A stretch of DNA of 64,000 bases. Source: Martelella radicis. Its GTDB lineage: Bacteria > Pseudomonadota > Alphaproteobacteria > Rhizobiales > Rhizobiaceae. The stretch spans positions 1 to 64,000 of the forward strand of contig NZ_JACIDZ010000012.1 of assembly GCF_014196625.1 (NCBI RefSeq). Direction: 5' to 3'. Shown piece by piece: positions 1 through 64,000 of the stretch. Numbering within the stretch: the stretch's first letter is position 1; each line of letters opens with the position of its first letter. The translations under genes and the position numbers were made by a program. The notes beneath the pieces were generated by a model. That model saw only the letters and a list, made by a program, of their open reading frames with translations. It was not told where the DNA came from and did no database searches.

Positions 1-148
1 ACGAAAAATCCTAACCCTTGCAAACGCAATGCTAAGAGATCAGACCATGTACAAACCAGCCTGAACAGGTACAAAACAATACAGTTGCCAGGGCCGTATG
101 GCAAGGCCATCGCAGGCTGCGTTGCTGATTGCTGAGTCTTCGTCCTGC

Positions 149-182
149 GGCCCTGGATCCCGGCTCAAGGCCGGGATGACGG
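149..182. repeat. Dispersed palindromic repeat, single copy of the CCGGCTCAAGGCCGGGATGAC type
   Basis: A half-element reads ccctggatcccggctcaagg and then ccgggatgacgg. The same unit recurs at 12578-12695 and 28649-28764. In translation it yields the meaningless peptide HPGLEPGSR, so reading frames across it are not genes. The rest of bases 1-240 holds no convincing gene. Confidence 0.75.
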
Positions 183-240
183 CGGTGCGGGGATGGGGCG
201 TTGGCAGCGTTGCGGTCCAAATATCCGCCGAAAAATGACA

Positions 241-270
241 ACACCCCGAAAGCGACCGCTTTCGGGGTGT
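241..270 (-). terminator. Rho-independent terminator of the TRAP transporter operon
   Basis: A perfect 13-bp stem (acaccccgaaagc at 241-253 and gctttcggggtgt at 258-270) has a 4-base loop. Read on the minus strand it is followed by gttgtcattttt. It lies 26 bases past the stop of the large permease gene. Confidence 0.8.
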
Positions 271-295
271 CGTTTGTTCTGCTTGCGTAAGCGCC

Positions 296-2071
296 TCAGT
301 TGAAATTCAGGCTCGGCGGATCATCGAGATTGAGGCCGTCGCCGTTCGAACCGCCGTCCGGATTGTCGCCGAAGTCGGGGAGCGCGAAGGGATCGCTCGT
401 ACCGCCGTCTCCGCCGCCGAAATCGAGGTTGAACGGATCGTCGACGCTGCCGCCGAAGGAGGGCATCTCGATCGTCACCGAATCGGGATCAACCGTCACG
501 ACCTCGTCCTTGTAGTGGGTGACGAGCTTCGGGAAGAAGATCACCGCCAGGATGGCGAGGAACTGGATCACGATATAGGGGATGATGCCCTTGTAGATCT
601 GCAGCGTGCGCACGCCCTGCATGATCCGCCCCGTGCCCTTGTCCGTCCACTCGCCTGCCGGCGTGACCGAGCGCAGGTAGAACAGCGAGAAGCCGAAGGG
701 CGGCGTCAGGAACGAGGTCTGCAGGTTAAGGCCCAGGATGATGCCGAACCAGATCAGATCGATCCCCAGCGCCTGCGCCGGCGCCACCAGAAGCGGCACC
801 ATGATGAAGGCAATCTCGAAGAAATCGAGGAAGCAGCCGAGGATGAAGACGATGATGGTGACGACGATCAGGAAGCCGTATTCGCCGCCCGGCAGGCCCG
901 TCAGCAGTTCCTCGATCCAGACATTGCCGTTGATGCCGTAGAAGGTGAGGCTGAAGACGCGCGCGCCCATCAGGATCATCATCACGAAGGCGGAAAGCTT
1001 GGTCGTGCTGTCGAGGGCGTTCTTCAGCGACTTCAGGTCGAGCCGGCCCTTTGCGAGCGCCAGGATGAGTGCGCCGGTGGCGCCCATGGCGCCGCCTTCC
1101 GTCGGCGTCGCGATACCGAGGAAGATCGTGCCGAGCACGAGAAAGATCAGCGCCAGCGGCGGAACCAGGACAATGATCACCTGCTGGCTGAGCCGCGACA
1201 GGAGATTGAGCTTCATCCGGTCGTTGGCAATTGCCACCAGATAGACGATGACGACGCCGAAGACCATGGCCGCGACAAGCCGCCAGGCATCGCCGAGCCC
1301 GGTGAACAGGACATGATAGCCGAGGAAATAGAGCGCGACGGCAACCGCGATCATGACGAAGAGCGAGATGACGCCGCTGCCAAGCGTGCGTGCGGCCGCC
1401 GGCATGGCGGGTGCCGCCTTGGGGCGGACCATCGTGACGATGAAGACGTAGAGGCAGTAGGCGGCAATCACCATCAGCGAGGGATAGAGCGCGCCGACAT
1501 ACATGTCGCCGACCGAGCGGCCGAGCTGGTCGGCCATGACGATCAGCACGAGAGAGGGCGGGACGATCTGCGCCAGCGTGCCGGACGCGGCGATCGTGCC
1601 GGTGGCAAAGGAGCGGTCGTAACTGTAGCGCAGCATGACCGGCAGCGAGATCAGGCCCATGGCCATCACCGAGGCGGCAACGACGCCGGTGGTGGCGCCA
1701 AGAAGCGCGCCGACAAGCACCACGGCATAGGCAACGCCGCCGCGCACGGGGCCGAACAGCTGGCCGATCGTGTCCAGCAGGTCCTCGGCCATGCGCGAGC
1801 GCTCGAGGATGATCCCCATGAAGGTGAAGAATGGCACCGCCAGCAGCGTCTCGTTCGACATGATGCCGCCGAAGAAGCGGTCGGGGTGGGATTGCAGCAG
1901 CGGCCAGAACAGGGTGATCTCGGGCGAGATCGAGGAAAACTCGACGCCGAGCACGAAAAAGGCGAGCCCGCCGGCGGCGAGCGTGAAGGCGACGGGATAG
2001 CCCAGCAGCAGCATCGCCATCACGGTGATGAACATGATGGGGGCGAGGTTATGCGCGATCAGATTAATCAT
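296..2071 (-). CDS. TRAP transporter large permease (DctM family) with an acidic C-terminal tail
   Basis: The 591-residue protein is the large, substrate-translocating membrane subunit of a tripartite ATP-independent periplasmic (TRAP) transporter. It has many hydrophobic segments from the N-terminus to about residue 517 and typical DctM stretches such as GGAMGATGALILALAKGRLD and LNLQTSFLTPPFGFSLFYLR. Residues 518-591 form a hydrophilic, Asp/Gly/Pro-rich tail (for example DFGGGDGG) that most DctM proteins lack. The ATG at 2071 overlaps the end of the small-permease gene by 8 bases and has GAGGAC as ribosome site, so the two are translationally coupled. No binding-protein gene (dctP) is seen next to it. 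Substrate is unknown; organic acids are usual for the family. Confidence 0.93.
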   Translation of the reverse strand: MINLIAHNLAPIMFITVMAMLLLGYPVAFTLAAGGLAFFVLGVEFSSISPEITLFWPLLQSHPDRFFGGIMSNETLLAVPFFTFMGIILERSRMAEDLLDTIGQLFGPVRGGVAYAVVLVGALLGATTGVVAASVMAMGLISLPVMLRYSYDRSFATGTIAASGTLAQIVPPSLVLIVMADQLGRSVGDMYVGALYPSLMVIAAYCLYVFIVTMVRPKAAPAMPAAARTLGSGVISLFVMIAVAVALYFLGYHVLFTGLGDAWRLVAAMVFGVVIVYLVAIANDRMKLNLLSRLSQQVIIVLVPPLALIFLVLGTIFLGIATPTEGGAMGATGALILALAKGRLDLKSLKNALDSTTKLSAFVMMILMGARVFSLTFYGINGNVWIEELLTGLPGGEYGFLIVVTIIVFILGCFLDFFEIAFIMVPLLVAPAQALGIDLIWFGIILGLNLQTSFLTPPFGFSLFYLRSVTPAGEWTDKGTGRIMQGVRTLQIYKGIIPYIVIQFLAILAVIFFPKLVTHYKDEVVTVDPDSVTIEMPSFGGSVDDPFNLDFGGGDGGTSDPFALPDFGDNPDGGSNGDGLNLDDPPSLNFN

Positions 2072-2642
2072 TCGGCATGTCCTCGGTCATCATGTGGGCG
2101 GCATTGCCGGCGTCCGAATAAAGCGCATCGTCTTCCTTGAGATGTCCGGAGAGAACGGCCGCGCGCTTGATGATTTCCGAAAAGGCCTGCAGCAGGAGCA
2201 GGATGAAGCCGATCAGAATGAAGGATTTCGCCGGCCAGAGGATCAGCCCGCCGGCATTGGTCGAATGCTCGCCGCTTGCAAAGGAGCGCCAGAACCATGG
2301 CCAGGCCAGATAGATCATCATCCCGGCAAAGGGCACGAGGAAGATGATATGCAGCACCAGGTCGATCCAGTCGCGGGTGCGTTTGCTCCACGATGAGGAC
2401 AGAATGTCGATACGGATATGCTCGTTCTTCAAGAGCGCATAGGCGGCCGCCAGCATGAAGACGGCGCCGTAGAGATACCATTGCAGTTCCAGCATGGCGT
2501 TGGACGAAAGCGAGAAGAGCTTTCGGCTCACCGCATTGCCGGCGCTGACGAGGACTGCCACAAGGAGCAGCCAGGACACCGAATGTCCGATGAATTCATT
2601 CAGCCTGTCGATCGTACGGCTTATTGTTATCAGTGGTTTCAT
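2064..2642 (-). CDS. TRAP transporter small permease (DctQ family)
   Basis: This 192-residue membrane protein with about four hydrophobic segments is the small subunit that pairs with the large permease in TRAP uptake systems. The segment LLVAVLVSAGNAVSRKLF near the N-terminus and the ELQWYLYGAVFMLAAAYAL stretch match the DctQ pattern. The ATG at 2642 is chosen because GGAGG lies 6 bases upstream; an in-frame TTG at 2654 is less likely. It is the first gene of a two-gene minus-strand operon and is divergent from the aa3 subunit IV gene. The missing third component, the periplasmic binding protein, is expected elsewhere. Confidence 0.9.
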   Translation of the reverse strand: MKPLITISRTIDRLNEFIGHSVSWLLLVAVLVSAGNAVSRKLFSLSSNAMLELQWYLYGAVFMLAAAYALLKNEHIRIDILSSSWSKRTRDWIDLVLHIIFLVPFAGMMIYLAWPWFWRSFASGEHSTNAGGLILWPAKSFILIGFILLLLQAFSEIIKRAAVLSGHLKEDDALYSDAGNAAHMMTEDMPND

Positions 2643-2928
2643 TGGGGCCTCCAAACCGTCCGACCTCCATAGTGGAAGTTGTCAAGGTCACGCAACATGC
2701 CTTTGGTACAATATGGGATGAAAACGGCCCTCATTTTGTATTTTTCCGTCGGTTCCGGCCGGTCGGACGGAAATGAATTTCTTTTCGGCGCGTTTCGCCT
2801 CCGCCAGGATGCCGCCGCATTGTTGCCCGCAGCGCGCCAGATGTGGTAATCGGAAAAAGGATCGGGACATATGTCCGGAAAATGGCTGGTGCCGGAGGCC
2901 GGCAACGCCGGACTGACAGGAGGGATTG
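2643..2928. promoter_or_regulatory. Divergent intergenic region between TRAP genes and aa3 subunit IV
   Basis: These 286 bases contain no supported gene and must carry the promoters of both the TRAP operon (leftward) and the oxidase-subunit/transhydrogenase genes (rightward). The right end holds a strong ribosome site (AGGAGGG at 2919-2925). I see no clear operator or terminator here. Confidence 0.4.
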
Positions 2929-3153
2929 ATGCAGAATGTTGATACGGGCGCCACGAAGCCCGCGGACGAGATGGACTATGCGGAGCACGCGAACACCTAC
3001 AAGCTTTTCCTGAACGGCGCCAAATACGGCACGGTCATCATCGGGGCGCTTCTGGTGGCCATGGCCGCAGGGCTTGTCGGTCCGTTCGGATTTATCAGCA
3101 GCTTGATCATTTTCATTCTCATCAGCGCGATCGGTCTTTATATTCTTCGCTGA
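2929..3153 (+). CDS. aa3-type cytochrome c oxidase subunit IV
   Basis: A 74-residue protein with a polar N-terminus (DYAEHANTYKLFLNGAKYG) followed by two hydrophobic segments matches the small bacterial aa3 oxidase subunit IV family. That subunit is a peripheral, non-essential membrane component of the terminal oxidase. The ATG at 2929 follows AGGAGGG; the preceding TTG at 2926 is less likely. In many rhizobia this gene sits directly ahead of the transhydrogenase genes, as here (99 bases to pntA). The other oxidase subunits are not in the window. Confidence 0.85.
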   Translation: MQNVDTGATKPADEMDYAEHANTYKLFLNGAKYGTVIIGALLVAMAAGLVGPFGFISSLIIFILISAIGLYILR

Positions 3154-3251
3154 GCGTCCGTCCGGACGTATCTTTTCCTTGAAACGCGGCATGACAGACG
3201 CATTGCTGCGGACCTCTGTCGCGCGTTTCGATCTGTCTTTGGGAGACAAGC

Positions 3252-4403
3252 TTGAGCAAGACATTATTTGTGCCGAAAGAGACGGCCTTCGCGGAAACGC
3301 GGGTGGCGGCCTCGCCCGACACAGTGAAAAAACTGAAAGCGCTTGGCCTTGATATCGTTATAGAGACCGGCGCAGGCTTTGCCTCGGGGATCGATGACGA
3401 TGCCTTCAGGGATGCCGGCGCTGAAATCGCGGGCCTCGATGCCGCCGCCAATGCCGACGTGGTCTTCAAGGTCCGTCGGCCGGAACCCCACGAGTATGAA
3501 GCCTACAAGAGCGGCGCGATCGTCATTGCGATGATGGACCCCTACGGCAATGAGGAGGCGCTTGCCGCCATGGCCGGGAAGGGGATCTCGACCATTGCCA
3601 TGGAACTGATGCCGCGCATTACCCGCGCCCAGTCGATGGACGTCCTGTCCTCGCAGGCGAACCTTGCCGGATACCAGGCGGTCATCGAGGCGGCGGCCGT
3701 GTTCGACCGCGCCATGCCGATGATGATGACGGCGGCGGGCACCGTTCCTGCCGCGCGCGTCTTCGTCATGGGCGCCGGCGTCGCCGGGCTTCAGGCCATC
3801 GCGACCGCGCGCCGGCTTGGCGCCGTGGTCTCGGCGACCGACGTCCGTCCCGCGGCCAAGGAACAGGTCGCCTCGCTCGGCGCGAAGTTCATCGCCGTCG
3901 AGGATGACGAGTTCAAGGCGGCCGAGACCGCCGGCGGCTACGCCAAGGAAATGTCGGACGAATACAAGGCCAAGCAGGCTGAACTGGTGGCCGCCCACAT
4001 CGCCAAGCAGGATGTCGTCATCACCACCGCGCTGATCCCGGGTCGTCCCGCGCCGCGGCTCGTCACCCGTGAGATGCTGTCGGCGATGAAGCTCGGTTCG
4101 GTCGCCGTCGATCTCGCTGTCGAGCGCGGCGGCAATATCGAGGGCGCGGAAGCGGGCAAGGTCGCCACCGTCGAAGGGGTTTCGGTCATCGGCTACGTCA
4201 ACCTGCCGGGCCGGATCGCGGCCTCCGCATCGCTGCTCTATGCCAAGAACCTGCTCACCTTCTTCCAGACGCTGGTCGACAAGGAGAGCGGCGCAATCAA
4301 CATCAACCGGGAGGACGAACTCGTCGCCGCCACGCTTCTGACGCATGAAGGCGCGGTCGTTCATCCGAAATTCGGCGGCGCTGCCGCCGGGGGAGAGGCC
4401 TGA
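3252..4403 (+). CDS. pntAA: NAD(P) transhydrogenase subunit alpha part 1 (NAD(H)-binding domain)
   Basis: This 383-residue soluble domain I binds NAD(H) in the proton-translocating transhydrogenase, which reduces NADP+ with NADH at the expense of the proton gradient. An alanine-dehydrogenase-like N-terminal half is followed by a Rossmann motif (VFVMGAGVAGLQAIATARRL near residue 170) and the DVRPAAKEQVASLGAKF stretch. The start is TTG at 3252 with GGGAG upstream. It overlaps the next gene in a TGATG junction. Alpha is split into two genes, the usual alphaproteobacterial form, rather than one polypeptide as in E. coli. Confidence 0.96.
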   Translation: MSKTLFVPKETAFAETRVAASPDTVKKLKALGLDIVIETGAGFASGIDDDAFRDAGAEIAGLDAAANADVVFKVRRPEPHEYEAYKSGAIVIAMMDPYGNEEALAAMAGKGISTIAMELMPRITRAQSMDVLSSQANLAGYQAVIEAAAVFDRAMPMMMTAAGTVPAARVFVMGAGVAGLQAIATARRLGAVVSATDVRPAAKEQVASLGAKFIAVEDDEFKAAETAGGYAKEMSDEYKAKQAELVAAHIAKQDVVITTALIPGRPAPRLVTREMLSAMKLGSVAVDLAVERGGNIEGAEAGKVATVEGVSVIGYVNLPGRIAASASLLYAKNLLTFFQTLVDKESGAININREDELVAATLLTHEGAVVHPKFGGAAAGGEA

Positions 4404-4816
4404 TGGCTTTTGAAGATGTCACCAACTCCATCAACGAGGCCATGACCTCGCTGGAGCAGGCCAAGACCGCGCTCGGCAATTTCGAGGACGGCTCGCTGGC
4501 AGCCCTTGCCCACGGGGCAACGGGCGGCGCGATCGATCCCTTCGTCTTCCAGCTGGCGATCTTCGTGCTCGCCGTCTTTGTCGGCTATTACGTCGTCTGG
4601 TCGGTCACGCCCGCGCTGCACACGCCGCTGATGGCCGTTACCAACGCCATTTCCTCGGTCATTGTCGTCGGCGCGCTCCTGGCCGTCGGCCTTTCAGCGA
4701 GCGGTCTTGCAACCGGCTTCGGCTTCGTAGCGCTCATTCTCGTCGCTATCAATATCTTCGGCGGATTTCTTGTCACCCAGCGCATGCTGGCGATGTACAA
4801 GAAAAAGGAAAAGTAA
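4403..4816 (+). CDS. pntAB: NAD(P) transhydrogenase subunit alpha part 2 (membrane segment)
   Basis: This 137-residue protein supplies the alpha-chain membrane helices of the proton-translocating transhydrogenase. After a polar N-terminal 50 residues come helices including PFVFQLAIFVLAVFVGYYVV and further hydrophobic stretches ending in GGFLVTQRMLAMYKKKEK, the hallmark end of this subunit. Its ATG overlaps the stop of part 1 (TGATG) and pntB starts 12 bases after its stop, so the three genes form one operon. Confidence 0.95.
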   Translation: MAFEDVTNSINEAMTSLEQAKTALGNFEDGSLAALAHGATGGAIDPFVFQLAIFVLAVFVGYYVVWSVTPALHTPLMAVTNAISSVIVVGALLAVGLSASGLATGFGFVALILVAINIFGGFLVTQRMLAMYKKKEK

Positions 4817-4828
4817 GGCGGTTCGAAC

Positions 4829-6226
4829 ATGTCAGTCAATTTCGCAGCCTTGCTGTTCCTCGTATCAGCGGTTCTCTTCATTCTCGCGCTGCGCGGCCTG
4901 TCGCATCCCTCGACCAGCCGCAAGGGCAATATCTACGGCATGGTCGGTATGGCGATCGCCATCGGCACGACCCTGCTTCTGGCGCAGCCCGGTTTTTCGG
5001 CGCTGGTCTTCATCGTGCTGGCCCTGGCGATCGGCGGCGGCATCGGCGCCTATATCGCCCGCACCATTCCGATGACGGCGATGCCGCAGCTGGTGGCGGG
5101 CTTCCACTCGCTCGTCGGCCTGGCGGCCGTTCTGGTGGCTGCCGCCGCGCTCTATTCGCCGGAAAGCTTCAATATCGGCGTGCCGGATGACATTCATCTG
5201 CGCGCCCTGATCGAGCTTGCCATCGGCGCGGCTATCGGCGCGATCACTTTCACCGGGTCGATCATCGCCTTCCTGAAACTCGATGGTCGCATGTCCGGCA
5301 AGCCGATCATGCTGCCCGGCCGTCACGCGATCAATATCGCGCTTCTCGTGGCTCTCGTGGTCTTCGTGGTGTCGCTTTCGGCAACGGCGAGCCCGATTCA
5401 TTTCTGGCTGATCGTCATCATAGCTCTCGTACTCGGCGTTCTCATCATCGTCCCGATCGGCGGCGCAGACATGCCGGTCGTGGTCTCGATGCTGAATTCC
5501 TATTCGGGTTGGGCGGCTGCCGGCATCGGCTTCACGCTCGGCAACATGGCGCTGATCGTGACCGGGGCGCTTGTGGGGTCGTCGGGTGCGATCCTGTCCT
5601 ACATTATGTGCAAGGGCATGAATCGCTCGTTCATCTCGGTCATTCTCGGCGGCTTTGGCGGCGAGACGGCATCTTCGGGCGGCGGCGACCAGGTCGAGCG
5701 CAATGTGAAGACCGGCTCCGCCGACGATGCCGCCTTCCTGATGGAAAACGCCTCCAAGGTGATCATCGTGCCTGGCTACGGCATGGCGGTCGCCCAGGCC
5801 CAGCACGCGCTCAGGGAACTGGCCGATCTGCTGAAGGAGAAGGGCGTCGAGGTCAAATACGCCATTCATCCGGTTGCCGGCCGCATGCCGGGCCATATGA
5901 ATGTGCTGCTCGCCGAAGCCAATGTCCCCTATGACGAGGTGTTCGAGCTGGAAGACATCAACTCCGAATTCGCCCAGGCCGATGTGGCCTATGTGATCGG
6001 CGCGAACGATGTCACCAACCCGGCCGCCCGCGACGACAAGACCTCGCCGATCTACGGCATGCCGATCCTCGACGTTGACAAGGCCAAGACCTGCCTGTTC
6101 GTCAAGCGCTCGCTCGGCTCCGGCTATGCCGGTATCGACAACGAGCTGTTCTACAAGGACGGCACGATGATGCTGCTCGGCGACGCCAAGAAGATGACCG
6201 AGGACATCGTCAAGGCGATGGACTGA
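4829..6226 (+). CDS. pntB: NAD(P) transhydrogenase subunit beta
   Basis: The 465-residue beta subunit carries the rest of the proton channel and the NADP(H)-binding domain III. Residues 1-270 are almost wholly hydrophobic. Domain III begins near residue 290 and shows the diagnostic VPGYGMAVAQAQHALRELAD and YAIHPVAGRMPGHMNVLLAE motifs, then VIGANDVTNPAARDD and KRSLGSGYAGIDNELFY. Length and order match the family. It is the last gene of the operon and is followed at once by a strong terminator. Confidence 0.97.
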   Translation: MSVNFAALLFLVSAVLFILALRGLSHPSTSRKGNIYGMVGMAIAIGTTLLLAQPGFSALVFIVLALAIGGGIGAYIARTIPMTAMPQLVAGFHSLVGLAAVLVAAAALYSPESFNIGVPDDIHLRALIELAIGAAIGAITFTGSIIAFLKLDGRMSGKPIMLPGRHAINIALLVALVVFVVSLSATASPIHFWLIVIIALVLGVLIIVPIGGADMPVVVSMLNSYSGWAAAGIGFTLGNMALIVTGALVGSSGAILSYIMCKGMNRSFISVILGGFGGETASSGGGDQVERNVKTGSADDAAFLMENASKVIIVPGYGMAVAQAQHALRELADLLKEKGVEVKYAIHPVAGRMPGHMNVLLAEANVPYDEVFELEDINSEFAQADVAYVIGANDVTNPAARDDKTSPIYGMPILDVDKAKTCLFVKRSLGSGYAGIDNELFYKDGTMMLLGDAKKMTEDIVKAMD

Positions 6227-6246
6227 TCGGTCCAAACTGCGTTCCG

Positions 6247-6285
6247 ACGCCCCGGTCTTGCAGAAGTCCGGGGCGTTTTCGTTTT
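6247..6285 (+). terminator. Terminator after pntB
   Basis: The 9-bp GC-rich stem acgccccgg (6247-6255) pairs with ccggggcgt (6268-6276), and a run ttttcgtttt follows. It starts 21 bases after the pntB stop. Confidence 0.85.
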
Positions 6286-6367
6286 CGCGGGCGCCCCGAA
6301 GCCCACGGAACCTCCCCATGCGCTCCGGCGTTCAACTCAGACGATTGATCATGAGGAAACTGCCGTG

Positions 6368-7144
6368 ATGCTTGTCCGCCCGCTCTTTGTGTATCCGTTT
6401 CTCATTGTCGCGGGTCTTGCGACGATGAGCATGGATATGCCCGACAATCCGCCTGTGCCGGAACAGCGACCGGACGATCTTGCGACTGAAGCGCAGAGTG
6501 AGGCAGCGGAGCCCGCGGCGACGGCAACGGACGAAGAGGTGACGGAACAGGCCGCGCCCGAGGATCCGGCTCCACCGATGGAGGAGGCAGGCGAATTCGC
6601 CCGCTGCACGGCGGCCCTGACGGCGCTTGGCGTCGAATACGAGGTTCTGGAGACGATCGATGATCCCGGCCAGTGCGGGGTGGGGCGGCCGATCAAGGTC
6701 ACCAGGGCGCTTGAAGGCGTGCCGCTCGAGCCGGCCGGCACGATGCGCTGCAAGACGGCGCTCTCGCTCGCCAATTGGCTGTCATCCTATGTCGGGCCGT
6801 CCGCCGAGATTGCGTTCGGCGCCGGTACGAAGCTGACGGAAGTGCGTCAGGCCTCCACCTATGTCTGCCGCAACCGCAACAGTCGCTCCGACGGCAAGAT
6901 TTCCGAACATGCCAAGGGCAATGCCGTCGATATCCGCTCGTTGACCTTCTCCAACGGCAAGACCATCGACATGGTGCCGCGCAAGGAGGATGGCAGCTTC
7001 ACCGGCGCCTTCCAGCGCACGGCAAGCGCGTCTGCATGCCTGTTCTTCTCGACGGTGCTCTCGCCCGGCAGTGATGCGACCCATCAGGACCATATGCATC
7101 TCGACGTCATCGAGCGCAGCCGGGGCTATCGCTACTGCCGGTGA
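6368..7144 (+). CDS. Extensin-like C-terminal domain protein, probably exported
   Basis: A 258-residue protein starts with a hydrophobic N-terminus (VRPLFVYPFLIVAGLATM), likely a signal or anchor, then a Pro/Glu/Ala-rich linker to about residue 75, then the extensin-like domain with paired cysteines. The domain motif includes the stretch EHAKGNAVDIRSLTFSNGKT and DATHQDHMHLDV near the end, resembling the metal-site layout of LAS/VanY-type peptidases. Role is inferred as cell-envelope related; no enzymatic activity is established from sequence. The ATG at 6368 follows GAGGAA; a GTG at 6365 is adjacent. It converges with the next gene with a 15-base gap. Confidence 0.85.
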   Translation: MLVRPLFVYPFLIVAGLATMSMDMPDNPPVPEQRPDDLATEAQSEAAEPAATATDEEVTEQAAPEDPAPPMEEAGEFARCTAALTALGVEYEVLETIDDPGQCGVGRPIKVTRALEGVPLEPAGTMRCKTALSLANWLSSYVGPSAEIAFGAGTKLTEVRQASTYVCRNRNSRSDGKISEHAKGNAVDIRSLTFSNGKTIDMVPRKEDGSFTGAFQRTASASACLFFSTVLSPGSDATHQDHMHLDVIERSRGYRYCR

Positions 7145-7159
7145 TGTTTTGCTGCGGGC

Positions 7160-7519
7160 TTACGCTGCGACCCAGCGTCTTGCCTCGTCGATGGCTTCGG
7201 GCTGAAACAGCTTCACCTTGGCCGGTATCAGCACGCCGAACATGTGGGCGATGCGCGCCAGAGCGTGATCGCCGGTGACGAAGGCGATCCGCTCGAAATC
7301 GAAGAAATGGCCAAGGCCGAACTTGGTGTCATCCCACATCGCCCTCGCCTCGACGCCCTCAAGATCATCGCTCGTGGCGATCAGACAGCGGATCTTGCCC
7401 TTGCCAAGGCGGCTTTCCAGCGCCGGGATGAGGATTGTCTCATAGTCCTCGGCCGTGACCTTGCCGCTCATGGTCCAGCCGACGATATTTGCGGGCAGGT
7501 CGTTCATCATTCTGATCAT
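7160..7519 (-). CDS. SpoIIAA/STAS-like small protein, copy 1
   Basis: A 119-residue soluble protein belongs to the STAS/SpoIIAA-like group found singly in many proteobacteria, function unknown. It shows LPANIVGWTMSGKVTAEDYE near the N-terminus, a central beta-alpha pattern, and RIAFVTGDHALARIAHMFGV. It is clearly paralogous to the protein at 7679-8041, which has LPENIIGFTVHNALSANDYQ and SIAIVSNNRGFTQAVQMFGM at the same positions. The start at 7519 has GGAG upstream; a longer frame to 7594 lacks a good site. The two genes run in tandem with about 160 bases and a palindromic repeat between them. Confidence 0.85.
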   Translation of the reverse strand: MIRMMNDLPANIVGWTMSGKVTAEDYETILIPALESRLGKGKIRCLIATSDDLEGVEARAMWDDTKFGLGHFFDFERIAFVTGDHALARIAHMFGVLIPAKVKLFQPEAIDEARRWVAA

Positions 7520-7620
7520 GGCACGTCTCCGGATTGAAAGACGCGACACAAACGCAATTTTGTGGCGAAATAACGCCGTCGCGGCTTGCTTCAATCCGGA
7601 TCGACCCGTCGATTCAATAT

Positions 7621-7664
7621 ATTAGGGCGTCCTTTGTGCGTCCGAACGGACGCACGGCGCTCCA
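7621..7664. repeat. Intergenic repeat shared with 51005-51048
   Basis: The 44 bases starting attagggcgtcctttgtgcg match 37 of 44 bases at 51005-51048. Its inner part (gtgcgtccgaacggacgcac) is itself a perfect inverted repeat around the centre. It lies between the two STAS-like genes. Confidence 0.75.
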
Positions 7665-7678
7665 AGAGGCGTCCGCGC

Positions 7679-8041
7679 CTATTGTTCAAGCCAGGTGACG
7701 GCAGCGTCCTGCTGTTCGGGCTCGAACACCTTCACGTCCGCGTGAAACAGCATGCCGAACATCTGCACGGCCTGGGTGAAGCCGCGATTGTTGCTGACGA
7801 TGGCGATGCTCTTGAAGTTCAGTGGTTCCGACCGGCGGAAGGGCTGGCCGCCGCCTGCAGAGCCGATATCGGAGCCTGCGAAGTCCGTTGCGGTCACCAG
7901 AAGCAGCCGCAGGCCACCTTCGGTGGAACTTTGTTCCTCCAGCGCGGGCAGCAACACATTCTGGTAGTCATTGGCGCTCAGCGCATTGTGGACGGTGAAG
8001 CCGATGATATTTTCCGGCAGGTCTTCGATCTTCTCGAGCAT
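7679..8041 (-). CDS. SpoIIAA/STAS-like small protein, copy 2
   Basis: This 120-residue protein is the tandem paralogue of the one at 7160-7519, with matching motifs at both ends (PALEEQSS against PALESRLG, QMFGMLFHADVKVFEPEQ against HMFGVLIPAKVKLFQPEA). An insertion rich in Gly and Ser (DIGSAGGGQPF) sits near residue 60. Family members are small soluble domains without known catalytic residues; a ligand-binding role is only inferred. The two genes point leftward and the upstream 210 bases are comparatively AT-rich. Confidence 0.85.
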   Translation of the reverse strand: MLEKIEDLPENIIGFTVHNALSANDYQNVLLPALEEQSSTEGGLRLLLVTATDFAGSDIGSAGGGQPFRRSEPLNFKSIAIVSNNRGFTQAVQMFGMLFHADVKVFEPEQQDAAVTWLEQ

Positions 8042-8251
8042 ATAAGGCCTCCATTTTGCGTTTGTTTTAACGCGCCCGGCGCGGCAAGGCCAGTGAAAGA
8101 AGTTTGATCAATGCGTGCGGGGAGCTTCGGCCTGCCAAACGTCGCGCGATAAAACATGAGTGTGATAGTCATATTTATACTTTACCTTTTTTGTCATGTT
8201 TTATAGTGTCCTCCTGTCATCATCAAAACGGCAAGCGCCGGGAGGACGAAA

Positions 8252-8653
8252 ATGGCGAAGAAAAACAAGCGGAAGGCCGGCAAGAGCCAGTCGAATGCCT
8301 ATAACAGCGACGTTGCGCTCGTCGCCGATGCGCCTGAGGGGCTCAATGGTCGCAGTTTCCTTTATGTCGGTGGGCGGGACTGCCAGGTTGCCCATTTACG
8401 CGCGGTGGCGGACGATTTCGGCGCCGAACTGATCCATCATGACGGCGGGCTTCGCGAGGCGGTCTCGCGCATCGACAGGGTGCTGCCCTCGGTCGACTGT
8501 GTCTTCTGTCCGATCGACTGTATCAGCCATGATGCCTGCGTGCGCGTCAAAAGCGGCTGCAAGAAGTTCAAGAAGGCCTTCATTCCGCTGCGCAACGGCT
8601 CCAAATCCTCGCTGGAGCGGGCGCTTCAGACCATGAGCGAGCGCAATTCGTGA
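8252..8653 (+). CDS. DUF2325 domain-containing protein
   Basis: A 133-residue protein with a Lys-rich N-terminus (MAKKNKRKAGKSQ) and a DUF2325 domain from about residue 35. The diagnostic pattern is FLYVGGRDCQVAHLRAVADD, LIHHDGGLREAVSRI, and a cysteine pattern CVFCPIDCISHDACVRVKSG. The family is of unknown function and the conserved cysteines suggest metal or redox chemistry (inference). GGGAGGAC precedes the ATG. It stands alone, divergent from the STAS-like pair. Confidence 0.85.
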   Translation: MAKKNKRKAGKSQSNAYNSDVALVADAPEGLNGRSFLYVGGRDCQVAHLRAVADDFGAELIHHDGGLREAVSRIDRVLPSVDCVFCPIDCISHDACVRVKSGCKKFKKAFIPLRNGSKSSLERALQTMSERNS

Positions 8654-8894
8654 TCAGCGGCGTTCTTGATGGTCGGGCGGTCGGCCTGATCGGGCTGCAC
8701 CCGTGGCGAGGCTGCGGTTGTGTCACGATCAAAGGCGCAAGCCTGGCGAAACCGGGCGCCGCCGCCATCCTTCCCTTTGCCCCGCGAAAAGCCAGAAGAC
8801 CGCCGCCCGGCGGCAAAAGCCCGGCCGAGGTGATTGACCTCGCCCGCCGGCGCAACCACATGCTATCTGCAAGACAAACCGCCTGAGGTGCCCC

Positions 8895-9209
8895 ATGTAT
8901 GTCGCGATGAACCGCTTCAAGATTGCCATCGGATCCGAGGATGAATTCGAAGCCGTATGGAAAGGGCGCGATTCGCGTCTTTCCGAGCTCCCGGGTTTCA
9001 TCTCCTTCCATCTCCTCAAGGGCAAGACGTTTGAGGATGAGGGCTACACGCTTTATGCTTCCCACACCCTGTGGGAGAATGAGGAGGCGTTCACGGCGTG
9101 GACGAAATCCGAGCAGTTCCGTGATGCCCACAAGAACGCCGGCGAGCGCAAGGTGAATTATCTGGGCCATCCGGAATTCGAAGGGTTCAACAGCGTTGAG
9201 GGAGCCTGA
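8895..9209 (+). CDS. Antibiotic biosynthesis monooxygenase (ABM) family protein, HmoA/HmuQ-like
   Basis: A 104-residue ferredoxin-like ABM domain. The run YVAMNRFKIAIGSEDEFEAV at the start, LPGFISFHLLKG and LYASHTLWENEEAFTAWTKS are the usual positions, and NAGERKVNYLGHPEFEGF near the end resembles rhizobial haem-degrading members. Haem breakdown or a related oxygenase role is possible but not shown. It abuts the next gene with no gap, so the pair is probably cotranscribed. The preceding 240 bases (8654-8894) hold no supported gene. Confidence 0.8.
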   Translation: MYVAMNRFKIAIGSEDEFEAVWKGRDSRLSELPGFISFHLLKGKTFEDEGYTLYASHTLWENEEAFTAWTKSEQFRDAHKNAGERKVNYLGHPEFEGFNSVEGA

Positions 9210-9581
9210 ATGGCCGATCCTGCCGACATTGCCGTATTGCCGGTCCTGCCGTCGCTCGATCTCGCCGAGACCAAGGCATTCTACACGGAAAAACTCGGCC
9301 TCTCCGAAGTCGTGCACGAGGATGGGACCTATCTCATCCTCAGGCGGCCTGGCATCGAACTGCATTTCTGGCTGACGGACGACCGCGGGCTTTGCGAGAA
9401 CACCTCGATCTATATCCGCGGCGGCGGGATTGATGCGCTTCACGCCGAGTTCTCGATGCGCGGCATCGTGCATGAGCGCGGCTTCGAGGTGCGCGAATGG
9501 AACATGAAGGAATTCTACGTTTACGATCCGCACGGCAATCTGCTGCGGTTCGGGCGCATTCCGGGCGAGGAAGCGGAATAA
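9210..9581 (+). CDS. VOC family (bleomycin-resistance-like) protein
   Basis: The 123-residue protein has the vicinal-oxygen-chelate fold: VLPSLDLAETKAFYTEKLGL at the start, GIELHFWLTDD in the middle and FYVYDPHGNLLRFGR at the end, as in bleomycin-binding and glyoxalase-like proteins. Possible metal or ligand residues are His in ELHFWL and the C-terminal Glu/Asp positions. Its real substrate is unknown; the name reflects the fold only. It starts one base after the ABM gene and converges on the DUF423 gene with a 10-base gap. Confidence 0.85.
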   Translation: MADPADIAVLPVLPSLDLAETKAFYTEKLGLSEVVHEDGTYLILRRPGIELHFWLTDDRGLCENTSIYIRGGGIDALHAEFSMRGIVHERGFEVREWNMKEFYVYDPHGNLLRFGRIPGEEAE

Positions 9582-9591
9582 CCTTCGGGCT

Positions 9592-9960
9592 TCAGCCCTT
9601 GCGCGCGGGCATCAGGGCGGCAAGGGCGACCAGCAGCCAGCTTGCAATCACCGAGGTGCCGCCGATGGGGGCGGCCATGGGGAAGAAGCCGAAACCCAGA
9701 TAGGCGCGCGCCACGAGGTCTCCGGCAAACATCACCGTTCCGAAAATCATCAGAATACCAGCGGCAAGAGCGGCTGCCGTGCGCATGGAAAGCAGGGCAA
9801 GGCCGATCAGCGCCGGTCCGTTGGCAAGGCAGACGAGGGCTGCGGAAAGCAGCACCGCGCTGTCGCCGTGATAGGAGGCTGCCGCGAGCATGATGCCTGC
9901 GGCCCCCGTGAGGCCGGCGAAGAACAGCAATATCCGGGCGGGGAGCGTCAGGGCGGTCAT
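9592..9960 (-). CDS. DUF423 membrane protein
   Basis: A 122-residue protein of four hydrophobic segments fits the DUF423 family of small inner-membrane proteins. Typical stretches are GIMLAAASYHG near residue 25, ILMIFGTVMFAGDLVARAYL and PMAAPIGGTSVIASWLLVAL near the C-terminus. Function is unknown. It lies 3 bases downstream of the haemoglobin gene on the same strand, so the two are likely cotranscribed. Confidence 0.88.
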   Translation of the reverse strand: MTALTLPARILLFFAGLTGAAGIMLAAASYHGDSAVLLSAALVCLANGPALIGLALLSMRTAAALAAGILMIFGTVMFAGDLVARAYLGFGFFPMAAPIGGTSVIASWLLVALAALMPARKG

Positions 9961-9963
9961 GGA

Positions 9964-10356
9964 TCAGGCCTTGTTTTGCATGTGATAGGCGAGCTTTTCC
10001 ACCGGCGGCAGGATGATTGCCCTCAGCTTCATGTCGGGCACGGTCTCTTCCAGCGCGCGGCGAAAGCACAACAGCCACTCGTCGCGCTCCTCCGGTCCGA
10101 TCGGTGCTGGCATGTGGCGCATGCGAAGCCGGGGATGGCCGTGTTTTTCCACGTAGACCGGCGGTCCGCCGAGATAGCCTGTCAGATAGTCGCGGAACTT
10201 TGCCTCCGACCCCGAAAGATCCTCCGGGGGGATCGCCCGGCAATGGGCGGCTTCCGGGAGCGTGTCCATCAGTTCGTAGAAGCGGTGCGTCAGGCGCTCG
10301 ACCGTGTCGGCCCCGCCAATGGCCTCATAGAGGCTGATCGTTTCTTTCGCGTCCAT
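9964..10356 (-). CDS. Group II truncated haemoglobin
   Basis: A 130-residue globin of the group II truncated class. SLYEAIGGADTVERLTHRFY includes the B10 Tyr, the proximal His lies in HGHPRLRMRHMP, and the G8 Trp in GPEERDEWLLCF, the residues that define group II. Such proteins bind O2 or NO and are linked to oxidative or nitrosative stress. The ATG at 10356 gives the normal family length; a frame extending to 10401 has an unusual N-terminus. It is followed closely by the DUF423 gene. Confidence 0.92.
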   Translation of the reverse strand: MDAKETISLYEAIGGADTVERLTHRFYELMDTLPEAAHCRAIPPEDLSGSEAKFRDYLTGYLGGPPVYVEKHGHPRLRMRHMPAPIGPEERDEWLLCFRRALEETVPDMKLRAIILPPVEKLAYHMQNKA

Positions 10357-10402
10357 CGTTCGTCCGGCCGGCTCATTGCGTGTGAGCCCTGATGTAACCA
10401 TT

Positions 10403-11167
10403 TCAGGCGGCGATGCAATGCAGCGAGACCCCTTTTTCGGTCAGCACCGCGCGTTGAGCCTCGTCCAGCTCGTCGCCCGTCAGCACGGCGGAGAAAGTCT
10501 CGAGGCCGGTGAGGAAGTGCAGGCCGGGGCGACCGAACTTCGTATGGTCGGCCAGAAGCACGCGGCGTTCCGCGCCCTTGACGATCAGCCGCTTGGTCTG
10601 GACCACTTCCGGATCCTGGTGAAAGGCCTCGCCCTCATAGATCGCCGAGGCCGAGATGAAGCTGATATCGGCGCGCAAACCGCGCAACGCGTCTTCGGTC
10701 AAAAGCCCGAAGAAGCCGTTGAACTTGCGGCTGTACTGGCCTCCGAGCGCCATCAGTTCGATGCCCGCCACGCCGGCGAGTTCCGAAATAACACTCAGAT
10801 TGTTAGATATCACAGTCAACGGCAGGCGCTGCGGCAGATGCGTCGCGAGGTTCGCCGCTGTCGAGGAATCGTCGATCATCAGCGTCATGCCCGGCTCGAT
10901 GAATGCGGCGGCTGCCGCAGCGATGCGAGCCTTCTCGCCGGCCGCGATCTTCTGGCGATAGCGGAAATCGGCCTGGAACATCGCCGAGGACTGAACCGAA
11001 GCTCCGCCGCGCACCTTGCGCAGTTGGCCTGAGGCCTCCAGTTCATCGAGATCACGATGCACCGTCATCTTCGAGATGCGGAAGCGCTGGCTCAATTCCT
11101 CCACGCTTGCAGCGCCGCGTTCCATCAGCAGCGCCATCATCGCCGCGCGTCTTTCGTCCGCTTTCAA
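10403..11167 (-). CDS. DeoR/GlpR family transcriptional regulator
   Basis: A 254-residue DeoR-type regulator. The N-terminal winged helix contains ERGAASVEELSQRFRISKMT and VHRDLDELEASGQLRKVRGG; the C-terminal domain is the sugar-phosphate-binding isomerase fold (MTLMIDDSSTAANLATHLPQ). The start is TTG at 11167 because GAGGAGA lies 6 bases upstream, although the frame is open to a GTG at 11233. It is divergent from the aldolase gene across a very AT-rich region, so control of that gene, perhaps with a sugar phosphate as effector, is likely. Confidence 0.9.
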   Translation of the reverse strand: MKADERRAAMMALLMERGAASVEELSQRFRISKMTVHRDLDELEASGQLRKVRGGASVQSSAMFQADFRYRQKIAAGEKARIAAAAAAFIEPGMTLMIDDSSTAANLATHLPQRLPLTVISNNLSVISELAGVAGIELMALGGQYSRKFNGFFGLLTEDALRGLRADISFISASAIYEGEAFHQDPEVVQTKRLIVKGAERRVLLADHTKFGRPGLHFLTGLETFSAVLTGDELDEAQRAVLTEKGVSLHCIAA

Positions 11168-11414
11168 AATCTTCTCCTCAGCCGGATGTTGTCGCCATTT
11201 TGATATAACACCAAGTATGGCGGTATATATCACATATAGAAACGATTAAAATAACATATAATATGATAATTATAAAATAATCTTGTGATTTCGTATTCCC
11301 GCATTATCATTCTCCCACAATAAAGCCTTGTGCCGCTGAAGCGGCTTGACGCTTGGCAATCACATTCGAACCTGCGTCGGCTATGGCGTTGGTCAGGCAA
11401 CAGGAGAATTTGTT
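11168..11414. promoter_or_regulatory. AT-rich divergent control region between the DeoR regulator and fba
   Basis: About 247 bases separate the two start codons. Bases 11200-11320 are far more AT-rich than the surroundings, with short repeated words (tgatataaca, ataacatataat) and a 5-bp-arm inverted repeat ataat-atgata-attat at 11260-11275. DeoR operators often lie in such stretches; exact sites are not resolved. Confidence 0.5.
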
Positions 11415-12479
11415 ATGGCCCGGGTTACCTTGAGGCAATTGCTCGATCACGCCGCCGAATACGGCTATGGCGTGCCCGCCTACAATATCAACAATATGGA
11501 GCAGGGGCTGGCGATCATGGCGGCCGCCCAGAAGACCTCCTCGCCGGTGATCATCCAGGCAAGCCGCGGCGCGCGCGCTTACGCCAATGACCTGATCCTG
11601 GCGAAGCTGATCGACGGGCTGGCCGAACTCTATCCCGACATTCCCCTCGTCATGCATCTCGACCACGGCAATTCCGAGCCGACCTGCATGACCGCGATCC
11701 AGTACGGCTTCACCTCGGTGATGATGGATGGTTCGTTGAAGGCCGACGGCAAGACCCCGGCCGATTACGACTACAACGCCGGCGTGACGAAGCGTGTGTG
11801 CGACTTCTCGCATTGGGCCGGCGTTTCGGTCGAGGGCGAAATCGGCGTTCTCGGTTCGCTGGAAACGGGCGAGGGCGAGAAAGAAGACGGCCACGGCTTC
11901 GAGGGCAAGCTCGACCACGACCAGCTTCTGACCGATCCGGACCAGGCCGTCCAGTTCGTCAAGGATACGCAGGTCGACGCACTCGCCGTTGCCATGGGCA
12001 CCAGCCACGGCGCCTACAAGTTCACCCGCAAGCCGGATGGCGAAGTGCTGGCGATGAACGTGATCGAGGAGATCCACCGCCGCCTGCCGGATACGCATCT
12101 CGTCATGCACGGCTCGTCCTCGGTGCCGGAGGATCTGCAGGAGATCATCAACAAGTATGGCGGCGAGATGAAGCCGACCTGGGGCGTGCCGGTGGAGGAG
12201 ATCCAGCGCGGCATCAAGCACGGCGTTCGCAAGGTCAATATCGACACCGACAACCGCATGGCCATGACCGGCGCGATCCGCAAGGTCTTTGCCGAAAACC
12301 CGTCGGAGTTCGACCCGCGCAAATATCTCAAACCCGCCATGGAAGCGATGACCAAGCTTTGCATCGAGCGTTTCGAGGCATTCGGCACGGCCGGTCACGC
12401 GGAAAAGATCAAGCCGATCCCGCTGTCGGACATGGCCAAGCGCTACGCCGACGGCTCGCTGGCGCCGAAGATCGGCTGA
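11415..12479 (+). CDS. fba: Class II fructose-bisphosphate aldolase
   Basis: The 354-residue metal-dependent aldolase cleaves or forms fructose 1,6-bisphosphate. Landmarks are [20 protein letters not shown], the zinc-site [11 protein letters not shown] near residue 80, the [15 protein letters not shown] loop, [13 protein letters not shown] and [13 protein letters not shown]. The length and loop pattern are closest to the Calvin-cycle (CbbA) subtype. The ATG at 11415 has AGGAG 8 bases upstream; an in-frame ATG at 11346 adds a poor N-terminus. Single gene, divergent from the DeoR regulator, with a weak terminator behind. Confidence 0.95.
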
Positions 12480-12505
12480 TCAGAGGTCGAAGACTGCCAA
12501 CAAGT

Positions 12506-12535
12506 CGCCGCCTTTGGCGGCGGCTTCAGTTTGTT
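12506..12535 (+). terminator. Likely terminator after fba
   Basis: A 7-bp stem cgccgcc / ggcggcg with a 3-base loop is followed by gcttcagtttgtt. The T tract is interrupted, so efficiency is uncertain. Confidence 0.5.
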
Positions 12536-12577
12536 GACAAAGCATGTTTCAGATGCAAGCGCCTGCTCCCAATTCTC

Positions 12578-12695
12578 CGTCACCCCGGCCTTGAGCCGGG
12601 GTCCAGGGCCACAAAAACACCATTTGCCACAGTGCCTTAAGCGCGATGGTCCTCATTATTTGGCCCTGGATGCCGGCTCAAGGCCGGCATGACGG
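12578..12695. repeat. Long inverted pair of the dispersed GTCAYCCCGGCCTTGAGCCGG repeat
   Basis: Left arm 12578-12611 (cgtcaccccggccttgagcc...ggtccagggcca) and right arm 12661-12695 (tggccctggatgccggctca...gacgg) are imperfect reverse complements, forming a large hairpin. The 310-base gap 12480-12789 between converging genes holds this element and the fba terminator, and no gene. Confidence 0.85.
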
Positions 12696-12789
12696 ATGAG
12701 GGTGAGGCGCAGTCTGTCAGCAGCCTGACGCCGCCGCCCTTTGCAACAGCCTTTGCCGCTTCCAGGTCTCGCCATCGAAAAACCGGCCC

Positions 12790-13608
12790 TCAGTGGATCC
12801 CCTTGGTCAGTCCCTGCACGAAATAGCGGTTCAAAAACAGGATCACGACCACGATCGGGATGGTGGAGAAATGCGCCAGCGCGCCGAGCGTGCCCCAGGT
12901 GATGTCCTTGGTGCCATAGGCGGACAGAAGCGCGACCGAGAGCGGCTTTGATTCCAGCCGGGTCAGGAACATCGGGTAGAGGAAGTCATTCCAGGAAAAC
13001 ATCAGGCAGAACAGGACGCAGGCGATGATGCCGGCGCGAACGGCGGGCAGCGCCACCTTGAAAAAGGCGCCGAACTGGCTGCAGCCATCGGTCAGCGCCG
13101 CCTCTTCCAGCTCCGGAGGAAGCCCGCGAAAATAGGAAAACATCAGCCATGTGACGAAGGCCGAATTCAGCATCGAGTTGATCAGCACCACCGACATCCA
13201 GCTTCCGAGCAGGCCGATATCGCGCATCATCAGATAAAACGGAATGAGCGCCGCGACCGAGGGGATCATCCGGATCGCCATCAGGAAATAGGCGATGCCC
13301 ATGGCATAGCGGCTTTTCGAGCGCGCCAGCGCATAGCCTGCCGGAACGCCAAGCGCCAGCGACAGGACCACGGAGCCCGCGGCGATCAGCACACTCGAAC
13401 GCAAGAGGCTCCAGACATCGAACAGCCGGAAGATCGTGCGGAACTGGTCGAGCGTGGGCGAAAAGCCGAAGGTCGGCGGGATCGAGAAGATCGCGCTGGA
13501 GGGCTTGTAGGCCGTGGTCGCGAGCCACAGGAAGGGCGCCAGGAAAAACACCAGCATGATGATGAGAAAGGCGCGGCGACCCGCCTGAAACCAGAGCTTT
13601 GCCGTCAT
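12790..13608 (-). CDS. Sugar-type ABC transporter permease (MalG/UgpE-like)
   Basis: A 272-residue inner-membrane permease of the carbohydrate uptake class 1 type. Six hydrophobic segments are evident, and the EAA loop that docks the ATPase is LEEAALTDGCSQFGAFFKVA followed by LPAVRAGI. The upstream permease gene overlaps it by 4 bases, so they are coupled. It closes a three-gene operon of binding protein, permease and permease. The usual ATP-binding subunit is absent next to it, so a shared ATPase from elsewhere is needed. Confidence 0.92.
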   Translation of the reverse strand: MTAKLWFQAGRRAFLIIMLVFFLAPFLWLATTAYKPSSAIFSIPPTFGFSPTLDQFRTIFRLFDVWSLLRSSVLIAAGSVVLSLALGVPAGYALARSKSRYAMGIAYFLMAIRMIPSVAALIPFYLMMRDIGLLGSWMSVVLINSMLNSAFVTWLMFSYFRGLPPELEEAALTDGCSQFGAFFKVALPAVRAGIIACVLFCLMFSWNDFLYPMFLTRLESKPLSVALLSAYGTKDITWGTLGALAHFSTIPIVVVILFLNRYFVQGLTKGIH

Positions 13609-14570
13609 TTTCCGTTCGCCTTCTTGTCCGCGTGGCGGATCATCATCACGAAGCCCGCCGCAATCACCGCGATGATCAGCAGCGTCAGATTGGCAATCGC
13701 CGAGGCGCGGCCGATATTGAAGAATTCAAGTCCCTGCTTCACGGCGTGCAGCATCAGCGTGTTGGTGGCATTGCCCGGCCCGCCGCCGGTTGCCACATAG
13801 ACCGTGTCGAACACGCGGAAGGCATCGACGGTGCGCAGGATCAGCGCCAGCAGCACCGCCGGCAGCATCAGCGGGATGACGATGATCCTAAGCTTCTGCA
13901 GGCCCGTCGCGCCGTCGACGGAGGCGGCTTCGAGGATGTCGGACGGCAGGGCCTTCAGGCCTGCGAGCAGGATCAGCGCCACCAGCGGCGTCCATTCCCA
14001 CACATCGATGAAGATCAGGGTCGCAAGCGCGGCGTGCTGGTCGGCAAGAAGGCCGCGCGGGTCCGTCAGCCCCCATTCGGCGAGAAAATAGCCGATCATG
14101 CCGTAGTCGGCGGCAAGCAGTCCCTTGAAGATGAGGCCGACAACCAGAGGCGTGATGGTGACGGGAATGAGGATCAACGCCAGCGCGAAACGGTTGAAAC
14201 GGTCATCGCGCCACAGCGCCAGCGCCAGCATGAAGCCGAGCAGCAGTTCAAAGAACACCGCGCCGACGGTGAAGATCGCGGTGTTGATCAGCGCCTGCCG
14301 GCTCACCGGATCGGTGATGATCTCGACATAATTGTCGAGCCCGGCGAATTTCGTCCGCTGCGGGCGGATCAGATTGTAGTCGTAAAGGCTGTACCAGATG
14401 CCCTGCGCCAGCGGCCATATGCCGACGACCAGAACATAGGCGACCACGGGAACGGCCATGACGACGAGAAACAGCTTTCGCCGGGTGGCGAAGGGCATGC
14501 CCCTGGGTTCGACAAGTTCAATGCCCGGATGATCTGCGATCGCACTCACGGCGCGTCTCTCCGATTTCAT
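13605..14570 (-). CDS. Sugar-type ABC transporter permease (MalF/UgpA-like)
   Basis: A 321-residue permease with an N-terminal cytoplasmic stretch, about six hydrophobic segments and the EAA loop DILEAASVDGATGLQKLRII followed by VIPLMLPAVL. The segment ATGGGPGNATNTLMLHAVKQ is characteristic of MalF/UgpA-like partners. The ATG at 14570 is preferred over an in-frame start at 14600. It lies between the binding protein (63-base gap) and the second permease (4-base overlap). Confidence 0.92.
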   Translation of the reverse strand: MKSERRAVSAIADHPGIELVEPRGMPFATRRKLFLVVMAVPVVAYVLVVGIWPLAQGIWYSLYDYNLIRPQRTKFAGLDNYVEIITDPVSRQALINTAIFTVGAVFFELLLGFMLALALWRDDRFNRFALALILIPVTITPLVVGLIFKGLLAADYGMIGYFLAEWGLTDPRGLLADQHAALATLIFIDVWEWTPLVALILLAGLKALPSDILEAASVDGATGLQKLRIIVIPLMLPAVLLALILRTVDAFRVFDTVYVATGGGPGNATNTLMLHAVKQGLEFFNIGRASAIANLTLLIIAVIAAGFVMMIRHADKKANGK

Positions 14571-14633
14571 AATCCATGCGAGAGCCGGACCGCCCGGCAT
14601 TGCGACAGGCGGTCCGGGAAATGCGGTATCCGA

Positions 14634-15914
14634 TCAGAACAGGTCTTCGGCCTGCGCCTGTGCGGCGTCGAGCGCTTCCTTCGGATCGGCATCGCCGACG
14701 AGGACGGAGTTGACGGCCGTGCCAAGGAAATCCTGGATCTGCGGATATTCCGGAATGCGCGGACGATAATCATAATTGCCGTTCTCGAAGGTTTCGGCAA
14801 GCACCGGCAGGAACGGGAATTTCGCCATCAGGTCCGGATCGGTCATCTCGCTCTTGCGCAGGAAGCTTCCGGCGCCCATGAGGTTGAATTCCTTGTGGAT
14901 CTCGGGGCTGGTCAGCCATTTGATGAAGGCCCAGGCGGCTTCCTGCTCTTCCGGCGAGACGTCGGCGTTGATCGCCATGCCCCAGCCGCCAATGCCGTAG
15001 CTCGGCGCCATGTCGCCCGAATGCGGCGCGGTGGTGATGGCGACGTCGTCAACGACCTTGGAGATTTCCGGATTGTAATAGCCCGGCGCGCCAACCGACC
15101 AGGTCTGCATCAGGGCTGCGACGCCCTGGCGGAAGCTTTCCTCGCGGCCGCCCCAGTCATAGCCGGCAGCGCCGGGAGGGGCCGCCTCGCGGAACAGATC
15201 GCGATAGACCTTGAGGCTTTCCACATTGGCATCGGAGTTGAGCGTCGGCATGCCGTCCTCGCCCATGATCGAGCCGCCCATCTCGCTGTTGTATTGCATC
15301 CAGTCCTGGGCGCTGGCCGGGCCCTTCTGGCCATTGGCGACAAAGCCGTAGAGACCGGCGTCGGGATCGGTCAGCTTTTCGGCGGCGGCGACGAATTCTT
15401 CCATCGTCGTCGGCGCTTCGAGCCCCGCTGCATCCAGCCGGGTCTTGTTATAGGCCAGCACATTGGCATAACCGGCGAAGGGGAAGGCGACCTGCTGGCC
15501 TTCGTAATTGCCGAGACCCATCATCAAATTGGGGTAGATGTCATCGACATCGATCTCGTCGGCGTCGCGTTCGATCAGTTCGGAAAGCTCGACCGAATAG
15601 CCGTTCTCGGCATATTCGCCGGCCCAGACGATGTCCATGGTGACGAGGTCGTAGCCCTCGGTATCGCCGATATAATCGGCGGTGGTCTTGGTCAGAAGCG
15701 AGCCGTAATCGAGGATGTCGACCTTGACGGTGGCACCGGTCTCTTCTTCGAATTTCGGCGCCAACTCGGCGATCACCGGCGCGAACTGGTCATTCTGCGA
15801 GGCGATGGTGAGTGTGATACCCGAAAAGGGCTTGTCCTGCGCAAGGGCGGTCGAGCCCATCAGGCAGGCGAGAAGCCCTGCCGTCGCGAGTTTTGCGGCG
15901 TCTGCGTTTTTCAT
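14634..15914 (-). CDS. ABC transporter extracellular solute-binding protein (family 1, sugar type)
   Basis: A 426-residue periplasmic binding protein. A Sec signal peptide is visible (LATAGLLACLMGSTALAQ, cleavage after the Ala-Gln region), followed by SGITLTIASQNDQFAPVIAE and ELAPKFEEETGATVKVDI, the family 1 opening. Conserved later stretches are AFPFAGYANVLAYNKTRLDA and GIGGWGMAINADVSPEEQEA. The ATG at 15914 is preceded by GGGGAA. It leads the operon with two permeases; sugars or polyols are the likely ligands, but none is identifiable. Confidence 0.92.
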   Translation of the reverse strand: MKNADAAKLATAGLLACLMGSTALAQDKPFSGITLTIASQNDQFAPVIAELAPKFEEETGATVKVDILDYGSLLTKTTADYIGDTEGYDLVTMDIVWAGEYAENGYSVELSELIERDADEIDVDDIYPNLMMGLGNYEGQQVAFPFAGYANVLAYNKTRLDAAGLEAPTTMEEFVAAAEKLTDPDAGLYGFVANGQKGPASAQDWMQYNSEMGGSIMGEDGMPTLNSDANVESLKVYRDLFREAAPPGAAGYDWGGREESFRQGVAALMQTWSVGAPGYYNPEISKVVDDVAITTAPHSGDMAPSYGIGGWGMAINADVSPEEQEAAWAFIKWLTSPEIHKEFNLMGAGSFLRKSEMTDPDLMAKFPFLPVLAETFENGNYDYRPRIPEYPQIQDFLGTAVNSVLVGDADPKEALDAAQAQAEDLF

Positions 15915-15971
15915 ACTGTTCCCCTTTATATCATGCATCTGTTGTTCTCATGAATGTCATGATCGATAAGC

Positions 15972-15999
15972 ACTATACATCAAACAAAAACGCACTCAA
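15972..15999 (-). promoter_or_regulatory. Candidate promoter of the sugar-type ABC operon, with a direct repeat
   Basis: On the minus strand TTGAGT and TATAGT are 16 bases apart, a plausible -35/-10 pair 58 bases before the binding-protein ATG. The -35 lies inside a direct repeat (cgcact at 15991 and again at 16001), a possible regulator site. Bases 15939-16121 are AT-rich and hold no gene. Confidence 0.45.
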
Positions 16000-16121
16000 G
16001 CGCACTTGACAAAAAAAGGATTCAGGGAAAAAATCACAAAAAAGAACATAATCGCCCAAAAATCAGACAATTCCGGCCGGATTTGCCTTGATTTTGAGCA
16101 AACGCCTGATCGGGAACCAGA

Positions 16122-17576
16122 ATGCAGTGCCTATCCGACCTATCGCCGTCTTTTTCCGGCGGCCTTGAGCAGCGACTCGAACAGCTTGCCGCCCGTGCTA
16201 CATGGGAGATGGAGTGTATCGAGGCCGAGGCGCCGGTGTGGTTGAAGAAGCCGGCAGACGCGGCTCATTATAATGTCGTGATCGTTGGGGCAGGGCTGAA
16301 CGGCCTTTCTGCCGCCTTTGCGCTCAGGCGTCGCGGCATAGAGGGTGTTCTGGTCATCGATCAGGCCGCAGCCGGGCGCGAGGGGCCGTGGATCACGTCC
16401 GCGCGGATGAAGACATTGCGCTCGCCGAAGACGCTGGCCGGTCCTGATTTCGGCATTCCGAGCCTCAGCCCGCGGGCCTGGTATGAAGCCGTCTATGGCG
16501 CCGAGACCTTTGCCGGGCTTGAGAAGATCGGTCGCGAGGACTGGATGCGCTACATGCTCTGGTTCCGCCAGGCGAGCGGCGTGACGGTTCATAACGAAAC
16601 CCGGCTTGAGGCCGTGGCCGAAGCGGAAGAGGGCGTGCGCCTGACGATTTCGGGCAATGCGGGGCTTCCCGGCGAGATCACCTGCCGCCGGCTGATCATG
16701 GCCAATGGCATGGATGGCTGCGGCGGGCCATATGTGCCGGAGAATGTCGCCGCACTTCCCAAGGCATTCTGGACGCATAGCGGCGAAGAGGCCGATGACG
16801 GTCATCTTAAGGGCAAGGATGTGGTCGTTCTCGGCTCGGCCACCTCCAGCTTCGACTGGGCCGTGACCGCGCTTGAGGCGGGCGCGCGCCGCGTGACCAT
16901 GGTCGCCCGCGCAAAGGAACTTGCCTGCACCGAGGTGCTCGCATGGACCAATTTCCCCGGCTATCTCGGCACCTTTGCTGAATTGCCGGATGTAGAGAAA
17001 TGGCGCTTTTCGCGGCATTATTATGATCTGAAGGTGCCGCCGACGCAGGACCAGTATGACCGCGCCACGTCCTATCCGAATTTCACGATGGAGCTTGGCA
17101 GCGGCATAAATGCGCTTGCCGTCGAGGACGGCCGCATCCGCGCCGAGACGAAGAATGGCTCGCTGATGGCCGATCATATTCTGCTGGGCACCGGCTACAG
17201 CGTCGATTTTTCCATGCGGCCGGAGCTTCTCCCCCTTGAGGGGCGTTTTGCCCATTGGCGCGACCGTTTCATACCGCCTGAAGGCGAGGAATGCCCGCCG
17301 GTCTTGCAGGCGCCCTATCTTGGGCGCACATTCGAACTGACGCCGATGGATGAGGCGCGCGACCGGTGGATCTCGCGCATCCACATGTTCAATGGCGGCG
17401 CGGTGCCGAGCCTCGGGCCGGTTTCAAACGGCATCACCGGGGTCAAATACGGCATTGCCCGCATCGCCGACGGCATGACGCGGGCCTTTTTCCTGGAAGA
17501 CGCCGCGCGCTTCCGGGAAGAGCTTGCCGGCTATCGCGAACAGCATTTCAATCCGCGCGGAAGGGTCTCGGCCTGA
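16122..17576 (+). CDS. FAD-dependent oxidoreductase / flavin monooxygenase-like protein
   Basis: A 484-residue flavoprotein. The FAD-binding Rossmann motif VVIVGAGLNGLSAAFALRRR begins near residue 49, after an N-terminal extension. A second nucleotide-binding strand, VVVLGSATSSFDWAVTALEA, lies near residue 236; its second glycine is replaced (GSATSS rather than GxGxSG), so NAD(P)H binding may be altered. HILLGTGYSVDF matches the ATG-like motif of FAD-NADP monooxygenases. Stop to next ATG is 19 bases; it probably heads an operon with the questin-oxidase-like and amidohydrolase genes. Substrate unknown. Confidence 0.8.
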   Translation: MQCLSDLSPSFSGGLEQRLEQLAARATWEMECIEAEAPVWLKKPADAAHYNVVIVGAGLNGLSAAFALRRRGIEGVLVIDQAAAGREGPWITSARMKTLRSPKTLAGPDFGIPSLSPRAWYEAVYGAETFAGLEKIGREDWMRYMLWFRQASGVTVHNETRLEAVAEAEEGVRLTISGNAGLPGEITCRRLIMANGMDGCGGPYVPENVAALPKAFWTHSGEEADDGHLKGKDVVVLGSATSSFDWAVTALEAGARRVTMVARAKELACTEVLAWTNFPGYLGTFAELPDVEKWRFSRHYYDLKVPPTQDQYDRATSYPNFTMELGSGINALAVEDGRIRAETKNGSLMADHILLGTGYSVDFSMRPELLPLEGRFAHWRDRFIPPEGEECPPVLQAPYLGRTFELTPMDEARDRWISRIHMFNGGAVPSLGPVSNGITGVKYGIARIADGMTRAFFLEDAARFREELAGYREQHFNPRGRVSA

Positions 17577-17595
17577 TAGGGCCGGGGAGGACAAC

Positions 17596-18627
17596 ATGAC
17601 GACACCGCTGACACTCGATGCCGTGCTGGCCAAGGCCCAGACGCGCAGTTTCGAATTTCCCTACATGCTCGCCAATCACGTGCCGATGGTGCTGATCGCG
17701 CTCGATCGCCTTGGCGCCACGCCTGAGCGGCTCGACGAATGGTACGAGACCTATCGTGACGCCCATGCCGTGCCGCCGATCGCCGCCCCCGTCGCGCCGA
17801 TCAATCCCGGCAACTGGCAGGAAGCGCTCGGCGACCGCGCCCGCGAGGCGGATTATCGCGGCTTTTTCGTCGGCGAGGTGCAGCGCCTCGGCATCGACAA
17901 GGCAATCCGCGCCTATCTCCCGGCGATGACGCTGGGGATTGCCGGAAGCGCGACGCATCCGCTGATGCGGCTTGCCTATGGCGTGTTGAAGAATGACGCC
18001 CGCGAGGTCGGCCACGCGCTTGGCTATTGGGCGGCGACCTATCTGCCGCTGCCGGGGCCGGGCAGGTTCGAAGCTGACACGGATGATCCGGCGGAGGTGC
18101 TCGCCGGCATCGCCGAGATCGAGGGCATCCGCGATTACGAGACGGAGACCGATCTGCTCTGGCACAACATCCGCGCTGTCGGCGCGCTTCCGGGGTTTGC
18201 CCCGGTGATCGATCGGCTGCGGTTTCACGACAACACGGTGCGGCGGATGACCGAGGTGTCGCTTGTTGCCTTCGCCTTCACGCTGGATTTCTCCGCGCTG
18301 CACGCGCTCACCGGCATGCACTGGATGCGCCTTATCACCCCGCATGTGGATGAGGACAAGGTCGAGCCGCTTTACCGCGCCTTCTGGCAGGTGATTGCCG
18401 CGCTCATTCCCAAGATCGGCTTTCCGGTCTTTCCAACGGCAGACCAGGTGCAGGAAATGCGCGAACGCGATGCCCCCGAATGGCCGGAGATCAAGGCGGC
18501 GGCCATTGCCTCCTATGACGAGCACGACGTCAGCTTGGCCTTCTCGGCTTCGGAAGAGCAGAAAGCATGGGGCGGCGACCGGCTCTACCGCGTTGCCGCC
18601 GCCCGCCGTCTTCGCCTGATCGACTGA
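17596..18627 (+). CDS. Questin oxidase-like family protein (DUF4243)
   Basis: A 343-residue protein that I assign to the questin-oxidase-like family. Supporting stretches are FEFPYMLANHVPMVLIALDR, FVGEVQRLGIDKAIRAYLPA, THPLMRLAYGVLKNDAREVG and ALGYWAATYLPLPG, with several conserved His residues (NHVPM, HPLMRL, HNIRAV). The founding fungal enzyme performs Baeyer-Villiger type ring opening; bacterial members are uncharacterised. The ATG at 17596 has GGGGAGG 6 bases upstream. It sits 19 bases behind the flavoprotein gene. A role opening an aromatic or heterocyclic ring is inference. Assignment is from recognition of the motifs only. Confidence 0.65.
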   Translation: MTTPLTLDAVLAKAQTRSFEFPYMLANHVPMVLIALDRLGATPERLDEWYETYRDAHAVPPIAAPVAPINPGNWQEALGDRAREADYRGFFVGEVQRLGIDKAIRAYLPAMTLGIAGSATHPLMRLAYGVLKNDAREVGHALGYWAATYLPLPGPGRFEADTDDPAEVLAGIAEIEGIRDYETETDLLWHNIRAVGALPGFAPVIDRLRFHDNTVRRMTEVSLVAFAFTLDFSALHALTGMHWMRLITPHVDEDKVEPLYRAFWQVIAALIPKIGFPVFPTADQVQEMRERDAPEWPEIKAAAIASYDEHDVSLAFSASEEQKAWGGDRLYRVAAARRLRLID

Positions 18628-18644
18628 GGCCTGATCGACTGAGG
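18615..18644 (+). repeat. Perfect 15-bp tandem duplication at a stop codon
   Basis: cctgatcgactgagg occurs twice back to back, at 18615-18629 and 18630-18644. The first copy encodes the end of the questin-oxidase-like protein with its TGA; the second carries the GAGG used as ribosome site for the next gene. Confidence 0.9.
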
Positions 18645-18651
18645 AAAGCCA

Positions 18652-19842
18652 TTGCCTGCACATATCGCCGTTGAGAATATCCGCAATCACCGGGGTGAGC
18701 GCGTCACGCTCCTGGTTCGGGAGGGGCTTGTCGCCGGATTTGCGTCGGAAGGGACGGTTGATGTTCCCGATACGGCCGAGCGCTTCGACGGCGGCGGAAA
18801 GATGATCCTGCCGGGGCTTGTCGACGGGCATATCCATCTCGACAAGACGTTGATCGGCCTTCCCTTCATTCCGCATATTCCGGGCGAGACGGTAGCCAAA
18901 CGGATTGCCGCCGAGCGCGAACTGCGCCGCACGGTCGCGCTTCCCGTGAGTGCGCGCGGCGGGGCGCTGATCGAGAAGATCGCCGCACTGGGAACGGTCG
19001 CCGTCAGAAGCCATGTCGATATCGACACCGAGATCGGGCTGAAGGGGCTCGAACAGGTGCTGTCGCTGAGAGAGAGCCACGGCCATCTGATCGAGATCGA
19101 GATCGTCGCCTTTCCCCAATCCGGCATTATCCGTGATCCGGGCACGGCAGAGCTGCTGCACGAGGCTGTCGCGGCTGGCGCTGACCTTGTCGGCGGGCTG
19201 GATCCGGCCGGCATCGACAAAGATATCGAGGGTCATCTCAATGCCGTGTTTGCCGTTGCCGAGAGGCACAATGTCGGCGTCGACCTGCATCTTCATGACG
19301 GCGGCACGCTTGGCGCTTTCGAACTGCGCCAGATTGCCGAGCGCACGATCGCGCTGTCGCTTCAGGGCCGGGTGGCCGTCAGTCATGCCTTCTGCCTTGG
19401 CGAGCTTGATGAAGCAGACTTCGGCAGGACGGCGGCGCTTCTGGCGCGCGCCGGCGTGTCGATCATGACCAACGGCCCGGGTCCCGTGCCGATGCCGCCG
19501 GTCAAGCGGCTGGCAGAAGCCGGCGTGCGCGTTTTCTGCGGCTCCGACAATATCCGCGATGCCTGGTCGCCCTTCGGCAATGGCGATCTGATCGAGCGCG
19601 CAGGCATCATCTGCGACCGGCAAGATTTCCGCGCCGATGATGATCTTGAGCGGGCCTTTGAGCTGGTGACCGAGGCGTCAGGCGCGATGCTCGGTCGGGC
19701 CGACCCGCTTTCCCCCGGCGCGCCTGCCGATTTCATTCTGGTCGATTGCGGCAGCATTGCCGAGACCCTGGCCGAGCGCCCCGTGCGCCGCACCGTCTTC
19801 AAGGCCGGTCGCAGGATCGCCGAAGCCGGGCGGCTGGTGTAG
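18652..19842 (+). CDS. Cytosine-deaminase-like amidohydrolase, copy 1
   Basis: A 396-residue amidohydrolase of the cytosine deaminase/AtzC-like branch. Metal-site motifs are all present: LVDGHIHLDK near residue 58, VAVRSHVDIDTEIG, VDLHLHDGGTLGA, VSHAFCLGE and the Asp in CGSDNIRDAWSPFGNGD. The start is TTG at 18652 with GAGGAAAG upstream. It is followed after 3 bases by a divergent paralogue of the same family, so the two are translated together. Likely hydrolyses a ring or side-chain C-N bond of a nitrogen heterocycle; the substrate cannot be told. Confidence 0.85.
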   Translation: MPAHIAVENIRNHRGERVTLLVREGLVAGFASEGTVDVPDTAERFDGGGKMILPGLVDGHIHLDKTLIGLPFIPHIPGETVAKRIAAERELRRTVALPVSARGGALIEKIAALGTVAVRSHVDIDTEIGLKGLEQVLSLRESHGHLIEIEIVAFPQSGIIRDPGTAELLHEAVAAGADLVGGLDPAGIDKDIEGHLNAVFAVAERHNVGVDLHLHDGGTLGAFELRQIAERTIALSLQGRVAVSHAFCLGELDEADFGRTAALLARAGVSIMTNGPGPVPMPPVKRLAEAGVRVFCGSDNIRDAWSPFGNGDLIERAGIICDRQDFRADDDLERAFELVTEASGAMLGRADPLSPGAPADFILVDCGSIAETLAERPVRRTVFKAGRRIAEAGRLV

Positions 19843-19845
19843 TTC

Positions 19846-21084
19846 ATGGCGGAGATCGATTTCATCATCCGCAATGCCCGCCTCGCAGAACAAGAGACGC
19901 CGGTCGATATCGCCTTTTCCGGCAGCCGTATCGCATCTGTTGCAAACGGCATTACCTGCGATGCGCCCTCGTTCGATGCCGGCGGCAGGCTGGCCACGCC
20001 GGGGCTCACGGAAACCCATATCCACCTCGACAAGGCCGGGATTATCGACCGTTGCGCGCTCTGCGAGGGCACGCTTGCCGAAGCCGTGCGCGAAACCGCG
20101 AAGGCCAAGGCGGCCTTCACCGAGGCGGATGTCTACGCTCGCGCCGCAACGGTCGTCGAGCAGGCGATTTCGCATGGCACGACGCTGATGCGCACCTTCG
20201 TCGAGATCGATCCGCGCGCGGGCTTCCGCTCCTTCGAGGCGATCAAGGCGATCCGGCGCGATTATGCCGATGCCATCGAGATCATCATCTGCGCCTTTGC
20301 CCAGGAGGGGCTGACGAACGACCCGGGCACGGAGGAGATGCTGGCCGAGGCGCTGGCAAACGGCGCCGATCAGCTTGGCGGCTGCCCCTATACCGATGCC
20401 GATCCTGCTATCCATGTGACGAAGATCTTCGACCTTGCCGAGCGCTTCGGCGCCAATGTCGATTTCCACGTCGATTTCGACCTGAAGCCGGAGGGCTCCA
20501 ATCTTGGTGCAATCATCGCCGAGACGAAGCGGCGCGGCTATCAGGAGCGCGTCTCCATCGGTCACGTCACCAAGCTTTCCGCGCTTGAACCGGACGCCTT
20601 TGCCGAAGCGCTTGCGGCACTTGCCGAGGCGGGCATCGCGCTGACCGTGCTGCCGGCGACCGATCTTTACCTCAATGGCCGCGAGTTCACGCATCTGGTG
20701 CCGCGCGGGATGACGCCCGGCCACAGGCTGATTGCGGCGGGCGGCATCGCCACGCTCTCCACCAACAATGTGCTGAACCCGTTCACCCCTTTCGGCGATG
20801 CCTCGCTGATGCGCATGGCCAATCTCTACGCCAATATCGCCCAGCTCGGCACGCCGGACGATCTTGCGACCGTCTACGACATGATGTCCGGGCAGGCGGA
20901 GCGGCTGCTGGGGCGAGAGCCCGCCGCCATCGTGGAAGGCGGACCGGCGACGGTGGTGCTGTTTGATGCGGAAAACCCGGCCGAGGCCGTGGCGAGGGTG
21001 GCGCCGGCCCTTTGCGGCTGGCGAAACGGGAAAAGGACCTTCGAGCGTCCGCCAGCCCGGATTTTCTGTTCATCGGGCGGATGA
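19846..21084 (+). CDS. Cytosine-deaminase-like amidohydrolase, copy 2, with altered metal-site residues
   Basis: The 412-residue paralogue of the preceding gene keeps LTETHIHLDKAGI, VDFHVDFD and SIGHVTKLSAL, but two canonical positions differ. SHVDID of copy 1 aligns with TFVEID, and the Asp of GSDNIRDAWSPFG aligns with Asn in STNNVLNPFTPFG. The second is the usual metal or proton-shuttle Asp. The conserved look of the surrounding sequence suggests a subfamily with different chemistry, or a non-catalytic partner, rather than decay. It is in the same operon and ends 84 bases before the LysR gene. Confidence 0.82.
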   Translation: MAEIDFIIRNARLAEQETPVDIAFSGSRIASVANGITCDAPSFDAGGRLATPGLTETHIHLDKAGIIDRCALCEGTLAEAVRETAKAKAAFTEADVYARAATVVEQAISHGTTLMRTFVEIDPRAGFRSFEAIKAIRRDYADAIEIIICAFAQEGLTNDPGTEEMLAEALANGADQLGGCPYTDADPAIHVTKIFDLAERFGANVDFHVDFDLKPEGSNLGAIIAETKRRGYQERVSIGHVTKLSALEPDAFAEALAALAEAGIALTVLPATDLYLNGREFTHLVPRGMTPGHRLIAAGGIATLSTNNVLNPFTPFGDASLMRMANLYANIAQLGTPDDLATVYDMMSGQAERLLGREPAAIVEGGPATVVLFDAENPAEAVARVAPALCGWRNGKRTFERPPARIFCSSGG

Positions 21085-21113
21085 AACACGAGGGCGTGGC
21101 CGGATCGGCACGC

Positions 21114-21124
21114 AAATTGCATTA
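21114..21124. promoter_or_regulatory. AAATTGCATWA word, copy 1
   Basis: AAATTGCATTA lies 45 bases upstream of the LysR gene at 21169. The same 11-base word, with A or T at position 10, occurs at 22247 and 37007, also ahead of LysR-linked catabolic genes. It may be a regulator site. Confidence 0.5.
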
Positions 21125-21168
21125 AGTCAGCTTGGGAGACCGTTTTGTGCATGTGAAAGGCGATTTGC

Positions 21169-22167
21169 ATGATCACGGATCAGAACGGCACGATTGATGT
21201 CCGATTTTTACGCACGACCTTCCTTCTGTTGAGCGAACAGAACGTCTCGCGCGTCGCAGCCAGGCTCGGCCAGAGCCAGCCTTCCGTCAGCGCGGTGCTG
21301 AAACGCGCGCGCTTGGTTTTCGATGATCCGCTTCTGGTCAGGAGCGGGCAGGGCATGGCCGTGACGGAGCGGGGAGAGGCGGTGCGGACCTCGCTCGGCC
21401 GCATCCTGGCGGAACTCAGCGAGACGATCAGCCCGGAAGAGGCCTTCGATCCGGCCACCACCGCTTTCGCCATGCGGGTCTCGGCGATGAGCTGTTTCAA
21501 CGGTTTTCTCATTCCGCCGATTGCCGAACGGCTGCGCAAGGAGGCTCCGGCCGCTTCGATCGACTTTTTTGCGCCCTCGGAAAATGACGATCTGACCGAG
21601 CAATTGAGTTCCGGAGCGTCCGATCTGCTCGTTGCCAACTGGCCGGCGCCACATGAAAGCCTGCGCTCCAGCACGATCTTCGATTGCGAGACCGCCTGCA
21701 TCATGCGGGCCGATCATCCCTTTGCCGGAAACGGCAGCATGTCGTTGGACGATTACCTCGACCTGCCGCACCTCTCGCTCGGCTCGGTCGTGCGCCCTTC
21801 CTTCAGTCCCATCGGCGGACGGCTCAAGCAGCTTGGCGTCAACCGCCGGGTGGCGCTGTCCGTCCCCGAATATGCGCTGGTGCCGCCGGTGATCGCGCGC
21901 ACCGACCTGATCTTCACGACGGCGCGGCCCTATGCCGAGTTCGTTGTGGACCGCTATCCGGATTACGGCCTCTGCGTCGTTCCCGCGCCGCGCGATTTTG
22001 GCAATATGCGGCTTTATCTCCTCTGGCACGAACGCGCGCACAAGAGCCCGGCCAATCGCTGGGTTCGCAATCTTATTCGTGATGTTTCAAGGCGTTACGG
22101 TGCGGATCTGGAAGCGCGGCCGACGCCTGCCGCCATGGCCGGTCTTGCCGAACTCGCGGCGGTATAA
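21169..22167 (+). CDS. LysR family regulator, module A
   Basis: A 332-residue LysR-type regulator. The N-terminal helix-turn-helix includes LLSEQNVSRVAARLGQSQPS and VSAVLKRARLVFDDPLLVRS; the C-terminal effector domain follows. It is paralogous to the LysR at 37101: the pairs GNWPLPRDYLRF/ANWPAPHESLRS, VPEYALVPPVIARTDLIFTT/VAEFTLVPHMLARTDLVFTS and LWHERAHKSPANRW/LWHERSHLSPGNQW line up. It sits between the amidohydrolases and the creatininase-ABC operon, all on one strand, and probably controls one or both. Confidence 0.92.
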   Translation: MITDQNGTIDVRFLRTTFLLLSEQNVSRVAARLGQSQPSVSAVLKRARLVFDDPLLVRSGQGMAVTERGEAVRTSLGRILAELSETISPEEAFDPATTAFAMRVSAMSCFNGFLIPPIAERLRKEAPAASIDFFAPSENDDLTEQLSSGASDLLVANWPAPHESLRSSTIFDCETACIMRADHPFAGNGSMSLDDYLDLPHLSLGSVVRPSFSPIGGRLKQLGVNRRVALSVPEYALVPPVIARTDLIFTTARPYAEFVVDRYPDYGLCVVPAPRDFGNMRLYLLWHERAHKSPANRWVRNLIRDVSRRYGADLEARPTPAAMAGLAELAAV

Positions 22168-22246
22168 GCCGGAGCCTATACCGCATATAACTCACGGCGG
22201 AATTGCCGAACGTCAAATGCCATGATCATAATGTAGGCACAAATCG

Positions 22247-22257
22247 AAATTGCATAA
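22247..22257. promoter_or_regulatory. AAATTGCATWA word, copy 2
   Basis: AAATTGCATAA lies 90 bases upstream of the creatininase-like gene in the 179-base gap after the LysR gene, a position typical of a LysR activation site. No other feature was seen in the gap. Confidence 0.5.
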
Positions 22258-22346
22258 AACTTAGTCCGGTTTATCTGCCGTGCCGAGCCTTGTTGCTCGC
22301 GCCGCCGGCGGAGCTTTGCCCGGACGATGGATGGAAGGAAGGCCAA

Positions 22347-23162
22347 ATGCCGCTCAAATCGCACTGGTGGTGGGATCACACGACCAAGGACTTCACCGAT
22401 ATGGACATGTCGGAATTCGTCGCGATCCTGCCGGTGGCAGCCGTCGAGCAGCATGGCCCGCACCTGCCGGTCCGCGTCGATAGCGCCATCAATGCCGGGA
22501 TCATCAATCGCGCCGTCGAGATCATGCCCGACGACATGAAGGTTCTGGTCCTGCCGATGCAGGCAATCGGCAAGTCGGTCGAGCATCTGGAATATCCGGG
22601 CACGCTGACGCTGTCCTACGAGACGCTCGCCCGCCTCTGGTTCGAGATCGGCGAGAGCGTGGCGCGCGCAGGCTGCAAGAAGATCATCTTCGCCAATTCC
22701 CATGGCGGCCAGCCGCAGGTGATGGAAATCGTCTGCCGCGAGCTTCGCATCAAATGCGGCATGTTCGCCGTCTCCTCATGGGTGTCCGACGGCGCAAGCC
22801 AAGCCGCACTCTACAGCGAGCACGAGCTGAAGCACGGCATCCATGGCGGCGAATCCGAAACCTCGACCATGCTGCATCTGCATCCCGATCTGGTCGACAT
22901 GCAGTATGCCGATGACTTCCAGCCCATGTCGGTGGAGATGGAGCGCGGCAATCAGGTGCTGACGGCGGAAGGGCGGATCGGCTTCGGCTGGCAGACCCAG
23001 GACCTGCACCCCTCCGGCGCCTGCGGTAACGCCGCAGCTGCCGACGCTGAACGCGGCAAGATCCATGTCGAGCGTTCCGCTCAGAGCCTCGTGGCGCTTG
23101 CTGAAGAGGTTCTCGCCTTCCCGATGGAGCGGCTCACCCAGAAGACCATGTTCAAGGACTGA
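22347..23162 (+). CDS. Creatininase-family hydrolase, module A
   Basis: A 271-residue creatininase-like amidohydrolase. Metal-site motifs are EQHGPHLPVRVDSAINAG near residue 36, IIFANSHGGQPQVMEI and the HGGESETSTMLHLHPDLV segment, all conserved. Family members cleave cyclic or formyl amides (creatinine, formamide derivatives in riboflavin and mycofactocin pathways). The ATG at 22347 follows GGAAGGAAGG; an upstream in-frame start at 22203 has no such site. It begins an operon with the CocE-like hydrolase and a polyamine-type importer. A paralogue lies at 44916. Confidence 0.9.
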   Translation: MPLKSHWWWDHTTKDFTDMDMSEFVAILPVAAVEQHGPHLPVRVDSAINAGIINRAVEIMPDDMKVLVLPMQAIGKSVEHLEYPGTLTLSYETLARLWFEIGESVARAGCKKIIFANSHGGQPQVMEIVCRELRIKCGMFAVSSWVSDGASQAALYSEHELKHGIHGGESETSTMLHLHPDLVDMQYADDFQPMSVEMERGNQVLTAEGRIGFGWQTQDLHPSGACGNAAAADAERGKIHVERSAQSLVALAEEVLAFPMERLTQKTMFKD

Positions 23163-23166
23163 TCGC

Positions 23167-24777
23167 TTGCTGGCCCGAAACCCGACATCTGCTGTTTCAA
23201 AGCGCGTCGAACACCTCACCCTGAAAGACGGTGTGGTGCTGGCGGCGGATGTCTATCGGCCGGCGGGCGAGGGGGGCTGGCCGGTTCTTCTGATGCGCCA
23301 GCCCTATGGCAAGGAAATCGCCTCCACCGTCGTCCTCGCCCATCCCTCCTGGTATGCCCGCCACGGCTACCTCGTGGTGGTGCAGGATGTGCGCGGCATG
23401 GGGGCGTCGGAAGGTGATTTCGATTGCCTGCGCCAGGAATTGAGCGATGGCGTGGAAACGGTCGCGTGGGCACGGGGCCTTGACGGCTGCAACGGAAAGA
23501 TCGGGCTTTACGGCTTTTCCTATCAGGCGATCACGCAATATCTGGCGCTTGCCGGCGGCGCGAAGGTCGATGCCATGGCGCCGGCCATGGGGTCCTTCGC
23601 GCCGGAGAAGGACTGGGCCTATGAGGGCGGCGCGCCGCGCTATGCCGGCATGGTCGGCTGGGCGAAGCAGATGGCGTTGCTGAAAGTCGCCCATGACGGT
23701 GACCGCGAGACCCATGCCGCCCTGTCGACCCTGAGCGGCCTCGCGGAAATCGCGCGCTATCTCTGCGAACGCCCGGATCTCTCCCACCTCAGGCGCTGGC
23801 TCGACAATGCCGAACGCGACTGGGATCAGGTCTCCCCGGAGCGCCTGTTGAAGGACGCCCCGCTCGACATCCCGGTTCTGCATACCGGCGGCTGGTTCGA
23901 CTTCATGCTGGAGGGCACGCTCGGCGCCGACAGAGCCTTTCGTGATGCATCGCCGAAGACGGCCCATCTTGCCGTCGGACCATGGACGCACATGCCATGG
24001 AACGGGGCGAGCGGCGCGGCCCGTATCCCGGAGGCGGAGACGTATTCGGTCGATCGCGCCAATATCGCCTTCTTCGATTTCTATCTGAAGGGCAAGGGCG
24101 CACCGCCGCGGTCGCTGACCCTCTTCGATATGGGCGCGAAGGTATGGACGCAACTTGATCAGTGGCCCGCGACGACGGAACGGACACTGGCTCTTACATC
24201 CGGCGGGCTTGCCGCCACCCTTGCCAATGACGGCAGGCTTGGCGATGAGCCGGGCAATGGCGAGGACGTGCTCGTCAGCGATCCCTTCCGCCCGGCGCCG
24301 CTTGTCGGCGGCCATGTCGGCGAGCCGTCGGGCTTCGTCGATCGGGCTCCGGCCGACGATCGCTCCGATGTCGCCGTCTACACCTCCGCGCCCCAGGCTT
24401 CACCCTTCACCCTTTGCGGGCCCGTCAGGGCCGACATCACCATATCGACGGAAGCACCGGTCTTCGATCTCGTTGCCACGCTCTCTTTGGTCACCCCCAC
24501 CGGAAGCGCGAACGTGATCCAGACCGGCATTACCCGTACGAAAAACACGGGTGCGCCGGTGAGCGTCGGTTTGCGTGCGGCCTATGTCACAGTGCCGGCG
24601 GGCTTCAGCCTTCGCCTGTCGCTGCAGGCCGCCGCCTGGCCCGCCTTTTCTCTCCACGCACAAGACCCGGCAATGGCCGGCGGGCCGGATGCCAGCCCGC
24701 TGACGCTGGCGATCCGCCACGAAGCCAGCCGTCTCGTGCTTTCCGTTCTGAATGAGGACACCGCAAATGGCGCCTAA
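23167..24777 (+). CDS. CocE/NonD family hydrolase
   Basis: A 536-residue serine hydrolase of the CocE (X-Pro dipeptidyl-peptidase-like) family. The nucleophile lies in IGLYGFSYQAITQYL (Ser about residue 117), the acid in HTGGWFDFMLEG and the His in VGPWTHMPWNG; a C-terminal beta-rich domain starts near residue 360. The start is taken as TTG at 23167, 4 bases after the creatininase stop, with AAGGA upstream. It overlaps the next gene by 11 bases. Such enzymes cleave esters or amides, so it could act on imported material; substrate unknown. Confidence 0.85.
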   Translation: MLARNPTSAVSKRVEHLTLKDGVVLAADVYRPAGEGGWPVLLMRQPYGKEIASTVVLAHPSWYARHGYLVVVQDVRGMGASEGDFDCLRQELSDGVETVAWARGLDGCNGKIGLYGFSYQAITQYLALAGGAKVDAMAPAMGSFAPEKDWAYEGGAPRYAGMVGWAKQMALLKVAHDGDRETHAALSTLSGLAEIARYLCERPDLSHLRRWLDNAERDWDQVSPERLLKDAPLDIPVLHTGGWFDFMLEGTLGADRAFRDASPKTAHLAVGPWTHMPWNGASGAARIPEAETYSVDRANIAFFDFYLKGKGAPPRSLTLFDMGAKVWTQLDQWPATTERTLALTSGGLAATLANDGRLGDEPGNGEDVLVSDPFRPAPLVGGHVGEPSGFVDRAPADDRSDVAVYTSAPQASPFTLCGPVRADITISTEAPVFDLVATLSLVTPTGSANVIQTGITRTKNTGAPVSVGLRAAYVTVPAGFSLRLSLQAAAWPAFSLHAQDPAMAGGPDASPLTLAIRHEASRLVLSVLNEDTANGA

Positions 24778-25792
24778 GCCCTATCTCACCCTCGACAATG
24801 TTTCGGCGACCTATGGCGATACAACGGCCGTTTCGGGCCTGACCATCGAAGTGCCCAAGGGCGAGCTTTTGTCGCTGCTCGGCCCGTCCGGCTGCGGCAA
24901 GACGACGACGCTCCGGATGATCGCCGGCTTCGTTGAGCCCTCGGGCGGCCGCATCATCCTCAACGACAAGGACATCAGCCACAAGCCGGTGCACAAGCGC
25001 AATATCGGCGTCGTCTTCCAGTCCTATGCGCTGTTTCCGCATCTGACCGTGATCGACAATGTCGGCTTCGGCCTCAGGATGCGCAACGCCTCGCGCGCCG
25101 AGTGGCGGGAGCGGGCGGCGAAGACGCTGGAAACCGTCGGCCTCAGCCCCTATGCCGACCGCTATCCCGGTCAACTTTCCGGCGGCCAGCAGCAGCGCGT
25201 TGCCCTTGCCCGCGCGCTGGTGATCGAGCCGGATGTGCTGCTTCTGGACGAGCCGCTGTCGAACCTCGACGCCAATTTGCGCGCCGATATGCGCAACGAA
25301 ATCCGCTCGCTGCAGCAGCGTCTCGGCATCACCACCATCTTCGTCACCCACGACCAGTCCGAAGCGCTTTCCATGTCGGACCGCGTGGCGGTGATGAGCA
25401 AGGGCGTGATGAGCGAGATCGGCACGCCGCTTGCGCTTTGCGACCAGCCGAAGAGCCCGTTTACCGCGACCTTCCTCGGCCACCGCACGGTGATCGACGG
25501 CAAGGTGGAAAATGGCGTGTTTTCGGCCCCCGGCATCACCTGCGCCGGCGCTCCGGAAAAGGCCACCAAACTGGTGCTGCGCGCCTCAAGGCTGCGCTTC
25601 GGCCAGGAGAATTCCCCGCTTTCGGTTTCAGGAACGCTCGTCAATGCAGCCTATCTTGGCGAGACCTATGAAGCCGATATCCAGGCCGCCTGCGGCATGA
25701 TCCGGCTTGTCGTTCCGTCCGACACGCCGCCGCCGCCGGTCGGCACTGCATGCCAGGTCACCGCCGAACCGGGCGGGACCACCTTTATCTAG
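24767..25792 (+). CDS. Polyamine-type ABC transporter ATP-binding protein, module A
   Basis: A 341-residue PotA-like ATPase. Walker A is LLGPSGCGKTTTLRMIAGF (residues 36-54), the signature LSGGQQQRVALARAL near 135, Walker B VLLLDEPLSNLDA near 157, and a TOBE domain lies in the last 80 residues. The ATG at 24767 has TGAGGA upstream and is preferred over 24752. It is followed by its binding protein and a fused permease, giving a complete importer. Confidence 0.93.
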   Translation: MAPKPYLTLDNVSATYGDTTAVSGLTIEVPKGELLSLLGPSGCGKTTTLRMIAGFVEPSGGRIILNDKDISHKPVHKRNIGVVFQSYALFPHLTVIDNVGFGLRMRNASRAEWRERAAKTLETVGLSPYADRYPGQLSGGQQQRVALARALVIEPDVLLLDEPLSNLDANLRADMRNEIRSLQQRLGITTIFVTHDQSEALSMSDRVAVMSKGVMSEIGTPLALCDQPKSPFTATFLGHRTVIDGKVENGVFSAPGITCAGAPEKATKLVLRASRLRFGQENSPLSVSGTLVNAAYLGETYEADIQAACGMIRLVVPSDTPPPPVGTACQVTAEPGGTTFI

Positions 25793-25819
25793 AAAAACAA
25801 AACCAGGAGAACAGCTGTC

Positions 25820-26872
25820 ATGAACATCAAGAGACGTTCCTTCAACAAACTCATTCTGGGCGGCGCCGCCACGCTTGCCGCTCCCTATTCCTTCGTTCGC
25901 GCGCAGACGCCGGACCCGAAGCCCGGTGACGAACTGGTCGTCGGCATCTGGGGCGGCACCCAGGAAAAGATCGTCAAGCAGTATATCGAGCCGGTTCTGG
26001 TCGACAAATACGGCTGCAAGATCTCCTATGTTCTGGGTGGTACCGTCGAGCGCCGTGCCCGCGCCTATGCAGAACGCGGCCGTCCGAGTTTCGACGTCCT
26101 CTACCTCAACATCTTCGAAAGCCGTCAGGCGGTGAAGGACGGCGTCACCCAGCCGGCAAGCGATGCGGTTGAAAACGCCCAGTACCTCTACCCGATCGCC
26201 CGCAAAGGCGGTTATGGCGTCGCCATCAACCCCTGCACCATCGTCTACAACAAGACCAAGGCATCCGCCCCGATCACGTCCTGGAAGGACATGTGGAAGC
26301 CGGAATGGCAGGGTCGCATCGCATGGCCGAACGGCCTCGGCGCCGAAGGCATTTCCGCGCTGATGATGTCGACGCTTTCCTGGTTCGGCGACCAGACCAA
26401 GATGGCGCCGGAAGGCTTCGACAAGGTCAAGGAACTGAAGCCGTTTGCCGCCATCCAGGGCAGCCAGGCGCAGCTCTTCGACATGTTCGACCAGGACATC
26501 GCCGACCTTTCGGTCGAGTTCGGCAGCTTCTGCGAAAAATACATCGAGGAACGCAATCCCGATTTCGCGCTGGCCAATCCGGAAGAAGGCAAGGCGCTGG
26601 CCATGAACGTCGCCTGCATCACCGAGGGCACGAAGAACCAGAAGCTCGCGGAAGAATGGGTCAACCTGCACCTGTCGCCGGAAGTCATGCAGGCCTATGC
26701 CAAGGAGATCTACTACTCCCCGACGGTCACCAACGCCGATATCCCGGCAGACATCCAGAGCAAGCTGATCATGCCCGACCAGATCGACACGCTCGTCGAC
26801 TTCGACTGGGATTACATCAATGGCAACCGCAACAAATGGCAGTCCATCTACGACCGGGAGATCGCCGGATGA
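25820..26872 (+). CDS. Polyamine-type ABC transporter substrate-binding protein, module A
   Basis: A 350-residue periplasmic binding protein of the spermidine/putrescine class. The N-terminus NIKRRSFNKLILGGAATLAA has a twin-arginine signal (RRSFNK), suggesting Tat export. LVVGIWGGTQEKIVKQYIEP and VLGGTVERRARAYAERGRPS match the module B protein at 38251 (LVVGVWGGDIERLLRENVAE, VLGGTGDRMARIYAEKDNPT), so the two are paralogues. The gene overlaps the permease gene by 4 bases (ATGA). Ligand need not be a polyamine: neighbours point to an amide or N-heterocycle. Confidence 0.92.
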   Translation: MNIKRRSFNKLILGGAATLAAPYSFVRAQTPDPKPGDELVVGIWGGTQEKIVKQYIEPVLVDKYGCKISYVLGGTVERRARAYAERGRPSFDVLYLNIFESRQAVKDGVTQPASDAVENAQYLYPIARKGGYGVAINPCTIVYNKTKASAPITSWKDMWKPEWQGRIAWPNGLGAEGISALMMSTLSWFGDQTKMAPEGFDKVKELKPFAAIQGSQAQLFDMFDQDIADLSVEFGSFCEKYIEERNPDFALANPEEGKALAMNVACITEGTKNQKLAEEWVNLHLSPEVMQAYAKEIYYSPTVTNADIPADIQSKLIMPDQIDTLVDFDWDYINGNRNKWQSIYDREIAG

Positions 26873-28557
26873 GGAAATGGCTTGGACCGGCGCTTTCAGC
26901 GCCGGTCACCATCTGGCTCCTGATCGCTTTTGCCGCGCCTCTTGTCGCGGTGGTATTCCTGTCGCTGCATGAATATTCCGACCCGTTCGGACCGCTGATC
27001 CAGTCGCCCTCGCTGCAGCAGTTCATCGATATCGCCTCCGACAGTTTCTACTATCGGGTCGTGTTCGAGACGATCTGGCTGTCGGTCGCGGTCACCATCG
27101 TCTCGGCGCTGCTTGGCTACCCCGTGGCCTACTGGCTGGCGCGCATGCCGGGCAAATACCGCGCCTTTGCCTTTGCCATCGTTCTCATTCCGCTTTTGAC
27201 CAATGTGGTCGTGCGCTCGCTCGGCATCATTCTTCTGCTGTCGCCGGAAGGGCTGATCAACATCGTCACCGGCTGGTTCGGCATTCCGCCGGTCAAGACC
27301 ATGCTGTTCAACCACGGCGCGGTGATCGTGGCGCTGACCCAGGTGTTCATGCCCTTCATGGTTCTGGCGCTTTACGACAATCTGCAGAACACTTCGCCGC
27401 GCGTGCATGAGGCGGCCCAAAGCCTCGGCGCCTCGCCCGCAATCCGCTTTCTGACGGTCGATCTTCCGCTGTCCCTGCCGGGGCTCAAATCCGGCATGAT
27501 CGTCGTCTTCCTGATGTCCTCGACCTCTTACGTCTCCGCCACCATGCTGGGCGGCAAGAAGGTCTGGACCACCGGCATGCTGGTGCTGCAGGAAGCCATG
27601 CACAATCTCAACACGTCGCTCGCCGCAGCGCTTGCACTGGTGATGACCGTCACGGGCCTTGCCTTTGCCGTGCTGGCAACGCTGGCGCTCAACCGGCTGA
27701 TGACCTGGCGCTACGGCGGCAAGAGCCGGCCGATCGCGCTGCCGCGCTTTGTCGAGCCGGTCGTCAATTTCGCCGGTCCGATTGTCTCCTGGCTGCTGTT
27801 TGCCGCCTCGGTCGTCCTGCTTCTGCTCCCGCTCGGCCTGGTTTTCATCCAGAGTTTCAACGATGTGGAACTGGCAACCGCCGCCGGTTTCCGCGGTTTC
27901 ACGCTGCGCTGGTATCACGAGGTCTTCGTCTCCGGCTATTACACGGATTCCTTCATCGTCTCGGTCAAGGTGGCGCTGGCGGCTCTTGCCGTGTCGCTGA
28001 TCATTGCGGTGCCTGCAGCCTTTGCGCTGGCGCGCTTTCCCTTCCGGGGCCGCTCGGCGCTGCTCGCCTTCTGGCTGCTGCCGCTGACGTTGCCGCATGT
28101 GGCGCTCGGCGTCGGCATGCTGAAGCTCCTGCAGATCTATGTGGCCGTGCCGGCCTTTATCGGCCTCGTGGCGATCCATGTCGTGGTCATCCTGCCCTTT
28201 GCCATCACGCTCCTGACGGCATCGGTGATTGGGCTGGACGAGGCACAGGAAGAGGCAGCGGCAAGCCTTGGCGCCAATGCCTGGAAACGCTTCCTGCTGG
28301 TGATCGTGCCGGGGTTGTTGCCGGGCCTGTTCGCCACCTCGATTGTCGGGTTCCTCTTAAGCTTCGACGAGGTGACGGTGACGAGTTTCCTCACCACGGC
28401 GCGGCTGACGACCCTGCCGGTGCGCCTCTACGCCGAAGCCTCCTTCGAACTGAGGCCGACAGCGCATGCGCTCTCCTCCGTGCTGATCCTGCTGACCATC
28501 GTGCTGCTCGCCGTCGTCGGCCGCTTCGTGCGGCTGGACAGGCTTTATGCAAGGTAG
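26869..28557 (+). CDS. Fused two-domain ABC permease (PotB-PotC-like), module A
   Basis: The 562-residue protein contains two complete permease domains in one chain. EAA loops are HEAAQSLGASPAIRFLTVDL near residue 180 and EEAAASLGANAWKRFLLVIV near residue 461, each ending a set of about six hydrophobic segments; the halves join near residue 290. In module B the two permeases are separate genes. The true start is the ATG at 26869, overlapping the binding-protein stop; the frame is open far upstream but reads through that gene. It is the last gene of the operon. Confidence 0.92.
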   Translation: MRKWLGPALSAPVTIWLLIAFAAPLVAVVFLSLHEYSDPFGPLIQSPSLQQFIDIASDSFYYRVVFETIWLSVAVTIVSALLGYPVAYWLARMPGKYRAFAFAIVLIPLLTNVVVRSLGIILLLSPEGLINIVTGWFGIPPVKTMLFNHGAVIVALTQVFMPFMVLALYDNLQNTSPRVHEAAQSLGASPAIRFLTVDLPLSLPGLKSGMIVVFLMSSTSYVSATMLGGKKVWTTGMLVLQEAMHNLNTSLAAALALVMTVTGLAFAVLATLALNRLMTWRYGGKSRPIALPRFVEPVVNFAGPIVSWLLFAASVVLLLLPLGLVFIQSFNDVELATAAGFRGFTLRWYHEVFVSGYYTDSFIVSVKVALAALAVSLIIAVPAAFALARFPFRGRSALLAFWLLPLTLPHVALGVGMLKLLQIYVAVPAFIGLVAIHVVVILPFAITLLTASVIGLDEAQEEAAASLGANAWKRFLLVIVPGLLPGLFATSIVGFLLSFDEVTVTSFLTTARLTTLPVRLYAEASFELRPTAHALSSVLILLTIVLLAVVGRFVRLDRLYAR

Positions 28558-28648
28558 TGTAGTGGGTCGGGAATCCGATTTCCTCTTTTGCATAGGAGAA
28601 GTCGGATTTCGGTCAATGCATGCCATCGGCTCCCGTCTACCCTTTCTC

Positions 28649-28764
28649 CGTCATCCCGGCCTTGAGCCGGGGTCCAGGGCTAAGTCAAGGGGGCCTGCGT
28701 GATCATGGTCAGCATGGCCCGAGAGAAGACAACACAGGATGCCGGCTCAAGGCCGGCATGACGG
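28649..28764. repeat. Inverted pair of the dispersed GTCATCCCGGCCTTGAGCCGG repeat
   Basis: Left arm 28649-28680 (cgtcatcccggccttgagcc...ggtccagggc) and right arm 28734-28764 (acaggatgccggctcaaggc...atgacgg) are imperfect reverse complements, as at 12578-12695. The element fills most of the 271-base gap between the converging permease and LysR genes and may act as a transcript end. Confidence 0.85.
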
Positions 28765-28828
28765 GGTGTTTATGGAGGGCTGTGCCGTAAAAAGGTGCCC
28801 ACCGTCTGACAAGGCATCAGGCTAGAAC

Positions 28829-29731
28829 TCAATCCGCCATCTCCCGCATCACGGTCCGGATATTCTCCACGAACACGCTGGCAATTGCCGAAATATTGCG
28901 CCGCCCGCCGATCAGCATCAATTGCTGGGTTTCGGACTGGAACTCCCGCACCGGCACATAGACGAGCCGGCCCATGCGGCTTTCAAACGCGATATCGAAG
29001 GGCGTGAGGAAGGTGAGATAACCTTCGCTCATGGCGAGATGACGCATCATCTCGATCGAATTGGCCTCCACCGCGAATGACAGCTGCAGGTTTGCGCGGG
29101 AAAAGACCTGTTCGATATGCGGACGGATCGCCGTGGTCGGGTCGGCGCCGGCGACCGGATAGCCGACGCATTCGGACAGGCGCACGCTGGTGGAACGCGC
29201 CAGCGGGTGGTCGGGCGCGACCGCGATGCCCAGTCGTCCGACGGCGATCTCAAGAATACTGATATCCGCATCCGACGGAAAATCGAATCCCAGCCCCATA
29301 TCGGCCTCGCCGGCGCGCACCGCGTTGCGGATATCATCGCCCGTCGTCATCAGCATCATCCTGACGCTGATGCCCGGATTGGCGCGCTGAAAACGGCCGA
29401 CGGCGCGCGGCAGGAGGTTGGCGGCAAGGCCGCTCATCAGCGCGATCGTAACGACCCCGCGGCGCAAACCCTTCAGGTCCTCCATCATCGCCTCGGCGCG
29501 GTTCATGCCCTTCAGCGTCTCGCGCACATGGCCGATGAGGATTTCACCGGCCGCCGTCAGCGTCAGGCGCCTGCGGCTGCGGTCGAAGAGCTGGGTGTCC
29601 AACGCTTCCTCCAGCGCCGCGATCTGACGCGAGATGGCGGAGGCGGAGACATTCAGCCGTTCGGCCGTCTTGCGCACAGACCCCGTGCGGGCGACCTCGT
29701 CCAGATAATTGAGCAGGCGACCGTGGAGCAT
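28829..29731 (-). CDS. LysR family regulator of the cupin-hydrolase operon
   Basis: A 300-residue LysR-type regulator with DNA-binding segment LLNYLDEVARTGSVRKTAER and LNVSASAISRQIAALEEALD, then an effector-binding domain (FQRANPGISVRMMLMTTGDD, VAPDHPLARSTSVRLSECVG). It is of a different subgroup from the LysR proteins at 21169 and 37101. The ATG at 29731 follows AGGGAA; a start at 29764 is also in frame. It is divergent from the cupin-led operon, so local control of those genes is likely. Confidence 0.9.
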   Translation of the reverse strand: MLHGRLLNYLDEVARTGSVRKTAERLNVSASAISRQIAALEEALDTQLFDRSRRRLTLTAAGEILIGHVRETLKGMNRAEAMMEDLKGLRRGVVTIALMSGLAANLLPRAVGRFQRANPGISVRMMLMTTGDDIRNAVRAGEADMGLGFDFPSDADISILEIAVGRLGIAVAPDHPLARSTSVRLSECVGYPVAGADPTTAIRPHIEQVFSRANLQLSFAVEANSIEMMRHLAMSEGYLTFLTPFDIAFESRMGRLVYVPVREFQSETQQLMLIGGRRNISAIASVFVENIRTVMREMAD

Positions 29732-29990
29732 GGCGGATTCCCTATGTTGCCTTTCAGGCAACATTCTATGCGAAAATAAATGCTTTTAAAGCGACAAAAA
29801 CTACAGCACCATAGCGTCAGTGCTGAAGGCGTCATGGGCCACCGCAAAGCGATTTTTCCCCAGCAGATGCGGCGGTTTCAGCCTTCGGTTCCGGCATGAG
29901 CGGTTAATTAAGGTCTCCCACCACCTTGAAATGCTCCGCGCCGCTCATGCCGGCCCCTGTTTGCGTCAGAAAAGAATTCCAGAGGGTCCC
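29732..29990. promoter_or_regulatory. Divergent control region between the LysR gene and the cupin operon
   Basis: The 259 bases hold no supported gene. The AT-rich part (29765-29815) next to the LysR gene is the probable LysR target; no AAATTGCATWA word occurs here. Confidence 0.4.
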
Positions 29991-30419
29991 ATGCTTACCT
30001 ATGCATTCGAACAGGTCGAAAAGGCCGAAGTCTTCAAGATCGCGCCGACCGACACCAATTATTTCGCGATCCTGTTTGATCCGAAGAAGGACGAGATCGA
30101 CAATATCTTCGTCATCGAGATATTCACCGTCGGCGGCGCGACGCCCCCGAACGAACACAGCCATGCGCATGAATTCTTCTATGTGATCGAGGGCGAGGGC
30201 ATCGCCTCCAGCGACGGCGAGGAAATGCCGATCAAGAAGGGCGACGCGCTGATGCTGCGTCCGGGGTCTGAGCATGTGGTGAAGAATACCGGCTCCTCGA
30301 AGCTCTACACGCTGACGGTGATGACGCCGAACCAGGATTTTGCCGAACTGATCCGCTCCGGCGAGCGCGTGTCGCTTGATGCGGAAGACCTGAAGGTGCT
30401 GACCGGGAAGGCGGCCTGA
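29991..30419 (+). CDS. Cupin domain protein
   Basis: A 142-residue single-domain cupin. Motif 1 is TPPNEHSHAHEFFYVIEGEG (His-rich metal site near residue 55-70) and motif 2 is LMLRPGSEHVVKNTG. The ATG at 29991 follows AGAGGG; the long upstream frame is not coding. It leads an operon: its stop overlaps the cysteine-hydrolase start (TGATG). Cupins beside amide hydrolases may be small isomerases, hydrolases or sensors; no reaction can be assigned. Confidence 0.85.
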   Translation: MLTYAFEQVEKAEVFKIAPTDTNYFAILFDPKKDEIDNIFVIEIFTVGGATPPNEHSHAHEFFYVIEGEGIASSDGEEMPIKKGDALMLRPGSEHVVKNTGSSKLYTLTVMTPNQDFAELIRSGERVSLDAEDLKVLTGKAA

Positions 30420-31204
30420 TGCGGAAAGACGCCGATGCCCTGCCGCTCGGCCCCTCGCGGCTGAACCGGTGGCAGGTTTCAAAAGGCCGTGTCGACATGA
30501 TCCGGCCGCAGCCTGACCCGCGTCCGCTTGCCGTGAAGGATCAGGAGCGCGAGATCGTCTTCGATCTGAACCGCACGGCCATCATTGTCATCGACATGCA
30601 GAATGATTTCTGCCACCCCGATGGCTGGCTTGCCGGCATCGGGGTTGACGTGACGCCCGCGCGCGCGCCGATCGAACCGTTGCAGCGCCTGCTGCCCGGC
30701 TTGCGTGAAGCCGAAGTGCCGGTCATCTGGCTCAACTGGGGCAATCGGCCGGATAAGGCCAACCTGCCGCCCTCCACACTCCACGTCTACAAGCCCACGG
30801 GGCGGGAAACCGGCATCGGCGATCCGCTGCCCAATGGCGCACATGTTCTGGAAAAGGGCAGCTGGGCGGCGGCCGTGGTCGACGAACTGGAGATCGCGGA
30901 AACCGACATTTCCGTCGACAAGTTCCGCATGTCGGGCTTTCAGGATACCGAACTCGACAGCGTGCTGCGCAATCTCGGCGTCACCACCGTGCTCTTTGCC
31001 GGCGTCAATGCCGACCAGTGCGTGCTCTGCACGCTGCAGGACGCCAATTTCCTCGGCTATGACTGCATTATGGTGGAGGATTGCTCGGCAACCACCTCGC
31101 CGCAATTCTGCATGGACGCCACCCTTTACAACACACGCCAGTGCTTCGGCTTCGTCTGTTCCGCAGACGATATCGTCGCCGGCCTTTCACGAGCAGACGC
31201 ATGA
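30419..31204 (+). CDS. Isochorismatase-like cysteine hydrolase
   Basis: A 261-residue isochorismatase-fold amidohydrolase. The catalytic Asp lies in IIVIDMQNDFCHPDGWLAG (about residue 59), the Lys in ISVDKFRMSGFQDTEL (about 168) and the nucleophile Cys in GVNADQCVLCTLQDANFLGY (about 201). The family includes ureidoacrylate, N-carbamoylsarcosine and biuret hydrolases, which remove carbamoyl or amide groups. The 26-residue N-terminal stretch (LPLGPSRLNRWQVSKGRVD) is like that of related proteins I recognise, so the overlap-coupled start at 30419 is kept. Biuret or a carbamoylated intermediate is a plausible substrate. Confidence 0.88.
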   Translation: MRKDADALPLGPSRLNRWQVSKGRVDMIRPQPDPRPLAVKDQEREIVFDLNRTAIIVIDMQNDFCHPDGWLAGIGVDVTPARAPIEPLQRLLPGLREAEVPVIWLNWGNRPDKANLPPSTLHVYKPTGRETGIGDPLPNGAHVLEKGSWAAAVVDELEIAETDISVDKFRMSGFQDTELDSVLRNLGVTTVLFAGVNADQCVLCTLQDANFLGYDCIMVEDCSATTSPQFCMDATLYNTRQCFGFVCSADDIVAGLSRADA

Positions 31205-31614
31205 CACAGCAAGACAAGGACGCCGCCGTTCAGCCCGTCAACCTTCCCGACGTTCTGGAAGAGGTCACCAGGCTTTGCGACCTCTACGAAAAGGCGCTGA
31301 TGGACAACGACCTCGATACGCTGGACGCGCTGTTCTGGGATAGCGAGAACACGCTGCGCTACGGCGTTGGCGAGAACCTTTACGGCATTTCCGAAATCCG
31401 CGATTTCCGCAAGGGGCGCTCGGGCGGTTCGCCGCAGCGCGACGTCATCCGCCGCCAGATCACCACCTTCGGCAAGGACTGCGCGGTCTGCGACCTCGAG
31501 TTCCAGCGGCCGGGCGCTGCCGTTCGCGGTCGCCAGAGCCAGACCTGGATCCGCACGGCCAATGGCTGGAAGGTTGCCGCCGCTCATGTCTCGCTGATGG
31601 GCAATTCACATTAA
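31201..31614 (+). CDS. HpxZ/AtzH-like protein (DUF3225)
   Basis: A 137-residue protein with an NTF2-like fold. LPDVLEEVTRLCDLYEKALM, NDLDTLDALFWDSENTLRYG, GVGENLYGISEIRDFRKGRS and QTWIRTANGWKVAAAHVSLM match the HpxZ/AtzH family, which accompanies AtzE-type amidases in oxalurate and cyanuric-acid pathways. The ATG overlaps the preceding stop (ATGA). It lies directly before the amidase, the family's usual place. Confidence 0.85.
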   Translation: MTQQDKDAAVQPVNLPDVLEEVTRLCDLYEKALMDNDLDTLDALFWDSENTLRYGVGENLYGISEIRDFRKGRSGGSPQRDVIRRQITTFGKDCAVCDLEFQRPGAAVRGRQSQTWIRTANGWKVAAAHVSLMGNSH

Positions 31615-31726
31615 AATCGATTAGCCGGTCTGTGTTCCGTCGCATCAACGTTACGCTTTGCGTTGCGTTTTCAACGACCTGCGTGCATGCTCCGGTTATC
31701 GATCTTCAAATTTCCGGGCAGGCTTC

Positions 31727-32884
31727 ATGACGCAATCCATCGGTCCCTTTGTCGAACGCTTCGAACCTCCGATCACCGCCGAGGCGCCGGTTTCCGACCT
31801 GCTTTCGGGCCTCACCGTTGCGGTGAAGGACAATTTCGACATCGAAGGAACGGTCACCGGCGGCGGCAATCCCGAATGGGCCGAGGATCAGGCGCCTGCG
31901 GCCAGAAACGCCGCAGCGGTCCAGACCCTTCTCGACAATGGCGCCGCCCTTGCCGGCAAGGTGCATATGGATGAGCTTGCCTATAGCCTGATGGGGATGA
32001 ATGCCCGGTTCGGCACGCCGGAGAACCCGGCGGCGCCTTCGCGCGTTCCGGGCGGTTCCTCTTCCGGCTCGGCCTCTGCCGTCGCGTCCGGCCTTGCCGA
32101 TATCGGGCTTGGGTCGGATACGGGCGGCTCTGTGCGCCTGCCTGCCTCCTTCTGCGGCCTGTTCGGCTGGCGGCCGACCCATGGGCTGGTGCCGAGCGAC
32201 GGCCTGTTGCCGCTTGCCGAAAGCTACGATGTGCCGGGTTTCCTCACCCGCGATCTCGAGACGCTCGAGACGCTTGGCGAGATCTTTGCGGGAGAGCAGG
32301 AAGTCGATGCGGATGTCCGGCTGGTCTACCCCACCGATGTCTGGCGCCTGTGCGAGGACGAGGCGGCCGCGGCGCTGAAGTCGGCGCTTCCGAGGGGAGA
32401 CCGCAATGACAGCTCGCTTCTGCCGGGCGGGGACCTGAAGGCGTTGCTGCCTGTGTTCCGCACCCACCAGGGCTATGAGATCTGGCAGCATTTCGGGGCC
32501 TGGATCGAAAAGCGCGAGCCGGACTTTGGTCCCGGCATCCGCGAGCGTTTCGCCATGGCGGCGAAGATCACGCCGGAGGAATTCGAGGAGGCCAGGGCCA
32601 AGCGCGAGGCCTTCCGCGCCCATCTGGCGCGCGTGCTGCAGCCGGGCACCATCATGGTCTATCCGACCTCGCCGGGGCCTGCGCCGCTTCTGACGGCCGG
32701 CAACGACATCGTCGAAACCTTCCGCAACCGTGCGCTCGCCATGCTGGCAATCGCAGGCCATGGCGGTCTGCCGCAATTGTCCATCCCGATCGCCGCAAGC
32801 CAGGGCTCTCCGCTCGGGCTTTCGCTGGTTGCAGCACCCGGCAGCGACCTGTTGCTGATCGAAACGGCGAAACGCTTTATCTGA
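31727..32884 (+). CDS. AtzE/HpxY-like amidase (amidase signature family)
   Basis: A 385-residue amidase-signature enzyme. The Ser-cisSer-Lys triad is visible: Lys in GLTVAVKDNFDIEGTVTGGG (about residue 33), cis-Ser in RVPGGSSSGSASAVASG and nucleophile Ser in GSDTGGSVRLPASFCGLFG (about 134). It is shorter than most AtzE enzymes. The ATG at 31727 follows a poor ribosome site. In cyanuric-acid and oxalurate clusters the amidase works with a small GatC-like partner (AtzG/HpxX); no such gene fits in the 112 bases ahead of it. Probably acts on a linear ureide or amide. Confidence 0.88.
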   Translation: MTQSIGPFVERFEPPITAEAPVSDLLSGLTVAVKDNFDIEGTVTGGGNPEWAEDQAPAARNAAAVQTLLDNGAALAGKVHMDELAYSLMGMNARFGTPENPAAPSRVPGGSSSGSASAVASGLADIGLGSDTGGSVRLPASFCGLFGWRPTHGLVPSDGLLPLAESYDVPGFLTRDLETLETLGEIFAGEQEVDADVRLVYPTDVWRLCEDEAAAALKSALPRGDRNDSSLLPGGDLKALLPVFRTHQGYEIWQHFGAWIEKREPDFGPGIRERFAMAAKITPEEFEEARAKREAFRAHLARVLQPGTIMVYPTSPGPAPLLTAGNDIVETFRNRALAMLAIAGHGGLPQLSIPIAASQGSPLGLSLVAAPGSDLLLIETAKRFI

Positions 32885-32891
32885 GGGTATC

Positions 32892-34478
32892 ATGCTTCAT
32901 TCCGCGACGGGCTTCGACGGAGCCTTCACCGCGCCGCATCGCGCTGCGGCGCTTGCCGGCCGCGACATCCTGCGTGCCGGCGGTACGGCGATGGAGGCGA
33001 TGGTCGCTGCCGCCGCGACGATCGCGGTTACCTATCCGCACATGAACGGCATCGGCGGCGACGGTTTCTGGCTGGTCCACAGGCCGGGCCAGAAGGTCAC
33101 CGGCATATCCGCCTGCGGACAGGCTGCAGGCCTCGCAACGCCGGAATGGTATGCGAACCACGGTTTTGAGAAGACTATGCCAACGCGCGGGGCCCTTGCA
33201 GCGCTCACCGTACCGGGCACGATCGGAGGCTGGGAAAAGGCGCTGTCGCTCGTGCCGGGCGAAAAGCGCCTGCCGCTCGAAGATCTGCTCTCTTCCGCAA
33301 TCCATTATGCCGAAAACGGCATCGCGGTTACCGGCAATCAGGCGCAGTGCACGGCGGACAAGCTCGACGGCTTGCGCGATGTGCCCGGCTTTGCAGAGAC
33401 CTTCCTGCTGGACGGCGCGTCCCCCAAGGCGGGCGACAGGCTCTGCCAGAAACCGCTTGCCGCGACATTGCGCAAGCTCGTGGTGGAAGGATTATCTTCC
33501 TATTATACCGGCGGCACCGCCCAAACCCATGCCGCTTTCCTTGAGGAAACCGGATCGCCGCTGCGTTTGGAGGATTTTGCCGCTTACGAGGCGCGCATCG
33601 TCGATCCGCTGCTCGTCGAGACATCGCATGGCCGGCTGATGAACATGATCCCGCCGACGCAAGGCATCGCCTCGCTGATGATCCTGGCGCTGTTCGATCG
33701 GCTGGGCGTTGCCGAGGGCGAGGGGTTCGACCATCTCCACGGTCTGATCGAGTCCACCAAGCAGGCCTTCTTCAAACGCAATGAAGGGCTGGGCGATCCG
33801 GATTTCATGGCCGAACCCGCCCAAGCCTGGCTCGCCGATGACCGGCTCGATGCGCTGGCCGCGAAGATCGACATGAAAGCGGCGCTGCCCTGGCCATACG
33901 AGCCGGCAGAGGGCGACACGATCTGGATGGGGGCAGCGGACCGTTTCGGCAATGTCGTCTCCTTCATCCAGAGCGTCTATTGGGAGTTCGGCTCCGGCCT
34001 CACCTGTCCCGAGACCGGCGTGTTTTTCCAGAACCGCGGCGCGGGTTTCTCGCTGTCTCCTGGGCCCAACCAGCTTGCGCCGGGAAAACGCCCCTTCCAC
34101 ACGCTGAACCCCGCGCTTGCGCATCTGAAGGACGGGCGCGTGATGGCCTATGGCACGATGGGCGGCGAGGGGCAGCCGCAGACGCAGGCCGCCGTGTTCT
34201 CGCGCCATGTGCAGTTCGGCGAGGATTTGCAGGCCGCCGTCACCGCGCCGCGCTGGTTGCTCGGCCGGACATGGGGCGAGGAGACGACGACGCTGAAGCT
34301 CGAGGCTCGTTTTGATCCCGCCCTTGTTGCTGCCCTGAAAGCGGCCGGCCACGATGTCGAGATGCTGCCGGAATTTTCCGATGCCGCCGGTCACGCCGGC
34401 GCCGTCGTGCTGCACGAAAATGGGCTGATGGAGGCGGCGACCGATCCGCGTGCGGATGGCCTGGCGCTGGTGGATTGA
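32892..34478 (+). CDS. Gamma-glutamyltransferase-like Ntn hydrolase, HpxW-like
   Basis: A 528-residue Ntn hydrolase of the gamma-glutamyltransferase superfamily. The presumed self-cleavage and catalytic Thr is Thr343 in EGDTIWMGAADRFGNVVSFI, and the small-subunit stretch SVYWEFGSGLTCPETGVFFQ and GTMGGEGQPQTQAAVFSRHV follow. The N-terminal THRGM-like part has YPHMNGIGGDGFWLVH. Absence of a signal peptide and the HpxZ/HpxY neighbours favour an intracellular oxamate-amidohydrolase-like enzyme (HpxW) over a periplasmic glutathione hydrolase. It starts 8 bases after the amidase and converges on the next gene, 3 bases apart. Confidence 0.88.
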   Translation: MLHSATGFDGAFTAPHRAAALAGRDILRAGGTAMEAMVAAAATIAVTYPHMNGIGGDGFWLVHRPGQKVTGISACGQAAGLATPEWYANHGFEKTMPTRGALAALTVPGTIGGWEKALSLVPGEKRLPLEDLLSSAIHYAENGIAVTGNQAQCTADKLDGLRDVPGFAETFLLDGASPKAGDRLCQKPLAATLRKLVVEGLSSYYTGGTAQTHAAFLEETGSPLRLEDFAAYEARIVDPLLVETSHGRLMNMIPPTQGIASLMILALFDRLGVAEGEGFDHLHGLIESTKQAFFKRNEGLGDPDFMAEPAQAWLADDRLDALAAKIDMKAALPWPYEPAEGDTIWMGAADRFGNVVSFIQSVYWEFGSGLTCPETGVFFQNRGAGFSLSPGPNQLAPGKRPFHTLNPALAHLKDGRVMAYGTMGGEGQPQTQAAVFSRHVQFGEDLQAAVTAPRWLLGRTWGEETTTLKLEARFDPALVAALKAAGHDVEMLPEFSDAAGHAGAVVLHENGLMEAATDPRADGLALVD

Positions 34479-34481
34479 GGC

Positions 34482-35444
34482 TCAGGCCGGGAAACGCTTT
34501 CTGAGAAAGCCATCGATGAAATCCACGGCCCTTTCTTCCAGCAGCGGAAAGCCGAGATTTCGGGCCGTCTCGGCTGCAAAACAGGCCGGGAAATCCTGTG
34601 GTCCGTAGACCGGCGGATCGGTGCGGTCGATCAGCGACAACAAGTCCTCGCCCGCCCGTTCGGCAAGCGCTGCAAGCAGCACTTCGACCGTCAGCGAGAC
34701 GCCGGGCATGACGAGCGCGCGTGCCTCAGCCGGGATCGGTCCTTCAAGGTTTGCCGCGTGGATGAGCTGCGCGACCGCCGTTTCCGGCGAGGCCAGCCAG
34801 TGGCGCACGTCGTCCGAGGCGGGAAGAACCGCGCGGCGACCTTCCAGCGGTTCACGGATGATGTTGGAAAAGAAACCGGAATTGCCATGGGTGGCCTCGC
34901 CGGGCCTCACCGCGATTGTCGGCAGGCGCAGGCAGATGCCGTCGACAAAGCCCATGCGCGAATAGTCGGCGATGATCGCCTCGCTCATCAGCTTCTGCGT
35001 GCCGTAGGAACTGTCCGGCCGGGGCTGAACCGCGTCATCAATGAGGGCCGGGAAGGGGGCGCCATAGACCCCGATCGAGGAGGCATGGACAAGGCGCGGG
35101 CAATAGTCATCGCCGGCAAGCCGGATCGCTTCCACAGTGGCCCGCACAGTATCGAAATTGATATGATATCCGATGGAAAAATTGCTGTCGGCCTGGCCCA
35201 TGGCGGTGGCGGCGACGTGAAAGATCACGTCCGGTCGGGACGCCACCAGCCGGTCTATGGTTTCGAAATCCGCCGCATCCCCCGTCACCCAATGCGTGGC
35301 TTCCCCTTCGATATCGCTCTTGCGGATATCGGAGAGGATGAGCGCGTCAAGCCGCTCTCGGCCGAGCGCGCCGCGTGTAATCAGCGTACGGGCGAGACTG
35401 GCGCCGATCATGCCGGAGGCGCCGATGATGGCGACGGAGGCCAT
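34482..35444 (-). CDS. NAD-dependent epimerase/dehydratase, DenD-like
   Basis: A 320-residue extended short-chain dehydrogenase. The nucleotide motif ASVAIIGASGMIGASLARTL is at the N-terminus, catalytic Ser in VHASSIGVYGAPF and Tyr-Lys in SSYGTQKLMSEAII. RLPTIAVRPG and the ending AVDFIDGFLRKRFPA match D-erythronate dehydrogenase (DenD)-like proteins. It would oxidise a sugar acid or related hydroxy-acid. It is the second gene of a minus-strand pair behind the amidohydrolase at 35460, 15 bases apart. Exact substrate unknown. Confidence 0.85.
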   Translation of the reverse strand: MASVAIIGASGMIGASLARTLITRGALGRERLDALILSDIRKSDIEGEATHWVTGDAADFETIDRLVASRPDVIFHVAATAMGQADSNFSIGYHINFDTVRATVEAIRLAGDDYCPRLVHASSIGVYGAPFPALIDDAVQPRPDSSYGTQKLMSEAIIADYSRMGFVDGICLRLPTIAVRPGEATHGNSGFFSNIIREPLEGRRAVLPASDDVRHWLASPETAVAQLIHAANLEGPIPAEARALVMPGVSLTVEVLLAALAERAGEDLLSLIDRTDPPVYGPQDFPACFAAETARNLGFPLLEERAVDFIDGFLRKRFPA

Positions 35445-35459
35445 GGGCGATCTCCTCCC

Positions 35460-36965
35460 TTACACTTTCACACGCGGATAAAGGCCGATTTCGCGCGTCG
35501 TTGCCGTGTCGTACATCTGGTCGAGATAGGGCCGAACTTCGGCCGCACCCTTGCTCATTTCCGGGCAGTGGTCACGCTCGAATTTCGCAGCCGCCTCGGC
35601 GATTTCCCCACGCAGATCGTTCTCGTTGACGGTTGTGAGCTTGCGATCCTCCATCACCAGCTTGCCGCCGACGATCGAATGGGTGACGACATCGGAATTG
35701 ACCGAGAAGGCGATCTTCTTGATCGGGTCATGCAGCGGCATGAAGCCCCAGTCGGTCTTGTCCATCAGGATGACGTCGGCGAGCATGCCTTCCTCCAGCG
35801 TGCCGACTTCCTTCTCCATAAGGCTGGAGCGGGCGGCAGACGTGGTTGCCATGTCGTAGACCTCATGGGCCGAGATCCAGTCATTGTAGTCGAATGTGCC
35901 GATTTTGTGCAGGCCGGCGGCCGCCTTGAAGGCGACGAAGATATCGGCGGTGTCGGCAGAGGCCACGCCATCGCAGCCGAGCGCGACATTGACGCCGGCA
36001 TTCATCATCCGCCGCACCGGTGAAACGCCGGAACCGAGCTTCAGATTTGCCAGCGGATTATGCGTCGTCGAGCAGCGGGCCTCGCCCATCGTCGCGATGT
36101 CCTCATCGGTCAGCCAGATCGCGTGGTTCATGGTCAGGCGATGGGTCATCAGGCCCATATCCTTCAGGAACTGAACCAGCGTGCGGCCGTACTTCTCCTC
36201 GCCGGTCACGGCCTGGGTCTTGGTTTCCAGCACATGGCAGTGGACCGGCAGGTCGCGCGCTTCGGAAAGGCTTGCCACCTCCTGCAGCAGTTTCTCCGAG
36301 CAGCGTTGCGGCCCGCAAGGGCCGAGGATGATGCGCATATTGTCCTTGCCGTGCCACTTGCCAGACAATTCCTCGAACAATTCGATCTGCGCCTTCCAGT
36401 CGGGCGCGGGCATGGCATCGAGACGCGCTTTCATGTCCGCCGGTACGAGATCGCCGACGAAGGGCAGGCTGTTGCAATAGCTTTCGTCCCACATCGACGC
36501 GGTGATCCAGCCGCGCAGGCCTGCGTCGCGGAAGGCGGTCGCGGTCGCGTCGACGGCTTCCGGCGTGCCGGAGATGTTGATCACATCGTCCTGCAGCGTG
36601 GTGACGCCCGAGCGCAGCGAGATGATCGCGACCAGCATGGCGCGCAGATAATGCTCGCGCCAGCTCATCGCCGGCGAGCCGAAGGGCGGATAGACCTCCG
36701 ACAGCCAGATTTCGAGCGGCAGGTTGTCATAACGGCCCATCTCGAAGCCCTCATTGGAATGCATGTGCGCATCGATGAAGCCGGGCATGACCAGCTTGTC
36801 GGTGGCATCGATCACCTGCAGGTCCTGAAAGGCGGCGGCGCGTGCCGAAAGATCACCGCCTTTGCCTATTATCCGGTCACCATCGATCAGCACATCGCCG
36901 CGCGCAAAGCTGTGCGCGCCGGTTTTCTGGTTGATGACGAGGCCGTTCTTGATCAGGATTGCCAT
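35460..36965 (-). CDS. Amidohydrolase family protein (deaminase/chlorohydrolase-like)
   Basis: A 501-residue metal-dependent amidohydrolase resembling TrzA/AtzB and 5-methylthioadenosine/S-adenosylhomocysteine deaminases. Metal motifs are GFIDAHMHSNEGFEMG near residue 62, DLPVHCHVLETKTQAVTGEE, LTMNHAIWLTDEDI and NVALGCDGVASADTADIFVA. The start is ATG at 36965. It is divergent from the LysR gene at 37101, with the AAATTGCATWA word between them, and precedes the DenD-like gene. A role in deaminating or dehalogenating an N-heterocycle, possibly a purine-like base, fits the nucleoside module on the other side. Confidence 0.88.
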   Translation of the reverse strand: MAILIKNGLVINQKTGAHSFARGDVLIDGDRIIGKGGDLSARAAAFQDLQVIDATDKLVMPGFIDAHMHSNEGFEMGRYDNLPLEIWLSEVYPPFGSPAMSWREHYLRAMLVAIISLRSGVTTLQDDVINISGTPEAVDATATAFRDAGLRGWITASMWDESYCNSLPFVGDLVPADMKARLDAMPAPDWKAQIELFEELSGKWHGKDNMRIILGPCGPQRCSEKLLQEVASLSEARDLPVHCHVLETKTQAVTGEEKYGRTLVQFLKDMGLMTHRLTMNHAIWLTDEDIATMGEARCSTTHNPLANLKLGSGVSPVRRMMNAGVNVALGCDGVASADTADIFVAFKAAAGLHKIGTFDYNDWISAHEVYDMATTSAARSSLMEKEVGTLEEGMLADVILMDKTDWGFMPLHDPIKKIAFSVNSDVVTHSIVGGKLVMEDRKLTTVNENDLRGEIAEAAAKFERDHCPEMSKGAAEVRPYLDQMYDTATTREIGLYPRVKV

Positions 36966-37006
36966 GCTTTACTCCGTTTGGCCGCCGCTTTGTTCGGGCG
37001 GCATGA

Positions 37007-37017
37007 AAATTGCATAA
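37007..37017. promoter_or_regulatory. AAATTGCATWA word, copy 3
   Basis: AAATTGCATAA lies 42 bases before the amidohydrolase ATG and about 84 bases before the LysR start, in a divergent gap of about 135 bases. This is the classic location of a LysR operator. Confidence 0.55.
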
Positions 37018-37100
37018 TTGTCTATCGGGGATGACGTTAAGCCGACCGGGGCGCCTGTGGTGGGGGCGAACCGGCGAGCCTTGTGAAAGGAATCCATGTT

Positions 37101-38084
37101 TTGGCCACACCAGCCGGAGACCACGGACTTGACCTGCGCCTGATGCGCATTCTCGACGTGCTGCTTGATGAATGCAGCGTCTCGAAGACCGCCACGATAC
37201 TCGGACAGAGCCAGCCTTCCGTTTCGCTCGCGCTGAAGCGGCTTCGCGAAATTCTCGGGGATCCGCTGCTGGTGCGCTCCGGCGTGAAGCTGATCCCGAC
37301 GGAGAAGGGCATTGCGATCCGCGCCCAGGTGTCCAACATCCTGCGCGAGATCGATGCGCTCGCCGTCTCCGAGGATACGTTCGATCCGGCGAGCTACAAT
37401 CGCCGCTTCCGCGTTTACGCCGCCAATTGCCTCGGCACCTTCTTCATGCCGCGCATCGGTGAACTGGTGCGCCGCGAAGCGCCCAACATGCCGCTCGATT
37501 TCTGCACGATTCCCGAAGAATCCCGGATATTTACCGAGCTCGAGGAGGGGAAGCTCGACCTGGTGATCGGCAACTGGCCGCTGCCGCGCGACTACCTGCG
37601 CTTTGCGCCCTTGCTTGAGACCGATATCGTTCTCGTGATGCGCAACGAACATCCGCTCGCCGGCCGTTCCCGCATCGACCTCCAGGAATATCTGAACCTC
37701 GACCATCTTTCGCCGACGCCGCATACGAGCCCGGCCATCAGCCCCATCGACGGTCAGCTCGCCCAGCTTGATGCCAAGCGCGAGATCGCCATGTCGGTTG
37801 CCGAGTTCACGCTGGTGCCGCACATGCTGGCGCGCACCGATCTGGTGTTCACCAGCAGCCGCCCCTTTGCCGAGCAGATGGCGCAATCCGGCGCCTTCTC
37901 GGTTGTCGGCGCGCCGGCGGAACTCGCCCGGATGAGCTTTTACACGCTGTGGCATGAACGGTCGCATCTCTCCCCCGGCAATCAGTGGTTCAGGAAATTG
38001 TTGCGCCGGGTTGCCAAAGAGATAAGCGAATTCACACCCCATCCATCAAGTGAAACTTCGCCCGAAGCCATTAGTGGGAACTAA
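37101..38084 (+). CDS. LysR family regulator, module B
   Basis: A 327-residue LysR-type regulator, paralogous to that at 21169. HTH segment LLDECSVSKTATILGQSQPS and VSLALKRLREILGDPLLVRS, then the effector domain. TTG at 37101 has AAAGGA upstream; an in-frame GTG at 37083 would add six residues and cannot be excluded. It is divergent from the amidohydrolase gene and 166 bases ahead of the importer operon, so it may control both sides. Confidence 0.9.
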   Translation: MATPAGDHGLDLRLMRILDVLLDECSVSKTATILGQSQPSVSLALKRLREILGDPLLVRSGVKLIPTEKGIAIRAQVSNILREIDALAVSEDTFDPASYNRRFRVYAANCLGTFFMPRIGELVRREAPNMPLDFCTIPEESRIFTELEEGKLDLVIGNWPLPRDYLRFAPLLETDIVLVMRNEHPLAGRSRIDLQEYLNLDHLSPTPHTSPAISPIDGQLAQLDAKREIAMSVAEFTLVPHMLARTDLVFTSSRPFAEQMAQSGAFSVVGAPAELARMSFYTLWHERSHLSPGNQWFRKLLRRVAKEISEFTPHPSSETSPEAISGN

Positions 38085-38095
38085 TAGAGTCTATT
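38071..38095. promoter_or_regulatory. Overlapping palindromes between the LysR gene and the module B operon
   Basis: TTAGT-ggga-ACTAA (38071-38084) spans the LysR stop, and AATAGA-g-TCTATT (38083-38095) overlaps its right edge. They lie about 155-180 bases before the binding-protein ATG; a regulator site is possible. Confidence 0.4.
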
Positions 38096-38250
38096 GGGGC
38101 AAGGGGTCTTATGAAACGTCAATTCCTGCCGTTTAATTGGTTTCGAGAGAGCCGGTCTTCTGCGGACCTCTTCTTGACACACGGCAAGCGGCCGACCTGT
38201 CCGCGACCCGGGTTTCAGCCAATCAGACAAACAAGGGGAATTGGAACATC

Positions 38251-39282
38251 ATGCTGAAGAAACTGACCACAGCCCTTCTTGCCGGCGCCATCGGCCTGCC
38301 CGCCGCCGGCGCCTTTGCCGCTGACGATTATTCCGGCCACACGCTCGTTGTCGGCGTCTGGGGCGGCGATATCGAGCGTCTGCTGCGCGAAAACGTTGCC
38401 GAGCCGATCGAAGAGGAAACCGGCGCTTCCGTCGAATTCGTCCTCGGCGGCACGGGCGACCGCATGGCCCGAATCTATGCGGAAAAGGACAATCCGACCA
38501 TGGATGTCGCCTTCCTCAACATGTACGAGGCTCCGCAGGCGCTTTCCGATGGCATCGTTCTGCCGCCCGATCCGGAAACCGACATGTACAAGGCCATCTG
38601 GGACGGCATGAACAATGGCTGCTATGCCATGTCGCTGGTCGGCCTCGGCATTGCCTACAACAAGAACATCGTTGCCGAAGCGCCGGAATGGGAAGATATG
38701 TGGGACCCGGAATATAACGGCATGATTGCCGTTGCCCAGTATCCGGGTTCGGAGGGCGATGGCCTGATCGGCGTGGCCGCGCGCCTTGCCGGCGCCGACG
38801 AGCATGATCCCGATGCCGCTTTCGAAAAGCTTCAGGGCCTGAAGCCGATCGCCATGACCTACACCAATCTCGACGAGATCTTCGCCATGATGGATGCCGG
38901 CGAAGTGGCCATGGCGCCGATGATTTCCGGCTACGTGCTTTCCGCGCTGAAGGAACACCCCGATATCGGTTTCTCCTTCCCGACCGATCCCGGCCCGGTT
39001 CTGGTGCGCGACATGCTGTGCCTGGTCAAGGACAGCCCCGAGCCCGAACTCGCCGCAATGTTCGCCGAGAAGGCCCTCGGCGTTGCAAACCAGACCGATT
39101 ACGCCGAGCAGATCTTCTTCGGTCCGACCAACTCCATGGTCGAACTCTCCGAGGAAGCCTCCGCCGACGTGATCGACACGCCGGAAGAGGTCGAAAGCCT
39201 GGTGCAGCTTGACTGGCCCTATGTGATCGAGCAGCGCAGCGACTGGACCCAGCGCTGGAACAAGGAACTGCTCGAGCAGTAA
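38251..39282 (+). CDS. Polyamine-type ABC transporter substrate-binding protein, module B
   Basis: A 343-residue periplasmic binding protein with a Sec signal peptide (KKLTTALLAGAIGLPAAGAF then A-AD). HTLVVGVWGGDIERLLRE and FVLGGTGDRMARIYAEKDNP align with the module A protein at 25820. The ATG at 38251 follows AAGGGGAA; the frame is open upstream without a better site. It leads an operon of permeases, nucleoside phosphorylase, ATPase, kinase, glycohydrolase and creatininase. Given these partners, a nucleoside-like or modified base compound is a more likely ligand than a polyamine. Confidence 0.92.
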   Translation: MLKKLTTALLAGAIGLPAAGAFAADDYSGHTLVVGVWGGDIERLLRENVAEPIEEETGASVEFVLGGTGDRMARIYAEKDNPTMDVAFLNMYEAPQALSDGIVLPPDPETDMYKAIWDGMNNGCYAMSLVGLGIAYNKNIVAEAPEWEDMWDPEYNGMIAVAQYPGSEGDGLIGVAARLAGADEHDPDAAFEKLQGLKPIAMTYTNLDEIFAMMDAGEVAMAPMISGYVLSALKEHPDIGFSFPTDPGPVLVRDMLCLVKDSPEPELAAMFAEKALGVANQTDYAEQIFFGPTNSMVELSEEASADVIDTPEEVESLVQLDWPYVIEQRSDWTQRWNKELLEQ

Positions 39283-39354
39283 GCCCACGCCCCCTGCCGC
39301 CGCGCCGAAACCGGTGCGGCGGCATTTCGGTGACGCGGCAACCCGGTGATTTTC

Positions 39355-40203
39355 ATGAACAAACGCGCGCTCATGCTGCTGATGCCGGCACTCATCCTGT
39401 CGGGCATCGTCTTTCTGCTTCCCTTCCTGTGGCTGTTCGTCACCAGTTTCCGGGTGCAGGGGGAAGGCTCGCTGTTGATGGCGGAAGGTTTTTCCGCGGC
39501 CAATTACGCCAGGCTGGTGTCCGATACATACTTCGCCGAGGTGTTCTTCCGCACAATCTGGATGAGCGCCGCGGCAACCGCGATCTCCCTTGTCATCGCG
39601 CTGCCGATGGCGCGCCAGATCGCCGTCAGCGCCGGCCGCGCCAAGGGGCTGCTGCTAGCCCTCATTCTGGTGCCGCTCGTCTCCGGCGCGCTGCTCCCCA
39701 CACTCGGCATGCTGCATCTTCTTGGCCCGCTCGGGGTTATCAACTCCATCCTCAAGGACCTCGGCCTGATTACTCGCAGCGTCAAGTTCCTCGGCACGGT
39801 GCCGGGCGTCATCATCGGCCTGGTGCAGGCCTTCCTGCCGCTGATGCTGCTGCCGCTGGTCAACGCGCTTTCCCGCCTGCCGAAGGATGTGGAGGCCGCT
39901 GCCGAAACGCTGGGCGCGCCGACATTCATCGTCTGGCGGCGCGTCATCCTGCCGCTGATCGCGCCGGGCATCATTGCCGGCTCGGTGCTGGTGTTCTGCG
40001 CCTCGCTCACCTCCTTTGTCACGCCTCAGATCCTCGGCCAGGGCAAGATCGCCACCTTCGGCACCATGGCCTATCAGCAGGCCTCGCTTGTGCTGGACTG
40101 GCCGTTTGCCTCGGCAATCGCCGTGGTCATGCTGGCGATCCTCGCGCTCGGCCTTGCCATCGGCTCGTTTGCCTCGAAACTGCTCGCACGGAGGCCCGCA
40201 TGA
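39355..40203 (+). CDS. ABC transporter permease (PotB-like), module B
   Basis: A 282-residue permease with about six hydrophobic segments and the EAA loop EAAAETLGAPTFIVWRRVIL followed by PLIAPGIIAG. The ATG at 39355 is taken; a GTG at 39346 is also in frame and neither has a strong ribosome site. Its stop overlaps the next permease start (ATGA), so the pair is coupled. Together they correspond to the two halves of the fused permease in module A. Confidence 0.92.
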   Translation: MNKRALMLLMPALILSGIVFLLPFLWLFVTSFRVQGEGSLLMAEGFSAANYARLVSDTYFAEVFFRTIWMSAAATAISLVIALPMARQIAVSAGRAKGLLLALILVPLVSGALLPTLGMLHLLGPLGVINSILKDLGLITRSVKFLGTVPGVIIGLVQAFLPLMLLPLVNALSRLPKDVEAAAETLGAPTFIVWRRVILPLIAPGIIAGSVLVFCASLTSFVTPQILGQGKIATFGTMAYQQASLVLDWPFASAIAVVMLAILALGLAIGSFASKLLARRPA

Positions 40204-40994
40204 AGACCTATGGGTTCGCGGTTTCGGCCCGCTTTGTCTGGACCGTTCTCGCCTTCGTTTTTCTTCTGGCGCCGATCGCGGTGCTGATCTTCGCGTCCTT
40301 CGACGATGCGAGCTTCTTCCGCTTTCCGCCCAATACCTATTCGCTGCGCTGGTACGAGGCGGCCCTTGAGAGCCGTGAGTATAAAAGCGCGCTGTCGGTC
40401 TCGCTGCTGGTCGCAATCCTTGCAGGTTTCATCGCCGTCCTCTTCGGCGCCATGGCGGCCTTCGCGCTGGTGCGCTACCGGCCCGCCGGCGGGCGGATTG
40501 TCGAGGCGATCCTGATGACCCCGCTGGTGCTGCCGCTGATCGTCTGGGCGATTGCGCTTCTGCAGATCTATTCGCGTCTCGGCATGTCCGGCACACTGCC
40601 GGCACTGGTGCTCGCCCACGCGGTGATCACCATGCCCTTTTCCGTGCGCATCATGGTTTCCACCTTTGCCGATCTCGATCCGCTTCTGGAACAGGCCGCC
40701 GCCACGCTTGGCGCGTCACCCGGCCGCGTTGTCCGCCGCATCACCCTGCCGCTTGCCATGCCGGGGCTTGTCTCATCGGCTGCCTTCTCTGTGCTGATCT
40801 CCTTCAACGATGTGATTGTTTCCTCGCTGATTGCCGGCGCGCGCTGGATCACCTTTCCGGTCCGGCTTTACGCCCAGCTTCGAAGCCAGGGCATCGATCC
40901 AATCACGCTTGCCATCGGTTCGGCGATCGTCGCCTTCATCCTTGTCGCCGCGCTGATCGGCGAATTCATGTTCAAATGGTCACGCCGTCTTTGA
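40200..40994 (+). CDS. ABC transporter permease (PotC-like), module B
   Basis: A 264-residue permease with about six hydrophobic segments and EAA loop LEQAAATLGASPGRVVRRIT followed by LPLAMPGLVSS. The start overlaps the preceding stop. A 13-base gap separates it from the nucleoside phosphorylase gene, which breaks into the transporter genes ahead of the ATPase. Confidence 0.92.
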   Translation: MKTYGFAVSARFVWTVLAFVFLLAPIAVLIFASFDDASFFRFPPNTYSLRWYEAALESREYKSALSVSLLVAILAGFIAVLFGAMAAFALVRYRPAGGRIVEAILMTPLVLPLIVWAIALLQIYSRLGMSGTLPALVLAHAVITMPFSVRIMVSTFADLDPLLEQAAATLGASPGRVVRRITLPLAMPGLVSSAAFSVLISFNDVIVSSLIAGARWITFPVRLYAQLRSQGIDPITLAIGSAIVAFILVAALIGEFMFKWSRRL

Positions 40995-41007
40995 GAAAGA
41001 AAGAACA

Positions 41008-41835
41008 ATGTCCGAAGAATACCGCTATCTCAAAACCATGCCGCATTTCGTGCGCGACGGCGTGCCGCTGCTGACCGGCTTCAAACGCGACCGCATCGCC
41101 CCTTATGTGGTGCTCGCCGTCAAGGATCCGCTGGTCGTCGGTGACGGCGCGGAGGAGGACTCCCTTGCCGCCGCCCTCGACAACGCCGAAATCTCGGCAA
41201 AGACCGGCCTCTTCACCACGGTGACGGGCACTTATGACGGCGCGCCGATCTCGATCGTTTCCGGCGGCTCCGGTTCGCCCGAGGCGGAACTGGCACTGAT
41301 GGACCTGTTCAACTTCACCGATTGCACCACCGTCATCCGCATTGGCGGCTGCGGCGCGTGGAGCCCGAAGGTTGGCGTCGGCGATATCGTCATCTCCTCC
41401 GGCGCGGTGCGCGACGAAGGTATGACCAAGGCGCATGTGCGTCCCGAATATCCGGCGGTTGCCGACTGGCAGGTGGTCGGCGCGATGAAGGCGGCGGCCG
41501 ATGAGGTTGGCCATCCCTATCACATTGGCATCACCCGTTCGGGCGACAGCGAATATTGCGGCTGGGGCAAGCCGGGGCCGGGCGGCTATCTGCAGGAAGA
41601 CCACAAGCAGATCATCGATTACTGGAGCCGCGCCGGCGTGCTCAACACCGACCGCGAGGCCGCCGCGATCCTGACGCTCTGCAGCCTTTACGGCCGGCGC
41701 GGCGGGGCCGTCTGCTCGGTCGGCGACAATGTGGTGACCGGCGAATTGCACAAATCCGGTTCCGGCCAGACGGCGGCGATCACGGTCGGGCTTACCGCGC
41801 TTGCAAGGCTTTTCCGGGAGGACGCCAATGGCTGA
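41008..41835 (+). CDS. Nucleoside phosphorylase family protein
   Basis: A 275-residue phosphorylase of the uridine/purine nucleoside phosphorylase (NP-I) fold. Motifs are TVTGTYDGAPISIVSGGSGS, ELALMDLFNFTDCTTVIRIG followed by GCGAW, GVGDIVISSGAVRDEGMT and AVCSVGDNVVTGEL. The enzyme would split an N-glycosidic bond with phosphate, giving a base and a sugar 1-phosphate. It is placed between permease and ATPase genes of the importer (8-base overlap with the latter), so import and cleavage are tightly linked. Base specificity is not evident. Confidence 0.88.
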   Translation: MSEEYRYLKTMPHFVRDGVPLLTGFKRDRIAPYVVLAVKDPLVVGDGAEEDSLAAALDNAEISAKTGLFTTVTGTYDGAPISIVSGGSGSPEAELALMDLFNFTDCTTVIRIGGCGAWSPKVGVGDIVISSGAVRDEGMTKAHVRPEYPAVADWQVVGAMKAAADEVGHPYHIGITRSGDSEYCGWGKPGPGGYLQEDHKQIIDYWSRAGVLNTDREAAAILTLCSLYGRRGGAVCSVGDNVVTGELHKSGSGQTAAITVGLTALARLFREDANG

Positions 41836-42931
41836 GAAGCACGCACCCGACCATCTGGTGATCCAGAAGGTGATGAAGCATTATGGCGGCGGCGGCGAGC
41901 CGGCGCTGAAAAGCGTGTCCCTCAATGTGCGCAAGGGCGAATTCCTGGCGCTGCTCGGTCCTTCCGGCTGCGGCAAGACCACCTTGCTGAAGATCATCGC
42001 CGGCCTTGAAAAGGCGACCGAGGGCCAGATGGCGCTGGCGGGCGAGGGGCTCGATGCCATCCCGACCTACAGGCGCGATATCGGCATTGTCTTCCAGTCC
42101 TATGCGCTGTTTCCGCACATGACGGTCGATGCCAATATCCGCTTCGGCCTCGACATGCGCGGCATCAAGGGCAAGGAGGCCGATGACCGCGTCGAAGAGG
42201 CGCTCGACCTGGTCAAGCTCGATGGGCTTTCGGCCCGCATGCCGAATGCGCTTTCCGGCGGTCAGCAGCAGCGCGTGGCGCTCGCCCGTGCGCTGGTCAT
42301 CCGGCCGAAGCTTCTGCTGCTCGACGAGCCGCTTTCCAATCTCGATGCGGTGCTCAGAAAGAGCGTCCGCGTCGATATCCGCGAACTGCATGAGCGCATC
42401 GGACTGACGACGGTCATGGTCACCCATGACCAGGAGGAGGCGATGAGCATGGCCGACCGCGTGGCGGTGATGGCCAATGGCTATGTGCTGCAGCATGATA
42501 CGCCCGAGACGATCTACGAGCATCCGGCATCCGCCTTCGTGGCAACCTTTGTCGGCAGCCCGCCGGCGATCCTTCTGCCGGTGGAAAAGACAGGCGAGGG
42601 CTACGGCATTGGCGGCACGGCCTTCACCCCATCGAGCTCACTCGCCGCCGCAATCGCGATGCAAAACGGCAAGCCGGTGCTGCTGGGGCTCCGCTCCGAC
42701 CGGCTCTCCTTCGCCGATGAACCCGGTCCGCTGACGATCACCGGCGAGGTGCATTCCAGCGAATATATCGGCGGCTCCTGGCTGGTGCATGTGGCGCTCG
42801 GCGAACACCGTATCGCCGTGCCGACGCGCGAGCGCCCGCCGCAGTTCGGCGAAGTCGCCCATATCCGCATCGACGAGGCCGAGCCGCTGCTCTTCGATCC
42901 CGACACCGGCGCCAGGGTCGCGCACTCATGA
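41828..42931 (+). CDS. Polyamine-type ABC transporter ATP-binding protein, module B
   Basis: A 367-residue PotA-like ATPase: Walker A LLGPSGCGKTTLLKIIAGLE near residue 41, signature ALSGGQQQRVALARAL near 140, Walker B LLLLDEPLSNLDAV near 162, and a C-terminal TOBE region. The ATG at 41828 has GGGAGGAC upstream and overlaps the phosphorylase end. Its end overlaps the kinase start by 4 bases. It completes the module B importer. Confidence 0.93.
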   Translation: MAEKHAPDHLVIQKVMKHYGGGGEPALKSVSLNVRKGEFLALLGPSGCGKTTLLKIIAGLEKATEGQMALAGEGLDAIPTYRRDIGIVFQSYALFPHMTVDANIRFGLDMRGIKGKEADDRVEEALDLVKLDGLSARMPNALSGGQQQRVALARALVIRPKLLLLDEPLSNLDAVLRKSVRVDIRELHERIGLTTVMVTHDQEEAMSMADRVAVMANGYVLQHDTPETIYEHPASAFVATFVGSPPAILLPVEKTGEGYGIGGTAFTPSSSLAAAIAMQNGKPVLLGLRSDRLSFADEPGPLTITGEVHSSEYIGGSWLVHVALGEHRIAVPTRERPPQFGEVAHIRIDEAEPLLFDPDTGARVAHS

Positions 42932-43863
42932 ACGGCGCGATCTATTGCCTCGGGCCGCTTGTGCTCGACCGGGTGCTGACCGTCGATGACCTGCCGGGCC
43001 ACGACGAGAAAGCCTTCATCAAGAAAAAGGAAGAACGCGCCGGCGGTCCGCCGCTGAATTGCGCCTGGGCGCTGAGCCGGCTCGGCGAGGATGCGCGGCT
43101 GGTCTCCACAATCGGCGATGACGGCGAGGGCGCGATACTGATGCAGTGGCTCGCCGAGCGCGACATGAGCACCGAGGCCGTCGACGTGAAGGCCGACAGC
43201 GTCACGGCCTCCGCCACCATCATCGTCGATCGCACCGGCGAGAAGGCGATCCTGATCGATCCCGTTCCCGTCGAGACGCTGGCGGTGATCGGCGACCGTG
43301 TTTCGCTGCAGGCAGGCGATACGGTCGTCTCCAATTTCTTCCATCCGGAAGCCGTGGCGCGCATGTTCGATCGCGCAGCGAAAACCGGCATCGACCGGAT
43401 GATCGATCTGGAATTGCCGGAGATCGAACGCTGGGGCTGGCAGGCGATGGAAAACATCCTGCCCTTCGCCTCGCTGGTGGTCACCAACCGACAGGTGCTG
43501 GAGGCTTGGATGGCGCGGACGGGCAATGATCGTCCGATTGGCGAAGCCGCTGAAGATCTGGCGCACTTTCTGTCCGGCGCGGGGGCGCGCAAGGCAGTCG
43601 TCACGCTCGGCTCGGGGGGACTGGTCGCAATCGATGGCGATGCAGTGTTCTACCTTGATGCCTTCAAGGTGACGCCGCGCAACACGACGGGTGCGGGCGA
43701 TGTGTTTCTGGCAGGCCTTGCCACTGCCATGCGGCGCGGCCGCAAATTCGAAAAGGCGCTCGCCTTCGGCACGGCCGCTGCCGCGCATTTCCTGGAAACG
43801 GGACGGTGCGACGCTGCAGCCGCGGAAGCCCTGATGAAAGACAAGATGAAGGAAAGACTGTAG
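42928..43863 (+). CDS. PfkB family (ribokinase-like) carbohydrate kinase
   Basis: A 311-residue PfkB kinase. GGPPLNCAWALSRLGEDARL with STIGDDGEGAILMQWL is motif 1 and NTTGAGDVFLAGLATAMRRG holds the catalytic GAGD Asp (about residue 257). Family members phosphorylate ribose, nucleosides or other sugars. Following a nucleoside phosphorylase and preceding an ADP-ribosylglycohydrolase, it probably phosphorylates a released pentose or the nucleoside itself. The ATG overlaps the ATPase gene stop (ATGA). Confidence 0.9.
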   Translation: MNGAIYCLGPLVLDRVLTVDDLPGHDEKAFIKKKEERAGGPPLNCAWALSRLGEDARLVSTIGDDGEGAILMQWLAERDMSTEAVDVKADSVTASATIIVDRTGEKAILIDPVPVETLAVIGDRVSLQAGDTVVSNFFHPEAVARMFDRAAKTGIDRMIDLELPEIERWGWQAMENILPFASLVVTNRQVLEAWMARTGNDRPIGEAAEDLAHFLSGAGARKAVVTLGSGGLVAIDGDAVFYLDAFKVTPRNTTGAGDVFLAGLATAMRRGRKFEKALAFGTAAAAHFLETGRCDAAAAEALMKDKMKERL

Positions 43864-43866
43864 AAA

Positions 43867-44919
43867 ATGGCTACCACGTCCAAAGCAATCGAGGCCGTGC
43901 TTTCGGCCGCCTGCGTCGCCGATGCGCTGGGAGCCGCCACCGAATGCATGCATCCCGACGAGATTATCCGGGTATTCGGCGGACCGGTGACGGCATTCCG
44001 CACGCCGCCGGAAAAATCCCCCTTCGCCAAGGGTCTCGCGCCGGGCCGGCTGACGGATGATGCGACGCAGATGCTGGCCATGGCCAAGCGCATCATCGGG
44101 CTTGAGCGTGCGCCGGTCTCCGCCGACGCGATTGCCGGCTTCATCGACTGGTCGCATGACGAGGAAATGTTCCAGCGCTTTGCCGGGCCGACCACCCGCA
44201 TTGCAGTCGAGGCCATGCGCGCCGGCGCGCCCGCGGAAGCCGTCGCCACGCCCGAGACCTATTCCTGCATGTTCGGCACCTCTAATGGCGGGGCCATGCG
44301 CGCACCGACGGCAGGCTGTGCCGCCGCCGGCAATCTTTCCGAGGCCGTGCGCATTGCCTGCCTGATGTCGGCGCCGACGCACAACACCCAGATTGCCTAT
44401 GCCGGCGCCTCCGCCGTTGCCGGCGCCATCGCCGTCGGGCTTTCGTCCGAGCGGTCGATGACGATTGTCGAGGCAGCGCTTGAAGGCGCGCGGCTCGGCG
44501 AGGTGGAAGCGCGCACAACCGGCCGCATCGTCGGCGGCGCAGGCGTTGCCCGCCGCATCGAGATCGCGGTCGAGATCGGTATCCGCTACAAGGCGGATAT
44601 CGAGGCCGCGCGCGCCGAACTGATCGAGGTGATCGGCAATGGCGTTGCCATGTCCGAAGCCGTGCCGCATGCTTTCGGCCTTGTCGCCGCCGCTGACGGC
44701 GACCCGTGGACGGCAATCGTCGCTGCCGTCAATGGCGGTAATGACAGCGACACGATCGCGATGATCGCAGGCGCGGTTGCCGCTGCCTGGAACGGCGCGG
44801 CGGGCATTCCGGCTCAACTGGTCGAGGAGGTCTCGACTGTGAACGGGCTTGATCTGGCGGGCGTTGCCGAGGGGCTTGCGACATTCAATGAACAAGTGAT
44901 TGCGGGAGAACACGCATGA
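43867..44919 (+). CDS. ADP-ribosylglycohydrolase family protein
   Basis: A 350-residue ARH-fold protein. Metal-binding positions are in VADALGAATECMHPDEI (residue 18 on), RLTDDATQMLAMAKRIIG (Asp-Asp about 63) and NGGNDSDTIAMIAGAVAAAW (about 288), the binuclear Mg site of the family. Classic members remove ADP-ribose from proteins; others hydrolyse small N-glycosides such as ADP-ribose derivatives or nucleosides. In an operon with an importer, phosphorylase and kinase a small-molecule N-glycosidase is the better guess. Start 3 bases after the kinase stop; end overlaps the creatininase gene. Confidence 0.88.
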   Translation: MATTSKAIEAVLSAACVADALGAATECMHPDEIIRVFGGPVTAFRTPPEKSPFAKGLAPGRLTDDATQMLAMAKRIIGLERAPVSADAIAGFIDWSHDEEMFQRFAGPTTRIAVEAMRAGAPAEAVATPETYSCMFGTSNGGAMRAPTAGCAAAGNLSEAVRIACLMSAPTHNTQIAYAGASAVAGAIAVGLSSERSMTIVEAALEGARLGEVEARTTGRIVGGAGVARRIEIAVEIGIRYKADIEAARAELIEVIGNGVAMSEAVPHAFGLVAAADGDPWTAIVAAVNGGNDSDTIAMIAGAVAAAWNGAAGIPAQLVEEVSTVNGLDLAGVAEGLATFNEQVIAGEHA

Positions 44920-45737
44920 AGCGCTATTGGCTGGAAATGACATCGCCGGACCATGCGGCGCTGCCGGAAAACACGGTGGCGGTTCTGCCTGTCGGCGCGA
45001 CCGAGCAGCATGGCCCGCACCTGCCTGTCGGCACGGATTGCCTGATCAATAGCGGCATTGTCTCGGCCGCGCTCAACAAGCTTGGCGATGATGTTCCGGC
45101 CGTCGTCCTGCCGCTGCAGCCGGTCGGCGCGTCTCAGGAACATCTCGATTATGCCGGATCGCTCGCCCATCCCGCGCCCGATTTGATGCAATCCTGGACG
45201 CGGGTGCTTGATTGCGCGGTGCGCTCCACCGGGCTGAAACGCATCCTGATCTTCAACAGCCATGGCGGCCAGGCGGGGCTTCTGGCGACGGTCGCGCTCG
45301 ATCAGCGCGTGCGCCACAATATCCTCGGCGCCTATGCCACCTGGTTTGAGGCCGGCTATCCGGAAGGGCTTTTCGCCGATGACGAGATCCGCACCGGCTT
45401 TCACGGCGGCGATATCGAGACATCGCTGATGCTGGCGCTGCATCCGGAACTGGTGGTGATGGAGAATCTTGGCGATTTCCGTTCTTCCGTCGATGAAATC
45501 GAAGCGGGTACGCAGCAGCTTTCCGCCAATCCCGGCGGCGGACGCGTCGGCGGCCTCGGCTGGAAGGCGCAGGACCTCAATGCCGATGGCGTGACCGGCG
45601 ATGCGAGCCGCGCCACGGCGGAAAAGGGCAGGGCGTTGCTGGAGCACACGGCGGCAAGCCTTGCGGCGCTGATCACCGATCTGGCGAACGCCCCGATGCC
45701 GTCGGACAACTGGCCGCCGGAGAAGTACCGGGCTTGA
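44916..45737 (+). CDS. Creatininase-family hydrolase, module B
   Basis: A 273-residue creatininase-like hydrolase: VLPVGATEQHGPHLPVGTDC near residue 27, ILIFNSHGGQAGLLATVALD and TGFHGGDIETSLMLALHPEL hold the metal ligands. Paralogue of the protein at 22347. It ends the nucleoside operon (ATGA overlap with the glycohydrolase). As last enzyme it could open a cyclic amide produced from the base. An inverted repeat follows before putA. Confidence 0.9.
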   Translation: MKRYWLEMTSPDHAALPENTVAVLPVGATEQHGPHLPVGTDCLINSGIVSAALNKLGDDVPAVVLPLQPVGASQEHLDYAGSLAHPAPDLMQSWTRVLDCAVRSTGLKRILIFNSHGGQAGLLATVALDQRVRHNILGAYATWFEAGYPEGLFADDEIRTGFHGGDIETSLMLALHPELVVMENLGDFRSSVDEIEAGTQQLSANPGGGRVGGLGWKAQDLNADGVTGDASRATAEKGRALLEHTAASLAALITDLANAPMPSDNWPPEKYRA

Positions 45738-45780
45738 GGTGAGGGCCTCGAGCGCATCGAACGCATGCTTGCTGAACCCG

Positions 45781-45917
45781 ATCTCCCCCCTTGAGGGGGA
45801 GATGCCCCGACAGGGGCAGAGGGGGGTGAACACTATCCGAGAGCACGGAGCAGACGGCTTATGCCACATACCCCTCTCTGTCGCGTTCGCGACATCTCCC
45901 CTTCAAGGGGGGAGATT
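45781..45917. repeat. Large inverted repeat between converging genes
   Basis: Left arm 45781-45827 (atctccccccttgaggggga, then gatgccccgacaggggcaga and ggggggt) and right arm 45870-45917 (cccctctctgtcgcg ... cttcaaggggggagat) are imperfect reverse complements. It lies between the creatininase and putA stops, so it may end transcription from both sides. The type is familiar from rhizobial genomes. Confidence 0.85.
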
Positions 45918-45934
45918 GATGTTGTCGGCTATTC

Positions 45935-48900
45935 TCACCCCGCCAGGAGGCTCGCATTGCCGCCCGATGCCGTGGTGTCGACGCAGAGGTGGCGTTCGTA
46001 GGCCACATGCGCCTTGTCCGGCATCGCGGTGATCAGCGGCAGGACGGGACCTGAACGTTTGGCAAGCGCTGCGGCAAAGGCCCGTGCCACGTCTTCGTCC
46101 CCCCACCAGAGAGCGCCGGAAAAGCCCTCAAGCGTCATCAGCCTTTCCGGCTCGACATGGCCGTCGACGGCAACGGCGCGACCGCCCAGCGCCTCGACGG
46201 CGGCCTTCTGGGCCGCGGCGATTTCCTTGCCGGGGCCGAGGCAGAGAAGCGGCGGGCGGGTGTAGAAGGCAAGCCGGTTGAGCTCGCCGGTAACGCCGGG
46301 CATCAGCTCCTCGCCGAGTTTTACTTCGGCAAGCGCCGACAGCATGGCCTCGACCGGTTTCATGTCGGCATTGTCCGTCCAGTCCTTACCGCCGCTCTGG
46401 CCTGCCTCGGGCGTCAGGAAGCGCGGCAGATAGTCGGGGCCGCCGGCCTTCGGGCCCGTGCCGGACAGTCCCTCGCCGCCGAAGGGCTGCGAGCCGACGA
46501 CCGCGCCGATCTGGTTGCGGTTCACATAGATATTGCCGACACGGATGCTCTCCGACACGTCCTGCACCCGGTCGTCAATGCGGGTGTGGAGGCCGAAGGT
46601 CAGGCCGTAACCTCGGGCGTTGACCTTCTCGACAACCTTCTCCAGATCGCGCGCCTTGTAGGTGGCGACATGCAGAACCGGGCCGAAGATCTCGCGCTCC
46701 AGATCATCAATGCCGCTGACCCTGAGCATGGTCGGCGGGATGAACGTGCCGGTCTCCGGCGCCTTCAACTGATGGATGATGCTACCGGATTTTTCCTTGA
46801 GATAGGCGGCAATACCGTCACGCGCCTCGGCATCGATGACCGGGCCGACATCGGTGGAAAACAGCCAGGGGTCGCCAACGGCAAGTTCGTCCATCGCGCC
46901 CTTGATCATCTCGATCAGATGCTCGGCCGTGTCTTCCTGAATGTAGAGGCAGCGTAGCGCCGAGCAGCGCTGGCCGGCCGACTGGAAGGCCGAGGCGACG
47001 ATATCGCGCACGGCCTGTTCGGGAAGCGCCGTACTATCGACGATCATGGCGTTGAGCCCGCCGGTTTCGGCAATCAGCGGCGTGCCGGGCGCAAGGTTTT
47101 CGGCAATCGATTTCTCGATCAGCTTGGCCGTGTCGATCGAGCCGGTGAAGACAGCGCCGGAAACGCGGCTGTCGGCTGTCAGCGCCGCGCCAACGGTGGG
47201 GCCGTCGCCGGTCAGAAGCTGGAGGGCCGATTTCGGCACGCCCGCCTCATGCAGGAGCTCGACGGCCTTGTGGGCGATCATCTGCGTCTGTTCAGCCGGT
47301 TTGCAGAGCACGCCATTGCCGGCCATCAGGGCCGCGGAAATCTGGCCGGTGAAGATCGCCAGCGGAAAGTTCCACGGGCTGATGGCGGAGATGATGCCGC
47401 GCGGGGCCCGCACCGTGTTCTCGCCCTCGCGGGCGTAATAGCGCAGGAAATCGACCGCCTCGCGCACCTCGCCGATGGCATCGGCAATGGTCTTGCCGGC
47501 TTCGCGGGCGAGAAGCGCGAACAACACGCCGTAGTTTTCCTCGTAGAGATCGGCGGCCTTGCGCAGCGCGGCGGCGCGCTCGGATGCAGGCGCATCCCAG
47601 GTGGCGGCGTCATCGAAGGCGCGGGCAACGGTCGCCTCGTCGGCCTCCAGCACCGTGCCGATTGTCTCGCCCGTTGCCGGGTTGGTGATGGTCACGGATT
47701 TGCCGGTCGGTTCGGAAACGGTGAGCGGCTTGCCGTCGGGAAGGGGGACGTCGCGCGCTTCCTCGATGGCGGCCAGCACGTCGTCCGCCGTCGTGTCCCA
47801 GCCCTTCGCCGCCACCCGGCCTTCGCCGAAGATATCGGCCGGCTTCTTCAGCGCCGCCGGCGGCTTGGCCGTCTTCACAGCCTCGAAGGGATCGCTGGCG
47901 ACGGTTTCCGGTGCAATGCTGGTGTCGACGATCTGGTGGACGAAGGAGGAGTTGGCGCCGTTTTCCAGAAGGCGGCGTACCAGATAGGCAAGGAGATCGC
48001 GATGCGCGCCGACCGGCGCATAGATCCGGCAATGCCCGCCGGTTTCCTTCTTCACGATGTCATGCAGGCGCTCGCCCATGCCGTGAAGGCGTTGCAGCTC
48101 GTAGGGGCGGCCATCGGCGAGTTCCAGAACGGCGGCAATCGTATGGGCATTGTGCGAGGCGAATTGCGGGAAGATGCGGTCGCCCATCGAAAACAGCTTC
48201 CGCGCCAGGCAGAGATAGGCGACATCGGTGGCCGCCTTGGTGGAATAGAGCGGAAAGTCCGGCATGCCGTTGACCTGGGCAAGCTTCATTTCCGTGTCCC
48301 AGTAGGCGCCCTTCACCAGCCGCACATTGATCTTGCGGTCATAGCGCGTCGCCATGTCGTAAAGCGCGTCGAGAGCGGCATCGGCGCGCTTGCCATAGGC
48401 CTGGACGACGACGCCGAAACCATCCCAGCCGTCGAGCGCCGGATCGGCCATCACCGCATCGATCACCTTGAAGGAAAGCGCTAGACGGGCCTGTTCCTCG
48501 GCATCGATATGCAGCGCGATACCGGCGTGCTTTGCCTGAAAGGCGAGGCGTTTGACGATCGGAACCAGCTCCTCCATCACGCGCTCTTCCTTGGCGACTT
48601 CGTAACGCGGATGAAGGGCGGAAAGCTTGATCGAAATGCCGGGATTGTCGACGATCTTCTCGTGGACGGCGGCCTTGCCGATCGCCTTGATGGCGTTTGT
48701 GTAGTGGCGGTCGTAGCGCGCGGCGTCATCGGCGGTCATCGCCGCCTCGCCGAGCATGTCGAAGGAATAGGTAAAGCCCTGCTTCATGCGGCTGTCGCCG
48801 CGTTTCAGCGCGTCCTCGATGGTTTCGCCGAGCACGAACTGTCGGCCCATTTCCTTCATCGCGCGCAGGACGGCGGTGCGGATCACAGGCTCGCCCATGC

Positions 48901-49345
48901 GCTTGACGAGGCCGTGCAGCGTGGTGGCGATGCCGGGGTCGTTTCGGTCGTCCAGCACCTTTCCGGTCAGCATCAGCGCCCAGGTGGAGGCGTTCACGAG
49001 CGAGGAAGCGGCGGTGCCCAGATGGCTGTTCCATTCCGAAGGTGCGATCTTGTCCTCGATCAGCGCGTCCATGGTGAACTTGTCCGGCACGCGCAACATG
49101 GCTTCGGCCAGGCACATCAGCGCCACGCCTTCCCGTGTGGAAAGCCCGTATTCAGCCAGGAAGTGCTCCATCAGCGTCGGCTTGCTTTCCGAGCGGATGC
49201 GCCGGACCAGATCGGCGGCCCGCTTGCTGATCGCCTTGCGTTCGTCCGGGGTGATGTCCGCCCGTTCGCTCAGGGCTTTGAGAAACGGGGCATCGGGGGC
49301 GAATTTCTGCTCGGAACCGAGCGCTGGGAAGGTGTTTTTGGCCAA
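45935..49345 (-). CDS. putA: Bifunctional proline dehydrogenase / L-glutamate gamma-semialdehyde dehydrogenase
   Basis: The 1136-residue PutA oxidises proline to glutamate in two steps. The FAD-dependent proline dehydrogenase domain (about 150-500) has LVKGAYWDTEMKLAQVNGMP and FVHQIVDTSIAPE; the NAD-dependent aldehyde dehydrogenase domain (about 530-1000) has AETGGLNAMIVDSTALP and the catalytic Cys in SAFQSAGQRCSALRCLYIQE. A C-terminal ALDH-like domain follows. No N-terminal ribbon-helix-helix is present, so it is not a self-repressor like E. coli PutA. TTG start at 49345 with GAGGAG upstream. Divergent from its Lrp regulator. Confidence 0.96.
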   Translation of the reverse strand: MAKNTFPALGSEQKFAPDAPFLKALSERADITPDERKAISKRAADLVRRIRSESKPTLMEHFLAEYGLSTREGVALMCLAEAMLRVPDKFTMDALIEDKIAPSEWNSHLGTAASSLVNASTWALMLTGKVLDDRNDPGIATTLHGLVKRMGEPVIRTAVLRAMKEMGRQFVLGETIEDALKRGDSRMKQGFTYSFDMLGEAAMTADDAARYDRHYTNAIKAIGKAAVHEKIVDNPGISIKLSALHPRYEVAKEERVMEELVPIVKRLAFQAKHAGIALHIDAEEQARLALSFKVIDAVMADPALDGWDGFGVVVQAYGKRADAALDALYDMATRYDRKINVRLVKGAYWDTEMKLAQVNGMPDFPLYSTKAATDVAYLCLARKLFSMGDRIFPQFASHNAHTIAAVLELADGRPYELQRLHGMGERLHDIVKKETGGHCRIYAPVGAHRDLLAYLVRRLLENGANSSFVHQIVDTSIAPETVASDPFEAVKTAKPPAALKKPADIFGEGRVAAKGWDTTADDVLAAIEEARDVPLPDGKPLTVSEPTGKSVTITNPATGETIGTVLEADEATVARAFDDAATWDAPASERAAALRKAADLYEENYGVLFALLAREAGKTIADAIGEVREAVDFLRYYAREGENTVRAPRGIISAISPWNFPLAIFTGQISAALMAGNGVLCKPAEQTQMIAHKAVELLHEAGVPKSALQLLTGDGPTVGAALTADSRVSGAVFTGSIDTAKLIEKSIAENLAPGTPLIAETGGLNAMIVDSTALPEQAVRDIVASAFQSAGQRCSALRCLYIQEDTAEHLIEMIKGAMDELAVGDPWLFSTDVGPVIDAEARDGIAAYLKEKSGSIIHQLKAPETGTFIPPTMLRVSGIDDLEREIFGPVLHVATYKARDLEKVVEKVNARGYGLTFGLHTRIDDRVQDVSESIRVGNIYVNRNQIGAVVGSQPFGGEGLSGTGPKAGGPDYLPRFLTPEAGQSGGKDWTDNADMKPVEAMLSALAEVKLGEELMPGVTGELNRLAFYTRPPLLCLGPGKEIAAAQKAAVEALGGRAVAVDGHVEPERLMTLEGFSGALWWGDEDVARAFAAALAKRSGPVLPLITAMPDKAHVAYERHLCVDTTASGGNASLLAG

Positions 49346-49458
49346 ATTCTGCTCCTCGTTTTTTGCCAGACTAACGTCAATTGCGTGGACGATGCGACCA
49401 GTTTTCGATATTTATTTAGCCATTCGTAACAAAAAACAATGAAAACCAGGATCAGGCG

Positions 49459-49917
49459 ATGGAAATCGATCCCATCAACCGGAAAATCCTCGAGGAACTG
49501 GTCGTTGACGCGCGCATCTCCATGACGGATCTGGCGCGCAAGGTCGGCCTGTCGAAGACCCCCGTCGCGCTCAGGGTCCGGCAGATGGAGGATATGGGAC
49601 TGATCAAGGGCTACCGCGCCATGCTGTCGCCGATCAAGCTCGGTCTTACCCATGTCACCTATGTCACGGTGAAGGTCAGCGACACCCGGCAAAAGGCGTT
49701 GCAGCAGTTCAACGAGGCGGTGCGACAGATCCCGGAAATCGAGGAATGCTATCTGATCGCCGGCGGCTTCGATTACCAGATCAAGGTCCGCTCACGCGAT
49801 ATGGAGCATTTCCGCCGGATCATGGCGGAAGAGATTTCCGAGCTGCCTTTTGTCAGCTGGACGACGAGCTATGTGGCGATGGAAGCGGTTGTCGACCAGA
49901 GCTGGGTGGCCGTCTGA
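49459..49917 (+). CDS. putR: Lrp/AsnC family regulator, probable proline-responsive PutR
   Basis: A 152-residue Lrp-type regulator: HTH MTDLARKVGLSKTPVALRVR with QMEDMGLIKGYRA, then the ligand-sensing RAM domain (EIEECYLIAGGFDYQIKVRS). It is divergent from putA by 113 bases, the standard alphaproteobacterial arrangement in which PutR activates putA in response to proline. The intergenic AT-rich stretch (49400-49445) likely holds its sites. Confidence 0.9.
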   Translation: MEIDPINRKILEELVVDARISMTDLARKVGLSKTPVALRVRQMEDMGLIKGYRAMLSPIKLGLTHVTYVTVKVSDTRQKALQQFNEAVRQIPEIEECYLIAGGFDYQIKVRSRDMEHFRRIMAEEISELPFVSWTTSYVAMEAVVDQSWVAV

Positions 49918-49936
49918 CCTTTCTTCCTGCGGTGCG

Positions 49937-50542
49937 TCAGAGCGATGTCAGGATGCTGGTGACGGCCCAGATGACAACCCCCACGGGCGCAAGCGCCAGC
50001 AGCGCGAAAAGGCCGTCTCGGGTCAGCATCGAAAAGGCGATCAGCGTCACGGCGACGCCGATCAGCGACGACGAGAACGGAACGATCTCCATCAGCGGCA
50101 TCACCGCGCCGAAGAGCGTGCAGGCAAGAGGCAGCACCATGATCAGCGGCGGCTTGAACAGGAAAGTCAGCCGCTTGCGGCTGATCCGGTCGACGAAGCG
50201 GGTAAACGGCAGGATCTTCTCCAGCCCGGCATGAAGGCTGGCGGTCTTCATCGTCCTGCGGCGGATCCAGCCGGGCAGCCAGATCTGCCTGTGGCCGACA
50301 AGCCGCTGTCCCGCGATCAGCATGATGATCAGGCCGCAGACGGTGGAAAGCCCCGGCACGCCGCTCAGGGGCGTGATCAGGATCAGAGCCGGCAGGATGA
50401 GAAGCGGAATGAAGGAGGCGTGGCCGAATGAACGCATCAGGTGTTCGACGGAGACGGTTCCGCCTCCGGTCTCTTCGATGGTGCGTTCGACGATTTCCGT
50501 CAGGGAACGGAATTCATGCTCGGCCGTATCGGCTTGTTCCAA
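49937..50542 (-). CDS. exoD: Exopolysaccharide synthesis ExoD family protein
   Basis: A 201-residue inner-membrane protein. LPALILITPLSGVPGLSTVC, IMLIAGQRLVGHRQIWLPGW and the ending AVTSILTSL fit ExoD. In rhizobia ExoD affects exopolysaccharide formation and alkali tolerance, but the mechanism is unknown. Five hydrophobic segments are visible. It converges on putR with a 19-base gap. Confidence 0.88.
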   Translation of the reverse strand: MEQADTAEHEFRSLTEIVERTIEETGGGTVSVEHLMRSFGHASFIPLLILPALILITPLSGVPGLSTVCGLIIMLIAGQRLVGHRQIWLPGWIRRRTMKTASLHAGLEKILPFTRFVDRISRKRLTFLFKPPLIMVLPLACTLFGAVMPLMEIVPFSSSLIGVAVTLIAFSMLTRDGLFALLALAPVGVVIWAVTSILTSL

Positions 50543-50691
50543 GAAAAACTCCTGCCGCTATCGAGGGTGCATTTCGGTTCAAACGCCACGGACAGCGATC
50601 CGGTTCCCCCAATCCGCATCATCGCCCGCACCATTGATTTATCACGCCGGCTGTGCCCTGTTTATGAAAAGGACAAGCTTGAGAGGACAAC

Positions 50692-50946
50692 ATGTCGGAA
50701 GAACGTCTTGAGAGGCTCGAAGCGCAGATTGCGGCGCATCAGGAAGTATTGATCGCGCTCGCCGCCGCCCTTCCCGAAGGGGAGAACCGGGCGGTGTTCC
50801 GCGCCGCGCTGGACGGGCTCTTGACCGTCAAGGGGCAGGAGGAAGACCCGGGCTTTGATCCCGACAGCTCCTTTGCCTTCCAGTATCGCGTTGCCGATAC
50901 CATCCGGGCCATCGTCGACGGCGCCGAAGCACGCTCGAAGCGCTAG
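50692..50946 (+). CDS. Small hypothetical protein
   Basis: An 84-residue acidic protein with an N-terminal helix (SEERLERLEAQIAAHQEV) that looks like a coiled coil, followed by PEGENRAVFRAALDGL and a C-terminal helix. GAGAGGAC precedes the ATG. I do not recognise a family. Codon use matches the neighbours, supporting a real gene. Confidence 0.6.
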   Translation: MSEERLERLEAQIAAHQEVLIALAAALPEGENRAVFRAALDGLLTVKGQEEDPGFDPDSSFAFQYRVADTIRAIVDGAEARSKR

Positions 50947-51048
50947 TGCATCGGCCCGAAAATCGGAATCGATTTTCGGAAAGCACGATGCGTGGACTCA
51001 ACAGGTTAGAGTGTCCTTTGTGCGTCCGAATGGACAAACGGCGCTCTA
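50944..51048. repeat. Composite intergenic repeat with a strong hairpin
   Basis: A perfect 10-bp stem ccgaaaatcg-gaat-cgattttcgg is at 50956-50979, and 51005-51048 matches 37 of 44 bases at 7621-7664. The unit fills most of the gap between two small genes. Similar composites are frequent in rhizobia. Confidence 0.8.
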
Positions 51049-51136
51049 GACGCAAAGGGGCGCATCTGCCTGAATTCCGGGAACCTTCCGGCCGTTTGCG
51101 GCGTTTCGAAAGCGGTTCGAACGGAGGATCAGGACA

Positions 51137-51409
51137 ATGCCCAGGACATCGCAAGACCAGCGCTCATCGATCAAGGATGAGGAAACCTATCAGGCCCTGC
51201 GCGATGACGGGGCCTCGAAGGAAAAGGCCGCGCGCATTGCCAACGCCAAGGCCAACAGCCGCATGAAGCCGTCGAAAAAGGGCGGCAAGTCAGAGCCTTA
51301 CGAAGAGTGGACGCGCGACGACCTCTACGACCGCGCGCAGGTGATCGGCATCGAAGGCCGCTCGAAGATGGACAAGGGGGAGTTGATCGACGCTCTTCGA
51401 AGCCACTGA
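51137..51409 (+). CDS. Small Rho_N-like (SAP-like) domain protein
   Basis: A 90-residue basic protein. The N-terminal half (YQALRDDGASKEKAARIANA) is ChaB/DUF7218-like and the C-terminal WTRDDLYDRAQVIGIEGRSK followed by MDKGELIDALR matches a Rho termination factor N-terminal-like motif, usually nucleic-acid binding. Function is unknown. It ends 10 bases from the converging MarR gene. Confidence 0.75.
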   Translation: MPRTSQDQRSSIKDEETYQALRDDGASKEKAARIANAKANSRMKPSKKGGKSEPYEEWTRDDLYDRAQVIGIEGRSKMDKGELIDALRSH

Positions 51410-51419
51410 GGCGCGTCGC

Positions 51420-51902
51420 TCAGTGCTCTGAGTACCCGCTTTCGGGCTTGGTCGTCTCTTCCACGTCGAGAAGATCGGCCACGCGTCTGAACGAGGTGAC
51501 GATGGAAAACTGCTCGTTCCGGTCAAAGGCGGAAAATTCCGCGGCGAAGCCGTCGGCAAAGAGCGAGGGCGTGCCTGCAAGCGTCTTCGAGCCCGCATCC
51601 GTCAGCACAGCCTGCACCTTGCGTCGGTCTGTCGAAGAGCGCTTGCGCTCGATCAGCCCCTTGGCCTCCAGCTTGTCGAGAATGGTCACCGTCGTTGCCG
51701 GGCTCAGGTCGGCCTGTTTCGAGATCGCCGCCGTGGTCAGCGCGCCCTGGTCGGCAACGGCCTGCAGTACGACGATCTGCGGAATGGTCAGCCCCGTCTC
51801 GCGACCGATACGTTTCGAGCGGATGTCGATCGCATGCGCGATGCGGCGGATGGCCTTCATCACGGCTTCGGCGTTCTTCGATGTCAGATCCTCGTCCTTC
51901 AT
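51420..51902 (-). CDS. MarR family regulator of the NAGGN osmolyte cluster
   Basis: A 160-residue MarR-type regulator: IGRETGLTIPQIVVLQAVAD, the recognition helix ALTTAAISKQADLSPATTVT and wing LEAKGLIERKRSSTDRRKVQ. ATG at 51902 is used; a TTG at 51914 is in frame. It is divergent from the NAGGN genes and its start abuts a palindromic region, so autoregulation and control of the osmolyte operon are likely. MarR genes commonly accompany this cluster. Confidence 0.88.
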   Translation of the reverse strand: MKDEDLTSKNAEAVMKAIRRIAHAIDIRSKRIGRETGLTIPQIVVLQAVADQGALTTAAISKQADLSPATTVTILDKLEAKGLIERKRSSTDRRKVQAVLTDAGSKTLAGTPSLFADGFAAEFSAFDRNEQFSIVTSFRRVADLLDVEETTKPESGYSEH

Positions 51903-51914
51903 GCGATCAGTCAA

Positions 51915-51956
51915 TTACAACAGAAATGATTTGAACTCAAATGATTTTTGTTGTAA
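51915..51956. promoter_or_regulatory. Palindromic operator candidate between marR and asnO
   Basis: ATTTGA-ac-TCAAAT (51929-51942) is a perfect palindrome inside outer arms TTACAACA/TGTTGTAA (51915-51922, 51949-51956) and a direct repeat AAATGATTT (51924 and 51939). It starts right beside the MarR start codon. Confidence 0.6.
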
Positions 51957-52116
51957 CCAAATAGCAACCCAGAAGCGCGGGCTTCCGCCCGCAACGCAAT
52001 TTCGCCGCGCGGCCTGACCGCAGACGGCGACGAGACAATCGAATATGCGCCTGTTCTGTGGAGACCTCCCTTGCTTCTCAGGCCCGGCGCCAAGGACAGG
52101 AGCGATCGGCCAGAAC

Positions 52117-53892
52117 ATGTGTGGTATTGCCGGAGAAATCAGATTTGACGGAACGCTTGCGGACGCCGAAGCCGTCGCCCGCATCACCGAGGCACTGGCC
52201 CCGCGCGGGCCGGATGGCAGCGGCATTCTCGGCCGCGGCAATTATGCCTTCGGCCATCGCCGCCTGAAGATCATCGATCTCTCCGAGAAAGCCGCGCAGC
52301 CGATGACCGATCCCGAACTCGGTCTGACGATCGTGTTCAACGGCTGCATCTACAACTATCCGGAATTGCGCAAGACGCTGGAGGAAAAGGGTTACCGTTT
52401 CTTCTCCACCGGTGACACGGAAGTCATCCTCAAGGCCTATCACGCCTGGGGCCGTGATTGCGTCAAGCATTTCCACGGCATGTTCGCTTTTGCCGTGATC
52501 GAGCGAGACAGCGGCAGGGCGATGATCGCGCGCGACCGGTTCGGCATCAAGCCGCTCTATTATACGACAAGCGGCAAGAACATCCGCTTCGCCTCCACGC
52601 TTCCCGCACTTCTGCGCGGCGGCGGCGTCGACAAGACTGTCGATCCCGTGGCGCTGCATCATTACATGAGTTTCCACGCCGTCGTGCCGCCGCCGCACAC
52701 GATCCTGAAGGGCGTGCGCAAACTGCCGCCGGCGACGACCCGCTGTTATGAACCCGACGGTTCCTTCGAGGATATCCGCTACTGGGCGCCGCCGCATCAA
52801 CGCGACCCGGCAACGTCGGGGCTTTCGCGCGAGGAATGGCGCGACCGCGTGCTGGAGGCGCTGCGCACCGCCGTTCGTCGCCGTATGGTGGCCGACGTTC
52901 CGGTTGGCGTGCTCTTGTCCGGCGGCGTCGATTCCTCGATCATCACCGGGCTTCTGGCCGAGGAAGGGCAGAAGGACCTGATGACCTTTTCCATCGGCTT
53001 TGAGGAAGCCAATGGCGAGAAGGGCGACGAATTCAGTTACTCGGATCTCGTGGCCGAACGCTTCGGCACGGATCATCACAAGATCTTCGTGCCGTCCTCG
53101 GAGCTGATGAGCGCTCTGCCGGACACGATCAACGCCATGTCGGAACCGATGGTCTCCTACGACAATATCGGCTTTTTCCTGCTGTCGCGCGAGGTGTCCA
53201 AGCACATCAAGGTGGTGCAGTCCGGCCAGGGCGCGGACGAGATCTTCGCCGGCTACCATTGGTATCCGCCGCTTGAAAATTCCAACGATGTCGTCGGCGA
53301 CTACGCCAAGGGCTTCTTCGACCGCGACCATGCCAAGCTGTCGCGTCATCTCTCGCCGGAGTGGCTGGCCGAAGAAGACGTCAGCCGCGCCTTTGTCGAG
53401 AGCCACCTGATGGCGCCGGGCGCGGAAGGTCCGGTTGACCGCGCGCTTCGCCTCGACAGCCAGGTCATGCTGGTCGACGATCCGGTCAAGCGCGTCGACA
53501 ACATGACCATGGCCTGGGGACTTGAGGCGCGCGTGCCGTTCCTCGATCACGAGCTTGCCGAACTGGCGGCCACCATCCCGCCGGAATTCAAGCTCAATGA
53601 CGGCGGCAAGGGCGTGCTGAAGGACGCCGCCCGTCTTGTCGTGCCGCATGAGGTGATCGACCGCAAGAAGGGCTATTTCCCGGTGCCGCAGCTCAAATAC
53701 ATCTCGGGCGAGTATCTCGACATGGTTCGTGATACGCTGACGAGCCAGGTCTCCAGCGAGCGCGGCCTGTTCAACAAATCCTATCTCGATGACCTGTTCA
53801 TCGATCCGATCGGTCACATCACGCCGCTGCGCGGTTCGGAGCTGTGGCAGGTGGCGCTTCTGGAAATGTGGTTGCAGTCTCACGAGATTTGA
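52117..53892 (+). CDS. asnO: N-acetylglutaminylglutamine amidotransferase (asparagine-synthetase-like)
   Basis: A 591-residue class II amidotransferase for the NAGGN dipeptide osmolyte. The N-terminal Cys nucleophile is in MCGIAGEIRF (Cys2), fixing the start at 52117; the glutaminase domain has GRGNYAFGHRRLKIID, and the synthetase domain has the PP-loop VLLSGGVDSSIITGLL near residue 266. It converts a dipeptide carboxyl to the amide using glutamine and ATP. First gene of a three-gene osmoprotection operon, downstream of the marR-facing operator. Confidence 0.93.
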   Translation: MCGIAGEIRFDGTLADAEAVARITEALAPRGPDGSGILGRGNYAFGHRRLKIIDLSEKAAQPMTDPELGLTIVFNGCIYNYPELRKTLEEKGYRFFSTGDTEVILKAYHAWGRDCVKHFHGMFAFAVIERDSGRAMIARDRFGIKPLYYTTSGKNIRFASTLPALLRGGGVDKTVDPVALHHYMSFHAVVPPPHTILKGVRKLPPATTRCYEPDGSFEDIRYWAPPHQRDPATSGLSREEWRDRVLEALRTAVRRRMVADVPVGVLLSGGVDSSIITGLLAEEGQKDLMTFSIGFEEANGEKGDEFSYSDLVAERFGTDHHKIFVPSSELMSALPDTINAMSEPMVSYDNIGFFLLSREVSKHIKVVQSGQGADEIFAGYHWYPPLENSNDVVGDYAKGFFDRDHAKLSRHLSPEWLAEEDVSRAFVESHLMAPGAEGPVDRALRLDSQVMLVDDPVKRVDNMTMAWGLEARVPFLDHELAELAATIPPEFKLNDGGKGVLKDAARLVVPHEVIDRKKGYFPVPQLKYISGEYLDMVRDTLTSQVSSERGLFNKSYLDDLFIDPIGHITPLRGSELWQVALLEMWLQSHEI

Positions 53893-53902
53893 GGAAAAGC
53901 CG

Positions 53903-55726
53903 ATGAGCTCGGAAAAGGGGCCGAAGGATCACCCGGAGCACCGCAACCGCGATGCCTATTCCCACCGCCTGAAGAAGATGCGGACCCAGGGCATGAAGCC
54001 GCCGATCAACAGCGGCGATGACAGCGGGGTGATGAAATCGGATGTTTCGATCGATTGCGGCTGGGGCCGGATCGTCTTCGGCCAGACCTTTTCCGACGCC
54101 AAGCTGCTGATCGAGACCTTGCGGGCCGAGGTGCCGGACCACCGCGATATCGCCATCTATGTGCGCGATCCGCATGTGGTGCTGGCCAACGCGCCGCAGG
54201 AAGTGTTCCTCGATCCCTCGCACACCTACCGGCTCGATCTTTCGACCTATCGCGCCGCGCCCTCAAAGCCGCCGCAGGGCTTCTTCATCCGCCGGCTGAC
54301 ATCGGAAATCGATGCCCAGGCGATCAACCGCATCTATGCCGCGCGCGGCATGGTCGTGGTGCGGCCGGACTTTTTTTGGCGTCAGCGCGATGCCCGCTCG
54401 ATCGTCTATTTCGTCGCCGAGGACGAGCATACCGGCAATATTCTGGGCACGGTCACCGGAATCGACCACGGCCGGATCTTCAACGATCCGGAAAAGGGCG
54501 CGTCGCTCTGGTGCCTGGCAAGCGACCCCCAGGCGCGCCAGCGCGGCATCGGCGAGGCGCTGGTGCGCAGGCTGGCCGAGCATTTCCTCGCGCGCGGCGC
54601 TTCCCACCTCGATCTCTCGGTGCTGCATGACAATGTGCCCGCCATCAAGCTTTACGAAAAACTCGGCTTCAAGCGGGTGCCGTTCTTCACCGTCAAGCGC
54701 AAGAACCAGATCAACGAGAAACTGTTCACCGGGCCTGAACAGGAAGACTACGAGGCGCTGAACCCCTATGCCCGGCTGATCGTCGCCGAGGCGCGGCGGC
54801 GCGGCATTTCGGCGGAGGTGACCGATGCAAAGGGCGGCTTCTTCCGCCTTTCCTATGGCGGCCGCTCGATCCACTGCCGCGAAAGCCTGACGGAACTGAC
54901 GACCTCCGTCGCCATGTCGATCTGTGACGACAAGTCGGTGACCCGCCGCTTCGTCGAGGAGGCGGGCGTGCGCGTGCCGCGCCAGATGACGTCCGACGCC
55001 GGCGAGGAGGCGATTGCCGGTTTTCTTGAGGAGGCCGGTCCGCTGGTCGTCAAACCGGCGCGCGGCGAGCAGGGCAGGGGCATTTCCGTCGGCGTCACCA
55101 CGCCCGAGGAAGTGCGCGATGCGGTGGAGGCTGCCAAGGCCTATTGCGATACCGTGCTGATCGAGGAGATGGTCGAGGGCGAGGACCTTCGTCTCATCGT
55201 GATCAACTATCGCCTCGTGGCCGCCGCCGTGCGCCGTCCCGCGCATATTATCGGCGATGGCCGCTCGTCCATCGAGCAACTGATCTCGGCACAAAGCGCG
55301 CGCCGCAGTGCCGCGACCGGCGGCGAATCCTCGATTCCGCTTGATGCCGAAACCGAGCGGACGGTCCGCAGCGCCGGCTACACCTTCGCCGACGTGCCGA
55401 AGGAAGGCGAGGAGATCCGGGTCCGCCGCACCGCCAATCTGCATACCGGCGGCACGATCCATGACGTGACCGATATCGTGCATCCGAAGCTTGTGGATGC
55501 CGCGATTTCCGCAGCCCGCGCGATCAATATTCCGGTCGTGGGGATTGATTTGATGATCAAGTCGCCCCAAAACCCTGATTACGCATTTATCGAGGCCAAC
55601 GAGCGCCCGGGGCTTGCCAACCACGAGCCGCAACCGACGGCCGAACGGTTCGTCGATCTGCTGTTCCCCCTGTCCATGCCGGCAGGGGCCAGGGCTTCAG
55701 CCCGCGAGGCGCAGAAAAACGAGTGA
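53903..55726 (+). CDS. ngg: N-acetylglutaminylglutamine synthetase (GNAT plus ATP-grasp)
   Basis: A 607-residue fused enzyme making the N-acetylglutaminylglutamine backbone. The GNAT acetyltransferase domain (about 120-275) has GASLWCLASDPQARQRGIGE and VLHDNVPAIKLYEKLGFKRV; the ATP-grasp ligase (about 290-600) has PLVVKPARGEQGRGISVGVT and EANERPGLANHEPQPTAERF. Start ATG at 53903 follows GAGGAAAAG, 10 bases after asnO. The bifunctional layout is that of the family. It ends 3 bases before the M42 peptidase start. Confidence 0.92.
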   Translation: MSSEKGPKDHPEHRNRDAYSHRLKKMRTQGMKPPINSGDDSGVMKSDVSIDCGWGRIVFGQTFSDAKLLIETLRAEVPDHRDIAIYVRDPHVVLANAPQEVFLDPSHTYRLDLSTYRAAPSKPPQGFFIRRLTSEIDAQAINRIYAARGMVVVRPDFFWRQRDARSIVYFVAEDEHTGNILGTVTGIDHGRIFNDPEKGASLWCLASDPQARQRGIGEALVRRLAEHFLARGASHLDLSVLHDNVPAIKLYEKLGFKRVPFFTVKRKNQINEKLFTGPEQEDYEALNPYARLIVAEARRRGISAEVTDAKGGFFRLSYGGRSIHCRESLTELTTSVAMSICDDKSVTRRFVEEAGVRVPRQMTSDAGEEAIAGFLEEAGPLVVKPARGEQGRGISVGVTTPEEVRDAVEAAKAYCDTVLIEEMVEGEDLRLIVINYRLVAAAVRRPAHIIGDGRSSIEQLISAQSARRSAATGGESSIPLDAETERTVRSAGYTFADVPKEGEEIRVRRTANLHTGGTIHDVTDIVHPKLVDAAISAARAINIPVVGIDLMIKSPQNPDYAFIEANERPGLANHEPQPTAERFVDLLFPLSMPAGARASAREAQKNE

Positions 55727-55729
55727 GTG

Positions 55730-56923
55730 ATGCAAAGACTGACGATTGATTCCGAGTACCTGTCCGACATTCTGAAATCGCTGCTCGCGATCCCCTCGCC
55801 GACAGGCTACACCGATCCGATCGTCCGCTTCGTCACCGGAGAGCTTGAGAAGCTTGGCCTCTCCGTTGAATTGACCCGCCGAGGCGCCATCCGGGCCGTG
55901 CGCCGGGGCGTGGACAGCCGCGGCGCGCGTGCCGTCGTTTCCCATGTCGACACGCTTGGCGCGCAGGTGAAATTCCTGAAGGACAATGGCCGGCTCGAAC
56001 TGGTGCCGATCGGCACCTGGTCGGCGCGTTTTGCCGAGGGCGCGCGGGCGACGCTTTTCACCGAAAAGGGCGCCTATCGCGGCACCATCCTGCCGCTGAA
56101 GGCCTCCGGACACACCTATAACAACGAAATCGACGAAATGCCGATCGGCTGGGACTATGTCGAGCTGCGCGTCGATGCCTTGAGCCGCGACGAGGAGGAT
56201 CTCGACAGGCTGGGCATCGAGATCGGCGATATCGTCGCCATCGACCCGCAGCCGGAATTCCTCGACAACGGCTTCATCATCTCCCGCCACCTCGACAACA
56301 AGGCCGGCGTGGCGCTGATGCTTGCTGCCTTGAAGGCGATGCAGGATGCGAATGTCGAAACGCCGGTTGCCAGCCACTGGCTGTTCACCATTGCCGAGGA
56401 AGTCGGCGTCGGCGCCTCCTCGATCGTCGCGCCGGAGGTTGCCTCCATGGTCTCGGTTGACAACGGCACATCTGCACCGGGGCAGAATTCCTCCGAGTTC
56501 GGCGTCACCATCGCCATGGCCGACCAGACCGGGCCCTTTGACTGGCATCTGACCAAGAAGCTGGTTGATGTCTGCAAGTTCAACGATATCCGCTACCAGA
56601 AGGACGTCTTCCGTTATTACCGTTCGGATTCGGCCAGCGCGGTGGAAGCCGGCGCGGATGTGCGCACCGCGCTTGTCGCCTTCGGCGTCGATGCCTCGCA
56701 CGGTTATGAGCGCATCCACATGCATGCGCTGCGCTCGATCGCGGAGCTGATCACCGCCTATCTGACCTCCGATGTCGAGATCAAGCGCGACTTCCAGCAG
56801 ACCGGCCCGATGACCGGCTTTACCCGTCAGCCGACCGGAAAGGCCAGGCAGGAACTCTCCGCCGATGTCGAGACGGAGAAGATCGACGACCCGGAACATC
56901 CCCACCATGCCGGCCATGCCTGA
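55730..56923 (+). CDS. M42-family peptidase of the NAGGN system
   Basis: A 397-residue M42 metallopeptidase. Metal ligands are visible in RAVVSHVDTLGAQVK, ISRHLDNKAGVALMLA and FTIAEEVGVGASSIV; ending SIAELITAYLTSDVEIKRDF. In NAGGN clusters this third gene is standard and may turn over the dipeptide. ATG at 55730 is chosen over the preceding GTG. It is followed by about 95 bases without a gene before ureE. Confidence 0.9.
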   Translation: MQRLTIDSEYLSDILKSLLAIPSPTGYTDPIVRFVTGELEKLGLSVELTRRGAIRAVRRGVDSRGARAVVSHVDTLGAQVKFLKDNGRLELVPIGTWSARFAEGARATLFTEKGAYRGTILPLKASGHTYNNEIDEMPIGWDYVELRVDALSRDEEDLDRLGIEIGDIVAIDPQPEFLDNGFIISRHLDNKAGVALMLAALKAMQDANVETPVASHWLFTIAEEVGVGASSIVAPEVASMVSVDNGTSAPGQNSSEFGVTIAMADQTGPFDWHLTKKLVDVCKFNDIRYQKDVFRYYRSDSASAVEAGADVRTALVAFGVDASHGYERIHMHALRSIAELITAYLTSDVEIKRDFQQTGPMTGFTRQPTGKARQELSADVETEKIDDPEHPHHAGHA

Positions 56924-57018
56924 GCGATTGCTGCAGTGCACGCGCTTGCCAAGCGGTGCAATCTTGCTATGAATGCTGATCACCCTGGATCGTTTCAGGC
57001 GTGGTGCAAGGGGATAGA

Positions 57019-57540
57019 ATGCAACGTGTGACCACTTATATTCCGGCAGGCGCGGCCAGTGGCCCGGCCTCCGGACGCGTCGAACTGACCCATGACGGGC
57101 GTCACCTCCGGCGCAAGGCGCTGAAGCTTGCCGATGGCGGCTCGGTGATGCTCGATCTGAAGGAGGCCGTGCTATTTGCCAGCGGCGACCGGCTGGTGCT
57201 GGAAGACGGCTCGCTGATCGAGATTGTCGCAGCCCCCGAGGAGCTTTACGAGATTCGCGCCCGCGACGGCCTCCACATCATCGAACTTGCCTGGCATCTC
57301 GGCAACCGGCATCTGCCGGCACAGATCGAGACCGACCGGATCCTGATCCTGCGCGACCATGTCATCCGCCAGATGCTCAATGGTCTTGGCGCGACGGTGA
57401 GCGAAGTCGTCGAACCGTTCCAGCCTGTGCGCGGCGCCTATCACAGCCATGGCGGTCACGATCACCATCACGGCGATCACGACCACAACCATGATCACGG
57501 AGATCACGACCATCACGGCCATCACCACCACCACGATTGA
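57019..57540 (+). CDS. ureE: Urease accessory protein UreE with a His-rich tail
   Basis: The 173-residue UreE delivers nickel to urease. The domain [20 protein letters not shown] opens it and [20 protein letters not shown] is the central metal-site motif. From about residue 140 the tail is nearly all His and Asp ([19 protein letters not shown]), a nickel store. ATG at 57019 follows GGGGAT; an upstream GTG is poor. The tail DNA overlaps the ureF start. Urease structural genes and ureD are not in the window. Confidence 0.93.
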
Positions 57541-58210
57541 AGCGGCCAACGTATCGGGTACGTCGCTGCTCAGGCTGATGTCCTGGTTATCGCCGGCCTT
57601 TCCGCTCGGCGGCTTTGCCTATTCCGGCGGGCTGGAACGTGCCGCTCATGACGGTCTGCTGCAGGACGCGGAAGGCCTGAAGGTCTGGCTCTCATCGGGG
57701 CTCGCGCAGGGCTTTCTCTGGAACGACGCCGTTCTTCTGTGCGAAAGCCATCGCGCGGAGGGTGACAGCGCCCGCATTGGCGAGACCGCAGCGTTGGCCG
57801 CCGCCCTTGCGGGTTCGCGCGAACGCCATCAGGAGACGCTGGCGCTCGGATCGGCCTTTGTCACGGCCGCCGCCGCCTGGCCTGCACCGGTGCTTGCCGA
57901 ACTGCCGGGCGAGATCGCGCTGCCGGTTGCCTTTGGCGCTGTCGCCGGAGCGCACGGCATCGGTCTGGAAGCGGCCTGCCAGGGCTATCTCCATGCCCAG
58001 ATCGCCCAGTCGGTCTCCGCCGCCATCAGGCTGTCGCTCTGTGGCCAGGTCTTGGGGCTTGAAGTGCTGGCGGGGCTGGAAGAGAAGATCCTTGAAACGG
58101 CGGCGCGCGCGGCGATCTCCGGCCCTGATGATCTCGGCGGCTGCACGTTCCGGGCGGATGTCTCGGCGCTGCGCCATGAAACCCAGCATTCGCGACTTTT
58201 TCGCAGCTAG
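57491..58210 (+). CDS. ureF: Urease accessory protein UreF
   Basis: A UreF of about 239 residues, part of the UreDFG complex that activates urease. The conserved core starts with [20 protein letters not shown] followed by [11 protein letters not shown] and [20 protein letters not shown]. The start is uncertain: the frame extends back through the His-rich ureE tail, where CAYCAY repeats read as Thr/Ile ([14 protein letters not shown]). ATG at 57491 is taken; 57449 is another, and a rare codon nearer the core is possible. The overlap suggests coupling. Confidence 0.88.
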
Positions 58211-58312
58211 AGCGGTTCCGCCTTTCATGGAAACGTGTAACCGTTCTATCTCTTTGTTTCGACGCATTTTCACGGACGTCAGATGTTTCCATCTGACTGC
58301 GAAATGCTCTAA
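58208..58312. repeat. Intergenic palindromic repeat between ureF and ureG
   Basis: Ends are tagagc (58208) and gctcta (58306-58311), and inside is a perfect hairpin gtcagatg-tttc-catctgac at 58278-58297. The unit begins in the ureF stop codon. The pattern is typical of rhizobial intergenic repeats. Confidence 0.75.
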
Positions 58313-58336
58313 CTTTTGGATTTGACGAGGTTCGAC

Positions 58337-58948
<612 letters not shown>

Positions 58949-58970
58949 AAGAGAACTTCCGTAAACGAAA

Positions 58971-58996
58971 AACCGGCGGGAGTTACCCCGCCGGTT
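58971..58996 (-). terminator. Terminator between ureG and the Crp/Fnr gene
   Basis: A 10-bp stem aaccggcggg / cccgccggtt (loop 58981-58986). On the minus strand it is followed by tttcgtttacgg and preceded by the Crp/Fnr stop, so it ends that gene; read the other way it could also stop ureG. Confidence 0.7.
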
Positions 58997-59026
58997 ATCA
59001 GGTCGGTCGCATGACCGGTGCGCAGA

Positions 59027-59713
59027 TCAGAGAGCCCGCAGCGCGTCCATATCCTCAATTTCGATGATGCGACCGTGTACGTGAACGCCGAGACCTTTCA
59101 GCGTCGCGAAGGCGCGGGAAAGCGCTTCGGGGGCAAGCCCCAGCTTTCCGGCAAGAAGGCTCTTCTGGAAGGAGAGGCGGAAGGAAGCCGGGGATTCCTG
59201 GCCTTCGGCCTGTTCCAGAAGGTAAAGGGCAACGCGCTGAACGGCGGTGTTGAGCCGGTCATTGGCGATGCAGTCCATGGTTTCCTGAAGCTGGCCGGCA
59301 AGCGAACCGGCAATGGCGCGCGCCAGCATGCCGTCATCGACAAGGCTCGCATTGCGCACGCGATTGATGTCGTAGCGCGCCAGCATCGCCTTGTCGGCGG
59401 CCTGGGCGTGGTATTCATAAGTGTCGCCGCCGAAGATCAGGTCGTCGGCAAAGCTGTCGCCCGGTCCGCAGACGCGGATATCGGCTTCGCGTCCTTCGCT
59501 GTTCTGCCGGTAAAGGCGCACATAGCCGGAAAGCACGCTGTAGAAGTGGGTTGCCGGATCGCCTTGGCGAAAGACCACGTCACGGGGATAGCAATTGGCG
59601 AAGGTCGCGCATTCCATCAGCTTGTTCATGGTCGCCATATCCATGTTGGCCGTCAGCTTGGTTTCGACAAAAAGCGTTTTCTTTCGCTCGTTCAGCAAGA
59701 GGGTCCTGTTCAC
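59027..59713 (-). CDS. Crp/Fnr family transcriptional regulator (Dnr/NnrR-like)
   Basis: A 228-residue regulator. The cyclic-nucleotide-like sensor domain (about 15-120) has FRQGDPATHFYSVLSGYVRL, and the C-terminal HTH is SLLAGKLGLAPEALSRAFAT with LKGLGVHVHG. Only two N-terminal cysteines (MECATFANC) are present, not the four of FNR, so it probably senses NO or a small ligand rather than O2 through an iron-sulfur cluster. The GTG at 59713 follows AGGAG and gives the normal length; the frame is open to 59983. A perfect FNR box lies far upstream. Confidence 0.85.
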   Translation of the reverse strand: MNRTLLLNERKKTLFVETKLTANMDMATMNKLMECATFANCYPRDVVFRQGDPATHFYSVLSGYVRLYRQNSEGREADIRVCGPGDSFADDLIFGGDTYEYHAQAADKAMLARYDINRVRNASLVDDGMLARAIAGSLAGQLQETMDCIANDRLNTAVQRVALYLLEQAEGQESPASFRLSFQKSLLAGKLGLAPEALSRAFATLKGLGVHVHGRIIEIEDMDALRAL

Positions 59714-59989
59714 TGTCCGTCTCCTGTCCCGGCCCCGCGGCGACCGGGCTTTTTGCCTGTCCAGATCTGCAACACGACCGGTGCACGCCGCAATGTCGCC
59801 GGTTGCTGCGCCGGAGCCCGTCTCCTCGTCAGGGGGAAACCCGGACCCTCGCGCATAATGTCTGACTATCGCAGGCCATACGGACCATCCGTATCGCCCG
59901 TCCTGCGGCCAGGGCCGTCTCATCGGTTGGGAGGGAGGAGACCGGCCTTCTGCCTGGATGAAACCTAGAAGCAGATGCCGCACGGGGTA

Positions 59990-60003
59990 TTGATTTCAAT
60001 CAA
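59990..60003 (-). promoter_or_regulatory. Perfect FNR/FixK-type box (anaerobox)
   Basis: TTGATTTCAATCAA matches the consensus TTGAT-N4-ATCAA exactly and is a complete palindrome. It points to oxygen-responsive control of the downstream Crp/Fnr gene by FNR/FixK, or autoregulation. With the usual -41.5 spacing, transcription would start near 59955, about 240 bases before the GTG. Confidence 0.75.
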
Positions 60004-60064
60004 CTGAAAGCCGGAAATTTTGACGTTTGCGGCGCGCGCGGATGTCGCGTGTGGCAAAAAGCAA

Positions 60065-60089
60065 AAGGGCCGGTTTCGGGCCGGCCCTT
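60065..60089 (-). terminator. Terminator of the RND efflux operon
   Basis: A perfect 9-bp stem aagggccgg / ccggccctt with a 7-base loop, followed on the minus strand by ttgctttttgcc. It is about 70 bases after the RND stop. Confidence 0.8.
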
Positions 60090-60158
60090 GAGCGAAACGA
60101 TTTAAAGAAATTCGCGTTTTCCGCTAGCGGAATGTTTCCGCTCGCCAATCCGGAACGC

Positions 60159-63100
60159 TCACGCCATGCCGTGCCTGCCATAGCCGTCGCGGTTGTTCTC
60201 GATCTCGTCGATCCGCTCTTCGAGTTTGGCAATTTTGGCGCGGTTGGCCTCGCTGAGCCGGCCCGCTTCCTCAGTGGTATAGACATGATCGTCCGGGTCG
60301 CGCTGGCCGATGAAGCGGCTGAACGCCCACCTGAGAAGTCTGGCGATATCATCCATGATCATGAAGAAGGCCGGCACCACCAGAAGACTGAGCACGGTGG
60401 AGACGATGATGCCGCCGATCACCGCCGTTGCCATGGGCGCGCGGAAGGCCGAGCCCTCGCCGACGCCAAGAGCTGCCGGCAGCATGCCCGCCGACATGGC
60501 GATCGAGGTCATGATGATCGGCCGGGCGCGTTTGCGGCCGGCTTCCACCAGGGCAGCGCGCCGTTCCATGCCGTGCCAGATCGCCTCCTTGGCGAAGTCG
60601 ACGAGCAGGATCGCGTTCTTGGTGACGATGCCCATCAGCATCAGCAGGCCGATCATGACCGGCATCGACACCGGCTCATCCGTCAGGATCAGCGCGATCG
60701 CCACCCCGCCAAGCGCCAGCGGCAGCGAGAACAGGATGGTGAAAGGCTGGATCACATCCTTGAACAGCAGGATCAGCACCGCCAAGACCAGGAACAGGCC
60801 AAGCAGCATGGCGTTGATGAAACTCTGCTGCATCTCGGCGAGGATCTTGGCATCGCCGCTTTCAGCCAGCGTCACCGTATCCGGGATCTCGGTGTTCTCG
60901 ACGATCTCGCGGAAGCGCGCCGTTGCCGGATCGAGCGCCACGCCCGGCGGCAGGTTGGCGCCGATGGTGACCACGCGGTGGCGATCGTACCGGTCAACGG
61001 TTGCGACGCCTTCCGTATAGTTGACGTCGGCGACGACCGACAGCGGCACCATTTCGCCGGTTGCCGTCTGGATCTTCAGGTTGCGGATTGCCGAGAGGTC
61101 GCGCCGCAGTTCCAGATCGGTGCGAACGCGGATCGGAATCAGCCGGTTGTCGAGCGAGATCTTCGGCAGGTTGGCGTCGATATCGCCGACGGTCGAGACG
61201 CGCACGGTGTTGGCGATCTGGGCCGGCGTGACGCCAAGCCGGGCCGCGATTTCCTTCTTCGGATGGATCTGCAGCTCCGGCCGGGGAAGGGCGCCTTCGG
61301 AGGAAACCTTGTCCAGCATCGGATCGGCGCGCAGCTTCGATTCCAGAATGGCGACCGCCTGCTGCAGGTCTTCCTCATTGTCGGAGAGGAAGTTGAACTG
61401 GATGTCGCGCTGGCCCCGGTCGTTCAGCTTGGTGACGCGCAGGTCGGGAATGTCCGAAAGCGCCGCCAGAACCTCCTGCTCGATCTGCCATTGCGGGATG
61501 GTGCGGCCCTGCGGCTCGAGCTTCGGCAGGTACTGGCCGATCAGCGGAAGGCCGCCGATCAGGTCGTTGACAATTGCCTCGGGCAGGGAATGGGCGAGGT
61601 TTTCGAGCGTAACCGTCACGGTTGCGCGGCGATATTCGAGATCGCCCAGCGGCGAGGAGCCGCCAAGAACCGTGACGCTTTCCACGCCCTGAAAACCTTC
61701 GATCCGGTTCGCGACCAGCCGCGTCATCGCTTCGGTGTCGGAAAGCTGGGCGTTCGGCGGCAATTCGACGGAGAGGACGATGCGCGAGGCATCTTCCGGC
61801 GGCATGAAACTGCCGGGGATCTTCGACATGAAGTAGCCGGAGATGATGAGGACCATGATGGCGAGCCCAAGAGTCGGGTAACGCCAGGCCGTCGTCCAGC
61901 GCACGGCAGCCGTATAGCCCCGCATCGCGCGGCCGTCATTGGCCTCGCTGTCTTCGGCCGCCTTGTGCTTTGCGGGCTTGAGCATATAGGCGGCCATGAC
62001 CGGGGTGATCAGGCGGGCAACCACCAGCGAGAAGAACACGGCAAAGGCCACCGTCAGACCGAACTGGATGAAGTACTGGCCCGGAATGCCCGGCATGAAG
62101 GAGACGGGCGCGAACACGGCGATGATGGTGAACGAGGTGGCAATCACCGCAAGGCCGATCTCGTCGGCGGCATCGAGTGCCGCGCGGTAGGGCGTCTTGC
62201 CCATGCCGATATGCCGCTCGATATTCTCCACCTCGACGATCGCGTCATCGACCAGAATACCGGTCGCCAGGGTCAGCGAGATCAGGCTCACAAGATTGAG
62301 CGAGAAGCCGAGCATATCCATGATCCAGAAGGTCGGGATCACCGAGAAGGGAAGCGCCACGGCGGCAATCAGCGTTGCCCGCCAGTTATGCAGGAACAGG
62401 AAGACGACGATGATGGCGAGGATCGCGCCCTCATAAAGCGTGTCGAGGGCTGCGGTGTAATTGCCCTTGGTGAAGTAGACGGCATCATCGATCAGGTCGA
62501 TGGAGACGTCCGGGTGTTCGGCGCGGACTTCGTCCAGAGCTTCGGCCACCGCATCGGCCACCGTCACTTCGCTGGCGCCCTTGGAGCGGAACACGCCGAA
62601 GGAGACCACCGGATTGCCTTCGTGGCGGGCGAAGGTGCGCGGCTCCTCATAGGTATCCGTTACCGTGCCGAGATCGGAAAGCCGCGCGAACCGGCCATTG
62701 CCGAGCGCGATCATGGTGTTGGCGAGATCGGAAACGCTGCGGGCATCGCCCAGCGTGCGGATCGCCTGTTCGGCGCCTGCCACCTGGCCGCGGCCGGAAC
62801 CGGTGTCGGCATTGGTCTGGCGCAGCTGCGCGTTCACATCGGAGGCGGTGATGCCATAGCTCGCCAGCTTGTTTTCATCGAGCGAGACCTGAATTTCCCG
62901 ATCCGCGCCGCCATAGCGGTCGACCCGGCCGACGCCGCGAATGCCCTGAAGCGCCCGCTCGATCGTGTCATCGACGAACCACGACAGTTCTTCCAGCGAC
63001 ATGTTGGGCGAGGAGACGGCAAAGGTCTGGATCGCCTGGCCCTCGACATCGATCTTGCGCACCACCGGCTCGTCGGCATTGGCCGGCAGATCGGAGCGGA

Positions 63101-63443
63101 TATTGTCGATCGCGTCCTTGACGTCGCGCAGCGCCTCGTCGGGCTTCACTTCCATGCGGAACAGCACCGAGGTGGTGGAAACGCCGTCGGTCACCGTGGA
63201 GTTCAGTTCATCGACGCCGGAGACGCTGGCGATCGCGTCCTCGATCTTCTTCGTCACCTGCATTTCCAGTTCCGCAGGTGCCGCGCCGCTCTGGGTCACG
63301 GTCACGGCGACGACGGGAACGTCGATATTCGGGAAACGGGTGATCGGCATGTCGCGGAACGACTGCAGGCCCATGAACAGGAGCAGGCCCAAGAGCAGAA
63401 GCGGCGCAACCGGATTTCGAATGGCCCAGGCTGAGAAATTCAT
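60159..63443 (-). CDS. RND efflux transporter permease
   Basis: A 1094-residue inner-membrane pump of the resistance-nodulation-division superfamily (AcrB/MdtB type). It opens with AIRNPVAPLLLLGLLLFMGL, has PNIDVPVVAVTVTQSGAAPA, the large periplasmic loops, GILVDDAIVEVENIERHIG in TM4 with the proton-relay Asp pair, and the second half TM set ending near LLVVPAFFMIMDDIARLLRW. The C-terminal 40 residues form a charged, likely coiled tail (KIAKLEERIDEIENN). It is translated 11 bases after the adaptor gene. Substrates cannot be predicted. Confidence 0.95.
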   Translation of the reverse strand: MNFSAWAIRNPVAPLLLLGLLLFMGLQSFRDMPITRFPNIDVPVVAVTVTQSGAAPAELEMQVTKKIEDAIASVSGVDELNSTVTDGVSTTSVLFRMEVKPDEALRDVKDAIDNIRSDLPANADEPVVRKIDVEGQAIQTFAVSSPNMSLEELSWFVDDTIERALQGIRGVGRVDRYGGADREIQVSLDENKLASYGITASDVNAQLRQTNADTGSGRGQVAGAEQAIRTLGDARSVSDLANTMIALGNGRFARLSDLGTVTDTYEEPRTFARHEGNPVVSFGVFRSKGASEVTVADAVAEALDEVRAEHPDVSIDLIDDAVYFTKGNYTAALDTLYEGAILAIIVVFLFLHNWRATLIAAVALPFSVIPTFWIMDMLGFSLNLVSLISLTLATGILVDDAIVEVENIERHIGMGKTPYRAALDAADEIGLAVIATSFTIIAVFAPVSFMPGIPGQYFIQFGLTVAFAVFFSLVVARLITPVMAAYMLKPAKHKAAEDSEANDGRAMRGYTAAVRWTTAWRYPTLGLAIMVLIISGYFMSKIPGSFMPPEDASRIVLSVELPPNAQLSDTEAMTRLVANRIEGFQGVESVTVLGGSSPLGDLEYRRATVTVTLENLAHSLPEAIVNDLIGGLPLIGQYLPKLEPQGRTIPQWQIEQEVLAALSDIPDLRVTKLNDRGQRDIQFNFLSDNEEDLQQAVAILESKLRADPMLDKVSSEGALPRPELQIHPKKEIAARLGVTPAQIANTVRVSTVGDIDANLPKISLDNRLIPIRVRTDLELRRDLSAIRNLKIQTATGEMVPLSVVADVNYTEGVATVDRYDRHRVVTIGANLPPGVALDPATARFREIVENTEIPDTVTLAESGDAKILAEMQQSFINAMLLGLFLVLAVLILLFKDVIQPFTILFSLPLALGGVAIALILTDEPVSMPVMIGLLMLMGIVTKNAILLVDFAKEAIWHGMERRAALVEAGRKRARPIIMTSIAMSAGMLPAALGVGEGSAFRAPMATAVIGGIIVSTVLSLLVVPAFFMIMDDIARLLRWAFSRFIGQRDPDDHVYTTEEAGRLSEANRAKIAKLEERIDEIENNRDGYGRHGMA

Positions 63444-63454
63444 GTGTCCTGACC

Positions 63455-64000
63455 TCAGTTCAGCGGCGCTTCGGCGGCCGGTACGGGGTTGATCCGGTCA
63501 CCGGCGCGCACATAGGCGCCGGCCTTGGCCACCACCTGGTCGCCCTCGGCAAGACCGTCAACGATCTCGATCGCGTCGCCGTCCTGAATGCCGGTCTTGA
63601 CCGTCACGATCTCCACCGTGCCGTCCTTCACCCGGCGCACGGTGGAGCCCTGGCGGTCGATATTGACGGCGGTCATCGGCAAGGCCAGGTTCTCGGCTTC
63701 CTCGACGATGATCTCGGCGCTGGCATACATGCCGGGCCGGGCGCGTCCAGGTTCATCAATGGAGATGAAGACATCGCCGAGACGGGTGATGTTGTCGACG
63801 ACGGGCGAGACCAGCCGGACGGTGCCGCTGAGAGCGGGCGCATCGCCGACCAGCGAAATCGTGGCGCTCTGCCCCTCCGATACCTTCATCATGTTTTCCT
63901 CGGGAACCTCGGCAACCAGCTCGATCGCGCCGTCGCGGATCATGGTGAACATCGGCGTCGAGGCGCCGGTGGCAATCGCGCCGATGCGGGCATTCTTGCC
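63455..64000 (-). CDS. RND efflux periplasmic adaptor subunit, cut by the right edge (C-terminal part)
   Basis: The frame stays open to the window edge, so the N-terminal part lies beyond 64000. The visible 181 codons are the beta-barrel and membrane-proximal region of an AcrA-like membrane-fusion protein: ELVAEVPEENMMKVSEGQSA, LVSPVVDNITRLGDVFISID, ARPGMYASAEIIVEEAENLA and VETGIQ-like VKTGIQDGDAIEIVDGLAEG. It links the RND pump to an outer-membrane channel. It precedes the pump by 11 bases on the same strand. Confidence 0.92.
   Translation of the reverse strand, partial: GKNARIGAIATGASTPMFTMIRDGAIELVAEVPEENMMKVSEGQSATISLVGDAPALSGTVRLVSPVVDNITRLGDVFISIDEPGRARPGMYASAEIIVEEAENLALPMTAVNIDRQGSTVRRVKDGTVEIVTVKTGIQDGDAIEIVDGLAEGDQVVAKAGAYVRAGDRINPVPAAEAPLN

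What the first reader, a model, noticed from the sequence alone, without database searches (positions are those of the whole stretch)
16122..45737. A 30-kb catabolic region with two related import-and-degrade modules
Seen: two LysR proteins (21169, 37101), two polyamine-type binding proteins (25820, 38251), two PotA-like ATPases and two creatininases (22347, 44916) are paralogous pairs, surrounded by three amidohydrolases, CocE-like, cysteine, amidase and Ntn hydrolases. Known: these families cleave amide, ureide or heterocyclic C-N bonds. Inferred: a composite nitrogen-scavenging island for two related N-rich compounds. I know of no described pathway with this exact set.
Basis: partly seen in the sequence, partly recalled or inferred. 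Interest (0 to 1): 0.75.

Follow-up and report, generated by a model that had tools for sequence, protein, structure and literature searches.

The report
Composite nitrogen-salvage island in Martelella
A bacterium of the genus Martelella carries, side by side, several import-and-digest gene sets for small nitrogen-rich ring compounds, one of them probably for rings attached to ribose; they seem to share their last steps and may be switched on when nitrogen is scarce, but the exact compounds are not yet known.

Summary
In detail: 27 genes, about 95% coding. The LysR pair and the binding-protein pair are best partners within the genome. The PotA-like pair is not special and the creatininase-family pair is not unique.

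Comparison with relatives splits the region into separable units. (A) FAD monooxygenase, questin-oxidase-like protein, two AtzC/cytosine-deaminase-like amidohydrolases. (B) LysR1, CRE1, CocE-like hydrolase, importer; plus an operon of cupin, isochorismatase-like hydrolase, HpxZ, amidase and HpxW-like 'GGT'. (C) AH3, LysR2, importer, uridine-phosphorylase-like protein, PfkB kinase, ADP-ribosylglycohydrolase-like protein, CRE2.

The cupin-isochorismatase pair recurs beside unit-B-type creatininases (9 of 20 loci hold a creatininase) and beside AH3 (2 of 20). So B and C probably converge on one lower pathway, which resembles the oxalurate/oxamate (HPX) branch of purine breakdown. Unit C looks like a riboside version: one relative cluster lacks exactly the ribose genes. 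Sigma-54-like sites precede both LysR genes and are conserved, which points to nitrogen control.

Substrates are unidentified and nothing is tested in the laboratory.

The parts
14634..15938 (-). SBP0, MalE-like binding protein of an importer outside the finding; permeases at 13605-14600 and 12790-13608 (-); probably part of unit A
   Evidence: Pfam SBP_bac_1 142.5 bits, BPD_transp_1 for both permeases; 60% relative beside FMO-QOX-AH2 in L305 and a 65% partial one in L311. No ABC ATPase related to ATP1/ATP2 was found in the window below 16000
16122..17576 (+). unit A: FAD-dependent monooxygenase-like protein (FMO)
   Evidence: Pfam Pyr_redox_3 9.6e-15
17596..18627 (+). unit A: questin-oxidase-like protein (QOX)
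   Evidence: PF14027 1.9e-25
18652..19842 (+). unit A: amidohydrolase AH1, AtzC/cytosine-deaminase-like
   Evidence: NF004636 497.8 bits, cut-off 408; PDB 6nbo 317 bits
19846..21084 (+). unit A: amidohydrolase AH2
   Evidence: Amidohydro_3 1.6e-17; NF004636 218.7, below cut-off 408
21106..21121 (+). sigma-54-type -24/-12 site before LysR1
   Evidence: only 1-mismatch match in the window to a consensus written beforehand; conserved in relatives
21169..22167 (+). unit B: LysR1 regulator
   Evidence: LysR_substrate and HTH_1
22347..23162 (+). unit B: creatininase-family hydrolase CRE1
   Evidence: PF02633 226 bits; below cut-offs of creatininase, MftE and IolN models
23065..24777 (+). unit B: CocE/NonD-family hydrolase; ORF given, true start uncertain, probably near 23190
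   Evidence: TIGR00976 329.6 bits, cut-off 66.3
24752..25792 (+). unit B: importer ATPase ATP1
   Evidence: ABC_tran, TOBE_2; below PotA and PhnT2 cut-offs
25820..26872 (+). unit B: binding protein SBP1
   Evidence: SBP_bac_8, SBP_bac_6
26869..28557 (+). unit B: fused two-domain permease PERM1 (start approximate; ORF 26293-28557)
   Evidence: BPD_transp_1, two stretches
28829..29764 (-). LysR0, divergent regulator of the cupin operon
   Evidence: LysR_substrate, HTH_1; beside the cupin-isochorismatase pair in 5 of 20 loci
29991..30419 (+). lower operon: small cupin CUP
   Evidence: Cupin_2 1.7e-14
30419..31204 (+). lower operon: isochorismatase-like hydrolase ISO
   Evidence: RutB 133.5 and BiuH 130.6 bits, both below cut-off; candidate Asp/Lys/Cys triad in 41 of 41 sequences
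31201..31614 (+). lower operon: HpxZ / AtzH-like protein
   Evidence: NF033625 HpxZ 170.2 bits, cut-off 135; PF11533 179.8 bits
31727..32884 (+). lower operon: amidase of the AtzE/HpxY type (AMI)
   Evidence: NF006169 449.5 bits, cut-off 391; AtzE model 206.8, cut-off 425.75
32892..34478 (+). lower operon: HpxW-like Ntn hydrolase ('GGT')
   Evidence: best solved structure 5hft, 263.8 and 257.7 bits for its two chains, next 244.3; below the gamma-glutamyltransferase cut-off, 299.5 against 357.85
34482..35444 (-). D-erythronate-dehydrogenase-like protein DEN, unit C in Martelella
   Evidence: NF043036 265.4 bits, cut-off 325; with unit C in G005 and G008, 52% relative after CRE2 in L167
35460..36965 (-). 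unit C: amidohydrolase AH3 of the TRZ/ATZ deaminase type
   Evidence: NF004701 263.8 bits, below cut-off 609; metal-ligand-type residues in 36 of 36
36999..37014 (+). sigma-54-type -24/-12 site before LysR2
37101..38084 (+). unit C: LysR2 regulator (alternative start 37083)
   Evidence: LysR_substrate, HTH_1
38251..39282 (+). unit C: binding protein SBP2
   Evidence: SBP_bac_8
39346..40203 (+). unit C: permease PERM2a
   Evidence: 58-80% relatives in the same place in unit-C loci
40200..40994 (+). unit C: permease PERM2b
   Evidence: BPD_transp_1 in the ORF 39330-40994, residues 369-545
41008..41835 (+). unit C: uridine-phosphorylase-family protein, probably a nucleosidase (NP)
   Evidence: TIGR01718 158.5 bits, cut-off 280.3; changed binding residues
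41801..42931 (+). unit C: importer ATPase ATP2
   Evidence: ABC_tran, TOBE_2
42928..43863 (+). unit C: PfkB-family kinase, ribokinase-like
   Evidence: TIGR02152 ribokinase 112.6 bits, cut-off 299.65
43867..44919 (+). unit C: ADP-ribosylglycohydrolase-family protein (ARH)
   Evidence: PF03747 158.9 bits; acidic motifs kept in at least 95 of 96
44916..45737 (+). unit C: creatininase-family hydrolase CRE2
   Evidence: PF02633 207.5 bits; below creatininase, MftE, IolN and ArfB cut-offs

Best explanation
The region is a nitrogen-salvage island made of separable units that probably converge. Each unit imports a small N-rich ring compound through its own ABC importer. In unit C (35460-45737) the imported compound is a riboside: NP and/or ARH cut it from ribose, PFKB phosphorylates the ribose, AH3 removes an exocyclic amine and CRE2 opens the resulting cyclic amide. 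In unit B (21169-28557) CRE1 and the CocE-like hydrolase do the corresponding opening and deacylation on a compound without ribose. Both give ureido acids that the operon 29991-34478 dismantles: CUP and ISO remove the carbamoyl part, HpxZ, the amidase and the HpxW-like hydrolase finish an oxalurate/oxamate-like remainder to oxalate and ammonia. LysR1 and LysR2 switch the units on with their ligand, and sigma-54 promoters in front of them tie expression to nitrogen shortage. Shown here: gene content, unit borders, conservation, the recurrent CUP-ISO link to both creatininase and AH3, HpxZ membership by cut-off, closeness of the GGT-like protein to the structure 5hft, and conserved -24/-12-like sites. 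Inferred: every reaction, their order, the riboside nature of the unit-C substrate, and control by nitrogen.
For: Unit borders: FMO to CRE2 contiguous and in the same order in G011, G002 and G006; split between LysR0 and PERM1 in G010; A+B without C in G007; C on another contig in G005 and G008; remnants of HpxW, ARH and CRE2 beside A+B in G004. SBP1 in 9 of 13 Martelella genomes, ISO in the same 9, ARH at full length in 7 of 13, all among those 9. Unit C order AH3-LysR2-SBP2-PERM2a-PERM2b-NP-ATP2-PFKB in 11 of 11 order-level loci with NP at 69% or more; CRE2 in 10 (one contig ends), ARH in 8 (absent in 2, contig ends in 1). CUP-ISO pair outside the island: 20 loci, with a creatininase in 9, HpxZ in 8, amidase in 8, CocE in 7, AH3 in 2. 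A cluster in G005 (L312) has AH3, CRE2, SBP2, both permeases and ATP2 but no NP, PFKB or ARH. NP has lost most residues that bind phosphate and uracil in uridine phosphorylase (roles of residues recalled). HpxZ 170.2 against cut-off 135; HpxW-like. Sigma-54-like sites: strict pattern twice in the window, both before the two LysR genes; in 23 of 26 distinct upstream regions, shuffles mean 0.044, highest 2; rpoN present.
Against: No enzyme passes a model that names a substrate-defining activity except HpxZ, whose own reaction is uncertain. HpxW is beside the CUP-ISO pair in only 1 of 20 outside loci and is instead near AH2 relatives in 5 of 9, so it may serve unit A. No HpxX/AtzG gene fits between HpxZ and the amidase (112 bp). 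AH3 is with CUP-ISO in only 2 of 20. The cluster without ribose genes is a single case. The strict sigma-54 pattern was written after seeing the sites; the pattern written beforehand has fewer matches in the window than shuffles (18 against 28.3); 11 of 21 further loci scanned have no such site before a pathway gene, among them G273 and G266, the nearest unit-B relatives (no shuffle control). Many loci compared are related, so counts are not independent.
Confidence: 0.45

Rival explanations
1. Two (or three) independent pathways for unrelated or loosely related nitrogen compounds that happen to be neighbours; unit C has its own complete route and the CUP operon serves only unit B.
For: Units B and C each have their own importer, LysR and creatininase, and each exists without the other. 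In 9 of 11 order-level unit-C loci no cupin or ISO relative was found in the stretch fetched.
Against: CUP beside AH3 in L158, CUP and ISO beside AH3 in L161 and L226; in Martelella unit C is found only in genomes that have unit B and ISO, 7 of 7.
Confidence: 0.3
2. Carbon rather than nitrogen acquisition, or detoxification of nucleoside-like antibiotics; ammonia is a by-product.
For: Unit C would free ribose and has a sugar kinase; DEN resembles a sugar-acid dehydrogenase; the SBP0 importer is MalE-like.
Against: Number of C-N hydrolases; sigma-54-like sites before both LysR genes; no resistance or export gene was recognised among the 27 genes.
Confidence: 0.15
3. Known creatinine breakdown, or a relative of it: deaminase, hydantoin opening, carbamoyl-sarcosine-type hydrolase.
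For: Same order of chemistry: AH3 (deaminase family), creatininase family, ISO (family that includes N-carbamoylsarcosine amidase; 3eef listed).
Against: CRE1 73.9 and CRE2 68.1 bits against a creatininase cut-off of 235; no creatinase-family protein among the genes scanned; ribose genes unexplained.
Confidence: 0.07

Closest known systems
hpxWXYZ operon of Klebsiella (oxalurate/oxamate branch of purine breakdown)
   Same: HpxZ by cut-off, HpxW-like hydrolase, AtzE/HpxY-type amidase next to them
   Different: No HpxX-like gene in the 112-bp gap, no allantoin or allantoate enzymes recognised in the island; ISO, cupin, creatininase-family proteins and dedicated importers are added
atzG-atzE-atzH clusters and the cyanuric acid operon of Pseudomonas sp. 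ADP (PMC6219798, abstract and passages)
   Same: AtzE-type amidase next to an AtzH-family protein; the paper describes ggt-atzG-atzE-atzH clusters in Enterobacteriaceae of unknown role
   Different: AtzD (cyanuric acid hydrolase) was not recognised; the amidase is far below the allophanate hydrolase cut-off (154.7 against 511.05); creatininase and cupin partners are not mentioned in the passages seen
Triuret/biuret clusters of nitrifiers and Herbaspirillum (trtA, biuH; PMC12625717, passages)
   Same: Isochorismatase-like hydrolase with amidohydrolases; one archaeal biuH lies near a creatininase-like gene
   Different: ISO is below both RutB and BiuH cut-offs; no allophanate hydrolase; importers of another type in the window
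Creatinine/creatine use in Corynebacterium (creatininase, N-carbamoylsarcosine amidase, HyuB; PMC8864220, passages)
   Same: Creatininase family and an isochorismatase-like amidase used for nitrogen
   Different: Different subfamilies, no HyuA/HyuB, ABC importers instead of an MFS transporter
E. coli yegTUV (nucleoside transporter, ADP-ribosylglycohydrolase, PfkB kinase; recalled, no call)
   Same: Pairing of an ADP-ribosylglycohydrolase-like protein with a PfkB kinase
   Different: Here joined to a uridine-phosphorylase-like protein, creatininase and AH3, with an ABC importer

Membership tests
HPX oxalurate operon (hpxWXYZ) | HpxZ protein | tested here: met
   NF033625 170.2 bits, cut-off 135
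HPX oxalurate operon (hpxWXYZ) | HpxW oxamate amidohydrolase rather than gamma-glutamyltransferase | tested here: inconclusive
   Closest structure 5hft, below the GGT cut-off. That 5hft is the Klebsiella HpxW is recalled; the record calls it gamma-glutamyltranspeptidase. Activity not testable
HPX oxalurate operon (hpxWXYZ) | HpxX small subunit between W/Z and Y | tested here: not met
   112-bp gap before the amidase, 7-bp gap after it; not searched elsewhere in the genome
HPX oxalurate operon (hpxWXYZ) | upstream urate/allantoin enzymes in the neighbourhood | tested here: not met
   none among the 27 genes scanned with Pfam; the rest of the genome was not searched for them
Creatininase (creatinine amidohydrolase) | score above the creatininase equivalog cut-off | tested here: not met
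   73.9 and 68.1 bits against 235
Creatininase-fold hydrolase superfamily (PF02633) | family score and conserved Glu/His/Asp/His/Glu residues | tested here: met
   226 and 207.5 bits; residues in 37 of 39 (2 gaps) or 39 of 39; the metal role is recalled
Mycofactocin MftE / IolN / ArfB | equivalog cut-off | tested here: not met
   CRE1 103.9 and CRE2 94.3 against 172; 49.7 and 57.3 against 245; CRE2 22.2 against 180
Uridine phosphorylase | equivalog cut-off and phosphate/uracil-binding residues | tested here: not met
   158.5 against 280.3; R30, R48, T94, F162, Q166, R168 replaced, R91 and E198 kept (roles recalled)
RutB ureidoacrylate hydrolase / biuret hydrolase | equivalog cut-off | tested here: not met
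   133.5 against 377.95; 130.6 against 370
Polyamine importer PotABCD | equivalog cut-offs of PotA, PotB/C, PotD | tested here: not met
   ATP1 325.7 and ATP2 314.8 against 482; permeases 157.9, 130.6 and 139.3 against 326-348; SBP1 25.9 against 582
Sigma-54 (-24/-12) promoter | GG-N10-GC with consensus context, in promoter position, conserved | tested here: met
   consensus recalled
Sigma-54 (-24/-12) promoter | dependence on RpoN and an enhancer-binding protein | not testable with these tools
   rpoN present; enhancer site not searched for

The most novel reading that the evidence does not exclude
Unit C is a dedicated salvage route for ribosides of damaged or modified bases: for example oxidised guanosine products of the hydantoin, parabanate or oxalurate type, or a creatinine-like riboside. 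A nucleosidase frees the base, AH3 deaminates it, a creatininase-fold enzyme opens the ring as a cyclic-ureide hydrolase, and the product joins the oxalurate/oxamate branch. That would be a second entrance to the HPX branch that bypasses urate and allantoin, and would give a catabolic role to a creatininase subfamily, an ADP-ribosylglycohydrolase-like protein and a nucleosidase subfamily that have none.
Probability: 0.12. Interest if true: 0.75.

Novelty: new variant of a known kind. Interest (0 to 1): 0.5.

Why it matters
If right, a class-wide but unnamed way to use cyclic ureides and their ribosides as nitrogen sources becomes testable gene by gene. It would assign functions to protein subfamilies that annotation now calls creatininase, gamma-glutamyltransferase, polyamine transporter or uridine phosphorylase, names that the cut-offs used here do not support. 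The sigma-54-like sites give a direct way to test nitrogen control.

Tried and rejected
Rejected as evidence: the PotA pair (55 relatives in the genome) and the creatininase pair as proof of a recent module duplication (five copies; tree unresolved). The tree left out rows L036, L300, L223 and L014 that the collection step had found; the fifth own-genome creatininase (L005) was not among the 38 rows collected; the bootstrap had not settled and long branches are flagged.

Considered and dropped: an s-triazine pathway (no AtzD or AtzF recognised); selenocysteine in ISO, because five relatives were flagged with an inner TGA: in all five it is the terminal stop (the script then failed on a sixth sequence, a cupin relative flagged with a TAG, which was therefore not checked); the uridine phosphorylase label for NP.

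Led nowhere: paper searches returned no paper, and none for the uridine phosphorylase residues, so their roles are recalled; two searches returned only PMC12625717, one unrelated paper. Structure prediction, fold search, viral-contig, plasmid and phage searches were not used. PHROGs and PADLOC were not used.


Full report
What is there. The window lies in a 4,985,483-base genome of 41 contigs. The genus is inferred to be Martelella: a genome of the same genus (G010) has a contig of the same length as the Martelella lutilitoris record (423,783 bases). The finding spans 27 genes, about 95% coding.

Are the pairs real? LysR1 and LysR2 are 41% identical with nearly the same recognition-helix region, and LysR2 is by far the best partner of LysR1 in the genome: 260 bits, next 122. 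SBP2 is the best partner of SBP1: 157 bits, next in the genome 75. The ATPases are not specific. CRE1 and CRE2 are 39% identical, but a third copy is equally close to CRE1 (42%) and the tree (34 rows) does not resolve them; it does group CRE1 with the creatininases of four other cupin-isochorismatase loci and of G266 (support 93/99).

Units. In three Martelella genomes (G011, G002, G006) the genes from FMO to CRE2 are contiguous in the same order. In G010 the FMO-PERM1 block and the LysR0-CRE2 block lie on different contigs. G007 has FMO to HpxW and no unit C. G005 and G008 have FMO to HpxW with the cupin operon turned round, and unit C with DEN on another contig. G004 keeps FMO to PERM1, followed by fragments of LysR0, HpxW, ARH and CRE2. 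Of 13 Martelella genomes, 9 have SBP1, the same 9 have an ISO (in G004 it is a different, 65% copy in a second cluster, L302), and 7, all among those 9, have full-length ARH.

Unit C elsewhere. Of 397 genomes drawn from the order, 16 have an NP relative at E<=1e-40; 12 of these, the own genome included, are at 69% or more. In all 11 others the order AH3 (divergent), LysR2, SBP2, PERM2a, PERM2b, NP, ATP2, PFKB is kept; CRE2 follows in 10 (one contig ends) and ARH is present in 8, in one of them as two pieces, absent in 2 and undecided in 1. The other four genomes (NP at 53% or less), and second copies in two genomes, showed no further unit-C set apart from importer-like genes. Named holders include Prosthecomicrobium pneumaticum, Rhizobium lusitanum and Pleomorphomonas sp. 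JP5; some are the same genomes as unnamed ones above. Of the 80 loci kept most have only the ADP-ribosylglycohydrolase relative. In G005 a second cluster (L312) has AH3 66%, CRE2 46%, SBP2 61%, both permeases and ATP2 but no NP, PFKB or ARH. This single case suggests that AH3, CRE2 and importer are the core and that the ribose genes are an addition.

Unit B and the lower operon elsewhere. SBP1 relatives at 50% or more occur in 4 of 396 other genomes of the order sample: G273 and G266 have CRE1-CocE-ATP1-SBP1-PERM1, and in G273 LysR0, CUP, ISO and HpxZ follow; G103 and G125 have only the importer. ISO relatives gave 30 rows outside the own genome; 29 were read in context (not G121), and 12 of the 29 have CUP next to ISO. 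A class-wide CUP search hit 9 of 375 other genomes; 7 of 9 have ISO next to it. Together with L302 there are 20 CUP-ISO loci outside the island: creatininase in 9, FAD_binding_4 oxidase in 10, HpxZ 8, amidase 8, CocE 7, NQO-like flavoprotein 6, NMT1-type binding protein 6, LysR0 5, AH2-like 4, SBP1 3, AH3 2, HpxW 1. With an assumed 5, 10 or 20 creatininases per 5 Mb the chance of 9 of 20 is 7e-11, 3e-8 or 1e-5; loci are partly related, so these are upper limits of confidence. CUP lies next to AH3 in L158 and CUP-ISO in L161 and L226. This is the main argument that B and C converge.

Unit A. AH2 relatives are common: 63 of 327 genomes. I read the context of 9 of the 19 loci returned outside the own genome: AH1 in 3, FMO and QOX in 2, an SBP0 relative in 2, a GGT-family protein in 5 (37-62%). 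So the HpxW-like protein may belong as much to unit A as to the cupin operon.

Chemistry. HpxZ passes its cut-off. The GGT-family protein is closest to 5hft, which I recall as the Klebsiella oxamate amidohydrolase HpxW; PMC3560190 (passages) reports that hpxW is often misannotated as ggt, and PMC5270733 (passages) that HpxW turns oxamate into oxalate and ammonium. The AtzH paper PMC6219798 (abstract and passages) describes AtzH as a decarboxylating 1,3-dicarboxyurea amidohydrolase and ggt-atzG-atzE-atzH clusters of unknown role. ISO lies between RutB and biuret hydrolase and below both cut-offs; Asp, Lys and Cys at the family's catalytic positions are kept in 41 of 41 (role recalled). Residues of the creatininase, amidohydrolase and ADP-ribosylhydrolase metal sites are kept (roles recalled). 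NP keeps the equivalents of R91 and E198 of E. coli uridine phosphorylase, but has Glu for R30, Gly for R48, Gly for T94, Glu for F162, Trp for Q166 and Lys for R168; across 27 relatives Gly at the R48 position in 25, Gly at the T94 position in 25, Arg at the R30 position in 2. I read this as loss of phosphate and uracil binding, hence a hydrolase, which fits the kinase next to it.

Regulation. A sigma-54 consensus written beforehand (TGGCAC-N5-TTGCW, up to 2 mismatches) matches 18 times in the window, fewer than in shuffles (28.3); its only 1-mismatch match is at 21106, before LysR1, and another is at 36999, before LysR2. By my arithmetic two matches in these 219 bp would be expected about 5 times in 10,000. 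A stricter pattern written after seeing the sites occurs only at these two places in both strands of the window; a looser one occurs 8 times. Of 26 distinct regions upstream of LysR1 or LysR2 relatives (50% identity or more) 23 have the strict pattern and 25 the loose one, shuffles mean 0.044 (highest 2) and 0.342 (highest 4). Many of the 26 are close relatives, but they include other families of the order. In 21 other loci such sites lie before a recognised gene in 10, for example before CRE1, AH2-like and the FAD oxidase in L329 and before ISO and the amidase in L331, and in none of the other 11, among them G273, G266 and L302; one of the 10 (L231) lies inside ISO and is probably chance (no shuffle control). 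The genome has rpoN.

Conclusion. The island is real and old, and its units are separable. I think units B and C feed one lower pathway of oxalurate/oxamate type, that unit C handles a riboside, and that nitrogen shortage drives expression. No reaction has been tested and the substrates are not known. In the searches of the held library I found no description of this set; most subscription journals are not in that library.

Noticed in passing
own genome contig 2, about 58300-67300 (L172 9797-18756): A further creatininase-family cluster: creatininase 42% to CRE1, LysR0-like regulator, NMT1-type ABC importer, AH2-like amidohydrolase, FAD_binding_4 oxidase, flavodoxin-like NQO. The last four kinds recur beside CUP-ISO in other Alphaproteobacteria, so it may be a distant part or variant of the same pathway.
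   Followed up: partly
L302 (G004:C39:186001-206000): Second unit-B-like cluster in a Martelella genome with an NMT1-type importer and three FAD_binding_4 hits instead of the SBP1 importer.
   Followed up: partly
L303 (G004:C1) 18112-19600: Fragments of LysR0, HpxW, ARH and CRE2 beside an intact FMO-PERM1 block: a decayed copy of the island's right half.
   Followed up: partly
window 45781-45916: Inverted repeat with 47-nt arms, 83% complementary, 42 nt apart, between CRE2 and the convergent putA; a similar-looking palindromic intergenic element lies at 28558-28828 (sequence, not analysed).
   Followed up: no
L154 (G266) 2382-4800: Short pieces similar to LysR2 (43 aa), to an NMT1-type binding protein (59 aa) and to ATP2 (45 aa) near CRE1-CocE-ATP1-SBP1-PERM1; remnants or chance matches.
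   Followed up: no
L227, L235 and L231: ISO-amidase pairs beside importers whose binding proteins look like BMP-type nucleoside or urea/amide-type ones by eye; not scanned with a family model.
   Followed up: no
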